Below, piece by piece: positions 1 through 64,000 of a DNA stretch of 64,000 nt. The DNA lies in the NCBI GenBank assembly GCA_944330115.1, contig CALVIN010000003.1, positions 124,001 through 188,000 on the forward strand. The letters run 5' to 3'. A program made the position numbers and the translations under genes. A model generated the notes under the pieces. It did no database searches and was not told the DNA's origin. It saw only the letters and a program-made list of their open reading frames with translations. Position 1 is the stretch's first letter. The number at the start of each line of letters is the position of its first letter. The DNA is from an uncultured Clostridia bacterium (lineage in GTDB: Bacteria > Bacillota > Clostridia > Christensenellales > Borkfalkiaceae).

Positions 1-56
1 TAGAAATGTATTTATATGTTTAAATATCTTTATAATTTGTGATAAAGGAGAAATTT

Positions 57-1415
57 ATGCTTTGTGTTAGAACTTATGAAGATCTTTGTCAAGAAACTAT
101 ATACAACAGAAATCAGTTTTGGTATTATGTAATTATTTTTAATCCAAAAGATCTAACACCTGCAAGCATAAAGCTGCTTGATAATCTGTATTATTTTCAT
201 AAAGATTCTGGTGCCGACTGCGTATATTTTATACCAGGTTTTATAAATACGACTGAAGGTATTTCAAAAATAAATATCGACTTTGGGGGACCTCATGATA
301 ATTTTGAAATACCCAAATATGGTACTGTGCAATTTTATGTAGATGATTTCCTTGATTGCTACAAAAAAATTGAAGAGAATAATGCCATACAGTGGCGTTA
401 TAGCGGTGAATGCGAATTACTTCTTTTCAATTTAGATAAAAACGGCAAAATTATTCCTAATGATTTTGCAGCATACAACCTTGACGACATAATTAGAAAT
501 AACAGAACCATAACACCATTTATACGCTATACTATAAATTTAGGAAAAGATGCATATGATAAGATAGTGGCAAAAAGAGATCTGGATAATTTTTATGCCG
601 AACTAATAATGCCTTCCTTTAATGATTTTAGCGAGCAAACAATTAGAGATATGTTGGGAACAATGCGTGATGGAGGATTCCAAAAAGATAATTACTATTT
701 TTTAAGCTACTCATCTAAAGACTATAAATTTGTTTACCAAATACGAAATGCTATCGAACGAGCCGGCATAAAATGTTGGATGGCTCCGCGTGACATTCCG
801 CATGGAATGAATTATGCACACATAATAGAACTTGCAATACAGAATGCTCAACAATTTATAATAATTCTTTCAAATTCTTCTATTTGGTCTGTTTGGGTAG
901 AAAAAGAGCTATTACGAGCGATTCATTATTTTCAACATGAGCATTCAGATAAAATAGTTGCTGTTTGGCTAAACCATCAAATTGACCTCGATGCTACTCC
1001 CATGGCTTATCCGGTAGAAGGCATACAAATTCGCGGATGTTTAAGCTCGGTAGATGATTATAGAATACTTTTACCTGATGAGCTACAAAAAAAGCTTAAA
1101 ATGCAAGATAAAATAAAGCAATCTTTAAATTATTTTGAAACCAATTTAGTTACTTCTACTTCTCTGCAGAAGCAATTTACTAAATTATTGTCCATTGCTC
1201 TATCAATTAAAAATCATATTAACTACAAAGCGGAAAATCCTCTATGCAATCAATTTAACAACCAATGCAACCAACTTAAACTTGCGATACAAAACATGGA
1301 AAATCTATCGGAGGAAGATGAAAACTATTGCGCAATACTTCACTCTGCCTTTAAATTAGAAAATGAAATATTACAAGCAATTAAGCAAATAGAAGAAATT
1401 TGCACTCAAAATTAA
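57..1415 (+). CDS. TIR-domain protein, probable defence or signalling effector
   Basis: The ATG at 57 has AAAGGAG 6-7 bases upstream, which favours it over an in-frame GTG at 39 (452 aa). Residues 1 to about 205 match no family I recognise. A TIR domain follows (about 212-310), opening with FLSYSSKD, with a CWMAPRDI segment and WVEKE at about 280-284; the last Glu aligns with the catalytic Glu of NAD-cleaving TIRs such as SARM1. The remainder is helical and perhaps coiled coil. There is no membrane segment. The gene is far more AT-rich than the housekeeping genes, suggesting transfer. TIR domains of this kind commonly act in phage defence by destroying NAD or making signal nucleotides; that role is inferred here. 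No partner gene is visible because the window starts just upstream. Confidence 0.82.
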   Translation: MLCVRTYEDLCQETIYNRNQFWYYVIIFNPKDLTPASIKLLDNLYYFHKDSGADCVYFIPGFINTTEGISKINIDFGGPHDNFEIPKYGTVQFYVDDFLDCYKKIEENNAIQWRYSGECELLLFNLDKNGKIIPNDFAAYNLDDIIRNNRTITPFIRYTINLGKDAYDKIVAKRDLDNFYAELIMPSFNDFSEQTIRDMLGTMRDGGFQKDNYYFLSYSSKDYKFVYQIRNAIERAGIKCWMAPRDIPHGMNYAHIIELAIQNAQQFIIILSNSSIWSVWVEKELLRAIHYFQHEHSDKIVAVWLNHQIDLDATPMAYPVEGIQIRGCLSSVDDYRILLPDELQKKLKMQDKIKQSLNYFETNLVTSTSLQKQFTKLLSIALSIKNHINYKAENPLCNQFNNQCNQLKLAIQNMENLSEEDENYCAILHSAFKLENEILQAIKQIEEICTQN

Positions 1416-1917
1416 AGATATTAATTAAAATAACGTATAAGTAAAAATATTTATCGCAACCATCCCTATGGCATACAATGTTACACTCCTATCGTCTCCC
1501 TTTTGAAGGACGACAAGGCGTGCCGCTTTTTCATCTCCCACTATAGGGGCGACAAGTGAAGCCCTTCCTTCAATTCCGTCTCGCATGGTGCAAGATAAAC
1601 ACCGCCGCGTTCTGCCGTTTCCCAAAGGGGCCATCGCCGAAACCCCTAAATGGGTCTCCTTGGCAGAGCAGCGCTTCGCTCACGCGGCAGAGTGTCGTCG
1701 CTTGCGCTCCTCGCGCGGTCACCGTTCGCGCCTGACATATGCGCTTTACTTTGTCGCTCGGCACGCACAGTGGGTGTCCGCTGTGCTATGAAATGCCTCG
1801 CTCGTCCCACAAAGGGGAGGTACCAATACGGCAAAAAAATAACCTCCCGCTCAAAAGGGAGGTAGATTTGCCGAATCGAAGCAAGGCAAATCGGGAGGGG
1901 TATTTCAAAAATAAATA
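1416..1917. other. Gap with degenerate repeat modules
   Basis: I see no gene here. The stretch holds decayed versions of the GGGGAGG palindrome and a GTGT-loop hairpin module (listed separately). The open frames on both strands are repeat-derived and lack ribosome binding sites. Confidence 0.6.
1718..1800 (+). repeat. GTGT-loop hairpin module, copy C1
   Basis: Contains the hairpin CACAGTGG-GTGT-CCGCTGTG (one G:T pair) followed by the conserved CTATGAAATGCCTCGCTCGT. The same unit occurs near 26.3, 35.6 and 63.6 kb, with variant stems near 24.2, 26.7 and 63.98 kb. Confidence 0.75.
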
Positions 1918-2097
1918 ACGTCGCAAGCAGGATTTCCCTGCGCCGCAGGCCCCTATTTGCTGCGGTCAGCAGGCTCACCAAAGGGAGAATTGCCCCGATT
2001 ATATAATATGAGAGCCCCTAAAATCGGGGCAAGGGGGAGCTGGCTCCCCTAAACTCACGGAAATTGTTCGGCGTCACCAGCCGAACAATTTCGTGAA
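1918..2097 (+). repeat. Multi-hairpin dispersed element, copy A1
   Basis: Full-length copy. In order: a small hairpin around GCAGGA-TTTCCCTGC, GCTG-CGGT-CAGC, hairpin 1 with stem TTGCCCCGATT / AATCGGGGCAA around a TATAATATGAGAGC loop, hairpin 2 GGGGAGC-TG-GCTCCCC, and hairpin 3 AAATTGTTCGGC / GCCGAACAATTT with loop GTCACCA. It lies between the TIR gene and hsp20. Confidence 0.88.
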
Positions 2098-2111
2098 CCC
2101 CTAAAAAACTT

Positions 2112-2143
2112 TTGCCGAAGCGTTTTTTAAAACGCTTCGGCAA
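2112..2143. terminator. Bidirectional terminator-like hairpin
   Basis: A 15-bp inverted repeat (TTGCCGAAGCGTTTT and its complement) is flanked by T-rich sequence on the + side and A-rich sequence on the other. It could end transcription arriving from hsp20 on the minus strand or from the left on the plus strand. Confidence 0.55.
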
Positions 2144-2240
2144 TTTTCTTAAGGAGAGATTTACGTGCTTACCGCCTTTTGGCGGAGTGTAGTCAATTTT
2201 GCACCGCGGCAATCACTATGCGACTGCGCAGCGGGTTAAA

Positions 2241-2303
2241 CTAAACGGGCGGATTTTCCTCCGACGCATTTGTCTTTTTAGCAGTTCTGAATACCATTTT
2301 CAT
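2241..2303 (-). CDS. Possible 20-aa small protein downstream of hsp20
   Basis: The reading frame ATG AAA ATG GTA ... GTT TAG is preceded by AAAGGAGG with about 6 bases of spacing, one of the best Shine-Dalgarno sequences in the region. It begins MKMVFRTAKK and ends ENPPV, and lies 75 bp downstream of hsp20 in the same direction. It resembles no family I know. The strong ribosome binding site is the only evidence, so it could be a chance frame. Confidence 0.3.
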   Translation of the reverse strand: MKMVFRTAKKTNASEENPPV

Positions 2304-2378
2304 GAGCCGCCTCCTTTAAGGAAAATTTTTGTGCTTTTTGCAAGCCGTGTGCCGCCTTTTTATGCGATCGCGATAGAA

Positions 2379-2810
2379 TTACTCGATCTCGATGTTGTGG
2401 GAAGGAAGCTTTTTAGGCTCGCTCTTGGGAACGGTGAGGCAAAGCATGCCGTTTTCGTACTTGGCCTTTATGCTGCCCTGCTCTACTTCGTCGCCGACGT
2501 AGTAGCTGCGCTGGCAGCTTACCGAGCACTCCTTGCGGATGTACCTTTCGTTCTTGTCTTTGTTTTCCTCTTCCTTCGAGTTCTTGGTGGCGCTTACCGT
2601 GAGGTAACCGTTTTCCAGAGATACCTTTATATCCTTTTTATCGAAGCCGGGCATTTCGACATCGAGCTGATAGCCGTCGTCCGTCTCCTTTATATCTGTG
2701 CGCATACTGTCGATGCTCTCATCGTAAAATACAGGTTTGAAGAAATCGTCGAAAGCATCAAAGAACGGGTCGCGGGGATAAGAATTTCTTTTCTGTAAAT
2801 AGTTTTTCAT
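2379..2810 (-). CDS. Hsp20 / alpha-crystallin small heat-shock protein
   Basis: The 143-aa product is a normal length for bacterial Hsp20, an ATP-independent chaperone that holds unfolding proteins in the cytoplasm. The alpha-crystallin domain covers about residues 40-135, with the family segment VEMPGFDKKDIKVSLENGYL and a C-terminal NIEIE that fits the I-x-I oligomerisation motif. AAAGGAG sits 8-9 bases upstream of the ATG. The gene appears to be transcribed alone, apart from a possible 20-aa frame after it. I see no clear CIRCE element upstream, only an AT-rich TATTATATATAA stretch that could be a -10. Confidence 0.95.
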   Translation of the reverse strand: MKNYLQKRNSYPRDPFFDAFDDFFKPVFYDESIDSMRTDIKETDDGYQLDVEMPGFDKKDIKVSLENGYLTVSATKNSKEEENKDKNERYIRKECSVSCQRSYYVGDEVEQGSIKAKYENGMLCLTVPKSEPKKLPSHNIEIE

Positions 2811-2998
2811 ATATTTTGATCTCCTTTAAAAAACTTATTTTAAAGGATCGGGTCGTTAGCCTTGATTCTTTTTTCACTTTATATATAATACCCGCCGAAC
2901 CGTTTAAAACAGGTTTTAAAAAAATTTTTTTACGAAGCGTTTTTATGCGTCTGCAAGCGTATGTAAGCGTCCGCGCGCCCTGTTTATATAGCAGTATA

Positions 2999-3040
2999 GC
3001 GTGCGCGCCCGCGCGGGATATCCCGCGCGGGCGCGCACGC
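2999..3040. terminator. 42-bp perfect GC-rich palindrome
   Basis: Two 21-base arms (starting GCGTGCGCGCCCGCGCGGGA, meeting at GATATC) are exactly complementary with no spacer. It lies between the end of the mscS operon and the hsp20 promoter region. It could form a very stable terminator-like stem for the operon, but no T-run follows on either strand. Confidence 0.5.
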
Positions 3041-3065
3041 ATACGCATACATATATAATTATTAT

Positions 3066-3575
3066 TTACTTGCGGCTTTTGAGCTCGCTGTCGCGCTCGA
3101 TGATGTTGTCGAGGGTGGCAAGCGCGGCCTGCACCTTTTGCGCGGCGGCGGCAAGGCCCTCGCCCTCATCCGGCTCCCTTGCGCCGAACTTATATGCCGA
3201 GAGCTCGGCACGGGCGTCGGCTATGAGCTTGGAAACGGTGCCGAGGTCGCCATACCTCTCCTTTTCGGCGAGCATGTTTGCGTCGTAGGAGATGTTGTCG
3301 GCCTTATACATTGCGCGCGAAACGCTCTTTATAAAGTCTATCCTCTTTGCGCCGGGGTTTATCGCGGCGATATCGGCGGCGAGCGACGCCACCTGCTTTT
3401 TGAGTTCGGAGTGACGGGGCAGACGCGATTTTTTGTGCAGAATGACGAGCAGCACTATGCTTATTACTATCACCACGCCGAAGGTTATATACTGCGGCAC
3501 CACGTCCCATATGTCGCGCGTGCTTTCTGCTGCGGCGTCTGCGGAAAGAAGGGCGCTTAAAAACAGGTTATTCAT
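3066..3575 (-). CDS. Small membrane-anchored protein of unknown function
   Basis: The start at 3575 (AAAAGGAGG upstream) gives 169 aa. An upstream ATG at 3611 lies inside mscS and has no better signal. There is one clear membrane helix at about residues 24-46 (ITFGVVIVISIVLLVILHK). A basic charged stretch and a long helical cytoplasmic part follow, ending in SELKSRK. The start overlaps the end of mscS by 8 bp, so the two genes are translationally coupled and the product may work at the membrane near the channel. I recognise no family. Confidence 0.75.
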   Translation of the reverse strand: MNNLFLSALLSADAAAESTRDIWDVVPQYITFGVVIVISIVLLVILHKKSRLPRHSELKKQVASLAADIAAINPGAKRIDFIKSVSRAMYKADNISYDANMLAEKERYGDLGTVSKLIADARAELSAYKFGAREPDEGEGLAAAAQKVQAALATLDNIIERDSELKSRK

Positions 3576-4497
3576 CGTCGGCCTCCTTTTTAGCAGTTGC
3601 GGCATCTGCATTTGTGGTATTTGCGGTATTTGCGGCCGCGTCGGCGCTATCCGTCATTTCGGGCAGCAGCGCGACTGTAGCGGCGCCGTCGTAATCGACG
3701 AGCACCCTGCGCGCCGAGGGCTCGGCCTTGTTTTCGCGTATTACGGCGTAAATTATCTCCCTTACGGCGTTCTTTGCGTCGAAATAGGCCTCCACGGGCG
3801 CCCAGGCGTACGCCGTGCACTTTACGGTGAGTTCGCCGAAGGTATCGAAGCAGATGGCAGGCGCGGGGGAATTTATTATCTGGTCGCTCTCCTCCATGCG
3901 CCTGAGCACCTCGCTGCGCACCTTGTTTGCATCGGCGGTGTATGAGATATAGAAGGGCAGCTCAACGCGGCGCAGCGGGCGGTTGCTCTCGTTTACCAGC
4001 GTTTCGGAGAGCACGTCGCTGTTGGGTATTATAACTTCCTCGTTGTTGAAGGTGAGTATCTTGGTGTTGAACAGGCGGATATCCTGCACGGTGCCCTCCT
4101 GCCCGTTTATCATTATGGTATCGCCCTTTTTGAACGGCTTGGTGAAGATTATTATAACGCCGTTTGCAAGGCTTGCAAGGCTGTCCTTTAAGGCGAGGGC
4201 GACCGCAAGGGCTACCGCCGAGAAGGCGGCGATTATGCCCGCCGTGGATATGCCGAGCGAACTTACCACCACTATGACGAGGGCGATATACAGCACCACC
4301 GTTATCATAGAGATGATGAAGGTGGCGGCGGCGTTATCGAGCTTGCTCTTTAAAGCCGCCCTGCGGACTATCATGCGCACAATTTTGAGAATGACCAGCC
4401 CGAGCAGGGCGAAGGCCAGCGTGCGGACGATGGTTATGCCGCCGTCATACAGAAAATTATTGAAATAATCTTGAATACTTTTCCAAAAATCTTCCAT
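3568..4497 (-). CDS. mscS: MscS-family mechanosensitive channel
   Basis: At 309 aa this matches small-conductance mechanosensitive channels, which open under membrane tension to release solutes after osmotic downshock. Three membrane helices lie in the first ~125 residues. The pore-lining Ala/Gly-rich helix is seen as IIAAFSAVALAVALALKDSL, followed by the family's FTKPFKKGDTIMINGQEGTV beta-domain start. The C-terminal 35 residues are Ala/Asp/Thr-rich, low-complexity and specific to this protein. It is the first gene of a two-gene unit with the small anchored protein. Confidence 0.95.
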   Translation of the reverse strand: MEDFWKSIQDYFNNFLYDGGITIVRTLAFALLGLVILKIVRMIVRRAALKSKLDNAAATFIISMITVVLYIALVIVVVSSLGISTAGIIAAFSAVALAVALALKDSLASLANGVIIIFTKPFKKGDTIMINGQEGTVQDIRLFNTKILTFNNEEVIIPNSDVLSETLVNESNRPLRRVELPFYISYTADANKVRSEVLRRMEESDQIINSPAPAICFDTFGELTVKCTAYAWAPVEAYFDAKNAVREIIYAVIRENKAEPSARRVLVDYDGAATVALLPEMTDSADAAANTANTTNADAATAKKEADDE

Positions 4498-4517
4498 TTT
4501 TTACTCCATTGTTTATA

Positions 4518-4550
4518 TTATTCACAAAATTCTTCGGCTAATGCCGCCCC
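4518..4550 (-). repeat. Truncated copy of the multi-hairpin element
   Basis: Only part of hairpin 3 remains (TTCACAAAATTCTTCGGCTA), followed by a GC-rich remnant of the GGGA-palindrome module. It lies in the 258-bp divergent gap between mscS and the ECF S-component gene. Confidence 0.5.
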
Positions 4551-4694
4551 CTCTTTTTACCTCCCTTTGCGGGACGAGAGCGGCTGTGCGGCCCGCGCAA
4601 AAGATTCGTGAACTATTACACTTATTGTACCACACTAATTGCCGCGCGTAAACATCGCGCGTAAACATTTTGAGTGAAAATTTTAAATTTGCTA

Positions 4695-4723
4695 TTGACA
4701 TAAAGCAAACTTTAAATTATATA
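4695..4723 (+). promoter_or_regulatory. Sigma-A promoter of the ECF S-component operon
   Basis: TTGACA at 4695-4700, 17 bp, then TATATA at 4718-4723; an overlapping TATAAT at 4720 would give 19 bp. AAGGAG at 4744 and ATG at 4756 follow. Confidence 0.7.
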
Positions 4724-4755
4724 ATTTAAGAAAAGTAATTTTTAAGGAGTTTTTT

Positions 4756-5319
4756 ATGTTGAGTGCCATTTTAAGGGGCAAGAGCGCGGCGGTGAGGCTC
4801 ACCGTAAAGGGTACTGTGGCCGTGCTGCTCATCGTTATGGCGGCCGCGCTGCCGCAGATAGCGCACATGCCGGGCGGAAGCGCCGCAGGTGCCGTTTGGC
4901 TGCCCATGTATGCGCCCGCGCTGCTTGCGGGCTGCCTTTTGGGCTGGCAGTGGGGCCTGGGCGTGGGTATGCTCTCCCCCGTTGCGAGCTTTGCCTTTAC
5001 CTCGCTATTTTTAGGCAGCGCCATGCCCGCCGCGGCAAGGCTGCCCTATATGATAGTGGAGCTGGGCGTATTCGGCCTTATCTCCGGCCTGTTTGCAAAG
5101 AGGATAGAGCGCAACGCGCTGTGGGCCTTCCCCGCGGTGATATGCGCGCAGATCAGCGGCAGGTTTATCTACTTTGTAGCGGCCGTGATATTCGGCCAGG
5201 GCGCGAACGAGGTGTGGAGCGCCATATACAGCGGCCTTGCGGGGCTGTATGTGCAGGCGGCGATAGTGCCAATTATAGTATTGCTCCTATCTATGGCGAT
5301 AAAACATGACCGCGATTGA
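4756..5319 (+). CDS. ECF-type transporter substrate-binding (S) subunit
   Basis: This is a 187-aa integral membrane protein with about six helices. It has the small, Gly/Ala-rich layout of ECF S-components, which bind a vitamin or metal and are energised by a shared EcfA-EcfA'-EcfT module. The segment PMYAPALLAGCLLGWQWGLG is typical of the family. The energising genes, often near rplQ in Clostridia, are not in this window, so this would be a stand-alone (group II) S-component. The substrate cannot be read from sequence. AAGGAG lies 6 bases upstream of the start. The 3' end overlaps the next gene by 14 bp. Confidence 0.78.
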   Translation: MLSAILRGKSAAVRLTVKGTVAVLLIVMAAALPQIAHMPGGSAAGAVWLPMYAPALLAGCLLGWQWGLGVGMLSPVASFAFTSLFLGSAMPAAARLPYMIVELGVFGLISGLFAKRIERNALWAFPAVICAQISGRFIYFVAAVIFGQGANEVWSAIYSGLAGLYVQAAIVPIIVLLLSMAIKHDRD

Positions 5320-6853
5320 GAGGGCGAAGAAGCTGCTGTGCGGCAGGGCGACGCTTGCCGTGGTAAACGGAAAGCGCGAGAGGGTTTATTACGAACGCGG
5401 CGTGCAGCCGCTTACAGACATGAATGAGAGCGACCGCGCGCTGCTTGACGGCGCCTCGGCCGCGGACAGAGTTATAGGAAGGGCCGCCGCCCTTTTGATG
5501 ATAGCCGGCGGCGTGAAGGAGGCCTTCGGCGAGGTGATGAGCGAGGGCGCCATTGCCGCGTTTGAAGAGCACGGCGTGCGGTATTTTTACGGCACGCGCA
5601 CAAAATACATAATCAACCGCGCGGGGACGGGCCCCTGCCCCATGGAGCAGACGGCGGCATACATAACCGACCCCGCCAAGGCCGAAGAGGCCATAAGGCG
5701 CACGCAGCACCTATTAAAGTTGCGCGCGCAGGGAGGAAAGATGAAAAAATTAGGATTCGGAATGATGCGCCTGCCGCTGCTCAGCGACGACCAGGCAAAT
5801 ATCGACCTTGAGCAGGTGAACAAGATGGTGGATACATACCTTGCGCGCGGGTTTGAATACTTCGACACGGCGTGGATGTATCACAACCACACGAGCGAGA
5901 TAGCCGTGCGCGAGTGCCTTGTGAAGAGATACCCGCGCGAGTGCTATAAACTTGCCACAAAACTGCCGGTATTTTCGCTCACCTGCGCCGAGGATATGCA
6001 AAAGATATTCGACAAGCAGTGCGAAAAGTGCGGCGTGGAGTACTTCGACAACTACCTGCTGCACAACATAAATTCGGGCGACTACGACGCCGTGCAGAAG
6101 TACGACGCCTTCGCCTTTGCGCGCAAACTTAAGGCCGAGGGCAGAATAAAGCACTACGGCTTCTCCTTCCACGACACGCCCGAAATGCTCGACAGGGTGC
6201 TCACCGAACACCCCGATGCCGAGTTTGTGCAGTTGCAGATAAACTACCTCGACTGGGAGAGCGAAGGCGTGCAGTCGCGGAGATTGTGGGAAGTCGCGCG
6301 CAAGCACAACAAGCCGATAATAGTTATGGAGCCGGTTAAGGGCGGCACGCTGGCGAACATACCCGAGCAGGCCGCGGGACTTTTTAAGGCGATAGCGCCC
6401 GAAAGGAGCGTTTCCAGCTGGGCGATACGCTTTGCCGCGGGGCTCGACGGCGTGTTTATGGTGCTTTCGGGCATGTCGAACATGGCGCAGCTTGACGACA
6501 ATACCTCCTTTATGGAGAACTTTGAGCCGCTAAACAAAAAGGAGCTTGAGGCGGTGAAGAAGGTGGCGAGCATAATAAAGGGCACGGGCGCGATAGCGTG
6601 CACGGCGTGCAGGTATTGCACGGAGAACTGCCCGATGGACATACCCATACCCGACTACTTTTCACTCTACAACCTTGAGCTGATAGAGAACAGAGAGGGC
6701 TGGACGACGCAACAGAACTATTACGAGAACTACGCCGCATCCCACGGGAAGGCCTCGGACTGCATAAAGTGCGGCGCGTGCGAGAGCCACTGCCCGCAGC
6801 ACCTTGAAATACGCAGCCTGCTTGAAAAGGTGGCGCAAAAGTTTGAAAATTAA
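5306..6853 (+). CDS. DUF1893 domain fused to ferredoxin-type aldo/keto reductase
   Basis: Residues 1 to about 135 resemble DUF1893 (the TM1506-like deaminase fold): ATLAVVNGKRERVYYERGVQ, then a run ending FYGTRTKYIINRAG and CPMEQ. From residue 146 (MKKLGFGMMRLPL) a complete aldo/keto reductase barrel follows, with the DTAWMYHNH segment holding the catalytic Tyr. Two Cys clusters of a 4Fe-4S ferredoxin domain follow (CTACRYCTENCP and CIKCGACESHCPQ), a layout found in predicted Clostridia oxidoreductases. GGGAGGAAAG lies directly before the ATG of residue 146 (position 5741), so the reductase may also be made separately. The substrate is unknown. The start overlaps the transporter gene. Confidence 0.85.
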   Translation: MTAIERAKKLLCGRATLAVVNGKRERVYYERGVQPLTDMNESDRALLDGASAADRVIGRAAALLMIAGGVKEAFGEVMSEGAIAAFEEHGVRYFYGTRTKYIINRAGTGPCPMEQTAAYITDPAKAEEAIRRTQHLLKLRAQGGKMKKLGFGMMRLPLLSDDQANIDLEQVNKMVDTYLARGFEYFDTAWMYHNHTSEIAVRECLVKRYPRECYKLATKLPVFSLTCAEDMQKIFDKQCEKCGVEYFDNYLLHNINSGDYDAVQKYDAFAFARKLKAEGRIKHYGFSFHDTPEMLDRVLTEHPDAEFVQLQINYLDWESEGVQSRRLWEVARKHNKPIIVMEPVKGGTLANIPEQAAGLFKAIAPERSVSSWAIRFAAGLDGVFMVLSGMSNMAQLDDNTSFMENFEPLNKKELEAVKKVASIIKGTGAIACTACRYCTENCPMDIPIPDYFSLYNLELIENREGWTTQQNYYENYAASHGKASDCIKCGACESHCPQHLEIRSLLEKVAQKFEN

Positions 6854-6862
6854 ATATACAGT

Positions 6863-6891
6863 TTTACTTTTGCGGCGCGGTGTGATATAAT
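6863..6891 (+). promoter_or_regulatory. Promoter of the 106-aa orphan
   Basis: TTTACT, 17 bp, TATAAT (6886-6891). The predicted start of transcription (about 6898) falls at or just before the first usable ATGs. An ATG at 6890 overlaps the -10 and cannot be the start. Confidence 0.7.
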
Positions 6892-6910
6892 GCCGCATAT
6901 GAAGGGGCGC

Positions 6911-7231
6911 ATGCTTAAAAAACTGAACAGGCCCGCGACCGCCGAGGGCGTGGAGAGCGCGATAAGAGAGTGCGGCTATACCCCCTTTGAGGAGGGCGAT
7001 ATAGAGGGGCTTAAGCTTATGACGGTGTTCAAAGCGCGCGAGCGGCACACGGCAAGGCGCAAAAAGGCGGACGGGCTGTATTTGAGGGTGCAGAGCTTTA
7101 CCTCGCCCGAGGGTGCGGAGGACCATGACTTTTTGGTGATAAACGCCGAGAGGCGCGCAAAGCCGCGCGGCGAGGACAAGAAGAAATTTGCGCCGGTATA
7201 TTACAAAATATTTTATAAAAAAATAAATTAA
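6911..7231 (+). CDS. Uncharacterised 106-aa basic protein
   Basis: I chose the ATG at 6911 because AAGGGGC precedes it and the upstream ATG at 6890 lies in the promoter; 6899 is possible as a near-leaderless start. The protein starts MLKKLNRPATAEG, is Lys/Arg-rich and soluble, and ends YYKIFYKKIN. A middle part (LYLRVQSFTSPEGAEDHDFL) looks like a beta-rich fold. I recognise no family. It has its own promoter and a shared terminator with the convergent HAD gene. Confidence 0.6.
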   Translation: MLKKLNRPATAEGVESAIRECGYTPFEEGDIEGLKLMTVFKARERHTARRKKADGLYLRVQSFTSPEGAEDHDFLVINAERRAKPRGEDKKKFAPVYYKIFYKKIN

Positions 7232-7309
7232 AATTCAAATTTAAATTTAATTATTATTTTTGCGCAACAAAGTGCGGCATATACCGCGATTTTTTGGGAG
7301 AAAAGGTTT

Positions 7310-7340
7310 GTACCGCCCGAGGTTTTGCCTCGGGCGGTAC
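7310..7340. terminator. Bidirectional terminator between convergent genes
   Basis: A 13-bp stem GTACCGCCCGAGG with loop TTTTG and exact complement is followed on the + strand by a T-rich tract. It serves the orphan gene (+) and plausibly the HAD gene (-). Confidence 0.85.
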
Positions 7341-7383
7341 ATTGTTATTTTTATTTTATTTTATTTTTAATTGCAATTTAATT

Positions 7384-8061
7384 TTATTTATTTTTTGCCT
7401 CAAAGTCGGCTATTTTTTTGAGCACGCTCTCAGTGGGCAGCAGGCTTGAAAGGAAGATGTCGCAGTATTTTTGCAGCTCGGCGATATCGTTTTTGCCGTC
7501 GTCGTCCTCCACTCCCGCCACCATAAAGCCCGCGGCGCTTGCCGTGCGCGCGGCGTGGGGGGAATCTTCAAATACCCATGTATGCTTTTTTGCGCTGCCG
7601 GTGAGCTTTAATGCGGCCTCATACACGTCGGCGCCGTCGCGCTTGCCCACGCCCACCTCTGTGCAGGTGACTATGCCCTTGAAATACTTAATAAGGCCGA
7701 GGCGCCCCAACGCTATCTCAACGAGGTACCTGTCGGTCGCCGTGGCGACGGCCATGGGTATGCCGCGTAAGAAGAGCGCCTGCAAGAGCTGTTCCGCGCC
7801 CTCCTTGGGGGTTATTACGGTGGCATACGCGCTCTCCATAACGCCGTTTATGCCGCCGGCCGCCTCCTCTACCGAGCAGGGCAGCGAGTAGCGCTCGATG
7901 AGGTACTGCGCCGCGCCGCGTATGGTCATCTTTAAGATGGTGTCGGCAAGGCCCTCTTCGGCCGTGATGCCCAGGTTCTTCAAATAAATTTCGCCCGCGT
8001 GCCTCCACAAGCCCATGGAATTTAACAGCGTGCCGTCGAGATCGAATATCGCGCCCTGCAT
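7384..8061 (-). CDS. HAD-superfamily hydrolase, beta-phosphoglucomutase/phosphatase type
   Basis: The start at 8061 (MQGAIFDLDGTLLNSMG) gives 225 aa with AAAAGG upstream; the longer frame to 8160 has no support. Motif I is DLDGTLLNS, motif II is VATATDRY, the motif III lysine is GKRDGADVY, and motif IV is VFEDSPHAARTA, the order of subfamily I HAD enzymes with an alpha-helical cap. It likely dephosphorylates or isomerises a small phosphorylated metabolite, but the substrate cannot be told. It stands alone, convergent to the orphan and co-directional with the ATPase gene upstream, from which it is separated by a strong hairpin. Confidence 0.9.
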   Translation of the reverse strand: MQGAIFDLDGTLLNSMGLWRHAGEIYLKNLGITAEEGLADTILKMTIRGAAQYLIERYSLPCSVEEAAGGINGVMESAYATVITPKEGAEQLLQALFLRGIPMAVATATDRYLVEIALGRLGLIKYFKGIVTCTEVGVGKRDGADVYEAALKLTGSAKKHTWVFEDSPHAARTASAAGFMVAGVEDDDGKNDIAELQKYCDIFLSSLLPTESVLKKIADFEAKNK

Positions 8062-8250
8062 AAACATCCTTTTGCGGCGTGCGCCGCATTTTTTATTTTT
8101 TTGCTTGTAAATATTGTAACATTTAACGCGCCGCATTGCAAGCAAACGCGCGCTCCGCAAAAAAAGCGCCCCTTACGGCAGAGAGCAAACAAAATTTGCC
8201 CTTTTTGCACATATCGCCGCCCCTTTTTAAAGTGCGCACAACATATAAAA

Positions 8251-8282
8251 TGCGCGCCCGCGGCATTTTGCCGCGGGCGCGC
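8251..8282 (-). terminator. Hairpin after the P-type ATPase gene
   Basis: TGCGCGCCCGCGGCA and its near-complement enclose a TTT loop, lying 24 bp past the ATPase stop codon. It is a strong stem with only a modest T/A tail. Confidence 0.6.
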
Positions 8283-8305
8283 CTTAGCTATATCACGCTA
8301 TTTAA

Positions 8306-11020
8306 TTATTTGACGCGCGTGCGCTCGATATTGCGCGACTTTATCGCGTCCCACAACTTGCCGTATTCGGCGACGAGTATGGGCACGAGCGAGAGGCCTA
8401 TCGCTATCAGCCACTGCTGCCAGCCGAGGGTGCCCATTTCGAGCGCGCCGGCTATGGGCGGCACGGCGGCTATGAGCGCGAACACCACTATCATCACGCC
8501 GCCGCTGATATACAGCTGCGGGTTGTCCTTTACGCGGTATTTATACAGCATGCTGCGGCTGCGCACGGTGAGTACGTGCAGTATTGAAGTCCAGCCCGTA
8601 ATCAAAAATGCCATCGTTCTGCCTACGGCGAGCGAGGGGGCGGTGTCGCCCAGCTGCACGTGCATGCCGATGTAGTAGCCCACGAGGGTGACTGCGGCAA
8701 ACACGCATATCTGCTGTATTATTACCTCCATCAGGCCGCCGCCGAAGAAACTTTCGGTGCGGGAGATGGGTTTGCGCTTCATTATGCGCTTATCCGACTC
8801 CTCTTTGGCGAGCGCCAGGCCGGGGATGCCGTCGCCCAATACGTTGATTATCAGCAGCATTATGGGCGTTAAAGGCAGCTCCCAGTTTATGAACTGCGCG
8901 AACAGCATGACCACGATTTCGGAGATGTTGCACACGAGCAGGAAATACACAAGCTTGCGTATGTTTGAGAAGATGTTGCGCCCCTCTCCCACCGCCTCTA
9001 TTATTGTGGAGAACTTGTCGTCGGTGAGTATCATCTTTGCGGCGCTCTTCGAAACTTCGGTGCCGTTTATGCCCATGGCAACGCCCACGTCGGCGGCCTT
9101 TAGTGCGGGTGCGTCGTTTACGCCGTCGCCCGTCATGGCTACTACCTCCCCGCGCGACTGCCACGCCTTTACTATGCGTATCTTGTCTTCGGGGCTGACG
9201 CGGGCATATACCGAGTAATATTCCACGCTTTCGGCAAGCTCTTCATCTGAAAGTTTGCCAAGCTCCTGCCCGGTTATTACGCCCTCGCCCGCAACTATTA
9301 TGCCCAGTTCGCGCGCGATTGCCGCCGCAGTTGCGGCGTGGTCGCCCGTTATCATGACCGTCTTTATGCCCGCCGCCTTGGCCTTTGCTATGGCGAGCGC
9401 GGCCTCCGGGCGGGGCGGGTCGATTATGCCCACAAAGCCGCGGAATGTGAGGCCGCTCTCCACCTCCGATATGTCGGCGGGGAGCGTTTTTATCTTTTTG
9501 GATGCGAGCGCGATGACGCGCAGCGCGTCTTTGGCAAAGCTGTCGTGCATGTCCGTGAGGTCATACATGAAGTTGCGGTCAGAGCGGTCGAAGGGCAGCC
9601 TGTCGAACGCGCCCTTGGTGAGCACGAGGTAGCCCCCTTCGACTTCATACACGTTTGTCATCATCTTGCGCGAGGAGGAGAAGGGTATTTCGGCCACCTT
9701 TTTGTATTTTGAAGGCAGCGCGGCATAGTCGATGCCCTTTGCCTCGGCAAGGCGCACAATGGCCGTCTCGGTGGGATCGCCCATTATCTTCTCGTTGCCG
9801 TCGTCGTCGCGGCCGATGGTGGCGGCGCACGCGAGGCAGAGGTCGGTAAGCAGCGCGCTCTGCTCTTTTGTGAACTCGTCGCCATCGGCGGCGGGCTGCC
9901 CGCCGTACGCCCAGATGCGCTTTACCGTCATCTTGTTCATGGTGAGCGTGCCCGTCTTGTCGGAGCATATCACCGAGGTGCTGCCCAGCGTTTCAACGGC
10001 CTGCATCTGCCGCACGAGCGCGTTTTTGGCAGCCATCTTTTTGGCGCCGTTTGAAAGTATGAGAGTTACAATAAGCGAGAGCGTTTCGGGTACGGCGGCG
10101 ACGGCCAGCGTTACCGCCACCATGACCATCTCCCACAGTTCGTGACCGTATACAAAATAGCCGACGATGAACATTATTATCGCCGAAATTATGGCGAGGC
10201 CGCTTATTATCTTGCCGACCTTGTCGAGGCGGACCTGCAAGGTGGTCTTTTTCTGCTTGGTCTCCGTCAAAAAGCGGGCTATCTTGCCCATTTCGGTATT
10301 CATGCCCGTGGCGGTGACTACGGCCGCGGCGTTGCCCGCCGTGACCAGGCAGCCCGAATATATGCAGTTTGCCCTGTCGCCGAGGGGCACTTCGGAGGCA
10401 AACGAGGCGGCCGCGTCCTTTTCGGAGGGTACGCTCTCGCCGGTGAGCGAACTTTCGTCGACGGCCAGGCTCTCCGAGCGCAAAAGGCGGGCGTCTGCGG
10501 GCACCATGTCGCCGAATTTTATGTTTATTATGTCGCCGGGGACGAGTTCGGCGGGGTCGAGCTCGCGCACGTCTCCGCCGCGCAGCACGCGGCATACCGG
10601 TGAGGACAGGCTGGAGAGCGCCTCTATGGCATTTTCGGCGCTGCGCTCCTGCGTTACCGCAAGCACGACGTTCATCACTATGATTATTATTATCACGAGC
10701 GGCTCGATGAGGCTGTGCACGCCCTCCCACTCGCGTATGGAGAGCGCCAGGCTGAGCGCCGCCGCGATGATGAGGATTATCGTGGAGACGTCTTTGAGCT
10801 GAGAGAGGGCGAGCTTTAAAATGCTCTGCTTTTTTTGCTTTTCGAAGCTGTTGGGGCCGTATTTTTCAAGGCGGCGCCCCGCCTCCTCGTCGGTGAGCCC
10901 GCGCGCGCCGTCGGCCGAATACTGCCTTTCGGCCTCTTCGGGTGTGAGCAGATAACACTTTGAGGCCTGCTCATACAGCGAGCCGCTGTCTTGCCGCATT
11001 AAATTATTTTTATCGGGCAT
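8306..11020 (-). CDS. P2-type cation-transporting ATPase, probably Ca2+
   Basis: The 904-aa product is a full-length P-type ATPase that pumps a cation across the membrane by way of an aspartyl phosphate. It has an N-terminal cation-ATPase domain, actuator motif TGES (193-196), PETLSLIVTL at the membrane ion site, phosphorylation site CSDKTGTLT with Asp354, the hinge MTGDGVNDAPALK, and a C-terminal bundle of six helices. The layout and membrane motifs fit the PMCA/SERCA-like Ca2+ group rather than K+ or heavy-metal pumps; the ion is inferred. It is monocistronic with its own promoter about 160 bp upstream. Confidence 0.93.
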   Translation of the reverse strand: MPDKNNLMRQDSGSLYEQASKCYLLTPEEAERQYSADGARGLTDEEAGRRLEKYGPNSFEKQKKQSILKLALSQLKDVSTIILIIAAALSLALSIREWEGVHSLIEPLVIIIIIVMNVVLAVTQERSAENAIEALSSLSSPVCRVLRGGDVRELDPAELVPGDIINIKFGDMVPADARLLRSESLAVDESSLTGESVPSEKDAAASFASEVPLGDRANCIYSGCLVTAGNAAAVVTATGMNTEMGKIARFLTETKQKKTTLQVRLDKVGKIISGLAIISAIIMFIVGYFVYGHELWEMVMVAVTLAVAAVPETLSLIVTLILSNGAKKMAAKNALVRQMQAVETLGSTSVICSDKTGTLTMNKMTVKRIWAYGGQPAADGDEFTKEQSALLTDLCLACAATIGRDDDGNEKIMGDPTETAIVRLAEAKGIDYAALPSKYKKVAEIPFSSSRKMMTNVYEVEGGYLVLTKGAFDRLPFDRSDRNFMYDLTDMHDSFAKDALRVIALASKKIKTLPADISEVESGLTFRGFVGIIDPPRPEAALAIAKAKAAGIKTVMITGDHAATAAAIARELGIIVAGEGVITGQELGKLSDEELAESVEYYSVYARVSPEDKIRIVKAWQSRGEVVAMTGDGVNDAPALKAADVGVAMGINGTEVSKSAAKMILTDDKFSTIIEAVGEGRNIFSNIRKLVYFLLVCNISEIVVMLFAQFINWELPLTPIMLLIINVLGDGIPGLALAKEESDKRIMKRKPISRTESFFGGGLMEVIIQQICVFAAVTLVGYYIGMHVQLGDTAPSLAVGRTMAFLITGWTSILHVLTVRSRSMLYKYRVKDNPQLYISGGVMIVVFALIAAVPPIAGALEMGTLGWQQWLIAIGLSLVPILVAEYGKLWDAIKSRNIERTRVK

Positions 11021-11176
11021 GGCATACTCCTTTGCTTTATTTTGCGGAATTTTGATATTTTAATAAAAGAATGCTCACATAAAAAAATTAAAATAATTAT
11101 AAAAAATAAAATAATTAAAATAATCAGATATATAAAGAACAGATATTAAAAAATTAAAAAACCGTTTGTTGCCATA

Positions 11177-11205
11177 ATTATACAATATACAGCGCAAAAA
11201 TTCAA
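11177..11205 (-). promoter_or_regulatory. Promoter of the P-type ATPase gene
   Basis: Read on the minus strand: TTGAAT, 17 bp, TATAAT (10/12 consensus). It gives a leader of about 150 nt before the ATPase start. The leader is AT-rich and shows no obvious riboswitch. Confidence 0.6.
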
Positions 11206-11390
11206 TGGTAAAAATGAAAAAATAAGTTCACAAAAATTTCGCCCGCACCGAGCGGGCAAAATCAAAAGAAATTTTATTTGCCGCCATTGAGCGGAGATGG
11301 AGCGGCTTTGCTCGCCGTCCCTCGAAGGGGAGGTACCAATGCGGTAAAATGCCGCGCGCAAAACGCACGGCATTTATTCTAAAATAACTT

Positions 11391-11571
11391 ACGTCGCAAG
11401 CAGGGTTTCCCTGCGCCGCAGGACTCAATTTGCTGCGGTCAGCAGGCTCACCAAAGGGGGAATTGCCTCGATTATATAATATGAGAGCCCCTAAAATCGG
11501 GGCAAGGGGGAGCTGGCTCCCCAAAACTCACGGAAATTATTCGGCGGCACCAGCCGAAGAATTTCGTGAAC
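11391..11571 (+). repeat. Multi-hairpin dispersed element, copy A2
   Basis: Near-identical to copy A1, including the opening ACGTCGCAAGCAGGGTTTCC. Hairpin 1 has a CTCGATT arm against AATCGGG (one C/T substitution giving a G:T-type pair), and hairpin 3 carries ATTATTCGGC / GCCGAAGAAT. Just upstream lies a shorter GGGGAGG module (11324-11340). Confidence 0.88.
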
Positions 11572-11827
11572 AAATATTCAGCCGCCGCGCAGGCTCGAAA
11601 CCCGCACGACGGCCGCAAAAAAATAAAAAGTTTAAAGGCGCGCCCGAAGCACAAGCAACAACCGCTAAAATTTGCACTGCCAACGGATACGCGGAAAATC
11701 ACGACGCTGCGGGCGTGCTCGCCTTTACAAAGTTTTACCGCCCGCACAAAACGCAAATTGCGCTATCGCTGCCTGCATGCCCCGCAGGCGCGCATATCTA
11801 CGCATATCTATTCGGACGACTACATAT
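11572..11827. other. Gap, possible decayed coding DNA
   Basis: No gene can be supported. Frames on both strands are broken and carry no ribosome binding site. Together with the truncated anti-sigma-like frame to the right, it may be gene debris. Confidence 0.4.
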
Positions 11828-12082
11828 TTAAGACGACCTGCGATGACCGATTTTACGCAAGCGGCACAAAAAAATTTTAAAAAATTTTACCTGCCGCGCT
11901 ATCAGGCGGCGCACGGCAGCGCGCAGACTGCCGCGTCCGGCCCCGGCACAGATCGTCTTTGCCGAACTGTTTTGCCCGTCGGGCGCTTCGAGGCGCCCCT
12001 CTATGCGGCTCCACCGTTCTGAAAATTCGCCGAAGCCTTCCGCCTCGGCCCTTATTCTGCGTTTAATCTCCCTTTCCGTCAT
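11828..12082 (-). pseudogene. Possible anti-sigma factor gene, truncated or decayed
   Basis: The start is convincing: GGAGAAAG lies 1-2 bases before TATG, and the N-terminus MTEREIKRRIRAEAEGF looks like the cytosolic start of an anti-sigma protein. It lies 72 bp downstream of the sigma factor gene in the same direction, where an anti-sigma gene normally sits. After about residue 40 the 84-aa frame turns into Arg/Ala-rich sequence with no fold I recognise and no membrane helix. I infer loss of the original downstream part. It could instead be a short genuine protein. Confidence 0.4.
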
Positions 12083-12154
12083 ACTTTCTCCTTTCTTTCC
12101 CCGTTTGGTTTATATGCGCCCGCTGCATACGCAAAAAAGGCGGCAGGACCGCCT

Positions 12155-12714
12155 TCAGTTGAGTTTTTCCTTTATTTTGTTGAGCGCGCGGTAATACAGC
12201 GAAGTTATCGAACTTAAAGGCCTGCCAAACAGCGACGATATCTCTTTGAACGACATATCCTCCACTATCCGCAACAACACCACATGACGCTCTGTATCGT
12301 CGAGGCAGGCGATGAGCGATGCGAAACTCTCGCCGTTCTCCACGGCGGCTATGCCGCCATCCTCTACCGGTATGTCGCCGATGTCATCATACACCCTGCT
12401 GCTCTTCACCCTGTCTTTGGCGCAGTTCACCGAAACCGTATACAGCCAGCCGTACGGGTTGGATATTGAGGGCAGCTTTGCGGCGGTGTTCCATATCTTT
12501 GTGAGCACGTCGTCGACGGCCTCTTCGATGAGCTCTTTGCTGTCGGTAACGCCCTTTACGGCGAGGAATATGAACCTGCCGAAGAGGTTGCAGAACTCCT
12601 CGAAAGCGCCCTTTTCGCGCTCGGCTATGCGCGCGATGAGCCTATTAAATTTTTTACGTTGCCGCCTGAGCTGTTTGTGTTGCCTTCGGCGCCCTCTCTG
12701 TCACCTTTACACAT
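12155..12714 (-). CDS. ECF sigma factor with a -1 frameshift (programmed or mutational)
   Basis: Region 2 (from FNRLIARIAEREKGAFEEFC through ELIEEAVDDVLTKIWN) and region 4 (LDDTERHVVLLRIVEDMSFK, EISSLFGRPLSSI) are both clear. The frame coding for them has no ATG, GTG, TTG or CTG between its upstream stop (12701-12703) and a GTG inside region 2 at 12508. An ATG at 12714 opens the neighbouring frame, which runs 23 codons to the heptamer A-AAT-TTA (12646-12652) and stops at 12625. A -1 slip at the heptamer joins both into a 186-aa protein of normal ECF sigma length. A 6-bp stem lies 9 nt downstream. It could alternatively be a pseudogene. Confidence 0.65.
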
Positions 12715-13398
12715 TAAACCGAACTCTGTTTATCAAATTGACGCGGGCATATGCCCCGGATACGCGGGTGCGCCCCGCGCTAAAAAACCAAAATAACGCA
12801 TAATATACTGCAACTATCCGCCCCGCAGACAAAAAGACCGCTGGATATGCCCGAAACAACCAAGCCTGCGGCCGCATTGCGGCATAAAATGAGAGCCCGG
12901 CACAGAAGAACTGCCGCAACTAGCGCAGACGGCGCGGCCGTGCCCCAAAATCAAGGCATAGCCATAAATAACCAAAGGTTGTGTTAAAATAAACACTGTA
13001 ACTTCATTTTACCGTATTTTTATCCGATTTGCAACAAAAGTGATACAACTATAAAAAATTTAGGCATATAAAACACAAACACCTCGCAATTTTGCAAAAT
13101 TTACTATGCGTAAAGCGTTACGGGCAGGGCGCAAGGCGATATAATGGCGGCGGGATACTTAACATGGCGCATAATGCCTGGCAAGGAATGTTTACACCTA
13201 TCAAAGGTCATCGCAAATTGATTTCTACTACAAGAAAACCATTTTCACAAAGCGCCCCTAAAACTATATTCGGTAAAGTCTGGGCACCGCTATCAACTAT
13301 AAGCGGTGCCCAATAAATAGCCATAAATCAATTACTTTTAAATTTACGAGTGACTTTAGCCGCACATATCATATTAAAATATAACATTTCTTGTAATA
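12715..13398. other. Non-coding gap with one hairpin
   Basis: No gene is supported. A 74-aa frame at 13092-13316 has no ribosome binding site or recognisable product. A perfect 10-bp hairpin, GGGCACCGCT / AGCGGTGCCC, lies at 13273-13312 and may end transcription of the TIR gene to the right, though no T-run follows. Confidence 0.45.
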
Positions 13399-15150
13399 TT
13401 ACTTTAAATAGCTGACGATAGAATTTTTATAATCTTCAACACGCATAATTTCGTATGAACGATACTTGATCGGCAAGCATTGCTTATTAGTGTCAACAAT
13501 TTTCTGAAAAACATCTTTCGTTACAACCATAATAAAATTTGCGTCCTTTTTTCTGCCCTCAACCATCTCATGTCGAAATGTTTTCATTTCCAACTCGACC
13601 CAATAAGATTTTAAATAATCCAAATCAGATATTACAACAACAAAATGCTTTGAATGTTCAATTGCATTCATAATAGCATCTTCATATTCCGATTTAGACA
13701 ATTCTGGCAATGAAATTGAATCAAAAAAAGGATTCAAAAGATTGCTTTTTAAAAAATGATAGATGTTGCGGGCAATATCAGCATCTTCATGTTTATAGCT
13801 CAAAAACACATCAAACTCACCAGCACCAGGCAAACTAAAACCAAGTAAAGCTTTTAAACCATACTCCGCTATACCGGCATCAAAATTCGCCTCAGCCATT
13901 TGCTCAAGTTGATGATTTATTTCAGCTATACGCTCTATACACTCCGCACAAATTTCCAAACATCCCACTATCTCACTATATTTTCGTAAACGTTCGTAGC
14001 TTGTCTTTAGACATTTAAGAAAATCTACAGCTAAACAATTGTTGCCAACCAGTTCAAACAATTTGTTGCTCTGCTTCATATAATCGGCGATTGCATAAAG
14101 TTGATTTTCAGTATCACTTATTTCATTTAAATTAGCTTCTTTATGTTTTTCTATATATATGCATGTATTTGTAAGCACAAATTTTTTCGCTTGAAGAATC
14201 AACTGTACCTCATCTTCGGTATATTTACCATGATTATCTTCAGTTATGTTTTCAGCTACCATTTGACTGTTATATATTTTTAAGTAGAAATCTTGTTTAG
14301 ACACTGCACCCTTAGCATACTCATCTCCAACATGCACATCACCATTTGTTAAAGTATCTATTATATCATTTCGTATATCATAATCTAAATAAATCATTTT
14401 TATTACGAACGATATAAGAAAAAGATCTATGCTATGAAAGTCGCTGTTTCCAAGCAATTTATTCACACGATTAAGTGTATCCAATCGCTTATGAGCAAGT
14501 TTACGATCCTCATCGGAATACCCGGGTTCTAAACAATCTTGCAATTGCTCCATGCATCGCAATAATTCCTTATAAATACCGCGCCGAGATTCGGCAGAAG
14601 TGAAAACATGTTCTGCTTCATCACAAAGAAGCATGATAAGATCGCACAGATTCGACGAAAGCCCCGGAATATAATTTATTTTTGACAAGTTGGATATTTT
14701 TTCATATAGCAGTTCTTTCCCTTCGGAATTAGCGAGAATGTCATATATCTTCTCCGCAGCTTCTATATAATGCTCAGAACTACCGTCGGCCTTGATATAA
14801 ATTATCAGTTGTGACTCTAAAAGAAATGAAAAAGGTGTTGCTTTTAATGCTTGATTATCACATGCAAGAACAGGGATAATATTTTTATCCCTTGTCTTCG
14901 CATATTCATATGCCAAATGAATTTCTCGTGCTAAAAATTTACTATTTAAAGATTGCTCCGCTATAAAAATAACGATATTTTTCGCATTAACAATAAGCAA
15001 TTTAATCTGCTCATCCCAAGAAAGACTTGCGCTTAAAACATTATCAAGTGTTTCTGTACTTATGCCCCATTCATTAAGTTTATCCGTAAGAATTTGAACA
15101 AAAGGCTTATCATGCATTACATACAACATTAAAACTTTTACTTTATCCAT
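13399..15150 (-). CDS. Protein with a TIR-like domain at each end
   Basis: 583 aa with no membrane segment. Residues 1-140 look like a TIR/SEFIR fold (KVLMLYVMHDKPFVQILTDK; NIVIFIAEQSLNS; NSKFLAREIHLA, where Glu76 sits in the catalytic-Glu position but Trp is replaced by Phe). Residues 150-440 are helical with no family I know. A second, canonical TIR follows from about 444 (FDVFLSYKHEDADIARNIYHF; FVVVISDLDYLKSYWVELEM, with Glu521 in the W-V-x-x-E motif). The N-terminal domain may sense or regulate and the C-terminal one may cleave NAD; that split is my inference. The gene is AT-rich (as are its flanks) and alone, suggesting transfer. It may be a defence gene. Confidence 0.82.
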   Translation of the reverse strand: MDKVKVLMLYVMHDKPFVQILTDKLNEWGISTETLDNVLSASLSWDEQIKLLIVNAKNIVIFIAEQSLNSKFLAREIHLAYEYAKTRDKNIIPVLACDNQALKATPFSFLLESQLIIYIKADGSSEHYIEAAEKIYDILANSEGKELLYEKISNLSKINYIPGLSSNLCDLIMLLCDEAEHVFTSAESRRGIYKELLRCMEQLQDCLEPGYSDEDRKLAHKRLDTLNRVNKLLGNSDFHSIDLFLISFVIKMIYLDYDIRNDIIDTLTNGDVHVGDEYAKGAVSKQDFYLKIYNSQMVAENITEDNHGKYTEDEVQLILQAKKFVLTNTCIYIEKHKEANLNEISDTENQLYAIADYMKQSNKLFELVGNNCLAVDFLKCLKTSYERLRKYSEIVGCLEICAECIERIAEINHQLEQMAEANFDAGIAEYGLKALLGFSLPGAGEFDVFLSYKHEDADIARNIYHFLKSNLLNPFFDSISLPELSKSEYEDAIMNAIEHSKHFVVVISDLDYLKSYWVELEMKTFRHEMVEGRKKDANFIMVVTKDVFQKIVDTNKQCLPIKYRSYEIMRVEDYKNSIVSYLK

Positions 15151-15549
15151 ATTTGCCCTGCTCCTTTACAAATATAACACACAACTAAAACTGTGATAAA
15201 TATAAATACAGATATTTGAATTATTTTTAAATCAAATTATAATTTATAATCATTATAATTATAACATACACATATTATCTATGCAAGATAATATACAACT
15301 TTTATAGCGATAATTTAGCATAATATGTTTATACGAGCAACAAAACACTAAAGCATAACAAGCTGTCGGCACAGATTTTGCAACGGCTCATTAGTATAAT
15401 CAAAATTTATATTTTATGAAAAATAAGCAAATAAAAAATATTTGAATTTAAATAATACAACAGCGAGTCTGCATGCAGGCCCGCCGAATTAAATATTTTT
15501 AAAATTTCATTTTAATATTTTTTTATACGCATTTACATATTCGCCGCAA
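15151..15549. other. AT-rich intergenic stretch
   Basis: No gene seen. It presumably holds the promoter of the dual-TIR gene (minus strand), but no site stands out. AT content matches the TIR gene, suggesting both arrived together. Confidence 0.5.
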
Positions 15550-15603
15550 ATTACCATGTAAAATTTATTGATAAAAATTACCATGTAAAATTTATTGATA
15601 AAT
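15550..15603. repeat. 27-bp tandem duplication over the DJ-1-like gene end
   Basis: Two perfect copies of a 27-bp unit (containing ATTACCATGTAAAATTTATT) start at 15550 and 15577. The second contains the stop codon and last codons of the DJ-1-like gene, so the first is probably a duplicate of its 3' end. Confidence 0.85.
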
Positions 15604-16224
15604 TTTTAATTCCTCTAAAAATTCGCGGTAATCTTCCTCCGACCAATAGAAAGTCAGTTGCTCCTCGGTATAGTCTTCCGGTCTGGCATCCATAAAGTCC
15701 GTTCCAACATCGTAGCCGAACCTATTGAGCACCGCCGCAGCAAACTGCCTGAAAAACATACCTATGGCAGTTATCACATTGCAGTCAATAACGACGCCTT
15801 TATGTATAAAATTTTGCTTTTCGATAAACGGGAAGGCATCGACCATCTGCATAAAAAAGCCCGCGGTAAACTTTTTGCCCTTTAAAACGCCGGCTTTTGC
15901 AAGCAATACGGGCGAGGAGGATATGGCAGCATACACAACGTCGCTATCCTTGCCCGAACTTAAAAAGGAGATGAGTTTATCATCGAAGAGAGCGGGCAGC
16001 GGATCGACCGTGCCGGGCATTATCACGCATTCGTAATCGGTTATCTTCACCTCGTCAAAGGTTTTATCGGGCAATACGCGCAAGCCCTCTTCGCTACGGT
16101 ACTCCCTATTTTCGCTTGCGATAAATTGTATTTTTTCACCGAACCATACGGCAAGCGCACTCGTAAGGCAGGTGATCTCCTGCAGACAAAAATCAGGATA
16201 AATAATAACGGCAAATTTATGCAT
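15592..16224 (-). CDS. DJ-1/PfpI-family protein lacking the nucleophilic Cys
   Basis: The ATG at 16224 follows GAGGGA at about 7 bases and gives 210 aa; the longer frame to 16329 is unsupported. The N-terminal strand MHKFAVIIYPDFCLQEI and the nucleophile-elbow region YAAISSSPVLLAKAGVLKGK place it in the DJ-1/PfpI superfamily (glyoxalase/deglycase, chaperone, peptidase or regulator). The elbow normally reads A-I-C-A-G-P; here the Cys is Ser, so standard catalysis is doubtful. It may be a binding or regulatory homologue. The gene stands alone, with a tandem duplication at its 3' end. Confidence 0.82.
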   Translation of the reverse strand: MHKFAVIIYPDFCLQEITCLTSALAVWFGEKIQFIASENREYRSEEGLRVLPDKTFDEVKITDYECVIMPGTVDPLPALFDDKLISFLSSGKDSDVVYAAISSSPVLLAKAGVLKGKKFTAGFFMQMVDAFPFIEKQNFIHKGVVIDCNVITAIGMFFRQFAAAVLNRFGYDVGTDFMDARPEDYTEEQLTFYWSEEDYREFLEELKIYQ

Positions 16225-16372
16225 TTTTATTCCCTCGTTTTTAATCATTTTTAACGCCGACGCGCAACGCCAACAACCCCACGCAGAAGCGGCCGCGTCA
16301 TCATATAAAAGAGCCGTTCCTCCAGGCATTTACAACTCGACATTATCTTTAAATAGCTCGAGCATCTCAATT

Positions 16373-16390
16373 GTGTCACCGCGGTGACAC
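16373..16390. promoter_or_regulatory. 18-bp perfect palindrome upstream of the DJ-1-like gene
   Basis: GTGTCACC-GC-GGTGACAC, followed by TTTTTAG on the + strand. It lies about 150 bp upstream of the DJ-1-like start and 115 bp beyond the methyltransferase stop. It may be an operator or a short terminator. Confidence 0.4.
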
Positions 16391-16504
16391 TTTTTAGTCG
16401 TACTTGCAGAACTCGTAAAATTGCCTCATGCGGCACAGTCCGCGGCAGTTAAAGCCTTAATCGGGATAATTTTGCTCAAAGACTTTTTTGAATAAGCTGC
16501 CCTG

Positions 16505-17887
16505 CTATTTTACCTTGGAAAGCACTACCAGCGTCTCGACGTGTTTGGTTTGGGGGAACATGTCGTAGGGCTGGATGTAGTCTATTTTATAGGCGCTTGT
16601 TGCGGCATAGTTTGGGGTCTTTTTCAAAACGCCGCCCTCCTCTTTGAGCGAACCTAAAAGTATGCCGAGGTCGCGCGCGAACGTGGCGGGGTTGCAAGAA
16701 ACGAGTATGAGCTTATCGGCGCCGCACTCCTTTATGGCCTCCACCACCGAGCGCTCCATGCCCTTGCGCGGGGGATCGCACACGACGACGCGCCCGCTGC
16801 CCGAAGTCTTGGCAAAGACGGCGGAGAGCTCGTCCTCCACCCTGCCGCAGATGTTGAACATGCTGCCCGAAAGGCCGTTGAGCTCTTTGAGTTCGTCGGC
16901 GCATATGCTGGCCTCTTTTACAATTTCAATGCCGTAGGCGGCGCCGCATTTTTTGGCGAGCATGGCGGTGAGCATGCCGCCGCCGCTGTACAGATCTATC
17001 GCGACGGAATGGCCCGAGGCCTCGGCCACGATGCGCTCATACAGCTCGGTGCGCACGCCGTCGTTGACCTGCAGAAAGGTATTTGCGCCCGCGCGGAACT
17101 TTATGCCCATATCCTCCGCCTCGAAAAAGCCGGGGCCGTAGGCGGTGTGCCACTCCTCGCCGAAGATTGCGTTGCCCTGCGACCTGTTTATATTTAAAAG
17201 GAGCGTCACCTCGCCGAGCGCCGCCGCAAGCATTTTGGCAAGCGGGGCGCAGTTGACTTTTTTTGCGGCGACGAGCACCACTATGAACCTGCCGCCCACC
17301 TCGCGCACGGCAAGGCGGCGGATATCGCCGCGGCGGGCGGCCTCATCATACCCCGTGAGGCCGTTGGACGCCATATATGCCTTAACTATTTGTATTATTT
17401 TGGCGCACCACTCCGACTGAATGGGGCAGTCCTCGGCCGCCACTATGCGGTGACTGCGGGGCGCATAGAAGCCGACTTCGCCCGCAGCTCCCACGGGCAG
17501 CACGAGCTTGTTGCGGTAGCGGTAGGTATGCGCGCTGGCAACCGCGGGGCGCACATCCGCCTCTATGCCGGCTATCTTTTTGAGCGTGTTTTTTACAAGC
17601 TGCGTTTTGAAGCTGAGCTGCGCGCCATACTGCATATGCTGCAGCTGGCAGCCGCCGCACTTTGTGAACAGCGGGCAGGCGGGCTGCGCCCTGAGCGGCG
17701 AGGGGACAAGCAGGCGCTCACACTTGCCGTAGGCGACGGAGCCCTTTACCGAGAGTATCTTTACCTCGGCGCGCTCGCCCTCTATGCAGAAGGGCACGAA
17801 CACGGGCGAACCCTCGCACACAAACACGGCCTCGCCCTCGCTGCCGTAGCCGGATGCAGTTGAAATTATGACGTCGTTCTTTTTCAT
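16505..17887 (-). CDS. rlmD: 23S rRNA (uracil-5-)-methyltransferase, RlmD/RumA family
   Basis: 460 aa, the usual length. The enzyme transfers methyl from SAM to C5 of a uridine in 23S rRNA. There is an N-terminal TRAM-like barrel (to about residue 60), then the iron-sulfur cysteines CPLFTKCGGCQL, then the SAM fold with DLYSGGGMLTAMLA, the VVCDPPRKGM loop, and the catalytic Cys in ILVSCNPATFARDL. GGGAG lies 4 bases before the start. The family has several subtypes (RlmC, RlmD, RlmCD, TrmFO-unrelated TrmA), and the target base cannot be fixed from sequence alone. It stands alone. Confidence 0.92.
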   Translation of the reverse strand: MKKNDVIISTASGYGSEGEAVFVCEGSPVFVPFCIEGERAEVKILSVKGSVAYGKCERLLVPSPLRAQPACPLFTKCGGCQLQHMQYGAQLSFKTQLVKNTLKKIAGIEADVRPAVASAHTYRYRNKLVLPVGAAGEVGFYAPRSHRIVAAEDCPIQSEWCAKIIQIVKAYMASNGLTGYDEAARRGDIRRLAVREVGGRFIVVLVAAKKVNCAPLAKMLAAALGEVTLLLNINRSQGNAIFGEEWHTAYGPGFFEAEDMGIKFRAGANTFLQVNDGVRTELYERIVAEASGHSVAIDLYSGGGMLTAMLAKKCGAAYGIEIVKEASICADELKELNGLSGSMFNICGRVEDELSAVFAKTSGSGRVVVCDPPRKGMERSVVEAIKECGADKLILVSCNPATFARDLGILLGSLKEEGGVLKKTPNYAATSAYKIDYIQPYDMFPQTKHVETLVVLSKVK

Positions 17888-17927
17888 AAAACTCCCGAAA
17901 AATAATGTAAAATTGCAATAGTTAAGG

Positions 17928-18085
17928 CATATTGCCGCGCGTTTTTAAAATTGCCGCAAGATCGCCGCCGCGCAAAACACGAAATAGTTGGGGCATATCC
18001 TTGCGTCAATTATATAAAATGCAATATCTGCGGCATAGTATGGCATTAACGCCGCAAATGGCGTTAGTTGGGGCATATTGCCGCA
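17928..18085 (+). repeat. Short GGGGCATAT repeats
   Basis: AGTTGGGGCATAT-like units start at about 17928 (as AGTTAAGGCATAT), 17984 and 18062, some continuing TGCCGC. Related words recur near 60.93 kb and inside the 34-bp palindrome at 62.15 kb. Their meaning is unknown. Confidence 0.55.
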
Positions 18086-18132
18086 CCAATTTAAAATTTC
18101 GACGCTTTTGCAGCCTTTTTTATTTATTTTAA

Positions 18133-18160
18133 GCCGCGCCCGCAAAGTTGCGGGCGCGGC
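18133..18160 (-). terminator. Hairpin ending the trpS operon
   Basis: GCCGCGCCCGCAA-AG-TTGCGGGCGCGGC, 21 bp beyond the last gene of the operon on the minus strand, followed by an A/T-rich tract without a pure T-run. Confidence 0.6.
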
Positions 18161-18180
18161 CTTACATACAAAAAACAAAA

Positions 18181-18972
18181 CTATTTTTTTATACGATACA
18201 CAAGCATGTTTATCCAGATCTGCACCTTGAACATGACGTAGTCGTACAGCCACAGAAAGAGCGAGCCGGCGACGAGAATTATTATCCACACATAGGGATC
18301 GATCGCCTGCCAGAAGGTGCTTTCGGTAAATCCCAAAAAGCCGCCGAGCGCGTAATACATTACAAAGAGCATGGCGTCGAACCAGATCATCTTTACGACG
18401 AGCGCCAGCCACCTGTTCACGCGGTAGCGCAGCTGAAAGGAGTTGGCGAGCGGGTGCAGGCCGAAGAACATTATGAAGGGTATAAACAGCCACCACGCGC
18501 CCACGAGCCCGCCGACGAGCGCCGCAAGCAGCACTGTGGCGAGGTATGCGAGCACGTCTATGCCGTAGAACTGTTTTGAGAGGGGTATCATGAGCGCGAC
18601 CTGCGCGATGATGTACGCCGTGCCGATGAGCACGTTGACGTAATAGCCCATGATGAGCGCCGCCACGGCTATCGCGCAAGAGACGCCCGCGAGCGCCACC
18701 TGAAAGGAGCGCGAATATCTGTGTTTGTTTGCGTTTGGCTCGGGGCGCTGCCACAGCCTGAAGCCGCCCCTCTTTTTATTTGCGTCTGCTTCGCCATTTT
18801 GGCCGTTATTTTGGGCATATTGCCCGTCGTTTTGGCCGTTGTTTGGGGCATACTCCCCGCCCTTTTGGCCGCTCTGCGCGTTTTGCGCAAAGTCCTTTTC
18901 CTCTTCTTCGGGCTGCGTATTTTTGCCCGCGGGCTCGTTTTGCCCGCCGTTTTGCTCTCTGTTATCTTTCAT
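18181..18972 (-). CDS. Membrane protein with Asn/Gln-rich N-terminus
   Basis: The first ~85 of 263 residues are hydrophilic and repetitive, rich in Asn, Gln, Gly and Glu (repeats of N-G-Q-N), and end in RGGFRLWQRPEPNANKHRY. Five or six membrane helices follow, with a conserved-looking WWLFIPFIMFFGLHPLANSF segment. I recognise no family. It is the last gene of the trpS-led operon, about 90 bp after the J-like gene. The tail is likely cytoplasmic and disordered and could bind the preceding gene products, but that is only an inference. Confidence 0.7.
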   Translation of the reverse strand: MKDNREQNGGQNEPAGKNTQPEEEEKDFAQNAQSGQKGGEYAPNNGQNDGQYAQNNGQNGEADANKKRGGFRLWQRPEPNANKHRYSRSFQVALAGVSCAIAVAALIMGYYVNVLIGTAYIIAQVALMIPLSKQFYGIDVLAYLATVLLAALVGGLVGAWWLFIPFIMFFGLHPLANSFQLRYRVNRWLALVVKMIWFDAMLFVMYYALGGFLGFTESTFWQAIDPYVWIIILVAGSLFLWLYDYVMFKVQIWINMLVYRIKK

Positions 18973-19060
18973 AACTGCACCTTTCGGCCGCGGCCGCAGA
19001 TAATTACCGCGTCACGCCGCGCACGTTGCGCGGCCGGATATTACAAGATATGCCGCGATA

Positions 19061-19684
19061 TCAGCGGCAGCAGTTGCACAGCATGTTTATGCACATGTTG
19101 AGCGCGCAGCACTGTATGCACCACGAGCAGAAATTGCCGCCCATCTGCTCGTCGCCCGAGGGCTGCATGGTCTGCCCCTCATACACGCCCTGGTTGTTCT
19201 GCTGGGGGTTCTGCGCCTGCTGAGTGCCCGCCTTTAACCTGTCGCTCAGCTTGCGGTATGCGTCCTTATATTTTTTGTTGTCAGGTTCGAGCTGCATGGC
19301 TATTTCGAGCTGCTTTTTGCTCTCGTTCATCCAGCTCTTTTTATAGAACACCACGCTCTGCAGATAGTGCCAGCGGCCGCTGCGCTCGTTGAAGCCGTCG
19401 AGCACGCGCTGCGCCTCCTGGATATCGCCCGAGCGGATGAGTTCCTCCACCTTTTCGAAGGAGGAGCCGCCGTTTTTGGCGTTCTGGTCCTCGGAAAGTT
19501 CGCTCATTATCTCGGCATAGGCGGCGTCGAGCTTGGTGAGCATGCGCGCGGCCTCGTTGCCCTCTTCGCCGTCTTTGAAGCGGTCTTCGAGGTATTTTGC
19601 GCGCAGTTTTGTATAGGCGTCCTTTATCTCTTCTTCGGTGGCGCCTTCGGTAAGGCCCAAAAGTTCAAGGTCAGACTTCTTCAT
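19061..19684 (-). CDS. J-domain-like protein with Cys-rich tail, HPD motif missing
   Basis: 207 aa. Residues 1-65 (LELLGLTEGATEEEIKDAYT) read like a DnaJ domain, but the His-Pro-Asp needed to stimulate DnaK is replaced by LED. The middle (IRSGDIQEAQRVLDGFNERS) is TPR-like helical. The last ~30 residues are Gly/Gln-rich and then very Cys-rich (about eight Cys in the last 22, ending MLCNCCR), suggesting metal binding or a lipidated/oxidised tail. The start overlaps the upstream DUF5685 gene by 14 bp, so the two are coupled and may share a function. Confidence 0.78.
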   Translation of the reverse strand: MKKSDLELLGLTEGATEEEIKDAYTKLRAKYLEDRFKDGEEGNEAARMLTKLDAAYAEIMSELSEDQNAKNGGSSFEKVEELIRSGDIQEAQRVLDGFNERSGRWHYLQSVVFYKKSWMNESKKQLEIAMQLEPDNKKYKDAYRKLSDRLKAGTQQAQNPQQNNQGVYEGQTMQPSGDEQMGGNFCSWCIQCCALNMCINMLCNCCR

Positions 19685-20549
19685 TTTTTTTCTGTTTTCT
19701 CCCGCTGGGACCGCAGCCGTACATAAGCGCGCGCGTCTTTATGGGTATGCCGCGCAAAATTATGTTGTCGGTGAGGTCGTGATTGAATTTAAATTTAATT
19801 TGCGCAAGGCAGGTGCGCATATCGGCAAATAAGCTGTCGAAGATAAACACAAGTTCGCCCTCGCCTTTTTTTACCGCCTCTTGCAAAGTTTTTTGACCGT
19901 AGTTTAAATATAGTACGTTGTATCTGCCCTTCTTCACGTCCTTGTTATAGTCGTCGAGGGCGTCGGCAAGGTATATCCACTTGCCTATGGCATACATGAG
20001 TTTTGAGGTGTGTTCGGTGGCCTTGTTTCCGAGGACGTACTCCGAAAGTTCGCGCATCATCTGCGCCGTCGGTTCGCACGCCATGTCTATGCTCGAACAG
20101 CCCGCTTTTTCAAGTTCCGCCTGGGCGTCGGTCTGCCGCTTTATGATGTCTGTCATCTGCGGGTGCGCCTTTAAAACGCGCTTATAGCCCTTTTTATACA
20201 AAAATCTGAGCACCCCGCGCGCCTCTTTGTCGCGCCTGTCGTCATCGAACTTGAAGTAGGCGAGCGCGGTATTTGCGCAGGCGAGCATGCGCGTCACCTC
20301 GTCGGCGTCGGCCATCGGGCGGCGGCGGAGCGGGTGAACGGGGCAGCGGCGCCTTACTATTTTTACGTCCTCGCCCAGAATATTGTGCACGAGCGCCGAC
20401 ATGAACGCCATGTCGTAGGTGAGCGCCGTGCGCGCCGTTTGCCCGCACTCCTTTGATATCGCCCTGCACACGCCGCAATAGAGCGCCTTGTAGAGCGTTT
20501 CGTCCTTTATGAAGAGGTAGGGCCTGTCGGGATTGATATAGCCGAACAT
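19671..20549 (-). CDS. DUF5685 family protein
   Basis: The 292-aa product fits DUF5685, a Firmicutes family of unknown function. The typical N-terminus MFGYINPDRPYLFIKDETLY is followed by KALYCGVCRAI, with Cys pairs that could bind metal, and by helical segments. AAAGGAGGC precedes the start. It lies 9 bp after trpS and overlaps the J-like gene at its end. Clostridia often pair DUF5685 with a DnaJ-like gene, as here, so a joint protein-folding or assembly task is a reasonable but untested idea. Confidence 0.85.
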   Translation of the reverse strand: MFGYINPDRPYLFIKDETLYKALYCGVCRAISKECGQTARTALTYDMAFMSALVHNILGEDVKIVRRRCPVHPLRRRPMADADEVTRMLACANTALAYFKFDDDRRDKEARGVLRFLYKKGYKRVLKAHPQMTDIIKRQTDAQAELEKAGCSSIDMACEPTAQMMRELSEYVLGNKATEHTSKLMYAIGKWIYLADALDDYNKDVKKGRYNVLYLNYGQKTLQEAVKKGEGELVFIFDSLFADMRTCLAQIKFKFNHDLTDNIILRGIPIKTRALMYGCGPSGRKQKKNEEV

Positions 20550-20558
20550 ATGCCTCCT

Positions 20559-21578
20559 TTAAAGCTGATAGAAACCTATTTTGCGGTATACCTTTGAGAG
20601 CGTGGACGACGCCACCTTATAGGCGCGCTCGGCGCCCGCCTTTAATACGGAATTGAGATATTCCTTATCGGAAAGCAGCCTTGCCTGCTCGCTCTGCACG
20701 GGCGCGAGCTTATCAGCCACCGCCTCGCCGACGGCAAGTTTGAAGTCGCCGTAGCCGCGGCCGGCAAATTCGCGCTCGGCCTCCTCTATGCTCTTGCCTG
20801 AAAAGGCCGTGTATATGGAGAGCAGGTTGCTCACGCCCGGCTTGTTTTCGGGATCGTAGCGCACCTCGCTGTCGCTGTCGGTCACGGCGCGCTTGAATTT
20901 GCGTATTATCGTATCCCTGTCATCGTCCATGAAGATGGTGCCGTTGGCATTTTCCGCCGACTTGCTCATCTTTTTGGAGGGGTCGAGAAGGTCGCCTATC
21001 TTTGCGCCCACCTTGGGGTATACGCCCTCGGGCACGACGAACGTGGGGGAATATATGTTGTTGAAGCGGATGGCTATGTCGCGGCAGATCTCGAGATGCT
21101 GGCGCTGGTCGATGCCCACGGGCACGACGTCGGTCTTATATAAGAGTATGTCGGCCGCCATGAGCACGGGATAGTCCATGAGCCCCATATTTATATTATC
21201 GGCGTGTTTTGCGCTCTTATCCTTGAACTGCGTCATGCGCTCCATTTCGCCGACGTAGGTAAAGGTGTTGAGCACCCACGCGAGCTCGGCATGGCAGGGC
21301 ACGTGCGACTGCACATACAGCGTACAGCGGTTTGGATCGAGCCCGCACGCCATATACAGCGCGAGCAGAGAGAGCGTCTTTTGCCTGAGCTGGGCGGGCA
21401 CCTGGCGCACGGTTATTGCGTGCATGTTTGCTATCGCAAAAAAGCAGGTGTATTCGTCCTGCATGGCCACCATGTTCTTTATCGCGCCTATATAGTTGCC
21501 TATCGTGAGCGCGTTCGTCGGCTGCACCGCCGAGTAGAGTACCTTTTTATTTACCTTTTGCTGTTCAACTTCTTCCAT
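20559..21578 (-). CDS. trpS: Tryptophan-tRNA ligase
   Basis: 339 aa, normal for bacterial TrpRS. It charges tRNA(Trp) in the cytoplasm. The class I signature is the TIGN form of HIGH (PTNALTIGNYIGAIKNM), and the second signature is KKMSKS followed by AEN. The first ~10 residues (MEEVEQQKVN) are an extension before the core. It leads an operon with DUF5685, the J-like protein and the membrane protein. No T-box is evident in the short upstream region, although Clostridia often regulate trpS that way. Confidence 0.96.
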   Translation of the reverse strand: MEEVEQQKVNKKVLYSAVQPTNALTIGNYIGAIKNMVAMQDEYTCFFAIANMHAITVRQVPAQLRQKTLSLLALYMACGLDPNRCTLYVQSHVPCHAELAWVLNTFTYVGEMERMTQFKDKSAKHADNINMGLMDYPVLMAADILLYKTDVVPVGIDQRQHLEICRDIAIRFNNIYSPTFVVPEGVYPKVGAKIGDLLDPSKKMSKSAENANGTIFMDDDRDTIIRKFKRAVTDSDSEVRYDPENKPGVSNLLSIYTAFSGKSIEEAEREFAGRGYGDFKLAVGEAVADKLAPVQSEQARLLSDKEYLNSVLKAGAERAYKVASSTLSKVYRKIGFYQL

Positions 21579-21956
21579 GATTCTTACTCTTTAAAATTTA
21601 CAGTTATCTGTTTGAAATTATTTGCAGTTATAAAAATATTTACACTTATAGAAATATTTTAGCATAACGCTGTGCAAATTGCAAGGTAAATGGCGGCAAC
21701 TTTTGGCGCAATCACCAAAGTAAACTGAAATTTACACCGTCCTTTCACCGTGCGGCTATGGCGCGCCGGCGGCCTTATACGGCAAAATGCCGCGCATTTT
21801 GCCGCCGTATTTTGTAATTGCCCCGCACATATGCCGCAACGAACGGGTTTTTGCGGCGCTGCGCCGCCGTACTGCAACAAGCGCCGCCATAAACGCCCGC
21901 CCGCCGCAAAAAATTGCGGGGCGCACCGAAAGGCGCGCCCCGCGTATTGCAAAATA
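21579..21956. other. Gap between thrC and trpS
   Basis: No gene seen. It holds the thrC terminator at its right end and presumably the trpS promoter, which I could not pick out with confidence. Confidence 0.5.
21916..21943 (-). terminator. Terminator of thrC
   Basis: GCGGGGCGC and its complement, with GAAA/TTTC loop, 14 bp past the thrC stop on the minus strand and followed by AATTTTTT. Confidence 0.85.
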
Positions 21957-23441
21957 TTACTTTTTATCGATAAATTCAAGCACCTCGGCAAAGAGTTCGC
22001 CGCGCTTTGCCGTTTTAGAGAAGCGCACGGGCTTATCTTTGAGCTTTGCAAGGCTCTTGGGCACGGCCATGGCCGTGGCGGCGTGCAGGCGCTTTATGCC
22101 CTTGAAGCTGTCCTTTACATCGTTGCCCGTTACGGCATACAGCACGTCCTGCGGGAACTTGTAGGGGTTGGCGGTGGATACCACCACCATCTTTGTGACG
22201 TCCTTCTTGTTCTTGTCGAACCAGTCGAGCGCCACCTTCATTGCGCAGCCGGTGTGCGTGTCCATTGTGTAGCCCGTTTCGCAGAACAGGTCGTATATAG
22301 TTTCTACCACCTCGTCCTCGTTGGCGAAGCCGCCGTCGAAAGTTTCGGCTATCTTGGCCTTCTCTGCGGCGGTTATGGTGTATTCGCCCTTGTTTTTGAG
22401 CTGAGCCATGAGCTCGGCGGTGCGCTTCTGGTCGCGGCCGCATATCTCAAACAGAAGGCGCTCCAAATTGGAGGATATGAGTATATCCATCGAGGGAGAG
22501 GTCGTCTTGTAGAAGTTGCGGTGGGTATCGTACTTGCCGCTTGCAAAGAAGTCGGTGAGTATGTTGTTCATGTTGGACGCGCAGTGCAGGCGCCTTATGG
22601 GGAGCCCCATGCGCTTTGCGTAGTAGGCGGCGAGTATGTTGCCGAAGTTGCCCGTGGGGACGGAGAAATCTATCTCCTCGCCCATCTCTATCTGGCCGCC
22701 GCTGACGAGGTCGAGATAGGAGGAAAAGTAATAGGCTATCTGCGGCGCAAGCCTGCCGAAGTTTATGGAGTTTGCCGAGGAGAGTATTACGTTTTTATCC
22801 TTTAATACCTTGGCATACTCCTTGTTGGAGAATATCTCTTTTACCGCCGTCTGGCAGTCGTCGAAGTTGCCCTTTACGGCCACGACGTTTACGTTGGAGC
22901 CCTCCTGCGTGCACATCTGCAGCTTCTGCATCTTCGAAACGCCGTCGTCGGGGTAGAATACCATTATCTTTATGCCCTCGGCGTCTTTAAAGCCCTCGAG
23001 CGCCGCCTTGCCGGTATCGCCCGAAGTTGCCACGAGGATGAGTATATCCTCCTTTATGCCGCAGATATCGCAGCCCTTGCGGAGAAGATAGGGCAGCACG
23101 GTGAGCGCCATATCCTTGAAGGCGCAGGTGGGGCCGTGCCACAGCTCGAGAATGAATATGCCGTCGTCTATCTTCACAAGCGGCGCGGGGTCGCCGTCGA
23201 ACTTGGAATATGCCGCCTCGAGTGCGGCTAAAAGCCCGTCTTTGTCGTAATCGTCGAGGTATTTATAAAGTACCTTGGCAGCCCTCTCGGGATAGCTCAT
23301 GGGGAGCATCTCCTCGAGCTCCCCGCGCGTTACGGGGGGGAACGTTTCGGGGACGAACAGTCCCCCGTCGGATGCCAGCCCCTCTACTATTGCCCTTGCG
23401 CCCGTCACCTTTTCGCCGCCGCGCGTGCTGATAAAATTCAT
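21957..23441 (-). CDS. thrC: Threonine synthase
   Basis: 494 aa, the long bacterial form. It converts O-phosphohomoserine to threonine with PLP. The PLP lysine sits in ELWHGPTCAFKDMALTVLPY, and the cofactor phosphate loop is VATSGDTGKAA. The N-terminus (MNFISTRGGEKVTGARAIVE) is typical. It is monocistronic: no other thr gene lies nearby, and a terminator separates it from the gene before it. Confidence 0.97.
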   Translation of the reverse strand: MNFISTRGGEKVTGARAIVEGLASDGGLFVPETFPPVTRGELEEMLPMSYPERAAKVLYKYLDDYDKDGLLAALEAAYSKFDGDPAPLVKIDDGIFILELWHGPTCAFKDMALTVLPYLLRKGCDICGIKEDILILVATSGDTGKAALEGFKDAEGIKIMVFYPDDGVSKMQKLQMCTQEGSNVNVVAVKGNFDDCQTAVKEIFSNKEYAKVLKDKNVILSSANSINFGRLAPQIAYYFSSYLDLVSGGQIEMGEEIDFSVPTGNFGNILAAYYAKRMGLPIRRLHCASNMNNILTDFFASGKYDTHRNFYKTTSPSMDILISSNLERLLFEICGRDQKRTAELMAQLKNKGEYTITAAEKAKIAETFDGGFANEDEVVETIYDLFCETGYTMDTHTGCAMKVALDWFDKNKKDVTKMVVVSTANPYKFPQDVLYAVTGNDVKDSFKGIKRLHAATAMAVPKSLAKLKDKPVRFSKTAKRGELFAEVLEFIDKK

Positions 23442-23480
23442 TTTATTCTCCTGATATATGATATACCGTGTAAAGTAAAA

Positions 23481-23507
23481 GGGAGAGCGCGTTAAAATTG
23501 CGCTCCC
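23481..23507 (-). terminator. Terminator of the P-loop gene
   Basis: GGGAGAGCGC against GCGCTCCC with a one-base bulge, followed on the minus strand by TTTTACTTT. It separates the P-loop gene from thrC and could also end plus-strand transcripts (TCGTTTT on that side). Confidence 0.7.
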
Positions 23508-23529
23508 CTCGTTTTAAGGTCTACGTTTT

Positions 23530-23937
23530 TTAAGCGTACTTTGCAATAAATTCGGGCAGGCTCTCGGTAGGGCAGCTGCACGTGATGGTTATCACGATGT
23601 TGTTGTCGTTAGAGAGTTTGTCGAGCATGTAGAATATGCCCGCAAGGTCCTTAAGCTCCTTGCCCGCAATGCGCGCAATGCCGTCTATGTAGATGTATTC
23701 GTAGTCGTGATTGCCGGCGGCGATGCCCTTTACAAAGCCGCAGAGCGCGTCTTCGCCTGCAATGTTGTAATCTGTTACGTCTATAAAGCGCACAGCGCGG
23801 TTAAGGTCGTACATATACCTCTTGGTATCGGTTATGAACGCAAGTACGCCCTTTGCCGAAGCCGCGTCGCTGTTTGCGGCGTCGATGAGTTTTTTAGTCT
23901 TGCCCGTGCCTTTGGCGCCCGTTATGATTTTTATCAT
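23530..23937 (-). CDS. Small P-loop NTPase of unknown role
   Basis: 135 aa. A Walker A motif at residues 7-14 (GAKGTGKT) starts the protein, and a hydrophobic Walker B-like strand (YEYIYIDGI) follows at about 82-90. Later, VITITCSCPTESLPEF looks like a sensor strand. It is too short for a full AAA or ABC module, and the C-terminal half gives no family. It resembles small uncharacterised Clostridia ATPases. It stands alone with its own terminator. Confidence 0.7.
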   Translation of the reverse strand: MIKIITGAKGTGKTKKLIDAANSDAASAKGVLAFITDTKRYMYDLNRAVRFIDVTDYNIAGEDALCGFVKGIAAGNHDYEYIYIDGIARIAGKELKDLAGIFYMLDKLSNDNNIVITITCSCPTESLPEFIAKYA

Positions 23938-24053
23938 TTATATCCTCCTATCACACCGTGTTCGATGTGTTTATTCTATTCTATCAGTAAAACGGAGGAA
24001 TTTCAAGACCTTTGCAAAAATTTATGCAAAAAAAATAAAAAGTTCACGAAGAA

Positions 24054-24355
24054 TTCACGAAATTCTTCGGCTGGTGACGCCGAACAATTTCCGTGATTTT
24101 GGGGGAGCCCTTCTCGCGCGGCGGGCGGTATAGTACCGCCGCGCTCGGTCACCGCTCGGGCTTGCGTTTGCCCTCGCTCATCTCACAATGCGCAAACAGC
24201 GCGTGTGTGCTGTTTGCAGAAGTGCATTGTTCGACCCCCTTGCCCCGATTTTAGGGGCTCTCATATTATATAATCGGGGCAATTCCCTCTTTGGTGAGCC
24301 TGCTGACCGCAGCAAATAGGGTCTTTCGGCGCAGGGAAACCCTGCTTGAAACGTG
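24054..24355 (-). repeat. Multi-hairpin dispersed element, copy A3, with nested insert
   Basis: On the minus strand the element has all hairpins except 2, where about 115 bp of a GTGT-type module has replaced the GGGGAGC / GCTCCCC stem. Hairpin 1 keeps the exact CCCCGATT pairing. A partial duplicate of the end (GTTCACGAA) precedes it. Confidence 0.85.
24140..24237 (+). repeat. GTGT-loop hairpin module, copy C4 (variant stem)
   Basis: The stem here is AACAGC / GCTGTT, unlike the CACAGCGG stem of the main form, yet still paired around a GTGT-containing loop. It sits inside element A3. Confidence 0.6.
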
Positions 24356-24400
24356 AGTTATTTTAGAATGACCCCTCTTTCGCCTTCGGCTTACCTCCCC

Positions 24401-24451
24401 TTCGAGGGGAGGTGGCACATATGAGCACCGCGAATATGTGACGGGTTTCAT
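24401..24451 (+). repeat. GAGCAYCGCGA-loop hairpin module, copy D1
   Basis: CATAT-GAGCACCGCGA-ATATG follows GGGAGGTGGCA and precedes TGACGGGTTTC. Copies near 37.7 and 61.06 kb have different stem sequences that still pair. Confidence 0.6.
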
Positions 24452-24548
24452 TGTCGTTCGCTTATATGAGCCTGTGAAACCCCACCCTACCCTCCCCTCA
24501 AAGGGGAGGTGCCGCCGTAGGCGGCGGAAGGGTTATTCATAATAACTC

Positions 24549-24723
24549 ACGTCGCAAGGCGGGTTTCCCGCCGCAGCAGGCCCCAATTTGCGCATACCTG
24601 CGCCTCAGCAGGGTGAATTCGCGCGACTATACGCTCCGTGGGCCCTTAAGGTCGCGCGAAGAGGGGCAGCGCCCCTCAAATTCACGGAAAATATCGCGCA
24701 CGGCCTGCGCGAGATTTTCGTGA
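24549..24723 (+). repeat. Multi-hairpin element, strongly diverged copy A4
   Basis: Every stem differs from A1 but still pairs: GGCGGG-TTT-CCCGCC; TTCGCGCGAC / GTCGCGCGAA; GAGGGGC-AGC-GCCCCTC; AAAATATCGCGC / GCGCGAGATTTT. It ends at the 3' end of the aminotransferase gene, where TGAGCTCA overlaps its stop region. Confidence 0.8.
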
Positions 24724-24725
24724 GC

Positions 24726-25928
24726 TCATTTTACTTTGCGCAAGAAGTCTGCAATGCGGTTCAGCCCCTCCACCATATCCTCCATCGAAAGAGCGTAAGA
24801 GAGGCGGATGCACTCGTCGTCGCCGAAGCATATGCCGGGGGTGAGGGCTACCTTTGCGTGGTCGAGCAGCATTTCGGTGAGGTCCATGCTGCCGCGTATC
24901 ACCTTGCCCTCGTAGCTCTTGCCGTAGAACTTGTCGCACAGCAGCATTACATAGAAGGCGCCCTCGGGCTTTACATAGTCGAGGCCGATGTCCTTTAAGC
25001 CGTCGAGTATCTCCATCATCTTATTGCGACGGGCGGCGAACGCCTTTACCATCTCCTCCATGGGCTTGATGGGGCCCTCGAGGGCGGCGAGCGTTGCATA
25101 CTGCGTCATGGTGTTGACGTTGGAGGTCGCGTGGCTCTGGAAGGAACCTATGGCCTTTGCTATCTCGGGCGAGGCGCCGAGGTAACCCAGCCTCCAGCCC
25201 GTCATGGCGTACGACTTGGATACGCCGTTTACCGTTATGGTGAGATCCATCATCTTGGGGGATACCGATGCGATTGAGAAGTGCTTTTCGCCGCCGTAGA
25301 TGAGCTTTTCGTATATCTCGTCGGCGAGCACGAGGATGTCGTGCTTTTCGCAGACTGCGGCTATTGCCCTTATCTCCTCCTCGGAATACACGGCGCCCGT
25401 GGGGTTGCCGGGGGTATTGAAGATGAGCATCTTGGTTTTGGGAGTTATAGCGGCCTCGAACTGCTCGGCCGACATCTTAAAGCCCGATTCGCGCGTGGTG
25501 GTCACATATACGGGCACGCCGCCGCAGCACTTCACCACCTCGGGATAGGTGAGCCAGTAGGGCGAGGGAATTATTACCTCGTCGCCGGGATCGATAGTTG
25601 CGAACACGGCGTTGAAAATGGAGTGCTTTGCGCCGTTGGAAATAACTATCTGAGAGGGCTGATATTCGAGGTTGTTATCGTCCTTGAACTTTTTGCATAC
25701 CGCCTTTTTGAGTGCGGGCAGGCCTGAAGCCGCCACATACTTGGTGTAGCCCTTATCGAGCGCGTCCTTAGCCGCCTGAATGATATGTGCGGGGGTGTTG
25801 AAATCGGGCTCGCCCACGCCGAAGGAGATGACGTTTTCACCTGCGGCCTTGAGCTCGGCAGCCCTCGCCGACATGGCGAGCGTCATCGAAGGGGCGATAT
25901 TTGCCACTCTTTGAGATAATTTTGACAT
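24726..25928 (-). CDS. Pyridoxal-phosphate aminotransferase, aspartate type
   Basis: 400 aa from the ATG at 25928, which follows AAAGGAAG by 6 bases; the frame to 25952 adds unsupported residues. It is a class I aminotransferase of the AspB type. The N-terminal SQRVANIAPSMTLAMSARAA is typical. GVGEPDFNTPAHI and NTPGNPTGAVYSEEEIRAIA are conserved blocks, the PLP lysine is in NGVSKSYAMTGWRLGYLG, and the carboxylate-binding Arg is in CIRLSYALS. It probably exchanges amino groups between aspartate and 2-oxoglutarate; other substrates are possible. It is monocistronic, with a strong promoter. Confidence 0.93.
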   Translation of the reverse strand: MSKLSQRVANIAPSMTLAMSARAAELKAAGENVISFGVGEPDFNTPAHIIQAAKDALDKGYTKYVAASGLPALKKAVCKKFKDDNNLEYQPSQIVISNGAKHSIFNAVFATIDPGDEVIIPSPYWLTYPEVVKCCGGVPVYVTTTRESGFKMSAEQFEAAITPKTKMLIFNTPGNPTGAVYSEEEIRAIAAVCEKHDILVLADEIYEKLIYGGEKHFSIASVSPKMMDLTITVNGVSKSYAMTGWRLGYLGASPEIAKAIGSFQSHATSNVNTMTQYATLAALEGPIKPMEEMVKAFAARRNKMMEILDGLKDIGLDYVKPEGAFYVMLLCDKFYGKSYEGKVIRGSMDLTEMLLDHAKVALTPGICFGDDECIRLSYALSMEDMVEGLNRIADFLRKVK

Positions 25929-26015
25929 TTGGCACTTCCTTTGCAAAAACACGCCGCGGCCCTTGCGGCTGCACGCAGAGTTTTTGACAATATAAAAAAT
26001 TTTTATTCATTTTTT

Positions 26016-26044
26016 ATTATACATAATTTGCCGCCGTTTGACAA
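26016..26044 (-). promoter_or_regulatory. Promoter of the aminotransferase gene
   Basis: Minus strand: TTGTCA, 17 bp, TATAAT, about 90 bp upstream of the start. The leader is AT-rich and shows no structure I can name. Confidence 0.7.
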
Positions 26045-26299
26045 ATGTTTAAAAGAAATTTATATACAGGCAATTATTTTGTAATTTACACAAACTTTTT
26101 TTGTTATTTTATAGAGCAAGGGAGCAAAACGAACACGATTTAAAGCGTGCAGCTATCCTCAAATACGGTGTCAAAGCCCTTGAACGTGCCACACAGCACG
26201 ACCTGCGTACTTTTCCTTGTCTTTTCGGCATCTTCACGCTTTAAATTGCCTTGCACCCGTAAAGGTCTTGTGCGGCGTGCGGTAAATAAACCGCCGCAC

Positions 26300-26395
26300 T
26301 CTCTCACCGCTCGCGCGCTTACATATGCGCTTTGCTTTGTCGCTCGGCACGCACAGCGGGTGTCCGCTGTGCTATGAAATGCCTTGCTCGTCCTT
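26300..26395 (+). repeat. GTGT-loop hairpin module, copy C2
   Basis: CACAGCGG-GTGT-CCGCTGTG with flanks CGCTCGGCACG and CTATGAAATGCC, matching C1, C5 and C6. Confidence 0.8.
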
Positions 26396-26654
26396 CAGGG
26401 GAGACAAGAGAGCAGCTTACGCCGCCCCCTTCGGGGAGACGAAGTGAAACCCCTCCGTCACGCTCCGTTATACTGCGCGTGCCACCTCCCCTCGAAGGGG
26501 AGGTGACGCGGACAAGCAAAGCGAGGCCGCGGCGAAGGGGTTATTCCAAACAAATAATCGTCGCAAGGTGGGGTCTCAAGCAATGTAAGGGAAACATTGC
26601 ATTCTGCCGTTTCCACGCTTTGCGCGGAACCTCGGCAGAGCAGCGCTTCGCTCG

Positions 26655-26745
26655 CGCGGTCACCGTTCGCACGGGACGTATGTGCTCACTCATCTCATTG
26701 CACACGAAAGGCGGGTGTCCGCCTTTCTATGAAATGTGCAATTCG
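26655..26745 (+). repeat. GTGT-loop hairpin module, copy C3 (variant stem)
   Basis: The stem is GAAAGGCGG / CCGCCTTTC, eight to nine bp, all paired, with GTGT loop and CTATGAAATG flank retained. The same variant recurs at 63.98 kb. Confidence 0.75.
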
Positions 26746-26746
26746 T

Positions 26747-26955
26747 CCCGCCGCAGCAGGCCTCAATTTGCGCATACCTGCGCATCTGCCGTTTCCCTTC
26801 GGGAGCCTCGGCAGGGCAGCGCTTCGCTCGCGCACCAAAGGGGGAATTGCCCCGATTATATAATATGAGAGCTCTTATAAATCGGGGCAAGGGGGAGCTG
26901 GCTCCCCCAAAATCACGAAAATTATTCGGCGACACCAGCCGAATAATTTTGTGAG
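26747..26955 (+). repeat. Multi-hairpin element, copy A5 with insert
   Basis: Hairpins 1-3 are intact (CCCCGATT pairing, GGGGGAGC / GCTCCCCC, ATTATTCGGC / GCCGAATAAT). Between the 5' part and hairpin 1 about 50 bp has been inserted, starting ATCTGCCGTTTCC and ending GCTCGCGCACC, matching a stretch near 1.66 kb. Confidence 0.8.
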
Positions 26956-26963
26956 TAAATTGT

Positions 26964-27000
26964 ATTGCCGCCCCCGCGCAAACAGCGCGGGGGCGGCAAT
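26964..27000. terminator. GC-rich hairpin after the feo operon
   Basis: ATTGCCGCCCCCGCGC with loop AAACA and exact complement. On the minus strand it follows the last feo gene by about 106 bp but has no T-run. Confidence 0.55.
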
Positions 27001-27105
27001 ACTAACGTAATATTTAGGAGTTTTTTGATGTACTGTATAAACTTATTTTTCCGCGCGTTGAGGGGTGCGACCACGCCCTTGCGCGCGGGTTTTTAAAAGC
27101 AGGGT

Positions 27106-27327
27106 TTATGCGCCCTTCCTTTCGTTTGTAGGCGCGGCGCTCTTTTGGGGAGCGTTCTTCGCCTGTTTTGCCTTTGACCGGCAGGCATTGCAATGCGGGC
27201 AGGCAGAGCAGCTTCCGCAGTCGCGGCCGACGCTCTCCCCCTTTACCTTTTTGCAGATGAGGTAGGCGAGCACGCCCACTACGGCAATGCCGACCACAAC
27301 GATCGTAACAATTTCAAAAGGTCCCAT
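27106..27327 (-). CDS. FeoB-associated Cys-rich membrane protein
   Basis: 73 aa: one N-terminal membrane helix (EIVTIVVVGIAVVGVLAYLI), then a Cys cluster CGSCSACPHCNAC and a basic tail. This is the FeoB-associated Cys-rich family that lies downstream of feoB in many Bacillota; it probably handles Fe2+ or keeps Cys reduced at the membrane. It is the last gene of the feo operon, about 100 bp after feoB. A small GCGGGGC hairpin at 27371-27390 lies between them and may reduce its expression. Confidence 0.9.
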   Translation of the reverse strand: MGPFEIVTIVVVGIAVVGVLAYLICKKVKGESVGRDCGSCSACPHCNACRSKAKQAKNAPQKSAAPTNERKGA

Positions 27328-27425
27328 ATATATTGCCTCTTTGCCCCTGTGCGGAGCCTTGTTTGAGAGCGGGGCTTTAATGCGCCCCGCGTCCTTGCCT
27401 ATTGCCTTATATTTTTACTATATTT

Positions 27426-29717
27426 TTATGCTCTCTTCTTTCTGCGGAGCGAGGGCAGCTTTATTTTGCCCCTGTTCCTTAAGATGACGATCGTGGCGAA
27501 TACCGCTGCGACTGCCAGCCAGATGAAGAGCGTCCACCACCAGCTGAGCACGGTGTAGCAAACTGCGCCCACTATGTAGCTGGTAACTATCCAGAAGAGC
27601 ACCGTCCACCTGAACTTGCCCTTGGGCAGTTCGGCCTTTGCCGTTGCGCAGGCTGCGAAGCAGGGAATGGTGGTCATGTTGAACATTATGAACGCGATGA
27701 GCGCGGGCCATGTGATGCCGGTGGCGTTTATCATTACCACGGCCTCCTCTACGCCCTCTTCGGTGCCCTCGAAGCCGGCAACGAGCATGGCTGCGAGCAC
27801 GGAGAAGGTGGCTATTACGTTCTCCTTTGCGATGAGGCCGGTGATTGCGGCGACTGCGAATACCCAGCCGTATTCATTGAGCTGCGAGCCGAAGCCGAGC
27901 GGCGTGAATATGGGCTGAAGCAGCTGGCCTATGGAGGCTAGTATCGACGACTGCATGCTGTCGGCGCCGATGAACGTCCAGTTCCAGGTGAAGGACTGGA
28001 GGAACCAGATGAGCACGGTGGAAGCGAAGATTATGGTGAACGCCTTTTTAACGAAGTGCTTTGTTTTATCCCACAGGTGCAGCATGAGGTTTCTCAGGCC
28101 GGGCACATGGTATGCGGGCAGCTCCATTATGAAGGGAGGCGTTTCGCCGCGCATCGTGGTGGAGCGCATTATTATTACAGAAACTATCGCCGTGATTATG
28201 CCCAGAAGGTACATTGCATAGGTTATGAGGTCGACGTTGTCGAAGCCCCAAACCCTGCATATGCCGCCCGCAATGGCGGTGAGTATGGGCAGCTTTGCGC
28301 CGCAGCTGAAGAAGGGTATTACCCTTATCGTTGCCGTGCGCTCCTTCTCGTCGGCGAGGGTACGGGTGTTTATCATTGCGGGAAGGGAGCAGCCGAAGCC
28401 CATTATCATGGGCATGAACGCCCTGCCCGAAAGGCCGAAGCGGCGGAAGATCCTGTCGAGAATGAAGGCGACGCGCGCCATGTAGCCCGTATCTTCGAGT
28501 ATGGAGAAGAACAGGAAGAGTGTGAGTATCTGGGGAAGGAAGCCGAGCACCGCGGTGATACCGCCGACGATACCGTCGTTGATGAGGCTTGCCGCCCAGT
28601 CGGCAGCGCCCGCAGCTTCAACGCCGAGGCCTATGCCGTAGGTTATGTAATTCAATACAAGGTTGAGTATATTTGTGAGTATTACGCCCGGCGAGAACAC
28701 CGCTCCGTCATAGAAACAAGCGAGCAGCGCCACGCCGAAGTTTGAATAAATTTCGGAATCGCCGAGGGTGGCGCCCCAGCCGAGGTCGTCCATGGTGGGC
28801 AGGGGGCTGCCGGCGGCCGAAGCTATGGCGTTTATATAGAAGAGGTCCTCCGAGAAGGTGAGGTGGAACACGAAGAAGAGTATTACTATGAATATGGGAA
28901 TACTCCATACCTTATGCGTGAGGATCCTGTCGGCCTTGTCGGACTTGGTGAGGACGGGCTTTGCCGCCTTCTTTTTTGCCGTGGAGAAGTTGGCGGAGAT
29001 GTATTTATACCTCTCGTCGGCGATGACCGCCTCGAGGTCCTTGCCATACTTTTCCTGCACGCCCGCGAGTATGCTCTTCGCCTCCTTCGAGGCCGTTTCG
29101 AGCTCGTCGCCCTCGAGGAGCTTCACCGCGTGGAACACGGGGGAGGTCGCCTCTCTGTCTTCGAAGTACTTTTCGGCCTCGCCTATGGGGCCTGCAAGCG
29201 CCGAACGGAGCACCGTTTCGCCCTTTCTCTTTGCGGGCATTGCTATGGCGCGCTCCATCAGCTCTTTTATGCCCGTCTCTTTGAGCGCCGAGATGGGCAC
29301 AACGGGCACGCCTATGCGCTTTTCGAGCGTGGGCGCGTCTATCGCGTCGCCCTGCTTATCGACGGCGTCCATCATGTTGAGCGCCACGATTACGGGTACG
29401 TCCATTTCAAGCAGCTGCGTGGTGAGGTATAAGTTGCGCTCTAAGTTGGTTGCGTCGACGATGTTTATTATGCCGTCGGGGTGTTCGTCCAATATGAAGT
29501 TGCGCGCTATCACCTCTTCGGGGGTGTAGGGCGAGAGCGAATATATGCCGGGGAGGTCGACTATTTCGACGTGCTCCTTGCCGCCCTTGTATACGCCTTC
29601 GCGCTTATCCACCGTTACGCCCGGCCAGTTGCCGACGTGCGCGGTGGAACCGGTGAGCGCGTTGAACAGCGTCGTCTTGCCGCTGTTGGGGTTGCCTGCC
29701 AATGCGAATGTTCTCAT
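27426..29717 (-). CDS. feoB: Ferrous iron transport protein B
   Basis: 763 aa. This membrane GTPase imports Fe2+. The N-terminal G domain has G1 GNPNSGKTTLFNALTG, G3 DLPG in VDLPGIYSLSP, and G4 NMMD. It is followed by a linker and about eight or more membrane helices, with two gate regions. It is preceded by two feoA genes and followed by the Cys-rich membrane protein. Its ATG overlaps the end of the nearer feoA by 4 bp (ATGA), so the two are translationally coupled. Confidence 0.97.
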   Translation of the reverse strand: MRTFALAGNPNSGKTTLFNALTGSTAHVGNWPGVTVDKREGVYKGGKEHVEIVDLPGIYSLSPYTPEEVIARNFILDEHPDGIINIVDATNLERNLYLTTQLLEMDVPVIVALNMMDAVDKQGDAIDAPTLEKRIGVPVVPISALKETGIKELMERAIAMPAKRKGETVLRSALAGPIGEAEKYFEDREATSPVFHAVKLLEGDELETASKEAKSILAGVQEKYGKDLEAVIADERYKYISANFSTAKKKAAKPVLTKSDKADRILTHKVWSIPIFIVILFFVFHLTFSEDLFYINAIASAAGSPLPTMDDLGWGATLGDSEIYSNFGVALLACFYDGAVFSPGVILTNILNLVLNYITYGIGLGVEAAGAADWAASLINDGIVGGITAVLGFLPQILTLFLFFSILEDTGYMARVAFILDRIFRRFGLSGRAFMPMIMGFGCSLPAMINTRTLADEKERTATIRVIPFFSCGAKLPILTAIAGGICRVWGFDNVDLITYAMYLLGIITAIVSVIIMRSTTMRGETPPFIMELPAYHVPGLRNLMLHLWDKTKHFVKKAFTIIFASTVLIWFLQSFTWNWTFIGADSMQSSILASIGQLLQPIFTPLGFGSQLNEYGWVFAVAAITGLIAKENVIATFSVLAAMLVAGFEGTEEGVEEAVVMINATGITWPALIAFIMFNMTTIPCFAACATAKAELPKGKFRWTVLFWIVTSYIVGAVCYTVLSWWWTLFIWLAVAAVFATIVILRNRGKIKLPSLRRKKRA

Positions 29718-29947
29718 TTTACCGCCTCCATTTCAACACACTCTGCCTCCGCCTTTCTCAGCGTGAGCTGATAGCCGCGGATAGTAACTTCGAGCGGGTC
29801 GCCGAGGGGAGCCTTTTTTACGAGCGTCACATCCGCGCCGGGCGTGACACCCATATCGAACAGCCTCCTTCTGACCCTGCCTTCGCCGGAAACGGAAACT
29901 ATGCGTCCCTTTTCGCCGACGGCAAAATTACAAAGTAGTTTGCCCAT
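29714..29947 (-). CDS. feoA: FeoA domain protein (feoB-proximal)
   Basis: 77 aa from the ATG at 29947, preceded by GAAGGAG. This SH3-like protein is thought to interact with FeoB in ferrous iron uptake. The middle LFDMGVTPGADVTLVKKAP carries the family's L-x-x-M-G-(hydrophobic)-x-P-G-A signature. It overlaps feoB by 4 bp. A second feoA gene lies upstream. Confidence 0.93.
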   Translation of the reverse strand: MGKLLCNFAVGEKGRIVSVSGEGRVRRRLFDMGVTPGADVTLVKKAPLGDPLEVTIRGYQLTLRKAEAECVEMEAVK

Positions 29948-30081
29948 AAAAATCTCCTTCAAAAATTCACATAAAATATCCCGCTTTTGCAGATGAAATA
30001 TCCTGCGCCTTTGCGGAATATTTATTGCCGAATGTAAGTGCGGCGCGCCGTGCGCCGTATTTTATGCGGCCGCGCGCCCCT

Positions 30082-30303
30082 TTATGCGGCTATCGCCACG
30101 GTAATGCGCGAGGCAAGGCCCCTATCCAGGCACAGCCTGCCCTCTTTTACGAGCAGTATGACGTTGCCGCCGTCCGACGAGAGCACCGTTATGCGCGCGC
30201 CCGCCGTTATGCCGAGTTCGTTTAGGTGCTTTACCACCTTTTCGTCGGCGCTTATTCTTTTTACCTCCACCGCCACGTTGAGCGGCGCTATCGAGAGAGG
30301 CAT
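30082..30303 (-). CDS. feoA: FeoA domain protein (promoter-proximal)
   Basis: 73 aa. It has the same SH3-like fold as the other FeoA (HLNELGITAGARITVLSSDG) but shares little sequence with it. It is the first gene of the feo operon, with AAGGAG about 10 bases upstream. A leader of about 150 nt separates it from the promoter. Two divergent FeoAs in one operon are common in Clostridia; they may bind different FeoB faces, though that is not established. Confidence 0.9.
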   Translation of the reverse strand: MPLSIAPLNVAVEVKRISADEKVVKHLNELGITAGARITVLSSDGGNVILLVKEGRLCLDRGLASRITVAIAA

Positions 30304-30438
30304 ATATGTAAAAACTCCTTATTTGTATGCGCTTATCCGCGCACCTTACGTGTTTATCGCTCTGTAGCGCATGCCCGATTTCCGTATCGCCTGCGCAAAA
30401 ACATGGCGCAACGCGTGCGCCGTGCGGACAAATAAATT

Positions 30439-30510
30439 AACTACGGTTCATTAACAAAAATTATTATAGTAACCGCGGTTATCTTTGTCAACTAAAAATA
30501 AACCATAGCT
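30439..30510. promoter_or_regulatory. Three operator-like sites at the feo promoter
   Basis: AACTACGGTT (30439-30448), the perfect palindrome AACCGCGGTT (30471-30480, extendable to 12 bp) and AACCATAGCT (30501-30510) are spaced 32 and 30 bp apart, about three helical turns. The middle site sits between -35 and -10. They are plausible binding sites for the divergent DtxR/MntR-type regulator. Confidence 0.55.
30463..30491 (-). promoter_or_regulatory. Promoter of the feo operon
   Basis: Minus strand TTGACA, 17 bp, TATAAT: a perfect consensus. The AACCGCGGTT palindrome fills its spacer, so a bound repressor would block RNA polymerase. Confidence 0.85.
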
Positions 30511-30587
30511 AATAATTTTTTTAAATTTTTTTAAAAGCGCGGTGAAAACGCCTGCCGCCCAACCCCGCCGTTTCAGATTTCCCCGTA

Positions 30588-30616
30588 TTGACAGCGCGGC
30601 GAAACCGTGATATAAT
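30588..30616 (+). promoter_or_regulatory. Promoter of the metalloregulator gene
   Basis: TTGACA, 17 bp, TATAAT: a perfect consensus, giving a leader of about 95 nt. It lies about 100 bp from the feo promoter. Confidence 0.85.
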
Positions 30617-30716
30617 ATACATCAGTTAATATGCGTGCGCGGGGAAATACAGCCGGCGCAACGCAAATATCATACGGGCGGCGCAGCAAGCGCAGTCGCC
30701 GCACAGCGGAGGGGAC

Positions 30717-31091
30717 ATGAAACACAACCAGTCGAGCGAAGATTATTTAGAGACCATTCTCCTTCTTTCGGGCAAACAGGAGGCCGTGCACCGCATAGAC
30801 GTGGCGCGCGCGGTGGGCGTATCGCAGCCCGCCGTTCAGAAGGCGATAAAAATTCTGATAGCGCAGGGGTACGTCGTCACCGACGGCATGCACATCCACC
30901 TCACCGAGAGCGGCAAGGAATACGCCTGCTCGGTGTATGAGCGCCACTGCACCATACGCACCTTTTTAAAGCTGTTCGGCGTATCCGACGAGACGGCCGA
31001 CGCCGACGCCTGCGAAATGGAGCACATAATCTCGCCCGAAACGTATGAGATGATGCAGCGCTACATCGCCGAAAACTGCAAAAAGCAGTGA
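30717..31091 (+). CDS. DtxR/MntR-family metal-dependent repressor
   Basis: 124 aa, MntR-sized. The N-terminal winged helix-turn-helix includes VSQPAVQKAIKIL. The MntR metal ligands line up: Asp9, Glu12, His77, Glu102 and His103, with Cys99/Glu100 near the Glu99 position. This suggests a metal-loaded repressor. It is divergent from the feo operon, with both promoters in 250 bp, so it probably represses iron uptake when Fe2+ is plentiful; whether the ligand is Fe2+ or Mn2+ cannot be read from sequence. GGAGGGG precedes the start. Confidence 0.9.
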   Translation: MKHNQSSEDYLETILLLSGKQEAVHRIDVARAVGVSQPAVQKAIKILIAQGYVVTDGMHIHLTESGKEYACSVYERHCTIRTFLKLFGVSDETADADACEMEHIISPETYEMMQRYIAENCKKQ

Positions 31092-31339
31092 GCATGTATT
31101 TAAAAAGCGCCGAAGGCAGTCTGCGGTGTTTTGCCGCGCAAGAGCTGTACGCGGGCGCATGCAAGGCATTTTTTTGCGGCTCAAATTAAATGCAATTTAA
31201 TTTAAATAAATAATTTATTTTTAATTTATTTTTTATTTGAATATTTAATTTATTTTTTTGCTTCATTTTCGGCGCTAATATTTTTGGGCAGCTGCAAACC
31301 AGATAAATATTGCAAATATAAATAATGTTGTAAATAAAA

Positions 31340-31376
31340 GCCCCCGCCGCGCGGCAAAATGCCGCGCGGCGGGGGC
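31340..31376 (-). terminator. Strong terminator-like hairpin after prfA
   Basis: A 17-bp stem GCCCCCGCCGCGCGGCA with an AAA/TTT loop. On the minus strand it is followed by TTTTATTT. It lies 370 bp beyond prfA with element A6 in between. Confidence 0.75.
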
Positions 31377-31464
31377 CATAATATTATATGAATTTTTATT
31401 GAATAAGAGGTGAGGGGACATTTACAGAGCGTTCATGCAAGTTAATGAAACCCCTCATTTAATT

Positions 31465-31525
31465 CCTCCCCTCGAAGGGGAGGTACCAATGCGGCAAAAA
31501 AAATACCTCCCCTCAAAGGGGAGGT
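31465..31525. repeat. Pair of GGGGAGG palindromes
   Basis: CCTCCCCT-CGA-AGGGGAGG (31465-31483) and ACCTCCCCT-CAA-AGGGGAGGT (31505-31525). The two arms are one of the most widespread words in the window; single copies occur at 33045, 40501 and 63827, with variants elsewhere. Confidence 0.8.
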
Positions 31526-31560
31526 AAGCCGAAGGCGAGAGGGGTATCCCAAAACAAATC

Positions 31561-31742
31561 ACGTTTCAAGCAGGGTTCCCCTGCGCCGAAAGACCCTATT
31601 TGCTGCGGTCAGCAGGCTCACCAAAGGGGGAATTGCCGCAACTATATATTATGAGAGCATTTTAAGGTTGCGGCAAGGGGGAGCTGGCTCCCCAAAACTC
31701 ACGGAAATTGTTCGGCGGCACCAGCCGAACAATTTCGTGAAC
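31561..31742 (+). repeat. Multi-hairpin element, copy A6 (different hairpin 1)
   Basis: Hairpin 1 is TTGCCGCAAC / GTTGCGGCAA rather than TTGCCCCGATT / AATCGGGGCAA, yet perfectly paired; the loop keeps ATTATGAGAGC. Hairpins 2 and 3 match A1. It ends 2 bp from the prfA stop codon. Confidence 0.88.
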
Positions 31743-31744
31743 TC

Positions 31745-32812
31745 TTACCCCGCCAGCTGATTTTCGCGCTCGGCGACGGTGAGCGCCTCTACCATCTCGT
31801 CGATGTCGCCCTGCATGAAGGTATCGATAGAATAGAGCGAGAGGCCGATGCGGTGATCGGTCACCCTGCCCTGCGGGAAGTTGTAGGTGCGTATGCGCTC
31901 GCTGCGGTCGCCCGTGCCTACGAGGCTCTTGCGGCGGCTGTCGTACTCGCTCCTGTTCTGCGAGCTGTAATAGTCGTAGAGGCGCGAGCGGAGCACCTTG
32001 AACGCCTTATCCTTGTTTTTGAGCTGGCTGCGCTCGTCCTGGCAGGTGACGACTATGCCCGTGGGGAAGTGCGTAATTCTTATGGCCGTCTCGGTCTTGT
32101 TTACCTTCTGCCCGCCCGCGCCGGAGGAGCGGTATACGTCTACCCTTATGTCCTCGTCGCGTATCTCCACGTCGACGTCCTCGGCCTCGGGAAGTACGGC
32201 CACGGTGGCCGTTGAAGTGTGCACGCGCCCCTGCGACTCCGTTTCGGGCACGCGCTGCACGCGGTGCACGCCGCTTTCAAATTTTAAAAGCTTGTATGCC
32301 CCCCTGCCGCTGACGTTGAACACTACCTCCTTTATGCCGCCCAGCTCGGTCTCGTTTATGTCGACGACCTCCGTCTTTAAGCGGTGCCTTTCGCAGTAGC
32401 CGAGGTACATGCGGTAGAGTTCGGCAGCAAACAGGGCGGCCTCGTCGCCGCCGGCGCCGCCGCGTATCTCCACTATGCAGTTCTTTTCGTCGTTCTTGTC
32501 CTTGGGTAGGAGCAGCACCTTCAGCTCGCCCTCTATCTCCGAGAGCTGCTTCTTTAACGACTGCTCCTCTTCGGAGAGAAGTATCTTCATCTCGGGGTCG
32601 CTCTCCGTTTTGAGCGCCTCGGTAGTCTGCGAGAGCCTGCGGTCACACTCGCGGTATTCGCCGTATTTTTGCGCCATTTCGGCAATTTCGGACTGCTCCT
32701 TGGCGAGCGCCGTCCACTTGGCACTGTCGGCAATTATGTCGGGGTCGGCCATCTTTTCAGACAGCGACTGATATTTATTATAAATTTCGTTGAGCTTATC
32801 TAAAAAAACCAT
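31745..32812 (-). CDS. prfA: Peptide chain release factor 1
   Basis: 355 aa from the ATG at 32812 (GGAG 8 bases upstream). It recognises UAA and UAG stop codons and releases the peptide through its GGQ motif, seen in SSGAGGQKVNKTETAIRITH. The codon-reading domain follows an N-terminal helical domain. It lies in the usual rpmE / prmC / prfA cluster; PrmC methylates the GGQ Gln. Both ends are bordered closely by multi-hairpin elements, one ending next to its ribosome binding site. Confidence 0.97.
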   Translation of the reverse strand: MVFLDKLNEIYNKYQSLSEKMADPDIIADSAKWTALAKEQSEIAEMAQKYGEYRECDRRLSQTTEALKTESDPEMKILLSEEEQSLKKQLSEIEGELKVLLLPKDKNDEKNCIVEIRGGAGGDEAALFAAELYRMYLGYCERHRLKTEVVDINETELGGIKEVVFNVSGRGAYKLLKFESGVHRVQRVPETESQGRVHTSTATVAVLPEAEDVDVEIRDEDIRVDVYRSSGAGGQKVNKTETAIRITHFPTGIVVTCQDERSQLKNKDKAFKVLRSRLYDYYSSQNRSEYDSRRKSLVGTGDRSERIRTYNFPQGRVTDHRIGLSLYSIDTFMQGDIDEMVEALTVAERENQLAG

Positions 32813-32825
32813 ACATAACTCCGTG

Positions 32826-33003
32826 TTCACGAAATTCTTCGGCTGGTGACGCCGAATAATTTCCGTGAGTTCTGGGGAGCCAGCTCCCCCTTGCCCCGAT
32901 TTTAGGGGCTCTCATATCATATAATCGGGGCAATTCCCCCTTTGGTGAGCCTGCTGCCGCAGCAAATAGGGTCTTTCTGCGCAGGGAAACCCTGCTTGAA
33001 ACG
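32826..33003 (-). repeat. Multi-hairpin element, copy A7
   Basis: A complete copy in the minus orientation. Its 3' end (GTGAAC) borders ACGGAG, the ribosome binding site of prfA, so hairpin 3 lies at the prfA initiation region. Confidence 0.88.
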
Positions 33004-33180
33004 TTTATTTATTTAGGAATAACCCCTCCGCCGCCTACGGCGGCACCTCCCCTCAAAGGGGAGGTATATCTATTTTCAAAGGATAGGTGACAAACAAAAA
33101 ATGCGGCGGCGCGGCTTTGCCGCGCCGCCGCGCCAATACTGAGATATCCCCCTGTTTATACATCGCTACGCTCAAAAAAA

Positions 33181-33661
33181 ATTCATAGATGCGAGCAAGA
33201 CAAGGAGAACGCGGCTTTGTCCGCAGGGAGCTTACTTAATGGTAAGTGACCAAGGCAAAACGCAAGTTCGACGCCGTATTGCGACGCATATACCGCAGCC
33301 ATAAAAATTCATAGATGCGAGCAAGACAAGGAGAGCGAGGAAAACTTGAGGGAGTTTACTTAAGCGTAAATGACCGAAAGTTGCCGCAGCGCGACGCCGT
33401 ATTGCGACGCATATACCGCAGCCATAAAAATTCATAGATGCGAGCAAGACAAGGAGAGCGAGGAAAACTTGAGGGAGTTTACTTAAGCGTAAATGACCGA
33501 AAGTTGCCGCAGCGCGACGCCGTATTGCGACGCATATACCGCAGCCATAAAAATTCATAGATGCGAGCAAGACAAGGAGAGCGAGGAAAACTTGAGGGAG
33601 TTTACTAAAGCGTAAATGACCGAAAGTTGCCGCAGCGCGACGCCGTATTGCGACGCATATA
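33181..33661 (+). repeat. 123-bp tandem repeat, about four copies
   Basis: Copies start at about 33181 (diverged, 126 bp), 33307, 33430 and 33553. The unit begins ATTCATAGATGCGAGCAAGA and ends GACGCCGTATTGCGACGCAT. Near its middle, TTTAC-TTAAGC-GTAAA forms a hairpin; in the first copy it is CTTAC-TTAATG-GTAAG. Confidence 0.92.
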
Positions 33662-33668
33662 TGAATTT

Positions 33669-35495
33669 TTAAAAGGCTATTTTTAAAAACCTGTCTTTAC
33701 CCTCCAGATCCTTTATCACCATGGCGTAGTCGCGCTTTTCAAAGAGGCGGAGCACTTCGGCGGCCTGGTCTTCGCCGACCTCCAAGATGAGCATGCCGCC
33801 GCGCGCAATGTAGCGGTGCGCCTCGGCAGCCAACCTGCGGTAGAAATCGAGGCCGTCCTCGCCGCCGTCGAGCGCTATCCTCGGCTCGAAGTTCTTTACC
33901 TCGTCGGCGAGGGTGTGTATCTCCGCCGAGCGGATATAGGGCGGGTTGCATACGATGAGGTTGAACCTGCCGCGGATATTTGCAAACAGATCGCTCTGCA
34001 CGAAGTTTACGTTTACGCCATTCAGCTCGGCATTCTCTTTGGCGAGCATTATGGCGGCGTCGGAAACGTCGGCCGCGGTGACCGCAACGCGCTTCTTTTC
34101 GCAGCCCTTGGCTATGGCTATTGCCAGGCAGCCGCTTCCCGTGCACATATCGAGCACCTTGTCGCCCTCTTCGGCCGTCTTTATGGCTATATCGGCGAGC
34201 TGCTCGGTCTCGGGGCGGGGTATGAGCACCCTCTCGTCCACCTTTATCTTGCAGTCGCAGAAGTCCACGTCGCCGATTATATACCACAGCGGCCTGCCCG
34301 TAAGCCTCTCACTGGCGATGGCGGCTATCCTTTTGCTCTCCGCTGGGGTGACCATGCGCTCGTCTTTGAGCCCGCTGCGCGGCACGCCGAGCACTATCGA
34401 ATATATCCACTCGGCGTCGCTCTCGTCGATGCCCTTTTCGGCAAACTTGGCCTTTGTTTCGGCAAGTTTTTGCGAGAGTATGCCGCTCGTTATAAACTCC
34501 GTTTCGGGCATGGCGGGGTCGGCGTCCATGTCGAGCACCTTCTGGAAGGCGGCTATGGCCACCTCGGCCATGCTTTCGTCGGGCTCGCGGGTGGTGAATA
34601 CCTTTTGGATGAAGAAGCCGGGGGCCTTGAATATCAGCACAAACTTGTTGTTGAACCTGGCTACGAACTTTAATATCTCGTACGAGATGCCGGCGATGAC
34701 GGGCAGGAGCACTATTTCAATGCCCAGCTTTGCCAAAAATTCGAGCACGCCATTTTCGATGCGCTGCACACCTATCGCCCAGTTGACGAGGGAAATGATG
34801 AGTATATTTATTATTATTACTATAAACAGAAAGGACGTGCCGCAGCGCGCGTGCAGGCGGGAGCACTTCATCACGTTTTCCACGGTGAGCGGCATGCCGC
34901 TCTCGTAGCAGGTGATGGTTTTATGCTCGGCGCCGTGATACATATACAGGCGGCGGATATCCTTTAAGATGAGTATCAGCCCCAGATAGGCGAAGAATAT
35001 GACGAGCTTGAACACGCCGAGGAGCACGAACTCCCACGCGGTGCCAGCGACCGCGGGCGCGGCCTCCCTTATGCCGCCGACAGCAAGGTTTGGCAGCACG
35101 ATAAAGAGCGCCACCGCCAGCACCACGCCGAGGCATACGGCTATGGTGGAGACGACGCTCATAAGATTTATTTTGCACTTTTCGGCCAGCCACTTTTCGA
35201 CCCTGCCGGCCTCCTCCTCTTCGCCGTAGACGGCTGCGGAGCGCATGAGGGTGCCCATGCCGCGGACCAAACTGAGCGCCATGTTGACGATGCCGCGCAC
35301 GAAGGGTATTTTTGACGCGCGTGCGACGCCCTTGGGGGTGTTGAGGCGCTTTGCCTCCACCTGTATCTGGCCGTCGGGATCGCGCACGGCGGTAGCCATG
35401 CACGTCTTGCCCATCATCATAACGCCCTCCAAAACGGCCTGGCCGCCTATCGAGCACGATATTTTTTTGTTCTTTTCTGATTTGTTTTTAGGCAT
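33669..35495 (-). CDS. prmC: DUF1385 membrane domain fused to PrmC methyltransferase
   Basis: 608 aa from the ATG at 35495 (MPKNKSEKNKKIS); the 76 codons upstream are repeat DNA. Residues 1 to about 320 are a DUF1385/YqhQ-like membrane domain (CSIGGQAVLEGVMMMGKT; YMYHGAEHKTITCYESG; several membrane helices). The rest is PrmC, which methylates Gln in the GGQ motif of release factors: RLTGRPLWYIIGDVDFC, PRPETEQLA, SAM loop DMCTGSGCLAIAIA and catalytic NPPY. Separate adjacent genes for both occur in many Clostridia, so this is a domain fusion of neighbours. There is no clear ribosome binding site. It lies between rpmE and prfA. Confidence 0.92.
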   Translation of the reverse strand: MPKNKSEKNKKISCSIGGQAVLEGVMMMGKTCMATAVRDPDGQIQVEAKRLNTPKGVARASKIPFVRGIVNMALSLVRGMGTLMRSAAVYGEEEEAGRVEKWLAEKCKINLMSVVSTIAVCLGVVLAVALFIVLPNLAVGGIREAAPAVAGTAWEFVLLGVFKLVIFFAYLGLILILKDIRRLYMYHGAEHKTITCYESGMPLTVENVMKCSRLHARCGTSFLFIVIIINILIISLVNWAIGVQRIENGVLEFLAKLGIEIVLLPVIAGISYEILKFVARFNNKFVLIFKAPGFFIQKVFTTREPDESMAEVAIAAFQKVLDMDADPAMPETEFITSGILSQKLAETKAKFAEKGIDESDAEWIYSIVLGVPRSGLKDERMVTPAESKRIAAIASERLTGRPLWYIIGDVDFCDCKIKVDERVLIPRPETEQLADIAIKTAEEGDKVLDMCTGSGCLAIAIAKGCEKKRVAVTAADVSDAAIMLAKENAELNGVNVNFVQSDLFANIRGRFNLIVCNPPYIRSAEIHTLADEVKNFEPRIALDGGEDGLDFYRRLAAEAHRYIARGGMLILEVGEDQAAEVLRLFEKRDYAMVIKDLEGKDRFLKIAF

Positions 35496-35604
35496 AAAGG
35501 AAATAAAGTCTATAAATTTTCGGGGAAGTGAAACCCCTCCGTCACGCTCCGTTGCACTTCGCGTGCCACCGTCTCGCCATGCGTGCGGTATAATACCGCA
35601 TGGC

Positions 35605-35697
35605 TCGGTCACCGCTCGGGCTTGCATTTGCCATCGCTCATCTCGCTCGGCACGCACAGCGGGTGTCCGCTGTGCTATGAAATGCCTCGCTCGTCCC
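35605..35697 (+). repeat. GTGT-loop hairpin module, copy C5
   Basis: CACAGCGG-GTGT-CCGCTGTG with flank CTATGAAATGCC, close to C2 and C6. Confidence 0.8.
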
Positions 35698-35780
35698 TCA
35701 AAGGGGCGGTACAAATATTGCATTGCGCTTAACGGCTGAAATAAATTCAGCCTTGCGCATAATTTATTTCTAAATAAATT

Positions 35781-35962
35781 AACGTTTCAAGCAGGGTTTC
35801 CCTGCGCTGAAAGACCCTATTTGCTGCGGTCAGCAGGCTCACCAAAGGGGGAATTGCCCCGATTATATAATACGTGAGCCCCTAAAATCGGGGCAAGGGG
35901 GAGCTGGCTCCCCAAAACTCACGAAAATTATTCAGCGTCACCAGCCGAATAATTTTGTGAAC
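35781..35962 (+). repeat. Multi-hairpin element, copy A8
   Basis: A complete copy. Hairpin 3 has ATTATTCAGC / GCCGAATAAT, where one pair has decayed; hairpins 1 and 2 are perfect. The loop carries TATAATACGTGAGC. Confidence 0.85.
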
Positions 35963-35979
35963 CTTTTTTTGAGAATAAT

Positions 35980-36007
35980 GGGCGGCGCCAAAAAATTGGA
36001 GCCGCCC
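35980..36007 (-). terminator. Terminator of rpmE
   Basis: GGGCGGC-GCCAA... hairpin with an A/T-rich centre, lying 8 bp past the rpmE stop on the minus strand. Confidence 0.7.
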
Positions 36008-36014
36008 TGCTTTG

Positions 36015-36227
36015 TTACATATTGTATCTTTTTTTGAATTTGTCTACACGGCCGCCTGTGTCGACAAGTTTCTGCTTGCCGGTAAAGAACGGGTGGCATT
36101 TGTTGCAGATATCCACTTTGAGCGTTTCAACGTTCTTGGTGGTACCCGTTTTAAATGTTGCACCGCAGGCGCATACAACCGTTACTTCATGATATCCGGG
36201 ATGTATATCGGGCTTCACTTTATTCAC
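36015..36227 (-). CDS. rpmE: Ribosomal protein L31 (zinc type)
   Basis: 70 aa. It is a large-subunit protein that bridges the two subunits. Two Cys pairs (CACGATF and [10 protein letters not shown]) form the zinc site of the C+ form, which cells can swap for a C- form when zinc is scarce. The N-terminus [15 protein letters not shown] is typical. It has its own promoter and a terminator, and heads the rpmE / DUF1385-prmC / prfA cluster. Confidence 0.97.
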
Positions 36228-36253
36228 CTCGCGTTAGTTTTCAATGCTAAACT

Positions 36254-36282
36254 ATTATATATCATTCTGCGGGGGCAGTCAA
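36254..36282 (-). promoter_or_regulatory. Promoter of rpmE
   Basis: Minus strand TTGACT, 17 bp, TATAAT, giving a leader of about 25 nt. Confidence 0.8.
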
Positions 36283-36429
36283 TCAAAAATCGGCTCATTC
36301 ACAAAATTATTTGCCCGCCGCAAATTTTTTTATGCACATTTACGCGCGCCGCGCGCCTTATTTTTTGCCTTCTGCACAAAAGTTGCGCCGCCGCCCGCCC
36401 TGCGGGGGCAAAAATTATTTATAATTTAG

Positions 36430-36458
36430 TTGCGTTTATCAAAATTTGTGAGTATAAT
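36430..36458 (+). promoter_or_regulatory. Promoter of the dehydrogenase-like gene
   Basis: TTGCGT, 17 bp, TATAAT (36453-36458). Predicted transcription start is only a few bases before ATG 36471, and no Shine-Dalgarno is visible, suggesting a leaderless or near-leaderless mRNA. Confidence 0.6.
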
Positions 36459-36470
36459 TAAGTTACTATT

Positions 36471-37490
36471 ATGGATAACTGGATTTTAAAGAGCGCCAAT
36501 ACGCTCGTAAATGAACCTCAGCAAGAGCGCGCCGTCTCAGCCGACGAAGTGAAGGTTAAGGTGACGTATGTGCTTGCATCCAACTTCGACGCCGTGCTCT
36601 ATTCGGGTACGGGCGGCGCGCACTATCCCAAGACCATAGGCAGGTTTGCCGTGGGCAGGGTGATGGAGGCCGGCGCCGACTGCTACGGCGTTGAAAAGAA
36701 TACGCGCGTTCTGTTGAAGCCCACGCGCCCCTGCGGCAAGTGCTTAAGCTGCAAGACCGGCAAAGAGGAAAAGTGCAGCTCGGTGGCCATTGCGGGAAGG
36801 GACTTCGACGGATTTTTGCGTGATTTTGTGGTGTGCAAATATACCGACGTGGCCCCCTTGCCCGACTCTGTGACCGACATAGAGGCGCTGTGCACCGAGG
36901 CCGTGGCGCTTGCCGAGCGCATATATTCCAGACTCGCCCTCCCTGCGGGGAGCAGGGTGGCCGTAGTTGGTTGCAGCTTTGCGGGCAACATACTTGCGCA
37001 GGTGCTGCAGTATCACAAGCTGATACCCATAGTTATCGACAACAGCCCCGCCGCGCTCGACAAGGCGCGCGCCTGCGGGATATACTATTCATATTTACCC
37101 GACGAGGACCTTGCGGAGAACATACGCGAGGCGACGAGCGGGCAGCTGTGCGACGCCGCGATATACACGACGTGCTCCCGCCTCGACCCGGCGATAACCA
37201 TGCGCGTACTGGCGGAGGGCAAGTGCGCCGTGCTGGCGGGCTTTGCGCCCATCGATTTCAACATTCCCGCGCGCGAGCTGTGCGACAGAAACATAAGCCT
37301 TACATCCGTTATGTCGGGCTATGACTATACCGACACGGCGATAAATCTGCTTGTGCACGACGCCGTAAACACCGACGTGTTTGAAAAGGAGATACTCACC
37401 GAATACGACCCCAACGCCGTATATAAGGCGATGAGCGAAACGGTGGGCACCCGCAAAAATAAGATGATAATTTTTAAGATGATACTGTAA
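36471..37490 (+). CDS. MDR-family dehydrogenase-like protein lacking catalytic zinc ligands
   Basis: 339 aa, medium-chain dehydrogenase fold. The structural zinc Cys are intact at 88, 91, 94 and 102 (CGKCLSC ... C). The catalytic site is not: where alcohol dehydrogenases have G-x-C and G-H-E, this protein has ASNFD (36-40) and GRFAVG (57-62). The nucleotide-binding domain runs VAVVGCSFAGNIL with a Gly-poor loop. It may be an oxidoreductase using another chemistry, or a non-catalytic regulator. The start has no ribosome binding site and follows the promoter at once. It is a single-gene unit that ends in a multi-hairpin repeat. Confidence 0.82.
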   Translation: MDNWILKSANTLVNEPQQERAVSADEVKVKVTYVLASNFDAVLYSGTGGAHYPKTIGRFAVGRVMEAGADCYGVEKNTRVLLKPTRPCGKCLSCKTGKEEKCSSVAIAGRDFDGFLRDFVVCKYTDVAPLPDSVTDIEALCTEAVALAERIYSRLALPAGSRVAVVGCSFAGNILAQVLQYHKLIPIVIDNSPAALDKARACGIYYSYLPDEDLAENIREATSGQLCDAAIYTTCSRLDPAITMRVLAEGKCAVLAGFAPIDFNIPARELCDRNISLTSVMSGYDYTDTAINLLVHDAVNTDVFEKEILTEYDPNAVYKAMSETVGTRKNKMIIFKMIL

Positions 37491-37493
37491 GGG

Positions 37494-37610
37494 GTTCACG
37501 AAAATATCGCGCAGGCCGTGCGCGATATTTTCCGTGAGTTTGAGGAACTAAGTTCCTCTGGCGGCATTTTTTAGGGCCCACGATTATCAGAAATGCCGCC
37601 ATTCACCTCC
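37494..37610 (-). repeat. Multi-hairpin element, strongly diverged copy A9
   Basis: In minus orientation. Stems differ from A1 but pair exactly: GAAAATATCGCGC / GCGCGATATTTTC, GAGGAACT / AGTTCCTC, and TGGCGGCATTT / AAATGCCGCCA. A9 begins right after the dehydrogenase-like gene's stop codon. Confidence 0.78.
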
Positions 37611-38017
37611 AGTGAGCTCGCTTACGCGACAAATTGGGTCGCGCTTAACGGCTGAACTAAATTCAGCCTTGCGCAGAGTTATTATTTTAGAAATATTTAC
37701 CTTATTGGTACCTCCCCTTTGAGCGGGAGGTGGCGCTAATGAGCATCGCGAATTAGTGACGAAAGGGTTTAGTTTTTAGCGCCGCTCATTTACAACCCTT
37801 CTGTCGCGGCTATGCCGCGACATCTCCCCTGAATGGGAGACGAGAGCAGCGATCCCTTCAAATCAAAATCATAATAAAATAAATTTAATTTAATTTATTT
37901 TAATTTGATTAAAAATTACCGCAAAATAAAAAATTAAAAATAATTAAATAATTTAATTAAATTATTTTTTATTTAAATAAAAATACCAAAATTAAAATAC
38001 CTTAAAGCAAAAATTAC
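37611..38017. other. Gap: short hairpin modules and AT-rich block
   Basis: No gene. A GGCTGAA hairpin (37649-37680), hairpin module D2 (37713-37770), then an AT-rich block (37861-37985) that precedes the HAD gene. Confidence 0.65.
37713..37770 (+). repeat. GAGCAYCGCGA-loop hairpin module, copy D2
   Basis: CTAAT-GAGCATCGCGA-ATTAG following a GGGAGGTGGCG. The stem differs from D1 (CATAT / ATATG) and D3 (CATAC / GTATG) but stays paired. Confidence 0.65.
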
Positions 38018-38049
38018 GCCGTAAAAGTCGGCAAAACGACTTTTACGGC
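38018..38049 (+). terminator. Terminator-like hairpin just before the HAD start codon
   Basis: GCCGTAAAAGTCG with loop GCAAAA and perfect complement, then ATTTT and, after eight bases, ATG. As a terminator it would end upstream reading; it could instead be an attenuator for the HAD gene. Confidence 0.6.
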
Positions 38050-38057
38050 ATTTTAAA

Positions 38058-38867
38058 ATGATACGGAAAATGGCTGTGAAAGACATCAAATGCATTGCAT
38101 CAGACCTTGACGGCACTCTGCTGCCGCCCACAAAAATAATGCCCGCCGAGATATTTGCGCTCATCGACGAAATGTTTGCGCGCGGCATAACCTTTACGCC
38201 CGCAAGCGGCAGGCAACTGCCCAACCTTATGGAGCTGTTTGCGGCAAAGCTGGGAAAGATCGCCATAATCGCCGAAAACGGCGGGCTGTGCTGGCACAGG
38301 GGCAAGGTTATATACTGCGACCCCACCCCCGCCGACGACATACTTTATGCGCTCGACATAATAAAGCGCGAAGAGGGGCTGTATCCGCTGTGCAGCGGCG
38401 TCGACTGCGCCTATTACGACAGCGACGACAGTCAGTTTGAAGATGTGCTCCGCCGCTCATACTCGCGCGCCGAGAGGGTGGACGACCTGGAAAGGGCGGT
38501 GAAGAACAACACCATACTCAAAATTTCGGTGTGGGACAAGCTGCCGGCGGCCGAACACGCCGCGGGCGTGCTCATACCCAAAATTGAGGGGCTGCGCACA
38601 AAAGTTTCGGGCTATGACTGGCTGGACGTGTGCAAGGAGGGCGCCAACAAGGGCGAGGCACTCAAGGCCCTGCTCAAGGAGATAGGCGCCGAGCGCGGGC
38701 AGTGCGTGGCCTTCGGCGACCACATGAACGATTTGGAGATGCTTGAAGCGAGCGGGCAGGCGTACGTCACGGCAAACGGCTTCCCCGAGCTGAAAAAGCT
38801 GATACCAAATATAATACCTTCAAACGCCGAATTCGGCGTCATACAAAAAATAAAGGAGCTGTTATGA
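38058..38867 (+). CDS. HAD-superfamily phosphatase, Cof/YidA type
   Basis: 269 aa. Motif I is CIASDLDGTLLPPTK, and motif IV GDHMNDLEMLEASGQAYVTA is the Cof-family form of GDxxND. The type II cap domain makes this a sugar- or nucleotide-phosphate phosphatase; the substrate is unknown. The first ATG (38058) and one at 38070 are both possible starts, and neither has a good ribosome binding site. It is the first gene of an operon that continues, with 4-bp overlap, into a phosphodiesterase and an aldo/keto reductase. Confidence 0.9.
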   Translation: MIRKMAVKDIKCIASDLDGTLLPPTKIMPAEIFALIDEMFARGITFTPASGRQLPNLMELFAAKLGKIAIIAENGGLCWHRGKVIYCDPTPADDILYALDIIKREEGLYPLCSGVDCAYYDSDDSQFEDVLRRSYSRAERVDDLERAVKNNTILKISVWDKLPAAEHAAGVLIPKIEGLRTKVSGYDWLDVCKEGANKGEALKALLKEIGAERGQCVAFGDHMNDLEMLEASGQAYVTANGFPELKKLIPNIIPSNAEFGVIQKIKELL

Positions 38868-39391
38868 AACTTTTTATAGCGTCCGACCTGCACGGTTCGG
38901 CAAAATACTGCAAGGATATGCTCGACGCATTTGAGAGAGAGGGGGCCGACAAGCTCCTTCTTTTGGGCGACATACTCTATCACGGCCCGCGCAACCCGCT
39001 GCCCGAGGGCTATCTGCCCGCCGAGGTGAGCGCGCTGCTTGCGCCCTATAAGGAGCAGATAGTGTGCGTGCGCGGCAACTGCGATTCGGAAGTGGACCAG
39101 ATGGTGCTGCCCTTCCCCTGCCTTTCGGACTACGCCCTGGTGTGCGTGGACGGCATAAACATATACCTCTCGCACGGGCACCGCGCCGTGCCGCCCATGA
39201 CGGAGCGCGACGTGTACCTCACGGGGCACACGCACGTTCCCGTGGCCGAGCGCATACCCTACCTGCACCTCAACCCCGGCTCGGTCAGCCTGCCCAAGGA
39301 GAACAGCGAGCGCGGGTATATAGTGTATGAAACGGGCGTGTTTGTATTTAAGACGCTCGGCGGCAAGGAGTATATGAGGGCGGAGATCTGA
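38864..39391 (+). CDS. YfcE-type metallophosphodiesterase
   Basis: 175 aa. The two-metal calcineurin-like site is clear: DLHG, GDILYHG, RGNCDSE, SHGH and TGHTHVP. It is near to E. coli YfcE. It probably hydrolyses phosphodiester bonds in a small molecule, perhaps a cyclic nucleotide. Its ATG overlaps the HAD stop (ATGA), so the two are coupled, and the aldo/keto reductase gene begins 3 bp after its stop. Confidence 0.92.
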   Translation: MKLFIASDLHGSAKYCKDMLDAFEREGADKLLLLGDILYHGPRNPLPEGYLPAEVSALLAPYKEQIVCVRGNCDSEVDQMVLPFPCLSDYALVCVDGINIYLSHGHRAVPPMTERDVYLTGHTHVPVAERIPYLHLNPGSVSLPKENSERGYIVYETGVFVFKTLGGKEYMRAEI

Positions 39392-39394
39392 GAG

Positions 39395-40255
39395 ATGGAC
39401 GAGGGATATATACGGCTGAATAACGGCATGGAGATGCCCCTCGTCGGCCTGGGCGTGTTCCGCATGAAGGGCTACGAGTGCACGAAGAACGTGATAAGCG
39501 CCGTTGAGAGCGGCTACCGCCTGATAGACACCGCCGCGGTATACGGCAACGAGCGCGCCGTGGGCGACGCGGTGAGGTGGTGCGGCCTGCCGCGCGAGCA
39601 GCTGTTTGTAACCACCAAACTGTGGTACACGAATTGCAGCTACCATAACGCAAAGCGCGCGCTTGAAAAGTCGCTCAAAAACCTGGGGCTGGACTATGTG
39701 GACCTGTATCTCATTCACGAGCCATACGGCTGGCTGAAGGGGACGTGGCGGGCGCTGGAGGAATGCGTGCGCGAGGGCAAAGTGCGCGCGATAGGGCTTT
39801 CGAACTTTTGCGAGCGCGACATAGAGAACATCACGCGCGGGGCGGAGATAATGCCCGCCGTGGACCAGATAGAGCTGCACCCGCTGTATAAGCGCGAAAA
39901 GCTGCTTGCATACCTAAACGAAAGGGGCATAACGCCCGAGGCGTGGGCGCCCTTCGGCGCGGGCAAGAGCGGCATTTTAGACCATCCCGTGATAGCGCGC
40001 GTCGCCGAGAGGCGGGGCTGCACGGTGGCGCAGGCCGTGCTGGCATGGCTGCGCGCAAAGGGCGCGGTGGCCATACCGAAGTCGTCCAACCCAGAGAGAA
40101 TGGCCGAAAATTTGGCCTCGCTGAGCGTGGAGCTGACCGATGAGGACATACGCAACATCGACTGCCTCGATTTGGGCGACAGCCTGTTCCCCTGGGACAA
40201 GGGCATCCGCAGGCCGCTCAGAAAGGCGATAGGCTTTTTGCACTATATCATCTGA
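39395..40255 (+). CDS. Aldo/keto reductase
   Basis: 286 aa. This is a TIM-barrel NAD(P)H-dependent oxidoreductase. The catalytic tetrad can be traced: Asp and Tyr in LIDTAAVYGNE, Lys in TTKLW, and His in LIHEPY. The cofactor segment IPKSSNPERMAENLASL is the family's K-S-x-(N/R) box for NADP binding. It has the family's usual length of about 280 aa, without a ferredoxin domain (unlike the gene at 5.3 kb). It is the last gene of the HAD / phosphodiesterase operon. Confidence 0.94.
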   Translation: MDEGYIRLNNGMEMPLVGLGVFRMKGYECTKNVISAVESGYRLIDTAAVYGNERAVGDAVRWCGLPREQLFVTTKLWYTNCSYHNAKRALEKSLKNLGLDYVDLYLIHEPYGWLKGTWRALEECVREGKVRAIGLSNFCERDIENITRGAEIMPAVDQIELHPLYKREKLLAYLNERGITPEAWAPFGAGKSGILDHPVIARVAERRGCTVAQAVLAWLRAKGAVAIPKSSNPERMAENLASLSVELTDEDIRNIDCLDLGDSLFPWDKGIRRPLRKAIGFLHYII

Positions 40256-40587
40256 GATAGTCGATTTGAAGTCGCATTTGCGGTAGTTTTTGAAACAGCA
40301 TGCGGTATTGCAGTAGTGCGGTATTGCGGTTGTTTTTTAAATTGCGTTGCCTGTATTTTTTAGAGCAGCATTGTGTGTGTTTTAAAAGCAATATTGCGGA
40401 ATTTTTTTGATATTAACTATAGTCGCCGTGCGCGCCGCGCACGGCGGCCTTTTTATGCAAGGGCAACGCGCCGCCTTGCTCGTCCCTATATTTCTTTTAT
40501 ACCTCCCCTCAAAGGGGAGGTACAATAAGGCAAACACGCGGCCGTGCAAAAAATTTGTGAATTCTTTATTTTCCCCCCTCCATTCCG
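40256..40587. other. Gap with one GGGGAGG palindrome
   Basis: No gene. Short GCGGTA/TTGCGGTA words repeat at 40280-40400, then an A/T-rich run, and ACCTCCCCT-CAA-AGGGGAGGT at 40501-40521. Confidence 0.55.
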
Positions 40588-40615
40588 TTGACAAATTCTG
40601 TAATAGTCGTATAAT
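40588..40615 (+). promoter_or_regulatory. Promoter of the iron-containing alcohol dehydrogenase gene
   Basis: TTGACA, 16 bp, TATAAT. The leader is about 60 nt and contains CGGAGG 7 bases before ATG 40683. A GATATCGATAAATTTAAA stretch inside the leader has no structure I can name. Confidence 0.75.
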
Positions 40616-40682
40616 AGTGTACGGTTTCGATAAAAAGATATCGATAAATTTAAAACTAATTAACTTTTCGGAGGTTTTATTT

Positions 40683-41897
40683 ATGGCAAGGTTTACTCTT
40701 CCCCGCGACCTTTATCACGGCAAGGGCGTAATGAGCGAAGTTTTGGCAGGACTTAAGGGCAAGAAGGCCATCATAGTTACCGGCGGTCATTCGATGCGCG
40801 CCGGCGGTTTCCTCGACAAGGCAGAGGCCGCCCTTAAAAAGGCAGGCATGGAAGTTTACATACTCGACGGCGTTGAGCCCGATCCCTCGGTTGTCACCGT
40901 TATGAAGGGCGCAAAGATAATGCAGGAATTCCAACCCGACTGGATAGTTGCCATGGGCGGCGGCTCGCCCATCGACGCGGCAAAGGCCATGTGGGCGTTC
41001 TATGAATATCCCGACGTCACCTTTGAATCGCTGTGCATACCCTTCAACTTCCCCGAGCTGAGGCAGAAGGCGCACTTCGTGGCCATCCCCTCTACTTCGG
41101 GCACGGCCACCGAAGTTACGGCGTTCTCCGTTATAACCGACTACGACAAGGGCATCAAGTATCCCCTTGCAGACTTCAACATCACCCCCGATATCGGCAT
41201 AATCGACTACGAGCTCGTTGAATCGCTGCCCGTAAAGCAGGTTGCATACACCGGCCTCGACGCGCTCACCCATGCGATAGAGGCGTATGTATCCACCGCC
41301 GCATGCAACTTCACCGACGGCCTCGCATTGCACGCCATAAAACTGATATTTGCCAACCTGAAGGCATCCTACGACGGCGACATGAACGCGCGCGCCGTTA
41401 TGCACGACGCACAGTGCCTCGCCGGCATGGCGTTCTCCAATGCGCTCCTCGGCATAGTGCACTCCATGGCGCACAAGTCGGGCGCGGTGTTCAAGCAGGA
41501 CGGCAAGACGGTGCACATCGTTCACGGCTGCGCGAACGCAATGTATCTGCCTAAGGTAATACAGTACAACGCAAAGGACGCGCGCGCTTTGAAGCGCTAC
41601 GGCGAGATCGCGCACCTGCTTGAGATAAGCGGCAAGGACGACGAGGAGAAGACCGAAAAGCTGATAAAGGCCATCTGCGACCTGCGCGCTTCGGTGAACG
41701 TTCCCTCCTGCATAAAGGACTATGACGACGGCCACGGCGGCAAGGTAAGCGAGGAGGAGTTCCTCTCCAAGCTCGAGAAGATGGCCGACGACGCCATAGG
41801 CGACGCATGCACGGGCTCAAACCCCAGGATCCCCACCCATCAGGAGATGGTAGACCTGTATAAGGCATGCTACTACGGCACCGACGTAGATTTCTGA
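40683..41897 (+). CDS. Iron-containing (type III) alcohol dehydrogenase
   Basis: 404 aa from ATG 40683 (CGGAGG upstream); a longer frame to 40407 spans the promoter and is not used. MARFTLPRDLYHGKGVM and IDAAKAMWAFYEYPD are typical of the butanol/1,3-propanediol dehydrogenase group. The iron-binding segment carries GLDALTHAIEAYVS and HSMAHKSGAVFKQ with HGCANA. It reduces aldehydes with NAD(P)H in fermentation. It has its own promoter and a strong terminator, and could be well expressed; codon use supports that. Confidence 0.94.
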   Translation: MARFTLPRDLYHGKGVMSEVLAGLKGKKAIIVTGGHSMRAGGFLDKAEAALKKAGMEVYILDGVEPDPSVVTVMKGAKIMQEFQPDWIVAMGGGSPIDAAKAMWAFYEYPDVTFESLCIPFNFPELRQKAHFVAIPSTSGTATEVTAFSVITDYDKGIKYPLADFNITPDIGIIDYELVESLPVKQVAYTGLDALTHAIEAYVSTAACNFTDGLALHAIKLIFANLKASYDGDMNARAVMHDAQCLAGMAFSNALLGIVHSMAHKSGAVFKQDGKTVHIVHGCANAMYLPKVIQYNAKDARALKRYGEIAHLLEISGKDDEEKTEKLIKAICDLRASVNVPSCIKDYDDGHGGKVSEEEFLSKLEKMADDAIGDACTGSNPRIPTHQEMVDLYKACYYGTDVDF

Positions 41898-41918
41898 TAA
41901 ATAATTGAGAGATGTGAC

Positions 41919-41953
41919 GGGCCGCCGCCGCGGAATTTCCGCGGCGGCGGCCC
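41919..41953 (+). terminator. Terminator of the alcohol dehydrogenase gene
   Basis: GGGCCGCCGCCGCGGAA-A-TTTCCGCGGCGGCGGCCC; no T-run follows, but the stem is very stable and 22 bp past the stop. Confidence 0.65.
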
Positions 41954-42078
41954 TGCAAATTATATGCGCGGCGCGTTTTGCGGCATACCGCGGCGCATGC
42001 TGCGGCATAATATGTTTGGGCGGCGCTGCCGACACCCTGCGCGCGGCTGATTTTGCCTTAAAATTTCGGCGCAGGTAT

Positions 42079-42108
42079 TGACATATCCGCCCCCTTTGAT
42101 GTAATATA
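42079..42108 (+). promoter_or_regulatory. Promoter of the 82-aa membrane protein gene
   Basis: TTGACA, 18 bp, TAATAT. The 80-nt leader ends with GAGGGAGAAAG before ATG 42195. Confidence 0.6.
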
Positions 42109-42194
42109 TTTGAGAGGGCGGCCTAGCCGCCAATAAATTATAGTGTAAGGGAATAAGACGTTTTGTTTTGCTCCGTTACATGAGGGAGAAAGTT

Positions 42195-42443
42195 ATGCAG
42201 GAGTTTTTAAACGAAGTAAACGGGCTGCCGCTCGTTGTGAAGGTGATACTGTGTATCCCCGTGCTCGACATCTTTTACTGCGTGTGCCGCATAGTAAAGG
42301 GCGTCGTTAAAGGCGACGTGCTGTGGATAGTGCTCGGCGTGCTCACGGTGTTCCCGGGCGCGTTCTTCATGTGGATACTCGACCTCATATGGGTACTCCT
42401 TAAGGGACACGGCATACTTATGGGCGACAGCTACCTCGGCTGA
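42195..42443 (+). CDS. Small membrane protein (82 aa), paralogue of the next gene
   Basis: ATG 42195 follows GAGGGAGAAAG. Two hydrophobic helices (LVVKVILCIPVLDIFYCVCR and DVLWIVLGVLTVFPGAFFMW) flank a short RIVKGVVKGD loop, and the C-terminus reads LDLIWVLLKGHG. It has no known function. The next gene, on the opposite strand, has the same pattern, so the pair probably arose by duplication. A strong terminator follows. Confidence 0.7.
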   Translation: MQEFLNEVNGLPLVVKVILCIPVLDIFYCVCRIVKGVVKGDVLWIVLGVLTVFPGAFFMWILDLIWVLLKGHGILMGDSYLG

Positions 42444-42513
42444 TCGGGCCGTAAGCGCCGCATTACACGCAAAAAATAATACTTGCCCGCATCTGCGGGA
42501 CAGAGGGAAGGTG

Positions 42514-42546
42514 CAGGCTGCCGCGAAAATTTTTCGCGGCAGCCTG
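42514..42546 (+). terminator. Terminator of the 82-aa gene
   Basis: A 15-bp stem starting CAGGCTGCCGCGAAA, ATTT loop region, then CCGGTTTTTA. Confidence 0.88.
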
Positions 42547-42676
42547 CCGGTTTTTATATATTTATTTATTTTTAAAATGCGGCGCGCGGGCGCGTAATTT
42601 TGATACATGCCCCGCCGAAAAGCGCGCGCACCTTATAAAAGCGTGGCGGCGATATACATTTTCAATACAAAAAATA

Positions 42677-42702
42677 CGGGCGCGCCGATTTCGGCACGCC
42701 CG
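42677..42702 (-). terminator. Terminator of the 73-aa gene
   Basis: CGGGCGCGCCGA-TT-TCGGCACGCCCG with a mismatch; on the minus strand it is followed by TATTTTTTG. Confidence 0.8.
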
Positions 42703-42711
42703 CGTTTGTTC

Positions 42712-42933
42712 TCACTGGAAGCACAACTTTTTGAAGAGAAGGCACCAAATCATGTCGACCCAGCCTACGACAATGCCGAGGAAGGTAACGACTATGCAGA
42801 TAACTAATCTTAAAACACCGCCCTTCTTGATGAAAGTTCCCCACCTTACTATAATTTCAACGACCCAGTTTACGCCGGGAATAAGGAGAAGGAGAATCTG
42901 AACAAGACGAGGCAGTTTATTGAACCAGGTCAT
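42712..42933 (-). CDS. Small membrane protein (73 aa), paralogue of the gene before
   Basis: ATG 42933 has AAAGGAG 6 bases upstream; the GTG at 42939 lies too close to it. Two hydrophobic helices and a hydrophilic R-W-G-T-F-I-K-K-G-G loop follow the layout of the 82-aa protein (N-x-LP start; W-x-D-x-IW-x-LL end). The genes converge on two strong terminators. The function is unknown; a small stress or cell-envelope role would fit, but nothing here shows it. Confidence 0.68.
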   Translation of the reverse strand: MTWFNKLPRLVQILLLLIPGVNWVVEIIVRWGTFIKKGGVLRLVICIVVTFLGIVVGWVDMIWCLLFKKLCFQ

Positions 42934-43017
42934 ACACAACTCCTTTAAATATTTTTGTAACTATATTATATCACACCGAGCGGGCATGTCAATAGAATGA
43001 AAATAAAATTTTTTGGC

Positions 43018-43050
43018 AGTTCACAAAATTCTTCGGCTGGTACCGCCGCT
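43018..43050 (-). repeat. Truncated copy of the multi-hairpin element
   Basis: TTCACAAAATTCTTCGGCTG keeps one arm of hairpin 3; the rest is missing. GC-rich repeat fragments follow up to the terminator at 43181. Confidence 0.6.
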
Positions 43051-43180
43051 TTTTTAACCCTTCCGCCCCGTATGCATAAACGCATACGGGGCACCTTCCC
43101 TTCAGGGACGGCAAGTGAAACCCCTCCCTACCCTCCCCTTCGAGGAGAGACGAGAGCGGCTGTTTTACCATACAAAAAAA

Positions 43181-43202
43181 ATGCCGTGCGGATGCACGGC
43201 AT
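43181..43202 (-). terminator. Terminator of the ribosomal supercluster
   Basis: ATGCCGTGC-GGAT-GCACGGCAT, 12 bp past the rplQ stop, followed on the minus strand by TTTTTTT. Confidence 0.9.
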
Positions 43203-43213
43203 TTTTAATAAAT

Positions 43214-43720
43214 TCAGATAAGTTCGATGATGGCTTCCTCGGCCGCGTCGCCGCGCCTTTCGCCGAGCAGGTAGATGCGGGTGTAACCGCCGCCCTGACC
43301 TACTTCTTCCTTGCGCTGAGCGTACTTGGGAGCTATTTCGTTGAAGAGCTTTTCCATAAGGGGATGCTGCACGTCCTTGGTGCGGGCCTTGAAGTCGGAC
43401 TTCTTTTCGGAGAAGGTCTTAACTTCCTGAAGGTCACGCAGCTTCGACATTATGTCGCGGCGGGCGGCAAGCTTTTTGGGCGTATCCTTTATGGACTTTA
43501 CGGTAACTTCCTTGCCCTTCTTGTCTTTGGTGACAACGTCGATCTCTTCGTTGAGGTCGTAAACGTTTACAGCCTTGGTTATTATTTTTTCAACGTACGG
43601 CTGAAGCTGCTTTGCTCTTGCCGCAGTCGTCTTTATTTTGCCGTACCACAGGAGCTCGGATGCCTGATTCCTGAGTATAGCCATTCTCTGCTTGGTAGTT
43701 CTTCCTAATTTACCGGGCAT
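43214..43720 (-). CDS. rplQ: Ribosomal protein L17
   Basis: 168 aa, longer than the usual ~120-130. The core MPGKLGRTTKQRMAILRNQA is standard. A roughly 40-aa insertion around VVTKDKKGKEVTVKSIKDTP is charged and probably surface-exposed; it occurs in some Clostridia L17. L17 helps assemble the 50S exit-tunnel side. It is the last gene of the supercluster, 4 bp after rpoA, followed by its terminator. Confidence 0.95.
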   Translation of the reverse strand: MPGKLGRTTKQRMAILRNQASELLWYGKIKTTAARAKQLQPYVEKIITKAVNVYDLNEEIDVVTKDKKGKEVTVKSIKDTPKKLAARRDIMSKLRDLQEVKTFSEKKSDFKARTKDVQHPLMEKLFNEIAPKYAQRKEEVGQGGGYTRIYLLGERRGDAAEEAIIELI

Positions 43721-43724
43721 TTTT

Positions 43725-44678
43725 TTAGTCCTCCTTGTTTGCGAGTGAAAGTCCGTATGACTGAAGCTTTAAGATGACTTCATCGAGCGACTTCCTGCCG
43801 AGGTTCCTTACCTTCAGCATCTCGTCTTCCGTCTTTCTCGTCAGATCTTCGACGGTGTGTATACCTGCGCGCTTTAAGCAGTTGTAGGAGCGCACGGAGA
43901 GATCCATCTCCTCGATGGCCATGGCGAGCACCTGCTGCTGCTTGTCGTCTTCGTTCTTTACCAGGATATCCATGCCCTTTATCGTATCCGAAAGGTTGAC
44001 AAAGAGGCTGATGTGGTCCTGCATTATCTTTGCCGCAAGGGAAACAATCTCCTTTGCGCTGAACGCGCCGTTGGTCCAGACTTCCAGAACGAGCTTGTCG
44101 TAGTCGGTGTTCTGGCCTACGCGCGTGCTTTCTACGTTGTAGTTTACCTTCTTTACGGGGGTATAGATGGAGTCGATGGGGATGTAGTCGATAAGGTCGC
44201 TGCGCGTGTGGTCGGCGCCCTTATAGCCCCTGCCCCTGCCTATCGTGATCTCCATGTCGATCTTGGAGCCGGCGTCGACGTGGCATATATACTGGTCGCC
44301 GTTGATTATCTCTATCTCGGCGTCCTGCTCGATATCGCTCGCCCTTACGTCGGCGGGGCCCTCTTTGTAGAGGTGAACAACTTTTACGTAATCTTTATCG
44401 GTTACTTTGGTTTTTATTGCCAGCGTTTTGAGGTTTAAGATGATCTCGGTTACGTCCTCTTTAACGCCGGGCACAGCCGAAAACTCGTGCTTTACGCTGC
44501 CGTCCAAAAACCTTATTCCCTGCGCCGCCGCACCGGGGAGCGCGGACAGGAGTATTCTTCTAAGGCAGTTGCCTATTGTAAGACCGAAGCCCTTTTCGAG
44601 CGGTTCCACCACGACCTTTGCGTACGACTGGTCGTCGCTTTCTTCCACTTCGATCCTGGGCATATCCATTTCGATCAT
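43725..44678 (-). CDS. rpoA: RNA polymerase alpha subunit
   Basis: 317 aa. The N-terminal dimerisation domain carries [20 protein letters not shown], and the C-terminal domain (alphaCTD), [20 protein letters not shown], binds UP elements and activators. Alpha forms the scaffold of RNA polymerase. It lies between rpsD and rplQ as in most Bacteria. Confidence 0.98.
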
Positions 44679-44706
44679 TATACTACCTCCTTATATTCGG
44701 TTATTA

Positions 44707-45333
44707 TTACTTGGAGTACAGCTCGACGATCATATGCTCTGCGATCTGGCTGTCGATATCCGCCCTTACGGGGAGCTCGAGGACCTTGCCTTCGAGTTTT
44801 TCGGAATCGAACTCAAGCCACTTGGGCATATTCGCCGCGGGTTTGGAGCCCTTTACCTCCGCAAAGAATTTGTTGCCCGTCTTGCTCTCTTTAACGGCGA
44901 TAACGTCGCCCTTCTTTACGATGTAGGAGGGGATGTTTACCTTTTTGCCGTTTACGGTGAAGTGGCCGTGGTTGACGAGCTGCCTTGCCTGCGCGCGCGA
45001 TGCGCCGATGCCGAGGCGGAACACAACGTTATCGAGCCTTCTTTCAAGGAGGGAGAGCATGTTTTCACCGGTGATGCCCTTCATGCGGTCGGCACGCTCG
45101 TAATACTCTCTGAACTGGCCTTCCTGAACGCCGTAGATCCTCTTTACCTTCTGCTTCTCGCGAAGCTGCTGGCCGTATTCGGATACCTTCTTTCTGCCGG
45201 TACCGTGCTGGCCGGGGGCCATGGGCCTCTTTTCGAACGGGCACTTGCCCGTGTAGCATTTATCGCCCTTTAAAAAGAGCTTTCCGCCTTCTCTTCTGCA
45301 GAGGCGGCACTTTGCTTCTCTGTAAGTCGCCAT
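44707..45333 (-). CDS. rpsD: Ribosomal protein S4
   Basis: 208 aa. S4 nucleates 30S assembly on the 16S 5' domain. The S4 RNA-binding domain [20 protein letters not shown] is clear, and an N-terminal zinc-type Cys motif [10 protein letters not shown] with [11 protein letters not shown] is present. It is a potential regulator of the alpha operon, as in other Bacteria; no leader structure could be identified. Confidence 0.98.
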
Positions 45334-45351
45334 TTTACACTCTCCTTAAAC

Positions 45352-45750
45352 TTAAACTCTGCGGCGCTTGGGGGGCCTGCAACCATTGTGGGGGATGGGG
45401 GATACGTCGGATATCAAGGTTATCTCAACATCGCATGCGGCTATCGCCCTTATTGCCGATTCCCTGCCCGCGCCGGGGCCCTTTACATACACTTCCACCG
45501 AGCGGAGGCCGTGCTCTTTTGCTGCCTTTACCGCGGTCTCCGTTGCCATCTGTGCGGCGAACGGCGTGCCCTTACGGCTGCCCTTGTAGCCGAGGCTGCC
45601 CGCGCTCGACCATGCGATCGCGTTGCCCTGTGCGTCGGTTACCGTAACTAAGGTGTTGTTGAAAGACGACTGAATATGAACCTGGCCCTTGTCAACCTTT
45701 TTGAGCTCTTTGCGCTTTCTTACGGTTGCGGCCTTTTTTGTAGCTGCCAT
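45352..45750 (-). CDS. rpsK: Ribosomal protein S11
   Basis: 132 aa. It is a 30S platform protein that contacts the mRNA path. The motif [18 protein letters not shown] and the C-terminus [20 protein letters not shown] are family hallmarks. The N-terminal tail is basic. It is spaced by 17 bp from rpsM and by 18 bp from rpsD. Confidence 0.98.
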
Positions 45751-45767
45751 TTAATTACGTCCTCCTA

Positions 45768-46142
45768 TTACTTTGCGCCCTTCTTTTTGGCGACGGTACG
45801 GCGGGGGCCCTTCCTGGTCCTCGCGTTTCTCTTGGTAGACTGTCCGCGTACGGGAAGTCCCTTTCTGTGCCTGATGCCGCGATAGCATCCTATTTCCATA
45901 AGGCGCTTGATGTTGAGGGATACTTCAGAGCGAAGTTCGCCCTCCACCCTCACGTTATGGTCGATATATTCCCTGAGCTTGGAAACCGTCGTTTCGTCGA
46001 GGTCCTTCACGCGGGTATCGGGATCGACGCCCGTTGCGGCAAGGATCTTTTTAGACGTTGCAAGCCCGATGCCGTAGATATAGGTGAGACCTATCTCTAT
46101 TCTCTTCTCTCTGGGTAAATCCACACCGGCAATACGTGCCAT
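45768..46142 (-). CDS. rpsM: Ribosomal protein S13
   Basis: 124 aa from ATG 46142 ([18 protein letters not shown]); a TTG at 46151 lies nearer to GGAGG but would add three residues before the conserved start. S13 bridges 30S and 50S. The basic C-terminus [18 protein letters not shown] is typical. Confidence 0.97.
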
Positions 46143-46396
46143 AGATTTCAAATTCCTCCGTTTAAACTTTTCTTTGAATTGGTTGTTTGTATGCTATGTC
46201 AACCGCCTCGGCCGCACGCGCAAAATGTGGAATGGGCGCGCGCCGCCTTCGGCGCAATTATTTTTGTATTCACGGGCGGCGGAAGCCGCCCTAAATATTT
46301 GAAGTTCAAAGGGCGAAACCGCCCGTTCAGGCCTCTACGGGGCTAAGCACAGGGCGGAGCCTTGCGCTTTAAGCGGCTTTTTGCCCGCCCCCTATA
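46143..46396. other. 254-bp gap inside the ribosomal cluster (rpmJ-rpsM)
   Basis: No gene seen. It has GC-rich hairpins (GGGCGGC-GGAA-GCCGCCC at 46275-46292) and TTTTTG words. The distance is long for these genes and could hold an internal promoter or an attenuator, but no promoter box is clear. Confidence 0.45.
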
Positions 46397-46513
46397 TCAG
46401 CCCTGGCGCTGCTTATGGCTCTTGTTCTTGGAACAGATGACCATAACTTTGCCGTTTCTCTTTATGATCTTGCATTTGTCGCACATAGGCTTTACAGAAG
46501 GTCTAACTTTCAT
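46397..46513 (-). CDS. rpmJ: Ribosomal protein L36
   Basis: 38 aa, too short for most ORF callers. It begins [20 protein letters not shown] and ends SHKQRQG, with zinc ligands in CDKC, C and H (ICSKNKSH). L36 is a small 50S protein needed late in assembly. It lies between infA and rpsM, the normal place. Confidence 0.97.
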
Positions 46514-46645
46514 TTCGATACCTCAAAAAAATCTGATTTTTTGCACCCGCGCCCTTGGCGCAAGGCCGTTTTGCGTGCATGCCGCGCTTTGCGGCAGCGT
46601 ATAAACTCTATTCCCCGCAGCGCGGGGCTGCGGCTTTGCCGAAAA

Positions 46646-46867
46646 CTATGACTTGCTGCGCCACGTTATCCTGCCCTTGGTGAGGTCGTACGGGCTCATT
46701 TCAAGTTTTACCATGTCGCCTTCGATGATCCTTATATAGTTCATGCGAAGTTTGCCTGAAATGTAGGCCGTAATAACATAACCGTTTGCGAGCTGAACTT
46801 TGAAATTGGCGTTGGGAAGGCACTCTATCACCCTGCCCTCTGCTTCAATAACATCGTTTTTAGACAT
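46646..46867 (-). CDS. infA: Translation initiation factor IF-1
   Basis: 73 aa, all S1-like/OB fold. IF-1 binds the A site during initiation and helps IF-2 and IF-3. The [20 protein letters not shown] start and [20 protein letters not shown] are conserved. Its 5' end overlaps the KOW gene by 8 bp, so the two are coupled. Confidence 0.98.
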
Positions 46868-47180
46868 CGTTTCCTCCGATATTATCTTCCCCTTCGGGGG
46901 AGCTTGCCGCGGCGCCGAAAACTTTGAGCGCCGAATATATCTCGCTGTCGAACACCTTGCCGCCGTAAGAAAACTTTTCGGCGATGGCCTCCGCCCTCTG
47001 GGGCAGGAGCTTTAAGTGCTTCAAGCTCTTTTTTTTGGGAGAGGCAAGCTTTTTGTAGTTGCCGTCGCAGACGAGCACGAAGCCGCCCGGGAGCACCTCT
47101 TTTATGATGTAATACCTGCCTGCGTCCCTGCCCTGCGTGCTTAACGCTATGCCGCCGGGCACCGCATCTTTAACTTTCAT
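46860..47180 (-). CDS. KOW-domain RNA-binding protein
   Basis: 106 aa. The KOW/L14e-like motif [20 protein letters not shown] is followed by a basic [12 protein letters not shown]. Proteins of this type occur in Clostridia between map and infA and are annotated as KOW or ribosomal-protein-L14e-like; a role in ribosome biogenesis or translation is likely but unproven. It overlaps infA and lies 24 bp past map. Confidence 0.88.
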
Positions 47181-47204
47181 ATATTTTGGCCCTCACCCTG
47201 TGTT

Positions 47205-47954
47205 TTAAAGCGTGAGTATCTCCACGCCGTCCTCGGTGATGAGCACTGTGTTTTCGTAGTGAGCGGCAGGCTTGCCGTCCATCGTGCGGATGGTCCAGCC
47301 GTCCTTTGCGTCCTGCCACACTTTCCAGGTGCCCATGTTTATCATGGGCTCTATGCATATGGTCATGCCCGCCTTTAAGCGTATGCCCGTGCCCTTCCTT
47401 CCGAAGTTGGGGACGGAGGGCTCTTCGTGCATTTCGCGGCCGATGCCGTGCCCCGTGAGGGCGCGCACCACGCCGTAGCCGTTGGCCTCTGCATAGGTCT
47501 GCACCGCGTAGCCGATATCGTACAGCGGCGTGCCCGCCTTTAAGCCCACTATCGCCTTGAAGAAGCACTCTTCGGTGACCTTTACCAGCCTCCTCTTCTC
47601 CTCGGATACGTTTCCGATTAAAAAGGTGCGGGCGGCGTCGCCGTTAAAGCCGTTCTTTTCGGCGGTGATGTCGACGCTGACTATGTCGCCGTCGACGATA
47701 ATCACGTCGTCCGAGGGTATGCCGTGCACTACCACGTCGTTTACCGAAACGCAGGCGCTGGCGGGGTAGCCCTCGTAGCCGAGGCTGGAGGGGTAGGCAC
47801 CGCAGGAGGTGATGTACCTGTATACAAGTTCGTCCACTTCCTTGGTGGTCATGCCCGCCTTTATGTTTTTGCCTACAAATTCAAGCGTTTCTTTTACTAT
47901 CCTGCAGGGCTCGCGCATGAGCTCGAGCTCTTCGGGCGTCTTTATGTGGATCAT
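47205..47954 (-). CDS. map: Methionine aminopeptidase, type I
   Basis: 249 aa. It removes N-terminal Met from new proteins. The metal ligands (two Asp, His, two Glu) are at the expected places: VDGDIVSVDITAEKNGFNGD, LTGHGIGREMHEEPSV, and CIEPMINMGT. Its substrates include the ribosomal proteins made from this cluster. One base pair separates it from adk. Confidence 0.97.
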   Translation of the reverse strand: MIHIKTPEELELMREPCRIVKETLEFVGKNIKAGMTTKEVDELVYRYITSCGAYPSSLGYEGYPASACVSVNDVVVHGIPSDDVIIVDGDIVSVDITAEKNGFNGDAARTFLIGNVSEEKRRLVKVTEECFFKAIVGLKAGTPLYDIGYAVQTYAEANGYGVVRALTGHGIGREMHEEPSVPNFGRKGTGIRLKAGMTICIEPMINMGTWKVWQDAKDGWTIRTMDGKPAAHYENTVLITEDGVEILTL

Positions 47955-47955
47955 C

Positions 47956-48588
47956 TTATTTTATAATTGCGTCGAGCTTTTCGCATATCATTGCGAATAC
48001 TCCGTCGGGAGAGGCCGTGCCGCATTCTATGGTGATAAGCTTGCCCTGCGCGCCGTAATAATCGATGAGCGGGGCGGTCTGCGTTTGGTAGGTCTTTAAC
48101 CTTGCCCCCACCGTTTCGGGATTGTCGTCGTCGCGCTGATAGAGGGGTTTGCCGCACTTTTCGCACGTAGTCCTGCCGCCGAGGGTGGATACGTGGTAGC
48201 TTGCGCCGCAGCTGCATACGCGCCTGCCGCATATTCTGTCCATGAGGAGCGCGGGATCTACCGAAATGTTTATGCAGGCGTCGACGCGAGCGAACTTATC
48301 GAGCTCCTGCGCCTGGAAGAGGTTGCGGGGGAAGCCGTCGAGCATGTAGCCCGCCTTTACGTCCTCCTGCTGAAGTCTGTCTTTTACGATATCGCAGGTG
48401 ACGGAATCGGGGACGAGCTGACCGGCGTCTATGTAGCTCTTTGCCACCTTGCCGATGGGCGTGCCGCCCTTGATGTTTGCCCTGAAGATATCGCCGGTAG
48501 AGATATGCACTAAGTTATACTTCTTTTCGAGCAGCGCCGCCTGAGTGCCCTTGCCGGCACCGGGCGCGCCCAACAGCACGATATTCAT
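47956..48588 (-). CDS. adk: Adenylate kinase
   Basis: 210 aa. It balances ATP, ADP and AMP. The P-loop is GAPGAGKGTQ, and the LID domain (RVCSCGASYH ... CEKCG) holds a zinc site with four Cys. One pair reads C-S-C where the common form is C-x-x-C, so the zinc geometry may be unusual or another ligand may take part. It lies between secY and map. Confidence 0.97.
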   Translation of the reverse strand: MNIVLLGAPGAGKGTQAALLEKKYNLVHISTGDIFRANIKGGTPIGKVAKSYIDAGQLVPDSVTCDIVKDRLQQEDVKAGYMLDGFPRNLFQAQELDKFARVDACINISVDPALLMDRICGRRVCSCGASYHVSTLGGRTTCEKCGKPLYQRDDDNPETVGARLKTYQTQTAPLIDYYGAQGKLITIECGTASPDGVFAMICEKLDAIIK

Positions 48589-48640
48589 TGGATGTCCCTC
48601 CTCTTCTATTAAATTATTGTATATGCAACTGTTTTACGGT

Positions 48641-48664
48641 ATCTCTGCGCCAAAGCGCAGAGAT
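48641..48664 (-). terminator. Perfect hairpin between secY and adk
   Basis: ATCTCTGCGC-CAAA-GCGCAGAGAT (10 bp). It lies in a 184-bp gap within the cluster. With no T-run it may act as a processing or attenuation site rather than a terminator. Confidence 0.5.
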
Positions 48665-48772
48665 ACTGCGCAACTTGTAATTTGATTTGCCGCAATGCGA
48701 CGGATTGTCGTTTGCCTGTACTTTTGTCCGAGGCCAACCGTTGCAGAGATGCTACGCATATATGCGGCGGTA

Positions 48773-50143
48773 TTACTTCAAAAATCCTTTGTAATTCTTC
48801 ATCATCAGCTGCGACTGGAGCTGCTTATCGAGCTCGAGCGCAACGGATACTACGATGAGGATACCGGTGGTGGAGAACACGCTCAGAAGGCTGGTATCCG
48901 TCGTGATGCCCGTTACCATTACTATTATGCTGAGTATGGAGGGAACGAGCGCAACGAGCGAGAGATATATCGCGCCGAAGAGCGTTATTCTGTTGGATAT
49001 TTTGCGAAGGTAATCTGCAGTGGGCTTGCCGGGGCGGATGCCCTGAATGAAGCCGCCGTTCTGCTGAATGGTCTTGGATACGTCCTCGGGATTGAACTGC
49101 ATCGACGAATAGAAGAACGCGAATGCGAAGATGAGGAGGCACAGAACTACCAGATATATGAGCTGGCCGTACCATGCGCCGCTGCCCGAGAACCACTCTG
49201 CAACGCCCTGCTCGAAGCCGCTGCCCGGCCAGAACAGGCTGGCGAGCATGCCGGGGAAGCTTATGATGGCAAACGCGAAGATGAGGGGCATAACGCCGCC
49301 GCCCGCTATCCTGATGGGTATCACGGAGGACTGGCCGCCGTACATCTTGCGTCCCTTCACCTGCTTTGCATACTGAACGGGGATGCGCCTTTCGGAGAGG
49401 TCGACCGCGACTATCGCGGTGAACTCTAAGAGCGTGAGTACTATAAACCCTATCACTTCCCACAGAGGAGCGAGGCCGTATTCGGCGCTGCCTATCTGCG
49501 AGAGCTTGGTAACTATCGTGAGGCCGGCGGTGGATATGATGCCCACGAAGATGATGAGCGATATGCCGTTGCCGATGCCGTATTCGGTTATCCTTTCGCC
49601 GATGAACATTACGAGCATGGCGCCCGCGGTGTATACGACTACGAGGAATATGCCGCCTATCCAGGTGGCAGCCGTGTCGGAGAGAAGTCCGCCCTCGCCG
49701 CCGCCGAACATGACGAGCTTTAATGCACTTTCTTCGCCGTTGATGGCGATGTTTACTATGATGCCAATTGCCTGCGCTACGGCGAGCAAAATGGTTACGT
49801 AGCGCGTTATCTGCGCTATCTTCTTCCTGCCCTCTTCACCCTGGCGCGAGAGGCGCTCGAGTGCGGGGATGCCGACGGTAAGCAGCTGAATGATTATCGA
49901 GGCGTTGATGTACGGGCTTATGCCGAGCGCGAACAGCGTCGCGTTGGAGAGCGACGAACCTGTTATCGACGACATCAGCTCGAGGAAGTCGTAATTTGCT
50001 ATCGCGTTGCCAAACACATCGGAATCGATGCCGGGCACGGGAATGTAACATCCTATCCTGAAGATCAGCAGCAGCAACAGGGTTATCCATATCTTTTTGC
50101 GGATCTCCTTGACTTTAAAACAATTCTTTATTGTTTCAAACAT
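48773..50143 (-). CDS. secY: Protein translocase SecY
   Basis: 456 aa with ten membrane helices. It is the channel of the Sec translocon. The SecY signatures are GIDSDVFGNAIANYDFLELM in helix 1-2 and ISPYINASIIIQLLTVGIPA. The C-terminus ends MKNYKGFLK. It sits between rplO and adk, as in most Firmicutes. Confidence 0.98.
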   Translation of the reverse strand: MFETIKNCFKVKEIRKKIWITLLLLLIFRIGCYIPVPGIDSDVFGNAIANYDFLELMSSITGSSLSNATLFALGISPYINASIIIQLLTVGIPALERLSRQGEEGRKKIAQITRYVTILLAVAQAIGIIVNIAINGEESALKLVMFGGGEGGLLSDTAATWIGGIFLVVVYTAGAMLVMFIGERITEYGIGNGISLIIFVGIISTAGLTIVTKLSQIGSAEYGLAPLWEVIGFIVLTLLEFTAIVAVDLSERRIPVQYAKQVKGRKMYGGQSSVIPIRIAGGGVMPLIFAFAIISFPGMLASLFWPGSGFEQGVAEWFSGSGAWYGQLIYLVVLCLLIFAFAFFYSSMQFNPEDVSKTIQQNGGFIQGIRPGKPTADYLRKISNRITLFGAIYLSLVALVPSILSIIVMVTGITTDTSLLSVFSTTGILIVVSVALELDKQLQSQLMMKNYKGFLK

Positions 50144-50179
50144 TTCTACCCCTTTGCGGCGAAAGCGCCGCGAAATGAA

Positions 50180-50626
50180 TTACAGGACTTCCGCCGTGCC
50201 GCCTGCCTTTTCGATTGCCGCTTTGGCGGTCTCCGAAAATTTAGCCGCCTTAACGGTTATCGCATTTTTAACTTCGCCGCTGCCGAGCACTTTGAGGCCG
50301 GAGTTGTTCTTTACGATCTTGGCGAGTTTGTTTTCGACTACGTAGTCGTAGTCTACAATGGTGCCCGCGGGCACCTCGGCAAGCTGGGAGAGGTTGATTA
50401 TGAGGTAGCTCTTAGCCCACTTGTTGTGGAAACCTCTCTTGGGTATGCGCCTTGCGATGGGCATCTGGCCGCCTTCGAAGCCGGGACGTACGCCGCCGCC
50501 CGAACGCGCCCACTGGCCCTTGTGGCCCTTGCCGCTCGTTTTGCCGGTGCCGCTGCCTATGCCGCGGCCCAGCCTTTTAACTGCTTTTTTAGAACCCTCT
50601 GCGGGGGATAAAGTATCAATTCTCAT
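50180..50626 (-). CDS. rplO: Ribosomal protein L15
   Basis: 148 aa. L15 is a 50S assembly protein near the exit tunnel. The basic Gly-rich start KRLGRGIGSGTGKTSGKGHK and GFEGGQMPIARRIPKRGF are characteristic. Codon use is typical for the cluster. Confidence 0.98.
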   Translation of the reverse strand: MRIDTLSPAEGSKKAVKRLGRGIGSGTGKTSGKGHKGQWARSGGGVRPGFEGGQMPIARRIPKRGFHNKWAKSYLIINLSQLAEVPAGTIVDYDYVVENKLAKIVKNNSGLKVLGSGEVKNAITVKAAKFSETAKAAIEKAGGTAEVL

Positions 50627-50643
50627 TGCCGTTTAAAGTCTCC

Positions 50644-50817
50644 TTATACCCTTTCGACCTTTAAAAGGTATGCAACCTTTTTGATCTGGCCCATGATGGC
50701 GGGGTTCTCTTCGAATACCTTTTCGGAACGGATCTTTTTAAGGCCGAGAGCGGCGATGGTGGCCTTTACGGACTTCACCTCGTTGCTCGGGCTTTTTATT
50801 AAAGTTACCTTTATCAT
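50644..50817 (-). CDS. rpmD: Ribosomal protein L30
   Basis: 57 aa, just under the usual cut-off. MIKVTLIKSPSNEVKSVKAT starts it, and LGLKKIRSEKVFEENPAIMG is the family core; it ends LLKVERV. It lies between rpsE and rplO as expected. Confidence 0.97.
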   Translation of the reverse strand: MIKVTLIKSPSNEVKSVKATIAALGLKKIRSEKVFEENPAIMGQIKKVAYLLKVERV

Positions 50818-50830
50818 TGCGTTCCTCCGA

Positions 50831-51367
50831 TTAACCTAAAATTTCTTCCGCCGTCTTGCCGCGCGCCGCCGCGATCTGCTCGGCGGTCTTGAGCTCTTTG
50901 AGCCCCTCGATGGCTGCCTTTACGCAGTTGATGGGGTTGTTGGTGCCGTGCGACTTGGTACGTATGTCCTTTATTCCCGCGGCCTCCATAACGGCACGCA
51001 CGGGGCCGCCGGCTATAACGCCGGTACCTTGTGCGGCGGGCATCATGAGCACTTTGCCCCTGCCGAACACGCCCGTAACGGTGTGGGGGATGGAGGTATC
51101 CTTGAGGTTTACCTTGAACATATTTTTCTTGGCCTGGGCGGTAGCCTTTTCGATGGCTTCGGGAACTTCCTTTGCCTTGCCCACGCCGCAGCCGATGGAA
51201 CCCTTGCCGTCGCCCACTACGATGAGCGCCGCGAAACGCATGTTGCGGCCGCCTTTAACGGTTTTGGATACCCTGTTTACCTGTATGAGCTTTTTGATGG
51301 TGCCGTCGTCTTCGGCCCTCTTGAATCTCGATTCCCTTCTTGCAGGTCTTTCTTTCTTTTCTTCCAT
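50831..51367 (-). CDS. rpsE: Ribosomal protein S5
   Basis: 178 aa. S5 affects translation accuracy at the mRNA entry. The double-stranded RNA-binding-like domain ([35 protein letters not shown]) and the [20 protein letters not shown] segment are typical. The Arg/Glu-rich N-terminus is normal in length. Confidence 0.98.
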
Positions 51368-51379
51368 TTTTGCTGCTCC

Positions 51380-51748
51380 TTAGAAATTGAGTCCGGCTTC
51401 CCTAGCGCCTTCGGCGACTGCCTGCACCCTGCCGGTGTAAAGGTAGCCAGCCCTGTCGAATACGACTTCCTTAACGCCCTTGGAAAGAGCCCTTTCGCCG
51501 GCCGTTTTGCCTACAAGTTTAGCCGCCTCCGTCTTGGTGAGCTTTGCGGCCTTTTCCCTTAACTCCTTCTCCATCGTCGAAGCCGAAACGAGCGTTACGC
51601 CCTTTACGTCGTCGATGACCTGAACGTATATGTGGTTAAGGCTGCGGTATACGCAGAAACGGGGAGTTTCGGCGGTGCCCGCTATCTTCTTCCTCACGCG
51701 GGCGTGGCGACGCTTGCGCTCGGTGTTCTTATCTATCATCTTGATCAT
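51380..51748 (-). CDS. rplR: Ribosomal protein L18
   Basis: 122 aa. It binds 5S rRNA with L5 and L25-like proteins. [40 protein letters not shown] and the ending GAREAGLNF are conserved. It lies between rplF and rpsE. Confidence 0.98.
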
Positions 51749-51824
51749 TTTATATCTCCTTTGAGCAATCGGCCATGCGGCCTATCCTTCGGATATCCCC
51801 TTTTGGGGGAGCGGTTACCCGAAA

Positions 51825-52373
51825 TTACTTCTTGCCCTTGCCTCCCGTCTTGCCTTCCTTGCGCTCTATCACTTCGTCGCTGTATGCGATGCCGTAGCCG
51901 TGGTAGGGTTCGGGAACTCTTATGCTGCGGATATCTGCCGCCGTCTGGCCTACGAGAGCCTTGTCTATGCCCGAAACGGTTATTTCGTTGGGGCCGGGGC
52001 ACTCGAGTTTGATGCCTGCGGGCTCGGCAAATTCAACGGGGTGGGAAAAACCTACGTTGAGCACTACCTTGTTGCCCTGCTTTGCGACCTTCCAGCCTAC
52101 GCCGTTTACCTTTAAGCTCTTGGTGTAGCCGTTAGTTACGCCCACCACCATGTTGTGGAGGAGCGCCCTGTAGAGGCCGTGCATGGGCTCGAGCTCCTTG
52201 GTGTCGTGCTTTTTAACAACGTGCACGGAAGAGCCCTCTACCTTTATATCGATATCGCCTGCAACTTTCTGGGTGAGGGTGCCCTTTGCGCCCTTAACGG
52301 TGAGAGTGTCGCCGTCGAAGGAGACGCTGACGCCCGCGGGAAGGTTTACGGGTAATTTACCTATTCTCGACAT
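51825..52373 (-). CDS. rplF: Ribosomal protein L6
   Basis: 182 aa, two repeats of the L6 fold. MSRIGKLPVNLPAGVSVSFD starts it. The C-terminal PEPYHGYGIAYSDEVIERKE with a basic GKTGGKGKK tail is typical; it contacts the GTPase centre. A 76-bp gap with small hairpins separates it from rplR. Confidence 0.98.
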   Translation of the reverse strand: MSRIGKLPVNLPAGVSVSFDGDTLTVKGAKGTLTQKVAGDIDIKVEGSSVHVVKKHDTKELEPMHGLYRALLHNMVVGVTNGYTKSLKVNGVGWKVAKQGNKVVLNVGFSHPVEFAEPAGIKLECPGPNEITVSGIDKALVGQTAADIRSIRVPEPYHGYGIAYSDEVIERKEGKTGGKGKK

Positions 52374-52391
52374 ACCTATAACCTCCTTTTA

Positions 52392-52784
52392 TCACCAGAT
52401 GTAGCAGAGCACTTCGCCGCCAACGTTTGCGGCCTTTGCCTGCTTATCGGTCATGATGCCCTTGTTGGTGGAAAGCACGGCAATACCCATGCCGTTCATA
52501 ACCTTGGGCATATCGTCTACGCTCGTGTAAGTGCGGAGGCCGGGCTTGGATACCCTGGTGAGGCCGTTTATTACGGGCTGCTTTTTGCCTGCGTATTTGA
52601 GCGTTATTACCAGCTTGCCGTTGTAGCCGTCTTCGACGAGTTTAACGTCGGAAACGAAGCCCTCTGCAAGCATTATGTCTGCGATGGCTTTCTTCATGTT
52701 GGAAGAAGGTATTTCCACCGTCTCTTTGTTTACCATGAGCGCATTCCTTATGCGCGTGAGCATATCTGCTATGGGATCGGTCAT
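52392..52784 (-). CDS. rpsH: Ribosomal protein S8
   Basis: 130 aa. [20 protein letters not shown] and the C-terminal [20 protein letters not shown] are conserved. S8 binds helix 21 of 16S rRNA and, in E. coli, represses the spc operon. A matching leader structure was not found here. Confidence 0.98.
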
Positions 52785-52796
52785 CTTGGCACCTCC

Positions 52797-52982
52797 TTAC
52801 CAGCTCGACTTTTTAACGCCGGGTATCTCGCCCTTGTATGCGAGGTTCCTGAAGCAGATACGGCAAACGCCGTATTTGCGGAGAACGGCGTGCGGCCTGC
52901 CGCAGATCGAGCACCTGGTGTATGCTCTGGTAGAAAATTTTGCAGGCCTCTGCTGCTTGTTTATCATAGACTTCTTTGCCAT
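52797..52982 (-). CDS. rpsN: Ribosomal protein S14, zinc type
   Basis: 61 aa, short zinc form with Cys in [20 protein letters not shown] and ICFRN. It belongs to the 30S head. [20 protein letters not shown] starts it. Zinc-type S14 fits Gram-positive Clostridia. It lies between rplE and rpsH. Confidence 0.98.
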
Positions 52983-52994
52983 ACTTTTATCTCC

Positions 52995-53609
52995 TTACCT
53001 CTTGAAGGGCATACCCATTGCCCTTAAAAGCTCTCTTGCTTCTTCGTCGGTCTTTGCCGTGGTCACGATGCATATGTCCATGCCGCGGATCTTTTCAACC
53101 TGGTCGTACTGGATCTCGGGGAATATGAGCTGTTCCTTGAGGCCCATGCAGTAGTTGCCGCGTCCGTCGAAACTGTCGGTGGGAACGCCGCGGAAGTCGC
53201 GCACCCTGGGAAGAGCGATGGATACGAGCTTATCGTAGAAGTCGTACATCATCTTGCCGCGGAGCGTTACTTTGATGCCGACGGTCATGCCCTCGCGCAC
53301 CTTGAAGTTTGCGACCGACTTTTTGGCCTTGGTGAGGATGGGCTGCTGGCCGGTGATCTGCTTGATCTCGTTCTGCGTGGTCTGTATGGACTTTGCGTTG
53401 TCCTTTATGTCGCCGAGGCCGGTGTTTATTACTATCTTTACCAGCTTGGGTACCTGCATTACGTTGGTGTAGCCGAATTTTTTGGTAAGGTAGGGAACGA
53501 CCTCTTCCGCATACTGCTTGGCTACTCTGCTCTTATACACTTTTTCTGCCGCCGCGGTCTTGGTTGCCGCGGGTGCGCTCTTTGCTGTATTTGCTGCACT
53601 CTTTGCCAT
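52995..53609 (-). CDS. rplE: Ribosomal protein L5 with Ala/Lys-rich N-terminal extension
   Basis: 204 aa, about 24 longer than standard. The extension [20 protein letters not shown] is low-complexity and basic. The core from about residue 25 ([24 protein letters not shown] replaced by [17 protein letters not shown]) is complete. L5 binds 5S rRNA and the P-site tRNA. Such Ala/Lys tails may aid rRNA binding, or may simply be neutral. Confidence 0.96.
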
Positions 53610-53620
53610 ATTCGTTCACC

Positions 53621-54055
53621 TTACTCCTCGGTCTTCTCTTCCTGAGCGGCCTGAGCCTCGGCCTCGGCCTTGGCTGCGCGCTTTCTGGTGCGCTTCTTGG
53701 GCTGCTCTTCCTTCTTTACGTCCTTGCCCTTCTTGCCGGCGTATGCTCTGTCGAGCACGGCGCCGCACTTGGGGCACACGCGCACGCGCTTGCCTTCCGA
53801 CATGCCGCTCTTTACCCTTACGGCCTTGTCGCAGGCGGGGCAGACTACCATTACGTTGGATACGTCTATCGCGCCCTCTTTTTCAACTATCTTGGAAACT
53901 TCGTTGCCGCGGCGCGCCTTCTGCGCTTTGTGCTGTATGTTTACGCCTTCTACGGTTACCTTGCCGTTCTTGGGAGAAGTGGCGATCACTTTGCCCTGCT
54001 TGCCCGCATACTTACCGGTGATAACCAGAACATTATCATTCAATTTTACGTTCAT
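53621..54055 (-). CDS. rplX: Ribosomal protein L24 with charged C-terminal extension
   Basis: 144 aa, about 35 longer than usual. The KOW start DNVLVITGKYAGKQGKVIAT, VNIQHKAQKARRGNE, and two Cys pairs (CPACDK, CPKCGA) are typical. After about residue 112 comes a Lys/Glu/Ala-rich tail (KKEEQPKKRTRKRAAKAEAE) not found in most L24. L24 starts 50S assembly. The tail may be disordered. Confidence 0.95.
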   Translation of the reverse strand: MNVKLNDNVLVITGKYAGKQGKVIATSPKNGKVTVEGVNIQHKAQKARRGNEVSKIVEKEGAIDVSNVMVVCPACDKAVRVKSGMSEGKRVRVCPKCGAVLDRAYAGKKGKDVKKEEQPKKRTRKRAAKAEAEAQAAQEEKTEE

Positions 54056-54071
54056 AGCTTAATTCTTCTCC

Positions 54072-54440
54072 TTAAAGAACTTCGGGTGCGAGGGAGATTA
54101 TCTTCATGTAGTTCTTCTCTCTCAGTTCCCTTGCGATCGGTCCGAAGATACGGGTGCCTCTCGGCTCCTGGTTCTGACCTATGATCACCGCTGCGTTGTC
54201 GTCAAATCTGATGTAGGTGCCGTCGTTGCGCCTGATGCCCTTGGTGGTGCGCACGATAACCGCCTTTACGACGTCGCCCTTTTTAACGGCGCCGCCGGGG
54301 GTGGCGGTTTTTACCGAGCAGACGATCACGTCGCCGATGTTGCCCGTCTTTCTGAAACTGCCGCCCAGCACCTTTATGCACATGAGCTCTTTGGCGCCGC
54401 TGTTGTCGGCCGCCTTGAGCCTGCTCTGGGGTTGTATCAT
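54072..54440 (-). CDS. rplN: Ribosomal protein L14
   Basis: 122 aa. [20 protein letters not shown] and [20 protein letters not shown] are conserved. It is a 50S protein at the subunit interface. A 237-bp gap lies between it and rpsQ. Confidence 0.98.
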
Positions 54441-54490
54441 ATAAATTCTCCTTAAATATTTATGAACTTACAACTGCGTGTTCGCGCCGT

Positions 54491-54512
54491 GCCCGTATTT
54501 TTGCATACGGGC
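54491..54512 (-). terminator. Hairpin in the rpsQ-rplN gap
   Basis: GCCCGTAT-TTTTGC-ATACGGGC. The gap (54441-54677) has no gene; this stem and GC-rich flanks interrupt an otherwise compact operon, perhaps as an attenuator or RNA-processing site. Confidence 0.45.
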
Positions 54513-54677
54513 GGCCGGAACACCTTTTCCAGCGGATTGCACCGCCGCGCGCGTTATCCCACGCTTTTATCGCGGAGAACGAAGCGTGCGGGCGCGCCCT
54601 TTCGGCAGGAAGCAATCGTGGAAAAATTTATGCCGTGATGAGAAAAGGCTGTGCGGGTCCTGCCCGCAACGGGAAAA

Positions 54678-54935
54678 TTACTTTGCCTTTTCAACTATCT
54701 CTGCCACCCTCCAGTTCTTGCTCTTGGAGAGCTTGCGCGTTTCGACTATCCTTACGGTGTCGCCTACGCCGCACTCGTTGTTTTCGTCGTGAGCCTTGAA
54801 CTTGGTGGTCTTGGTTATCGTCTTTTTGTAGAGGGGATGCTTGCTCTTTTCGGTAACGGCAACAACTACCGTCTTATCCATCTTGTCGGAGACAACTACT
54901 CCCGTCCTTTCCTTTCTGAGCGTCGTTCTTTCCAT
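54678..54935 (-). CDS. rpsQ: Ribosomal protein S17
   Basis: 85 aa. [20 protein letters not shown] and [20 protein letters not shown] are typical of S17, an early-binding 30S protein. The C-terminal half ([20 protein letters not shown]) is conserved. It lies 10 bp after rpmC. Confidence 0.98.
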
Positions 54936-54945
54936 TTCTTACTCC

Positions 54946-55140
54946 TTAACCTTTGAGCTGCCTCGCACGGATGACCGTGTTTACCCTCGCGATATCCTTT
55001 TTGACGAGGTTTATGGAGAGGGGATTGTCGAGCTGGCCGCTTGCGTGACGGAAACGCAGGTTGAACAGCTCGGTCTTGAGTTCCTGCAACTTGGCGTTGA
55101 GTTCCGCGTCGCTCAAATTAACTATTTCCTTAGCCTTCAT
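54946..55140 (-). CDS. rpmC: Ribosomal protein L29
   Basis: 64 aa from ATG 55140 ([20 protein letters not shown]); a longer frame to 55221 is inside rpl[21 protein letters not shown] is the family core. L29 lies at the tunnel exit, where nascent chains meet trigger factor. It overlaps the 3' end of rplP by 11 bp. Confidence 0.97.
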
Positions 55141-55579
55141 TAGCTTCACCGCCTTCAGCCGCGGGTGCCGCAGCCTCTTTCTTGACAAACTTGCACTTGA
55201 TGGGAAGTTTGTGGCTGGCAAGGCGCATTGCTTCCCTTGCCACCTCTTCGGGTACGCCTGCCATTTCGAACATCACTCTGTCGGGCTTTACGATGGCTAC
55301 CCAGTATTCTACAGAGCCCTTGCCGGAACCCATACGGGACTCGGCGGGGTGCTTGGTTATGGGCTTGTGGGGGAATATGTCTATCCAAACCTTGCCGCCG
55401 CGCTTGATGAACCTGGTCATCGCGATACGCGCAGCCTCTATCTGGTTGGAAGTTATCCTTCCGCCCTCTTCGGCCATGAGGCCGTATTCGCCGTAGGCGA
55501 TCTTGTTGCCCTTATGCGCGCGGCCGCGGATCTTGCCGCGGTGCTGCATTCTTCTTTTTACTCTCTTGGGGATTAACAT
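55130..55579 (-). CDS. rplP: Ribosomal protein L16
   Basis: 149 aa. [20 protein letters not shown] and the segment [20 protein letters not shown] (Arg nearby is often hydroxylated) are typical, and [20 protein letters not shown] follows. L16 contacts the A-site tRNA. The C-terminus is slightly extended (Ala/Glu-rich). Confidence 0.98.
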
Positions 55580-55580
55580 T

Positions 55581-56252
55581 TTACTCTTCGCCTCCGTCTG
55601 AGATTATCAGCTTCCTGGAACCCGAGAGCACTTCGCCCTTGTAGATCCAGCACTTTACGCCGAGCACGCCGAAAGTGGTGTGCGCCTCGGCAAAGCCGTA
55701 ATCGATGTCCGCGCGGATGGTCTGAAGGGGAATGGAGCCGTCGTGGTAGCTCTCGCTGCCGGCGATCTCCCTGCCGTCGAGCCTGCCCGATACGGTTATC
55801 TTAACGCCCCTTACGCCCGATTTGGACACTTTGGATATCTGCTGTTTAACGGCGCGCCTGTAGGATACGCGCTTTTCGAGCTGAGCCGCGACAGATTCTG
55901 CCACGAGCTGAGCGTCCTGATCGACCTTGTCGACCTTTTTGACGTTGATTATTATCACCTTGCCCTTGGTGAGCTTGGCAAGGGACTTCTTTATCACGTC
56001 TATCTCCGAACCGCCCTTGCCGATGAGCACGCCGGGACGGCCGGTGTATATGGTGACTTCCACCTTGTTTGCGGCGCGAACGAGCGTTATTTTGCTTATC
56101 GCCGCCTCGTAATACTTCTTTTTAAGGAAGGTACGGATAACGTTGTCTTCCTTGAGGTATTTGGAAAAATCCTTTTTGTCGGCATACCACTGGGTGTCCC
56201 ATGCGGATATGATGCCTACCCTTAAACCGTGAGGATTAACTTTCTGTCCCAT
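55581..56252 (-). CDS. rpsC: Ribosomal protein S3
   Basis: 223 aa. [20 protein letters not shown] starts it. The KH domain has [21 protein letters not shown]3 forms part of the mRNA entry tunnel. Only one base pair separates it from rplP. Confidence 0.98.
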
Positions 56253-56263
56253 GCTTGCTCTCC

Positions 56264-56653
56264 TTAAATTTTCTTCGCGTCAAGAATGACGGTGATGTGG
56301 CTGGTTCTCTTTAAGATAGCCCTGCCGCGCCCCTTGGATACGGGCTGCATCCTTTTAAGGTGAGGGCCGCCGTTTGCGAACGCTTCGGCAACTACAAGGT
56401 CGCCCCTGTCCATGCCCATGTTGTGTTCGGCATTGGCTGCGGCCGAGAGAAGTACCTTTTTGACTTCGTCGGAGCCGCCCTTGTTGCAGTAGGTGAGTAT
56501 GGCTTCGGCTTCCTCTACGCTCTTGCCTCTGATAAGTGCGAGCACGGTTCTCACCTTGTAGGGGGAAATCCTTATATACTTTGCCGTGGCATGGGGGCGA
56601 TTGTCCCTCTTTTCGGCAATTCTTTCAACTTTCTTGTTCATGTTGCTTGCCAT
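56264..56653 (-). CDS. rplV: Ribosomal protein L22
   Basis: 129 aa. The [20 protein letters not shown] motif and [20 protein letters not shown] (the tunnel loop) are typical. The 14-residue N-terminal extension ([14 protein letters not shown]) is mildly basic. L22 lines the exit tunnel, where some macrolides act. Confidence 0.97.
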
Positions 56654-56665
56654 AATTCTTTCTCC

Positions 56666-56938
56666 TTACTTCTTGGTGGTCTTTGCCGCGTGGCCCTTGA
56701 ACGTGCGGGTGGGCGCGAACTCGCCGAGCTTGCAGCCTACCATGTCCTCGGTTACATACACGGGCACGTGCTTCCTGCCGTCGTATACGGCGATGGTGTG
56801 ACCTACCATCTGGGGGAATATAGTGGTAGCCCTTGACCACGTTTTAACGACCTTCTTTTCGCCCGCCGCGTTCATCGCCTCTATCCTCGACATGAGGCGC
56901 GCCTCGGCGTAAGGTCCCTTTTTAACGCTTCTCGACAT
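56666..56938 (-). CDS. rpsS: Ribosomal protein S19
   Basis: 90 aa. [20 protein letters not shown] starts it; [20 protein letters not shown] and [20 protein letters not shown] are conserved. It belongs to the 30S head near S13. Confidence 0.98.
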
Positions 56939-56952
56939 TTCCTATATCCTCC

Positions 56953-57780
56953 TTAATTTATCCTCTTTAATATGAACTTGGAAGAGGTGTTCTTCTTCTT
57001 TCTCGTCTTATAGCCGAGCGCAGGCTTGCCCCAAGGGGTCATAGGGCCTGCATGGCCTACAGGGCTCTTGCCTTCGCCGCCGCCGTGAGGGTGGTCGTTG
57101 GGGTTCATTACCGAACCGCGGACGGTGGGACGTACGCCGAGGTAGCGCATCTTGCCCGCCTTGCCGAGGTGAACTATCTCGTGCTCGAGGTTGCCTACCT
57201 GGCCTACCGTTGCCTTGCACTTTACGGGGATGAGCCTCATTTCGCCGGAGGGCATTTTAAGCGTTGCGTAAGCGCCCTCCTTTGCCATTATCTGCGCGGA
57301 TATGCCGGCCGCCCTTGCGATCTGCGCGCCGCGTCCGGGCTGCATCTCTATGGCGTGAACTATGGTACCTACGGGGATATCCGCAAGGGGAAGGGCGTTG
57401 CCCGCCTTGATGTCGGCGCCCGAACCGGAGAGCACCTTGTCGCCTACCTGAAGGCCTACGGGAGCGAGGATGTACCTCTTTTCGCCGTCGGCGTATACGA
57501 GCAGGGCGATGTGCGCCGAACGGTTGGGATCGTACTGTATCGACTTTACCGTTGCGGGGATGCCGTCTTTATTGCGCTTGAAATCTATTATTCTGTACTT
57601 GATCTTGTTGCCGCCGCCGATGTGACGAACGGTTATCCTGCCCATGTTGTTTCTGCCGCCGGTCTTGCGCTTATCGTGCAGGAGGCTCTTTTCGGGCTTG
57701 TCACCGGAGAGCTCCGTGTAGGCGTTTACCGTCATGAAGCGGCGGGCGGGCGATGTGGGCTTGTATCTTTTAACTGCCAT
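56953..57780 (-). CDS. rplB: Ribosomal protein L2
   Basis: 275 aa. L2 is needed for peptidyl transfer and subunit joining. [20 protein letters not shown] and [20 protein letters not shown] (with the conserved His) are the hallmarks. AGGAGG-like sequence precedes the start. It lies between rplW and rpsS. Confidence 0.99.
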
Positions 57781-57795
57781 TTTTCCTGTCCTCCT

Positions 57796-58086
57796 TTACG
57801 ACAATGAGGCGAAGAACTCTATCGCTTTGGAATCAGCCTTGAGCTGAACGATTGCCTTCTTGTAATCGGGGGTGTAGCCCGCGTTCCTGCCCATTCTTTT
57901 TAATTTGCCCTTGCAGTTTACGGTGTTCACGCTCTCGACCTGAACGCCGAAGAGCTTTTCAACTGCAAGCTTTATAGCTGTTTTGTTCGCCGACTTGGAA
58001 ACGACGAAGGTATACTTTTTATCGGCTATGCCGTCGTAGCCCTTTTCGGTAAGGAGGGGCCTTATGATGATGTCTTCAGCAACCAT
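57796..58086 (-). CDS. rplW: Ribosomal protein L23
   Basis: 96 aa. [20 protein letters not shown] and [20 protein letters not shown] are typical. It lies at the tunnel exit, docking trigger factor and SRP. Its start overlaps the rplD stop by one base. Confidence 0.98.
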
Positions 58087-58712
58087 TATTCTCCGTAAAC
58101 CTCCTCGATTTTCTTAACGGCCTCTTTGGTGAGAACTACCTTGTTGTTTGCGACCACTTCGTATGTGGATATCTGAGCCACGGGAAGGGTGTTGAACTTC
58201 TGGATGTTCTTTGCGGCGCGGATGACGAGCTGATCGTCGTTATCCATCACAACTACGGCCGACTTTTCGATGTGGAGCGCGTTTTTGAACGCAACCATCT
58301 CCTTGGTTTTGCCTTCCTTTACGGAGAGGCTGTCAACCACGATGAGCTCGCCGTCGGCAACCTTTTTGGAGAGCGCCGAAACGAGCGCGGCCGCCTTGGC
58401 CTTCTTGTTCATGTCCTTGGAAAAATCGCGGCTCTTGGGTGCGAACACAACGCCGCCCTTTATCCACTGGGGAGCCCTTATAGAGCCCTGACGGGCGTTG
58501 CCCGTACCCTTCTGCCTCCAGGGCTTGCGGCCGCCGCCGCGCACTTCGGTGCGGGTGAGCGTCGACTTCGTTCCCTGCCTTTCGTTTGCAAGGCGGGTGA
58601 CTACCGCCTGATGAATGAGGGCCTCGTTATATTCCGCCCCGAATACCTTTTCGCTTAATTCTATGGTGCCGGCCTCGGAGCCGTCCATCTTATATACTTT
58701 TACGCTGGGCAT
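58086..58712 (-). CDS. rplD: Ribosomal protein L4
   Basis: 208 aa. [20 protein letters not shown] is the rRNA-binding core. In E. coli L4 also represses the S10 operon. [20 protein letters not shown] starts it. It overlaps rplW by one base. Confidence 0.98.
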
Positions 58713-58723
58713 CTTCTTTCTCC

Positions 58724-59353
58724 TTATTTGACGGTGTCGTTAATGGTCACGACGCTGCCCTCGGGTCCGGGAACGGAGCCCTTTATAAGAATGCAATTTC
58801 TTGCAACGTCTACTCTTACCACTTCAAGGTTCTGTATGGTAACGTTCTCTACGCCGTAGTGGCCGGGAAGGCGCTTGTTTTTGAATACCCTCGAGGGGGT
58901 GCTGTTCGCGCCCATGGAACCGGGCTCCCTGTGAACGGGGCCTACGCCGTGCGTTTCCTTTAACCTGTGCTGATTCCACCTTTTGATAACGCCCGAGAAG
59001 CCGTGGCCCTTGGTAACGCCGTGTACGTCAACCCTGTCGCCTGCGGCGAACACGTCGGCTTTTACCTCGCCGCCTACCGAATACGACGAAAGATCGGCAA
59101 GCCTGAATTCCTTTAAAACCTTGCAGGGCTTTACGCCGGCCTTTTTGAACTGGCCGAGCTCGGGCTTGTTGAGGCTCTTCTCGCTCGTCTCGTCAAAACC
59201 GAGTTTCAGAGCGGCGTAGCCGTCTTTTTCAACAGTTTTGATCTGGACAACGGGGCAGGGGCCCGCTTCGATGACGGTTACGGGTATGACCTTGCCCTCC
59301 GCCGTAAAGACCTGCGTCATGCCGGCTTTGCGGCCGATGATTGCTTTATTCAT
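58724..59353 (-). CDS. rplC: Ribosomal protein L3
   Basis: 209 aa. [40 protein letters not shown] and the [20 protein letters not shown] loop near the peptidyl transferase centre are conserved. It is the second gene of the S10 operon, but 402 bp rather than the usual few tens separate it from rpsJ. Confidence 0.98.
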
Positions 59354-59755
59354 TGATAAAGTTCCTCCGATTGATATTTATGGTAATACCGCATCCGCGC
59401 GTCGCGCCACCTTCGCAAAAGCGATATGTCGTCGCCCGGATGTAGAGTATTGAAGCTTGTTTTATTTTATATTATATGGTATATATGCCGCTTGTTCGGG
59501 CTGCTAACCCTTCCGTCACGGCCTCGATTGCTCGGCCGTGCCACCTCCCCTGAATGGGAGACGAGAAAGGGCTTTAATACCCACACTCATAATTGCTAAG
59601 ATGCGGCACTCAATACCTCTGCTCATAGCGGCCTTGGAGAAGCGAGCAAGACAAGGCGTGTGCGGAAGGTTTGAGGGAGCGTACAAAGACGTACGTGACC
59701 GAAAACACCCGTAAACACAACGCAGTATTGCGAAGCTTATACAAGGACGGTGCGG
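59354..59755. other. 402-bp repeat insertion between rpsJ and rplC
   Basis: No gene. A GGGAGACGAG-type repeat fragment is followed by a lone relative of the 123-bp unit (59637-59757). An insertion here separates genes that are nearly always adjacent. Confidence 0.75.
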
Positions 59756-59757
59756 TT
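59637..59757 (+). repeat. Lone relative of the 123-bp tandem unit
   Basis: GCGAGCAAGACAAGG, GAGGGAG, GTGACCGAAA and CAGTATTGCGA are shared with the 33.2-33.7 kb repeat. The hairpin is CGTAC-AAAGAC-GTACG, while the other copies have TTTAC / GTAAA or CTTAC / GTAAG. Confidence 0.8.
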
Positions 59758-60055
59758 ATAATTTAATTTTGATATCCACACCCGCAGGCAGATGCACAGT
59801 ATCCAACAGCTTTGCATTGGGGGTGTATATATCGATGATCCTCTTGTAGGTGCGCTGCTCGAACTGCTCGCGGCTGTCCTTATACTTGTGGGGGCAGCGA
59901 AGGATGGTAACTATCTCCCTTTCGGTGGGAAGGGGAATGGGGCCGGAGATCTTGGCTCCGCTCTTCTTCATGGTCTCCACTATTCTCGACGCGGCGAGGT
60001 CAACGAGTTCGTGATCGTATGCCGCAAGTTTGATTCTGATTTTCTGTCCTGCCAT
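59756..60055 (-). CDS. rpsJ: Ribosomal protein S10
   Basis: 99 aa. [20 protein letters not shown] and [20 protein letters not shown] are standard. S10 is also NusE, part of antitermination complexes. It is the first gene of the S10-spc-alpha supercluster. GAGAACAAAG-type sequence lies before the start. Confidence 0.98.
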
Positions 60056-60142
60056 CTTTGTTCTCCTTTTTATACTAACAAATCAAAGTTTTTAAAATTG
60101 TGTCAACTTACCCGTGCGTATCGCGGCTTAACAATAAAAAAA

Positions 60143-60156
60143 GCCGAGAGCTCGGC
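60143..60156 (-). terminator. Possible attenuator in the S10 leader
   Basis: On the minus strand GCCGA-GCTC-TCGGC is followed at once by TTTTTTT, 88 nt before rpsJ and well inside the leader. It could be an attenuator under L4- or other control, as in E. coli and Bacillus. Confidence 0.55.
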
Positions 60157-60299
60157 GCAAAAAGAAAAAGCCACGGTTAGTCGCCGGAGTCACGCCCCGA
60201 CATTTGTCAGCATAAATTATCTGTTCCGCACGGCTTTAACAGCAGATTTTGCAGTAACTTTATGCCTCAACCCATACGCATTCTTTGACACGCTCGACT

Positions 60300-60328
60300 A
60301 TTATATATGCCGCGCCGCCATTTGTCAA
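60300..60328 (-). promoter_or_regulatory. Promoter of the S10 operon
   Basis: Minus strand TTGACA, 17 bp, TATAAT: a perfect consensus. It gives a leader of about 240 nt. Confidence 0.88.
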
Positions 60329-61039
60329 GCGTTTGAAAGCAACTTTTTGCGGCGAAACGGCGCTTTTTTTGTCCGTTTTGGCGCCGTTTTGAGTACTTTT
60401 TGAACGATTGGCCGCCCTCCCCCTCCCTCGGCGGAAAAACACACAATATATTGACGAAAGCGGGGCAAAATATTCAATATTTAGGCGGTTTCGGCAAGTT
60501 GCGGCCGGGCATTTGCGCCGGACGGCGGCAGTACAAATATTTTTACATTTTGCTATAATATTTTCTTATACCTGCCATTCGCGCCGCTTTTAACAAATTT
60601 TTGTTGCAAATTAACATTTTTTTACCGTCTGAAGGGGCTGTAAACCAAAAAATTTTTTGTAAAATTTATGTAACTGAAGGGTTCACAAATTTTTTGCGCG
60701 GGCCGCGCGAGGAGCGAAAGATGACGACACTCTGCCGAACATAAGTGGGCGACGGAGGGGCCCCGCTTGCCGTCCCTTTAGGGAAGGTGGCGCAACGAGC
60801 TATGCAGGAGCGACGGAAGGGTTAAATATGTGGCGCTATTGCAAATAATTGCGGCATATGTGCACCTCTTTTGCAATTTACGATAAATAAATCGTGCATA
60901 TATGCGCCTCTTTTAAAAAATACCGATAATTAAGGCATATCCACGGGGCAATGCAAATTGCCTTGCAGATATGCCCAATTTAAAAGTTTAAAAGCCGCGC
61001 GGCAAACAACTGCCGCGCGGCTTTTTCACCGTAATAGTA
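60329..61039. other. Gap with repeat fragments upstream of the S10 promoter
   Basis: No gene. Truncated repeat pieces (TTCACAAATTTTTTGCGCGG at 60680), a compound hairpin GGCATATC ... GATATGCC (60934-60976) and the terminator at 60994. It contains AT-rich patches at 60540-60660. Confidence 0.6.
60994..61021 (-). terminator. Terminator of the G3E GTPase gene
   Basis: GCCGCGCGGCA-AACAAC-TGCCGCGCGGC, with TTTT on both flanks, so it can work on either strand. Confidence 0.8.
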
Positions 61040-61100
61040 CCTCCCCTTTGAGCGGGAGGTGGCGCATACGAGCACCGCGAGTATGTGACGGAGGGGTTTC
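61040..61100 (+). repeat. GAGCAYCGCGA-loop hairpin module, copy D3
   Basis: CATAC-GAGCACCGCGA-GTATG, preceded by ACCTCCCCT ... GGGAGGTGGCG and followed by TGACGGAGGGGTTTC. Ends just before the GTPase stop codon. Confidence 0.7.
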
Positions 61101-61108
61101 ACCCTCAC

Positions 61109-62059
61109 TCAATAGAACGTGGCGACTTCCTGCTCGGGCTTTTGGGCGGGCTCTATCTTTTCGGCGACTATAACCGGGCCCTTGGAGCGGTATACCGAGT
61201 TGTATTCATACATAATTTTGCCCGTGACGGTGAGCCAGTCGCGCGTTTTTACGCCTTCGGCGAGCTTGCCGCAGCGTATGGCAAAGCCGTCGTACGCGAT
61301 ATCGGCCTCGCAGCACGTCATGATATAGCGGCCGAGCACGATGTAACCTGCGGGCACCTTTTTGTTTACCGCCGCCATGCCCTTGAAGCGCACCGTTTTG
61401 CCGATATACTCCTTCAATTTTTCGGATATGTCGCGGTAGAAGAGGGCATAGTCGCAGTCCTCTATCTCTATCACGGGCGCGTTGACGTCGAAAGGCAGCG
61501 GGTCCTCTATATCGTCGAACTCCGCCTTGCCGCCGATGTATTCATACACGATGTCAGGCCGGCGCGAGATGGCGCGCACCACCTTGTGGAACTCCATCTT
61601 GTCGTACTCGCCCTTGAAGCGGTTGAACACCACCATCTGCGTCAAATTGACCTTGTCGAACACGAGCTGGCGCATGTTGCGGTTGTAGTTTAAAAAGGTG
61701 GCTGCGTCGAAGAAGGTCATCATCTGGTTTATCACCCAGTCCTCGGGCATGGCGTCGAAGAAGGCCTGCAGCAGCCAGGTGCCGTTGTATTCGACGAGCA
61801 CTCTGTCGCACTTGTGCTTTTGCGCGAGCGCGGTGAGGTTTTCCTGCGTGAGGTCGGCCTCGCTCTCGAGGTACTCTATGGCGACGTCCTTCACCTTGAA
61901 GAGGTGGGGATCGTACTCCTCCTCTCCCTCCTCGCAGACGAGTACCATGGTCTTTTCGCCGCTCTCCATGCGGGGATCTTCGAGCGTCTCCTGAATGAAT
62001 TTAGTTTTGCCCGACTCTAAAAAGCCGAGGAACATGTAGACTGAAATTTCTTCCGACAC
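61109..62059 (-). CDS. G3E (CobW-like) GTPase with C-terminal TIGR03943/DUF1980-like domain
   Basis: 316 aa. The P-loop is GFLESGKTK (12-20). A P-loop GTPase fold of the COG0523 group runs to about residue 200, but the CxCC metal motif of CobW proteins is absent. The C-terminal ~110 residues (VNKKVPAGYIVLGRYIMTCC; GFAIRCGKLAEGVKTRDWLT; VTGKIMYEYN) fit the TIGR03943/DUF1980 domain, which is found with two-component permeases. A role in delivering or sensing a transition metal at a membrane partner is plausible. It lies 198 bp from a second G3E gene, the two reading the same way. Confidence 0.8.
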   Translation of the reverse strand: MSEEISVYMFLGFLESGKTKFIQETLEDPRMESGEKTMVLVCEEGEEEYDPHLFKVKDVAIEYLESEADLTQENLTALAQKHKCDRVLVEYNGTWLLQAFFDAMPEDWVINQMMTFFDAATFLNYNRNMRQLVFDKVNLTQMVVFNRFKGEYDKMEFHKVVRAISRRPDIVYEYIGGKAEFDDIEDPLPFDVNAPVIEIEDCDYALFYRDISEKLKEYIGKTVRFKGMAAVNKKVPAGYIVLGRYIMTCCEADIAYDGFAIRCGKLAEGVKTRDWLTVTGKIMYEYNSVYRSKGPVIVAEKIEPAQKPEQEVATFY

Positions 62060-62146
62060 GAAAGCTGCTCCTTAAAATAAAAACGCGCAAAAAATATAAA
62101 TTTATTTGCCGTTTTTATAAAAATATTTTATTTATTTTTTTGAGTA

Positions 62147-62180
62147 TTTGCGGCATATTGCCGCGGCAATATGCCGCAAA
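62147..62180 (-). terminator. 34-bp perfect palindrome between the two GTPase genes
   Basis: TTTGCGGCATATTGCC meets its exact complement at a central GC. Its arms share the GGCATATTGCC word of the repeats near 18 kb. It lies in an AT-rich gap after the larger GTPase gene and may act as its terminator. Confidence 0.6.
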
Positions 62181-62257
62181 TACAGTTACTTTTGCGTATA
62201 TTTAAATAATTTATTTTTAAATTATTTTTTAATTTTTTGCACCAATTTATTGCGCAT

Positions 62258-63346
62258 TTAATTTACGCCGAAGAGCTCGGCAAGCTCTTCCTTTTGCAGC
62301 TTGCTGCCTATTACGCACAGCTTGCCGGTGTATGCCGCCGCACCCTCGTGAACGTCGGGCTCGCCGGGGTTGTAGTCGAAGTGCAGCCACTTGCCGTCTT
62401 TGCCGGCAACTATGCCCTTTGCGCGCAGCACGATGCCGTATTCCACCGCGTTGCCCAGCTGCGAGAGTATGGCCTTGAGCTCGTCGGCGGAGTACGTCTT
62501 TGCCGTCTCCGTGCCCCAGCTCTCGAATACCTCGTCGGCATGGTGGTGATGGTGATGACCGCAGCCGCACTCGCCGTCGTGGTGGTGATGCTCGTGTTCG
62601 TGCTCGTCCTCGTCGTCATCATCATGGTCGTGATGGTGGCAGCAATGGCCGTGCTCATGCTCGTCCTCGTCGTCGTCATCCTCGTCGTCATGATCGTGCT
62701 CGTGGCGCTCCATGGCGTCCTTCTTGAGCTGCTCCATCTGGTCGGCGAGGGTGTCGCTGTGCTCCATTGCGGCGAGTATCTCGGCGCCCGAAAGCTGCTG
62801 CCAAGGCGTGGTTACGAGCGTTGCCTTGGTGTTGTGCTCGCGCACAAGCGCTACGGCATTTTTGAGCTTTTCCTCGCCCGCGATATCGGCATGAGTGAAT
62901 ATTATGCAGTTGGCAGTTTCTATCTGGTCGTTGAAAAACTCGCCAAAGTTCTTCATATACATCTTGCACTTGGCGGCGTCGACTATGGCCGTGTAGGTGT
63001 TTATAACGCAGTCCTCAAGTTCGGCGCTGTATACGGCGCGGATGACGTCGGAGAGTTTACCTACGCCCGAGGGCTCGATAAGGATCCTGTCGGGGTGGTA
63101 TTCGGCGCACACCTTTTTGAGTGCCTTTGCGAAGTCGCCCACGAGCGAGCAGCATATGCAGCCCGAGTTGAGTTCGTTTATCTTTATGCCCGCGTCGGCC
63201 AGAAAGCCGCCGTCGATGCCGATGTCGCCGAACTCATTTTCGATGAGCACGAGCTTTTCGCCGGCATACGCCTCTTTTATCAGCTTTTTGATGAGCGTGG
63301 TCTTGCCAGCGCCGAGGAAGCCCGAAAAAATATCTATCTTGGTCAT
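62258..63346 (-). CDS. COG0523 GTPase with His/Asp-rich metal loop
   Basis: 362 aa from ATG 63346 (AAGGAAG upstream). Walker A GFLGAGKTT (9-17), the CxCC motif C63-I-C-C66 and a G4-like THADI are the marks of COG0523 metal-insertion GTPases. A long loop (about 215-270) alternates His with Asp/Glu (EHDHDD, EHEHGHCCHHHDHD, GHHHHHH), which would bind several metal ions; zinc is likely for this family, nickel or cobalt also possible. The C-terminal CobW domain starts near 275. Expression may be controlled by an inverted repeat at its promoter. Confidence 0.88.
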   Translation of the reverse strand: MTKIDIFSGFLGAGKTTLIKKLIKEAYAGEKLVLIENEFGDIGIDGGFLADAGIKINELNSGCICCSLVGDFAKALKKVCAEYHPDRILIEPSGVGKLSDVIRAVYSAELEDCVINTYTAIVDAAKCKMYMKNFGEFFNDQIETANCIIFTHADIAGEEKLKNAVALVREHNTKATLVTTPWQQLSGAEILAAMEHSDTLADQMEQLKKDAMERHEHDHDDEDDDDEDEHEHGHCCHHHDHDDDDEDEHEHEHHHHDGECGCGHHHHHHADEVFESWGTETAKTYSADELKAILSQLGNAVEYGIVLRAKGIVAGKDGKWLHFDYNPGEPDVHEGAAAYTGKLCVIGSKLQKEELAELFGVN

Positions 63347-63388
63347 GTAAATCACTTCCTTAAAAAGTTTTATTTTATTCCGTACAGT

Positions 63389-63417
63389 ATTATATAAACC
63401 TTTATATAAAAAAGCAA
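63389..63417 (-). promoter_or_regulatory. Promoter of the COG0523 gene with overlapping inverted repeat
   Basis: Minus strand TTGCTT, 17 bp, TATAAT. The 9-bp-arm inverted repeat TTATATAAA-CC-TTTATATAA (63390-63409) overlaps the -10 and spacer. This is a plausible Zur- or other metalloregulator site; it does not match the Bacillus Zur box. Confidence 0.5.
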
Positions 63418-63557
63418 ACCGCACTTAAAAAAATTTTTAATTTTAAGGTATTGTGTCCGCACCGCGCCGCCATTTGAAGCGGAAAAGCGGCTGCGCCGCG
63501 TGAAACCCCTCCTTTAATTCCGTCTTGCAGTGCGTGCGGTAAATAAACCGCACTGCG

Positions 63558-63655
63558 GCGGTCACCGCTCGCGCGCTGACATATGCGCTCGCTCATCTCA
63601 CTGCGGCACGCACAGCGGGTGTCCGCTGTGCTATGAAATGCCTCGCTCGTCCCTC
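63558..63655 (+). repeat. GTGT-loop hairpin module, copy C6
   Basis: CACAGCGG-GTGT-CCGCTGTG with CTATGAAATGCCTCGCTCGT flank, then a GGGGAGG arm. Confidence 0.82.
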
Positions 63656-64000
63656 AAAGGGGAGGTGAATAATAAGGTGAAAATGCCGTGCGCAAAACGC
63701 ACGGCATTAAACTTTTCAAAATAAATAATGGCGCGAGGCTGAATTTATTTCAGCCGTTAAGCGCAACGAATTTACGCCGCCATTTTTGAGCGGTGAAACC
63801 CCACCGAGTTTCGCTATGCTCAACCCACCTCCCCTCGAAGGGGAGGTAAGCCGAAGGCGAAAGAGGGGTAATTCAAAACAAATAATGTTTCAAGCAGGGG
63901 TCTCAAGCAATGTAAGGACAACATTGCTTTCGGTCACCGTTCGCGCTTTTGTCTATGCGCTCACTCATCTCATTGCACACGAAAGGCGGGTGTCCGCCTT
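63656..64000. other. Right-end gap with more repeats
   Basis: No gene to the window edge. Contains AATGCCGTGCG-CAAAA-CGCACGGCATT (63682-63708), a GGCTGAA hairpin (63737-63757), ACCTCCCCT-CGA-AGGGGAGGT (63827-63847), and module C7 at 63928-64000 with the GAAAGGCGG / CCGCCTTTC-type stem, cut by the window end. Confidence 0.75.

Follow-up and report, generated by a model that had tools for sequence, protein, structure and literature searches.

A dispersed five-hairpin repeat with covarying stems in one family of Clostridia, possibly mobile as a folded DNA strand

The window, a 64,000-nucleotide stretch of an uncultured Clostridia genome, carries nine copies of a dispersed repeat whose stems change their letters while remaining paired. 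The explanation that we favour, which we hold tentatively and rate somewhat short of probable, is that it is a non-autonomous mobile repeat whose movement substrate is a folded single DNA strand. A putative enzyme, encoded elsewhere, would recognise the row of hairpins from its shape, the sequence of its loops and one bulged G in the last hairpin, and would join the end formed by that hairpin to a target, usually where a coding region begins or ends. To remain movable, the repeat would have to keep its stems paired even as the two arms change letters together.

The repeat unit and its copies in the window

The repeat is a unit of about 190 bp with five hairpins in the order HA, HB, H1, H2 and H3; its ends were placed from head-to-tail tandems of period 191 (loci L039, L289 and L291). 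All nine copies that a sequence-only reading had placed in the window were found, between 1904 and 37690, and the stem variants quoted there were correct on recheck. The 3' part is whole in eight copies and interrupted in one (c3).

1904..2097, + strand: c1, whole unit, from 5' TTC... to 3' ...CGTGAA
1928..1941, + strand: c1 hairpin HA, stem GCAGG/CCTGC
1958..1971, + strand: c1 hairpin HB, stem TGCTG/CAGCA
1990..2032, + strand: c1 hairpin H1, stem TTGCCCCGATT/AATCGGGGCAA, loop of ~21 nt
2034..2049, + strand: c1 hairpin H2, stem GGGGAG/CTCCCC
2055..2096, + strand: c1 hairpin H3, long stem, bulged G of the left arm at 2059 or 2060
11377..11570, + strand: c2
24054..24365, - strand: c3, H2 split by another repeat of ~126 nt (about 24110-24235)
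24535..24725, + strand: c4, H3 end at the stop codon of an aminotransferase-like gene (24726-25952, - strand)
26548..26955, + strand: c5, 5' part interrupted by other repeats
31547..31741, + strand: c6, with 3 nt between its H3 end and the prfA stop codon (prfA at 31745-32812, - strand)
32826..33018, - strand: c7, H3 end ~13 nt ahead of the prfA start
35768..35961, + strand: c8
37495..37690, - strand: c9, with 4 nt between its H3 end and the stop codon of a gene at 36471-37490 (+ strand)

Two-piece matches like that of c3 also occur at several further loci of the source genome (G000, 1.77 Mb, 95.6% complete). The two hairpins on the 5' side, HA and HB, both variable, the conserved bulge of H3 and the wider distribution of the repeat are additions to what had been described. 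In the 79 of 91 copies used for these counts, a hairpin scoring at least 5 occupies the HA position in 94% (30% of shuffles) and one scoring at least 4 occupies the HB position in 96% (7% of shuffles). The bulged G is kept unpaired in 84 of the 91 copies and, by eye, is present despite changed outer pairs at L106, L121 and L123.

Covariation, distribution and placement

The covariance model that the sequence-only reading had proposed (R1; 3' part, 118 positions, 34 pairs, from eight of the nine window copies) finds many copies in the rest of the genome and in relatives. Within the window it gives eight full-length matches at E <=4.6e-28 and c3 as two pieces; because R1 was built from those eight copies, the window scores high by construction, and the independent evidence for the repeat is therefore the rest of the genome. 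When the best 150 of 449 first-look candidates are scored, G000 has at least 119 matches at E<=1. Fifty-nine are full-length at >=66 bits, about 17 further loci are interrupted or partial, down to about E 1e-7, and most of the remaining matches are opposite-strand overlaps of copies. Three copies at different loci (c4, L051 and L052) are identical over H1-H3. Head-to-tail tandems have a period of 191 in G000, G027 and G205, of 222 twice in G351 and of 213 in G044; unequal crossing-over may be an alternative origin for them. No Rfam family matches the window at its gathering score, c1 has no match in phage and plasmid records, and no description of this repeat family was found among open-licence PMC papers. 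A broader Rfam control found one riboswitch in 140 kb.

The stems covary between copies, as had been claimed, both in G000 and in relatives. In G000, with 56 distinct rows, 98.3% of the cells in stems are paired and both sides have changed at 24 of the 34 pairs; for 32 copies from relatives the values are 97.2% and 33 of 34. The covariation score of the G000 rows is 0.534, against 0.193 when shuffled and at most 0.136 with partners slid by 1-3 columns, so the covariation is not chance. It bears out the argument that drift of a dead repeat would break the stems. The alternative named alongside that argument, independent insertion of unrelated palindromes, fails because loops, order, spacing and bulge stay constant while the stems change.

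In 112 close pairs of G000 copies (<=8 differences), the 34 stem pairs account for 90 one-sided and 25 two-sided changes, whereas the 54 unpaired columns hold 473; stems thus change less than loops, in a comparison whose pairs are not independent and which scores gaps as change in unpaired columns only. Recent stem changes are mostly one-sided, and two-sided ones accumulate between more distant copies. Where the Watson-Crick pairs compared differ, flips (GC-CG or AT-TA) are 51% of the cases in G000 and 36% in relatives, and transition-type changes 39% in both. A second repeat family in this genome likewise has swapped perfect stems.

The repeat was found in one family only, in the genus with named members Candidatus Coproplasma and in one sister genus; none of 274 genomes of other families of the order and none of 397 from the rest of the phylum has a match. 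Within the genus, 43 of 49 genomes have a match at E<=1e-4 and six have none, and matches per genome range from 0 to at least 45 (best 45 candidates scored in each). Nine orthologous intergenic gaps of G014, inspected by eye from 14 rows of which two are one gap, lack the repeat, and R1 is silent there too; its best score elsewhere in the 22 loci searched with these gaps is 13.7 bits. Among close relatives, L154 and L158 have no repeat before prfA, and L154 has none after it either. This variation in copy number within the genus and the empty orthologous gaps count for mobility; no insertion or excision event was observed. The orthologous gaps in relatives are too diverged for a target-site duplication to be readable across them.

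The H3 (3') end usually adjoins coding sequence. By longest-ORF guesses rather than annotation, 28 of 59 G000 copies have a stop codon no more than 13 nt from this end and 11 have a start no more than 22 nt away; in relatives the counts are 14 of 32 for a stop codon (up to 10 nt) and 9 of 32 for a start (up to 26 nt). Three of these starts in G000 and one in relatives reach 5 nt into the repeat and are probably wrong calls. Short spacers, such as the 12-28 nt found after prfA in at least five relatives (L137, L138, L139, L144 and L152), may be a partial cause of this placement. Of 57 G000 copies, 50 are flanked by co-directional or convergent genes, and those between co-directional genes occur in both orientations (16 sense, 16 antisense), in a survey where 22 of 118 rows had no neighbour. 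The ends are not inverted repeats of each other: with the 5' end set at a fixed 75 nt before the R1 match, the best inverted match over 15 nt has a mean of 8.4 and 9.0 matching positions, close to the 8.0 and 8.1 of shuffled sequence. We also considered a promoter and rejected it; 33 of the 118 aligned rows have TATAAT in their H1 loop, but with no convincing first hexamer.

Candidate movers and rival explanations

None of the enzyme families searched yielded a mover, and three were rejected for G000 as assembled. Y1 transposases (PF01797, Y1_Tnp) have no match in G000 as assembled or in the copy-rich G015 and G029, and are present in 12 of 49 genomes searched; reverse transcriptases (PF00078, RVT_1) have none in these same three genomes; and IS110 (PF01548, DEDD) has none in G000 or in 23 genus genomes searched. 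A Y2 transposase model (IS91/Helitron-like) gave no match in 31 genomes and was silent in all 14 control genomes too. Serine recombinases, with four matches in G000, occur also in the zero-copy G007 and G011 and have no match in the copy-bearing G006, G019 and G022. The one tyrosine recombinase match of G000 (PF00589, Phage_integrase) is nearest XerS, below the XerS cut-off, and scores 58.3 bits against an integron integrase model with a cut-off of 265. It is 77% identical to a protein of G007 and, being kept in that zero-copy congener, is not a dedicated mover, although a host Xer may act on the repeat.

Wobble pairs bear on which nucleic acid folds. Over all R1 pairs with the structure fixed, 118 of 3826 cells (3.1%) are G-T and 16 are A-C. 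The G-T share does not differ from that of nine tRNAs (6 of 153 pairs, p 0.48; source loci include other Clostridia), so it does not separate folded DNA from RNA. Two doubtful positions hold 86 of the 118 G-T cells, one at the inner end of H1 and the other next to the H3 bulge; at the latter, moving the bulge by one restores Watson-Crick pairing. With both set aside, G-T drops to 32 of 3606 (0.9%), rarer than in tRNAs (p 0.004), and exceeds A-C 32 to 15 (p 0.019, from copies that are not independent). The excess of G-T over A-C implies that one strand matters, which fits DNA and RNA. We discarded an apparent near-absence of wobble (2733 of 2806 Watson-Crick, 16 G-T, 9 A-C), which came from a stem finder that maximises Watson-Crick pairing, with H2/H3 misplaced in a few rows. 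The recount lowered the DNA reading, and slightly the case for a new kind of mobile element, and raised the RNA reading. As to the earlier proposal that structure is selected, as RNA or as DNA, covariation speaks for selection, and the pairing data fit RNA as well as DNA.

It is a serious possibility, though clearly not the likelier outcome, that the repeat is a structured RNA, perhaps spread by DNA mobility. Within transcripts its hairpins would insulate, process or stabilise the adjacent mRNAs, a role that has been proposed for REPs, and selection would act on the RNA. A folding strand is expected to show G-T above A-C, as here (118 to 16; 32 to 15), and a few HB loops are GNRA-like among the 71 copies surveyed (GCAA in 4, GGAA in 1, GAGA in 1; 20 of 91 skipped). 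There is a weak signal of pairing between the H1 loop and the bases that precede H1, which would form a pseudoknot (p from 0.0005 to 0.11 depending on the subset, with relatedness uncontrolled), and the 50 of 57 copies between co-directional or convergent genes resemble REPs as PMC3733652 places them. Yet co-directional copies run sense and antisense equally (16 each), six of 49 genus genomes have no match and the window has none in Rfam; wobble falls below the tRNA level once the two doubtful positions are dropped, and flips, which lack a wobble intermediate, still reach 51% and 36%. As an RNA, the repeat would be a structured family that has no name yet and that reaches dozens of copies in some genomes.

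Pairing could also persist without selection if DNA polymerase copied one arm onto the other by template switching, a process that makes the arms of inverted repeats alike and can flip the spacer between them (PMC8604942). Two-sided changes are many, flips among them, and the second repeat family with its swapped stems would fit as well. Arm copying should, however, erase the H3 bulge kept in 84 of 91 copies; no inverted H1 loop was seen by eye in 118 rows; and stem changes in close pairs are mostly one-sided and rarer than those in unpaired columns, which together make this origin improbable. Binding sites, perhaps cruciforms, of a nucleoid or chromosome-organising protein would account for the many copies, both orientations and conserved loops. 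We think this very improbable given that six of 49 congeners have no match, that orthologous gaps of close relatives are empty and that a binding site hardly needs five all-variable stems.

Comparison with known systems

Dispersed palindromes are known in bacteria. Integron attC sites lie at gene edges and carry the core sites RYYYAAC and GTTRRRY; none of the 91 repeat copies has this pair on one strand. An attC site is recognised through its folded bottom strand, in which two bases on the same side are extrahelical (PMC3053210), and sequence conservation between sites is low (PMC2727003). The repeat resembles them in its extrahelical base, its gene edges and, if recognition is as we infer, its folded strand; it differs in having five hairpins and one bulged G (84/91) rather than two extrahelical bases, and in that G000 has no integron integrase, its sole tyrosine recombinase match being nearest XerS.

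REPs are extragenic palindromes found mainly between co-directional and convergent genes (PMC3733652). Like REPs, REPINs and BIMEs, the repeat is high-copy, extragenic and palindromic, but its ~190-bp five-hairpin unit contrasts with a palindrome of 20-40 bp, and it has no regular unpaired GTAG/CGTC tag beside a hairpin: CGTC precedes HA in 14 of 59 G000 copies and 1 of 32 from relatives, and GTAG follows H3 in 3 of 59 and 1 of 32. There is also no RAYT (Y1_Tnp) in the G000 assembly, which is 95.6% complete. IS200/IS605-type elements have asymmetric ends with hairpins. Their non-autonomous forms share such ends with the repeat, but the copy-rich G000, G015 and G029 have no Y1 transposase match. 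MITEs of the DDE type are likewise short, dispersed and non-coding, but the terminal inverted matching of the repeat is near chance.

We read the repeat as something that may work like attC or REP while belonging with neither. That it is a new kind of mobile element, with five hairpins, an attC-like extrahelical base, a folded strand read by shape, gene-edge placement and a mover that belongs to none of the Y1, integron, IS110 and reverse-transcriptase families, we consider rather unlikely. Were it such an element, shape-recognised single-strand recombination would exist beyond integrons and IS200/IS605-REP systems. If mobile, the repeat implies an undescribed enzyme, and the alignment would tell what that enzyme reads: two-sided change at 33 of 34 pairs within one genus, with bulge and loops fixed, would amount to a natural mutational scan of a shape-recognised strand.

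Copies of the element and pairing within their stems

The nine window copies (c1 to c9) proposed by the sequence-only reading proved to be copies of one element, and its claim that the stems differ among copies yet remain paired was borne out for three hairpins when the 3' parts of eight copies were aligned (A2). The covariance model built from A2 (R1, spanning H1 to H3) recovers all nine places. That reading had also called for a search of the host genome (G000); here R1 gave 119 matches at E ≤ 1, from the 150 of 449 first-look candidates that were scored. Full-length matches of at least 66 bits number 59 (R1 on the window and 56 stretches, 250,449 bases). Beyond these we counted about 17 interrupted or partial loci, several broken in two at the same position as c3, and most other matches among the 119 are opposite-strand overlaps of copies.

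The 59 G000 copies reduce to 56 distinct rows; of their 1900 cells, each one pair position in one copy, 98.3% are paired, with both partners changed at 24 of 34 pairs. The corresponding figures are 97.2% of 1079 cells and 33 of 34 pairs in 32 copies from relatives in the genus, and 96.5% of 847 cells and 32 of 34 pairs in another 27 matches that give 26 distinct rows and include a sister genus. Covariation scores for the three sets, from alignments fitted to the structure and hence biased in its favour, are 0.534, 0.669 and 0.738, against 0.193, 0.174 and 0.196 in shuffles and at most 0.136, 0.121 and 0.158 with slid partners. The G000 count of further pair types is no higher than shuffled (47 versus 45.1; 109 of 500 shuffles). 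On the 5' side, HA and HB are variable yet paired (71 of 91 copies analysed); a hairpin is present in 94% of 79 copies at the HA place, versus 30% of shuffles, and in 96% at the HB place, versus 7%.

Head-to-tail tandems have a period of 191 in G000 (L039), G027 (L289) and G205 (L291), 222 in G351 (L295, L298) and 213 in G044 (L301). The L039 junction, where ...CGTGAA is followed directly by TTC..., indicates a unit of about 191 bp, the ends of which are not inverted repeats of one another. An H3 hairpin at L057 5532-5574 (G000 C14:16931-16973) lies in a gene spacer without other element parts, which suggests that H3 can exist alone.

Distribution and placement among genes

The search extended to related Clostridia found matches within the element's own family and, in the draws, none outside it. 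Within the genus, 43 of 49 genomes match (0 to at least 45 matches each); none of 32 genomes from other families searched alongside does. Nine of 297 genomes match in an order-wide draw (G000, seven congeners and one sister-genus genome), leaving two congeners, 12 other family members and 274 genomes of other families without a match, and G000 is the sole match in a phylum draw of 398. Draws above 40 genomes used stricter filters and scored few candidates, so weak matches were missed there. Phage and plasmid records gave no match to c1. Judged by prfA, the closest named records belong to Candidatus Coproplasma species, from which we infer the genus searched.

Of the 59 G000 copies, 28 have their H3 end no more than 13 nt from a stop codon and 11 have it no more than 22 nt from a start codon; among the 32 copies from relatives, the corresponding figures are 14 (10 nt or less from a stop) and nine (26 nt or less from a start). 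An ORF lies no more than 22 nt from the 5' end (placed 75 nt upstream of the match) in 3 of 58 G000 copies and 8 of 30 copies from relatives. Neighbours of 57 G000 copies are co-directional in 32 cases, convergent in 18 and divergent in seven, compared with 170, 37 and 39 of 246 gene pairs from G014 stretches. The element is absent from nine gaps between G014 genes whose G000 orthologues are occupied.

Copies flank prfA on either side in G000, and one lies directly 3' of its stop codon in G034 (L134) and G084 (L142); in at least five relatives that place holds just a short spacer, and L154 and L158 carry no element before prfA. G000 retains a terminator-like hairpin after prmC, with the DNA from this hairpin to prfA (window 32812-33131) replaced by repeats, so prfA expression would come from or through repeats. 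Also between prmC and prfA, a 123-bp unit occurs three times in tandem, nearly unchanged, at window 33269-33661; a relative lies at 59638-59704.

Other repeats and reading frames in the window

Two further dispersed families occur:
26679-26749, 35621-35707, 63577-63663 and 63954-64000: second hairpin family
24378-24452, 37696-37770 and 61025-61099, also 31464-31544 and 33045-33084: third repeat family

The second conserves a GTGT loop while its stems are swapped (GCACAGCGG/CCGCTGTGC, GAAAGGCGG/CCGCCTTTC, GCACAATGG/CCATTGTGC), and it occurs within the five-hairpin element too. The third consists of CCTCCCCTCAAAGGGGAGG and a hairpin (stems by eye CATAT/ATATG, CTAAT/ATTAG, CATAC/GTATG) and is frequently immediately upstream of the element. 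Short repeats at 62546-62704, within an ORF at 62258-63424 (-), have a predicted minus-strand reading rich in histidine and acidic residues. A 458-aa ORF at 39-1415 weakly matches (31 bits, cut-off 600) the C-terminal part of a TIR-domain anti-phage reverse transcriptase model.

Folding strand, possible mobility and known repeats

Across every model pair in three alignments, G-T fills 118 of 3826 cells and A-C 16; once the innermost pair of H1 and the bulge-adjacent pair are excluded, the counts are 32 and 15 of 3606. This excess of G-T (p 0.019, copies not being independent) suggests that the modelled strand is the folding strand, although alignment A5 runs opposite (seven A-C, four G-T). The main alternative to a mobile folded strand, that the element acts as RNA, seems to us a serious but somewhat less likely reading. 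The G-T share of the modelled strand equals that of tRNAs with every pair counted (p 0.48) and is lower without those two pairs (p 0.004). Folded DNA tolerates G-T better than A-C, and the wobble pattern fits RNA and also folded DNA.

Among differing Watson-Crick comparisons, flips make up 51% in G000 and 36% in relatives, and transition-type changes 39% in both. In 84 of 91 copies the left arm of H3 retains one bulged G, by eye even where outer pairs changed, which argues against arm copying by template switching. Movement of the element as a folded strand is the reading that we tentatively favour, at somewhat less than even confidence. Profile searches of G000 gave no Y1_Tnp, RVT_1 or IS110 match; their single Phage_integrase match is closest to XerS and shares 77% identity with a protein of a zero-copy congener. 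Serine recombinases do not track copy number, and a Y2 transposase search matched none of 31 genomes and none of its 14 control genomes.

In its working the element most resembles the integron attC site, and in genome habit it is like REP sequences, but it failed membership tests for both; we class it among the dispersed palindromic repeats, as a novel variant.
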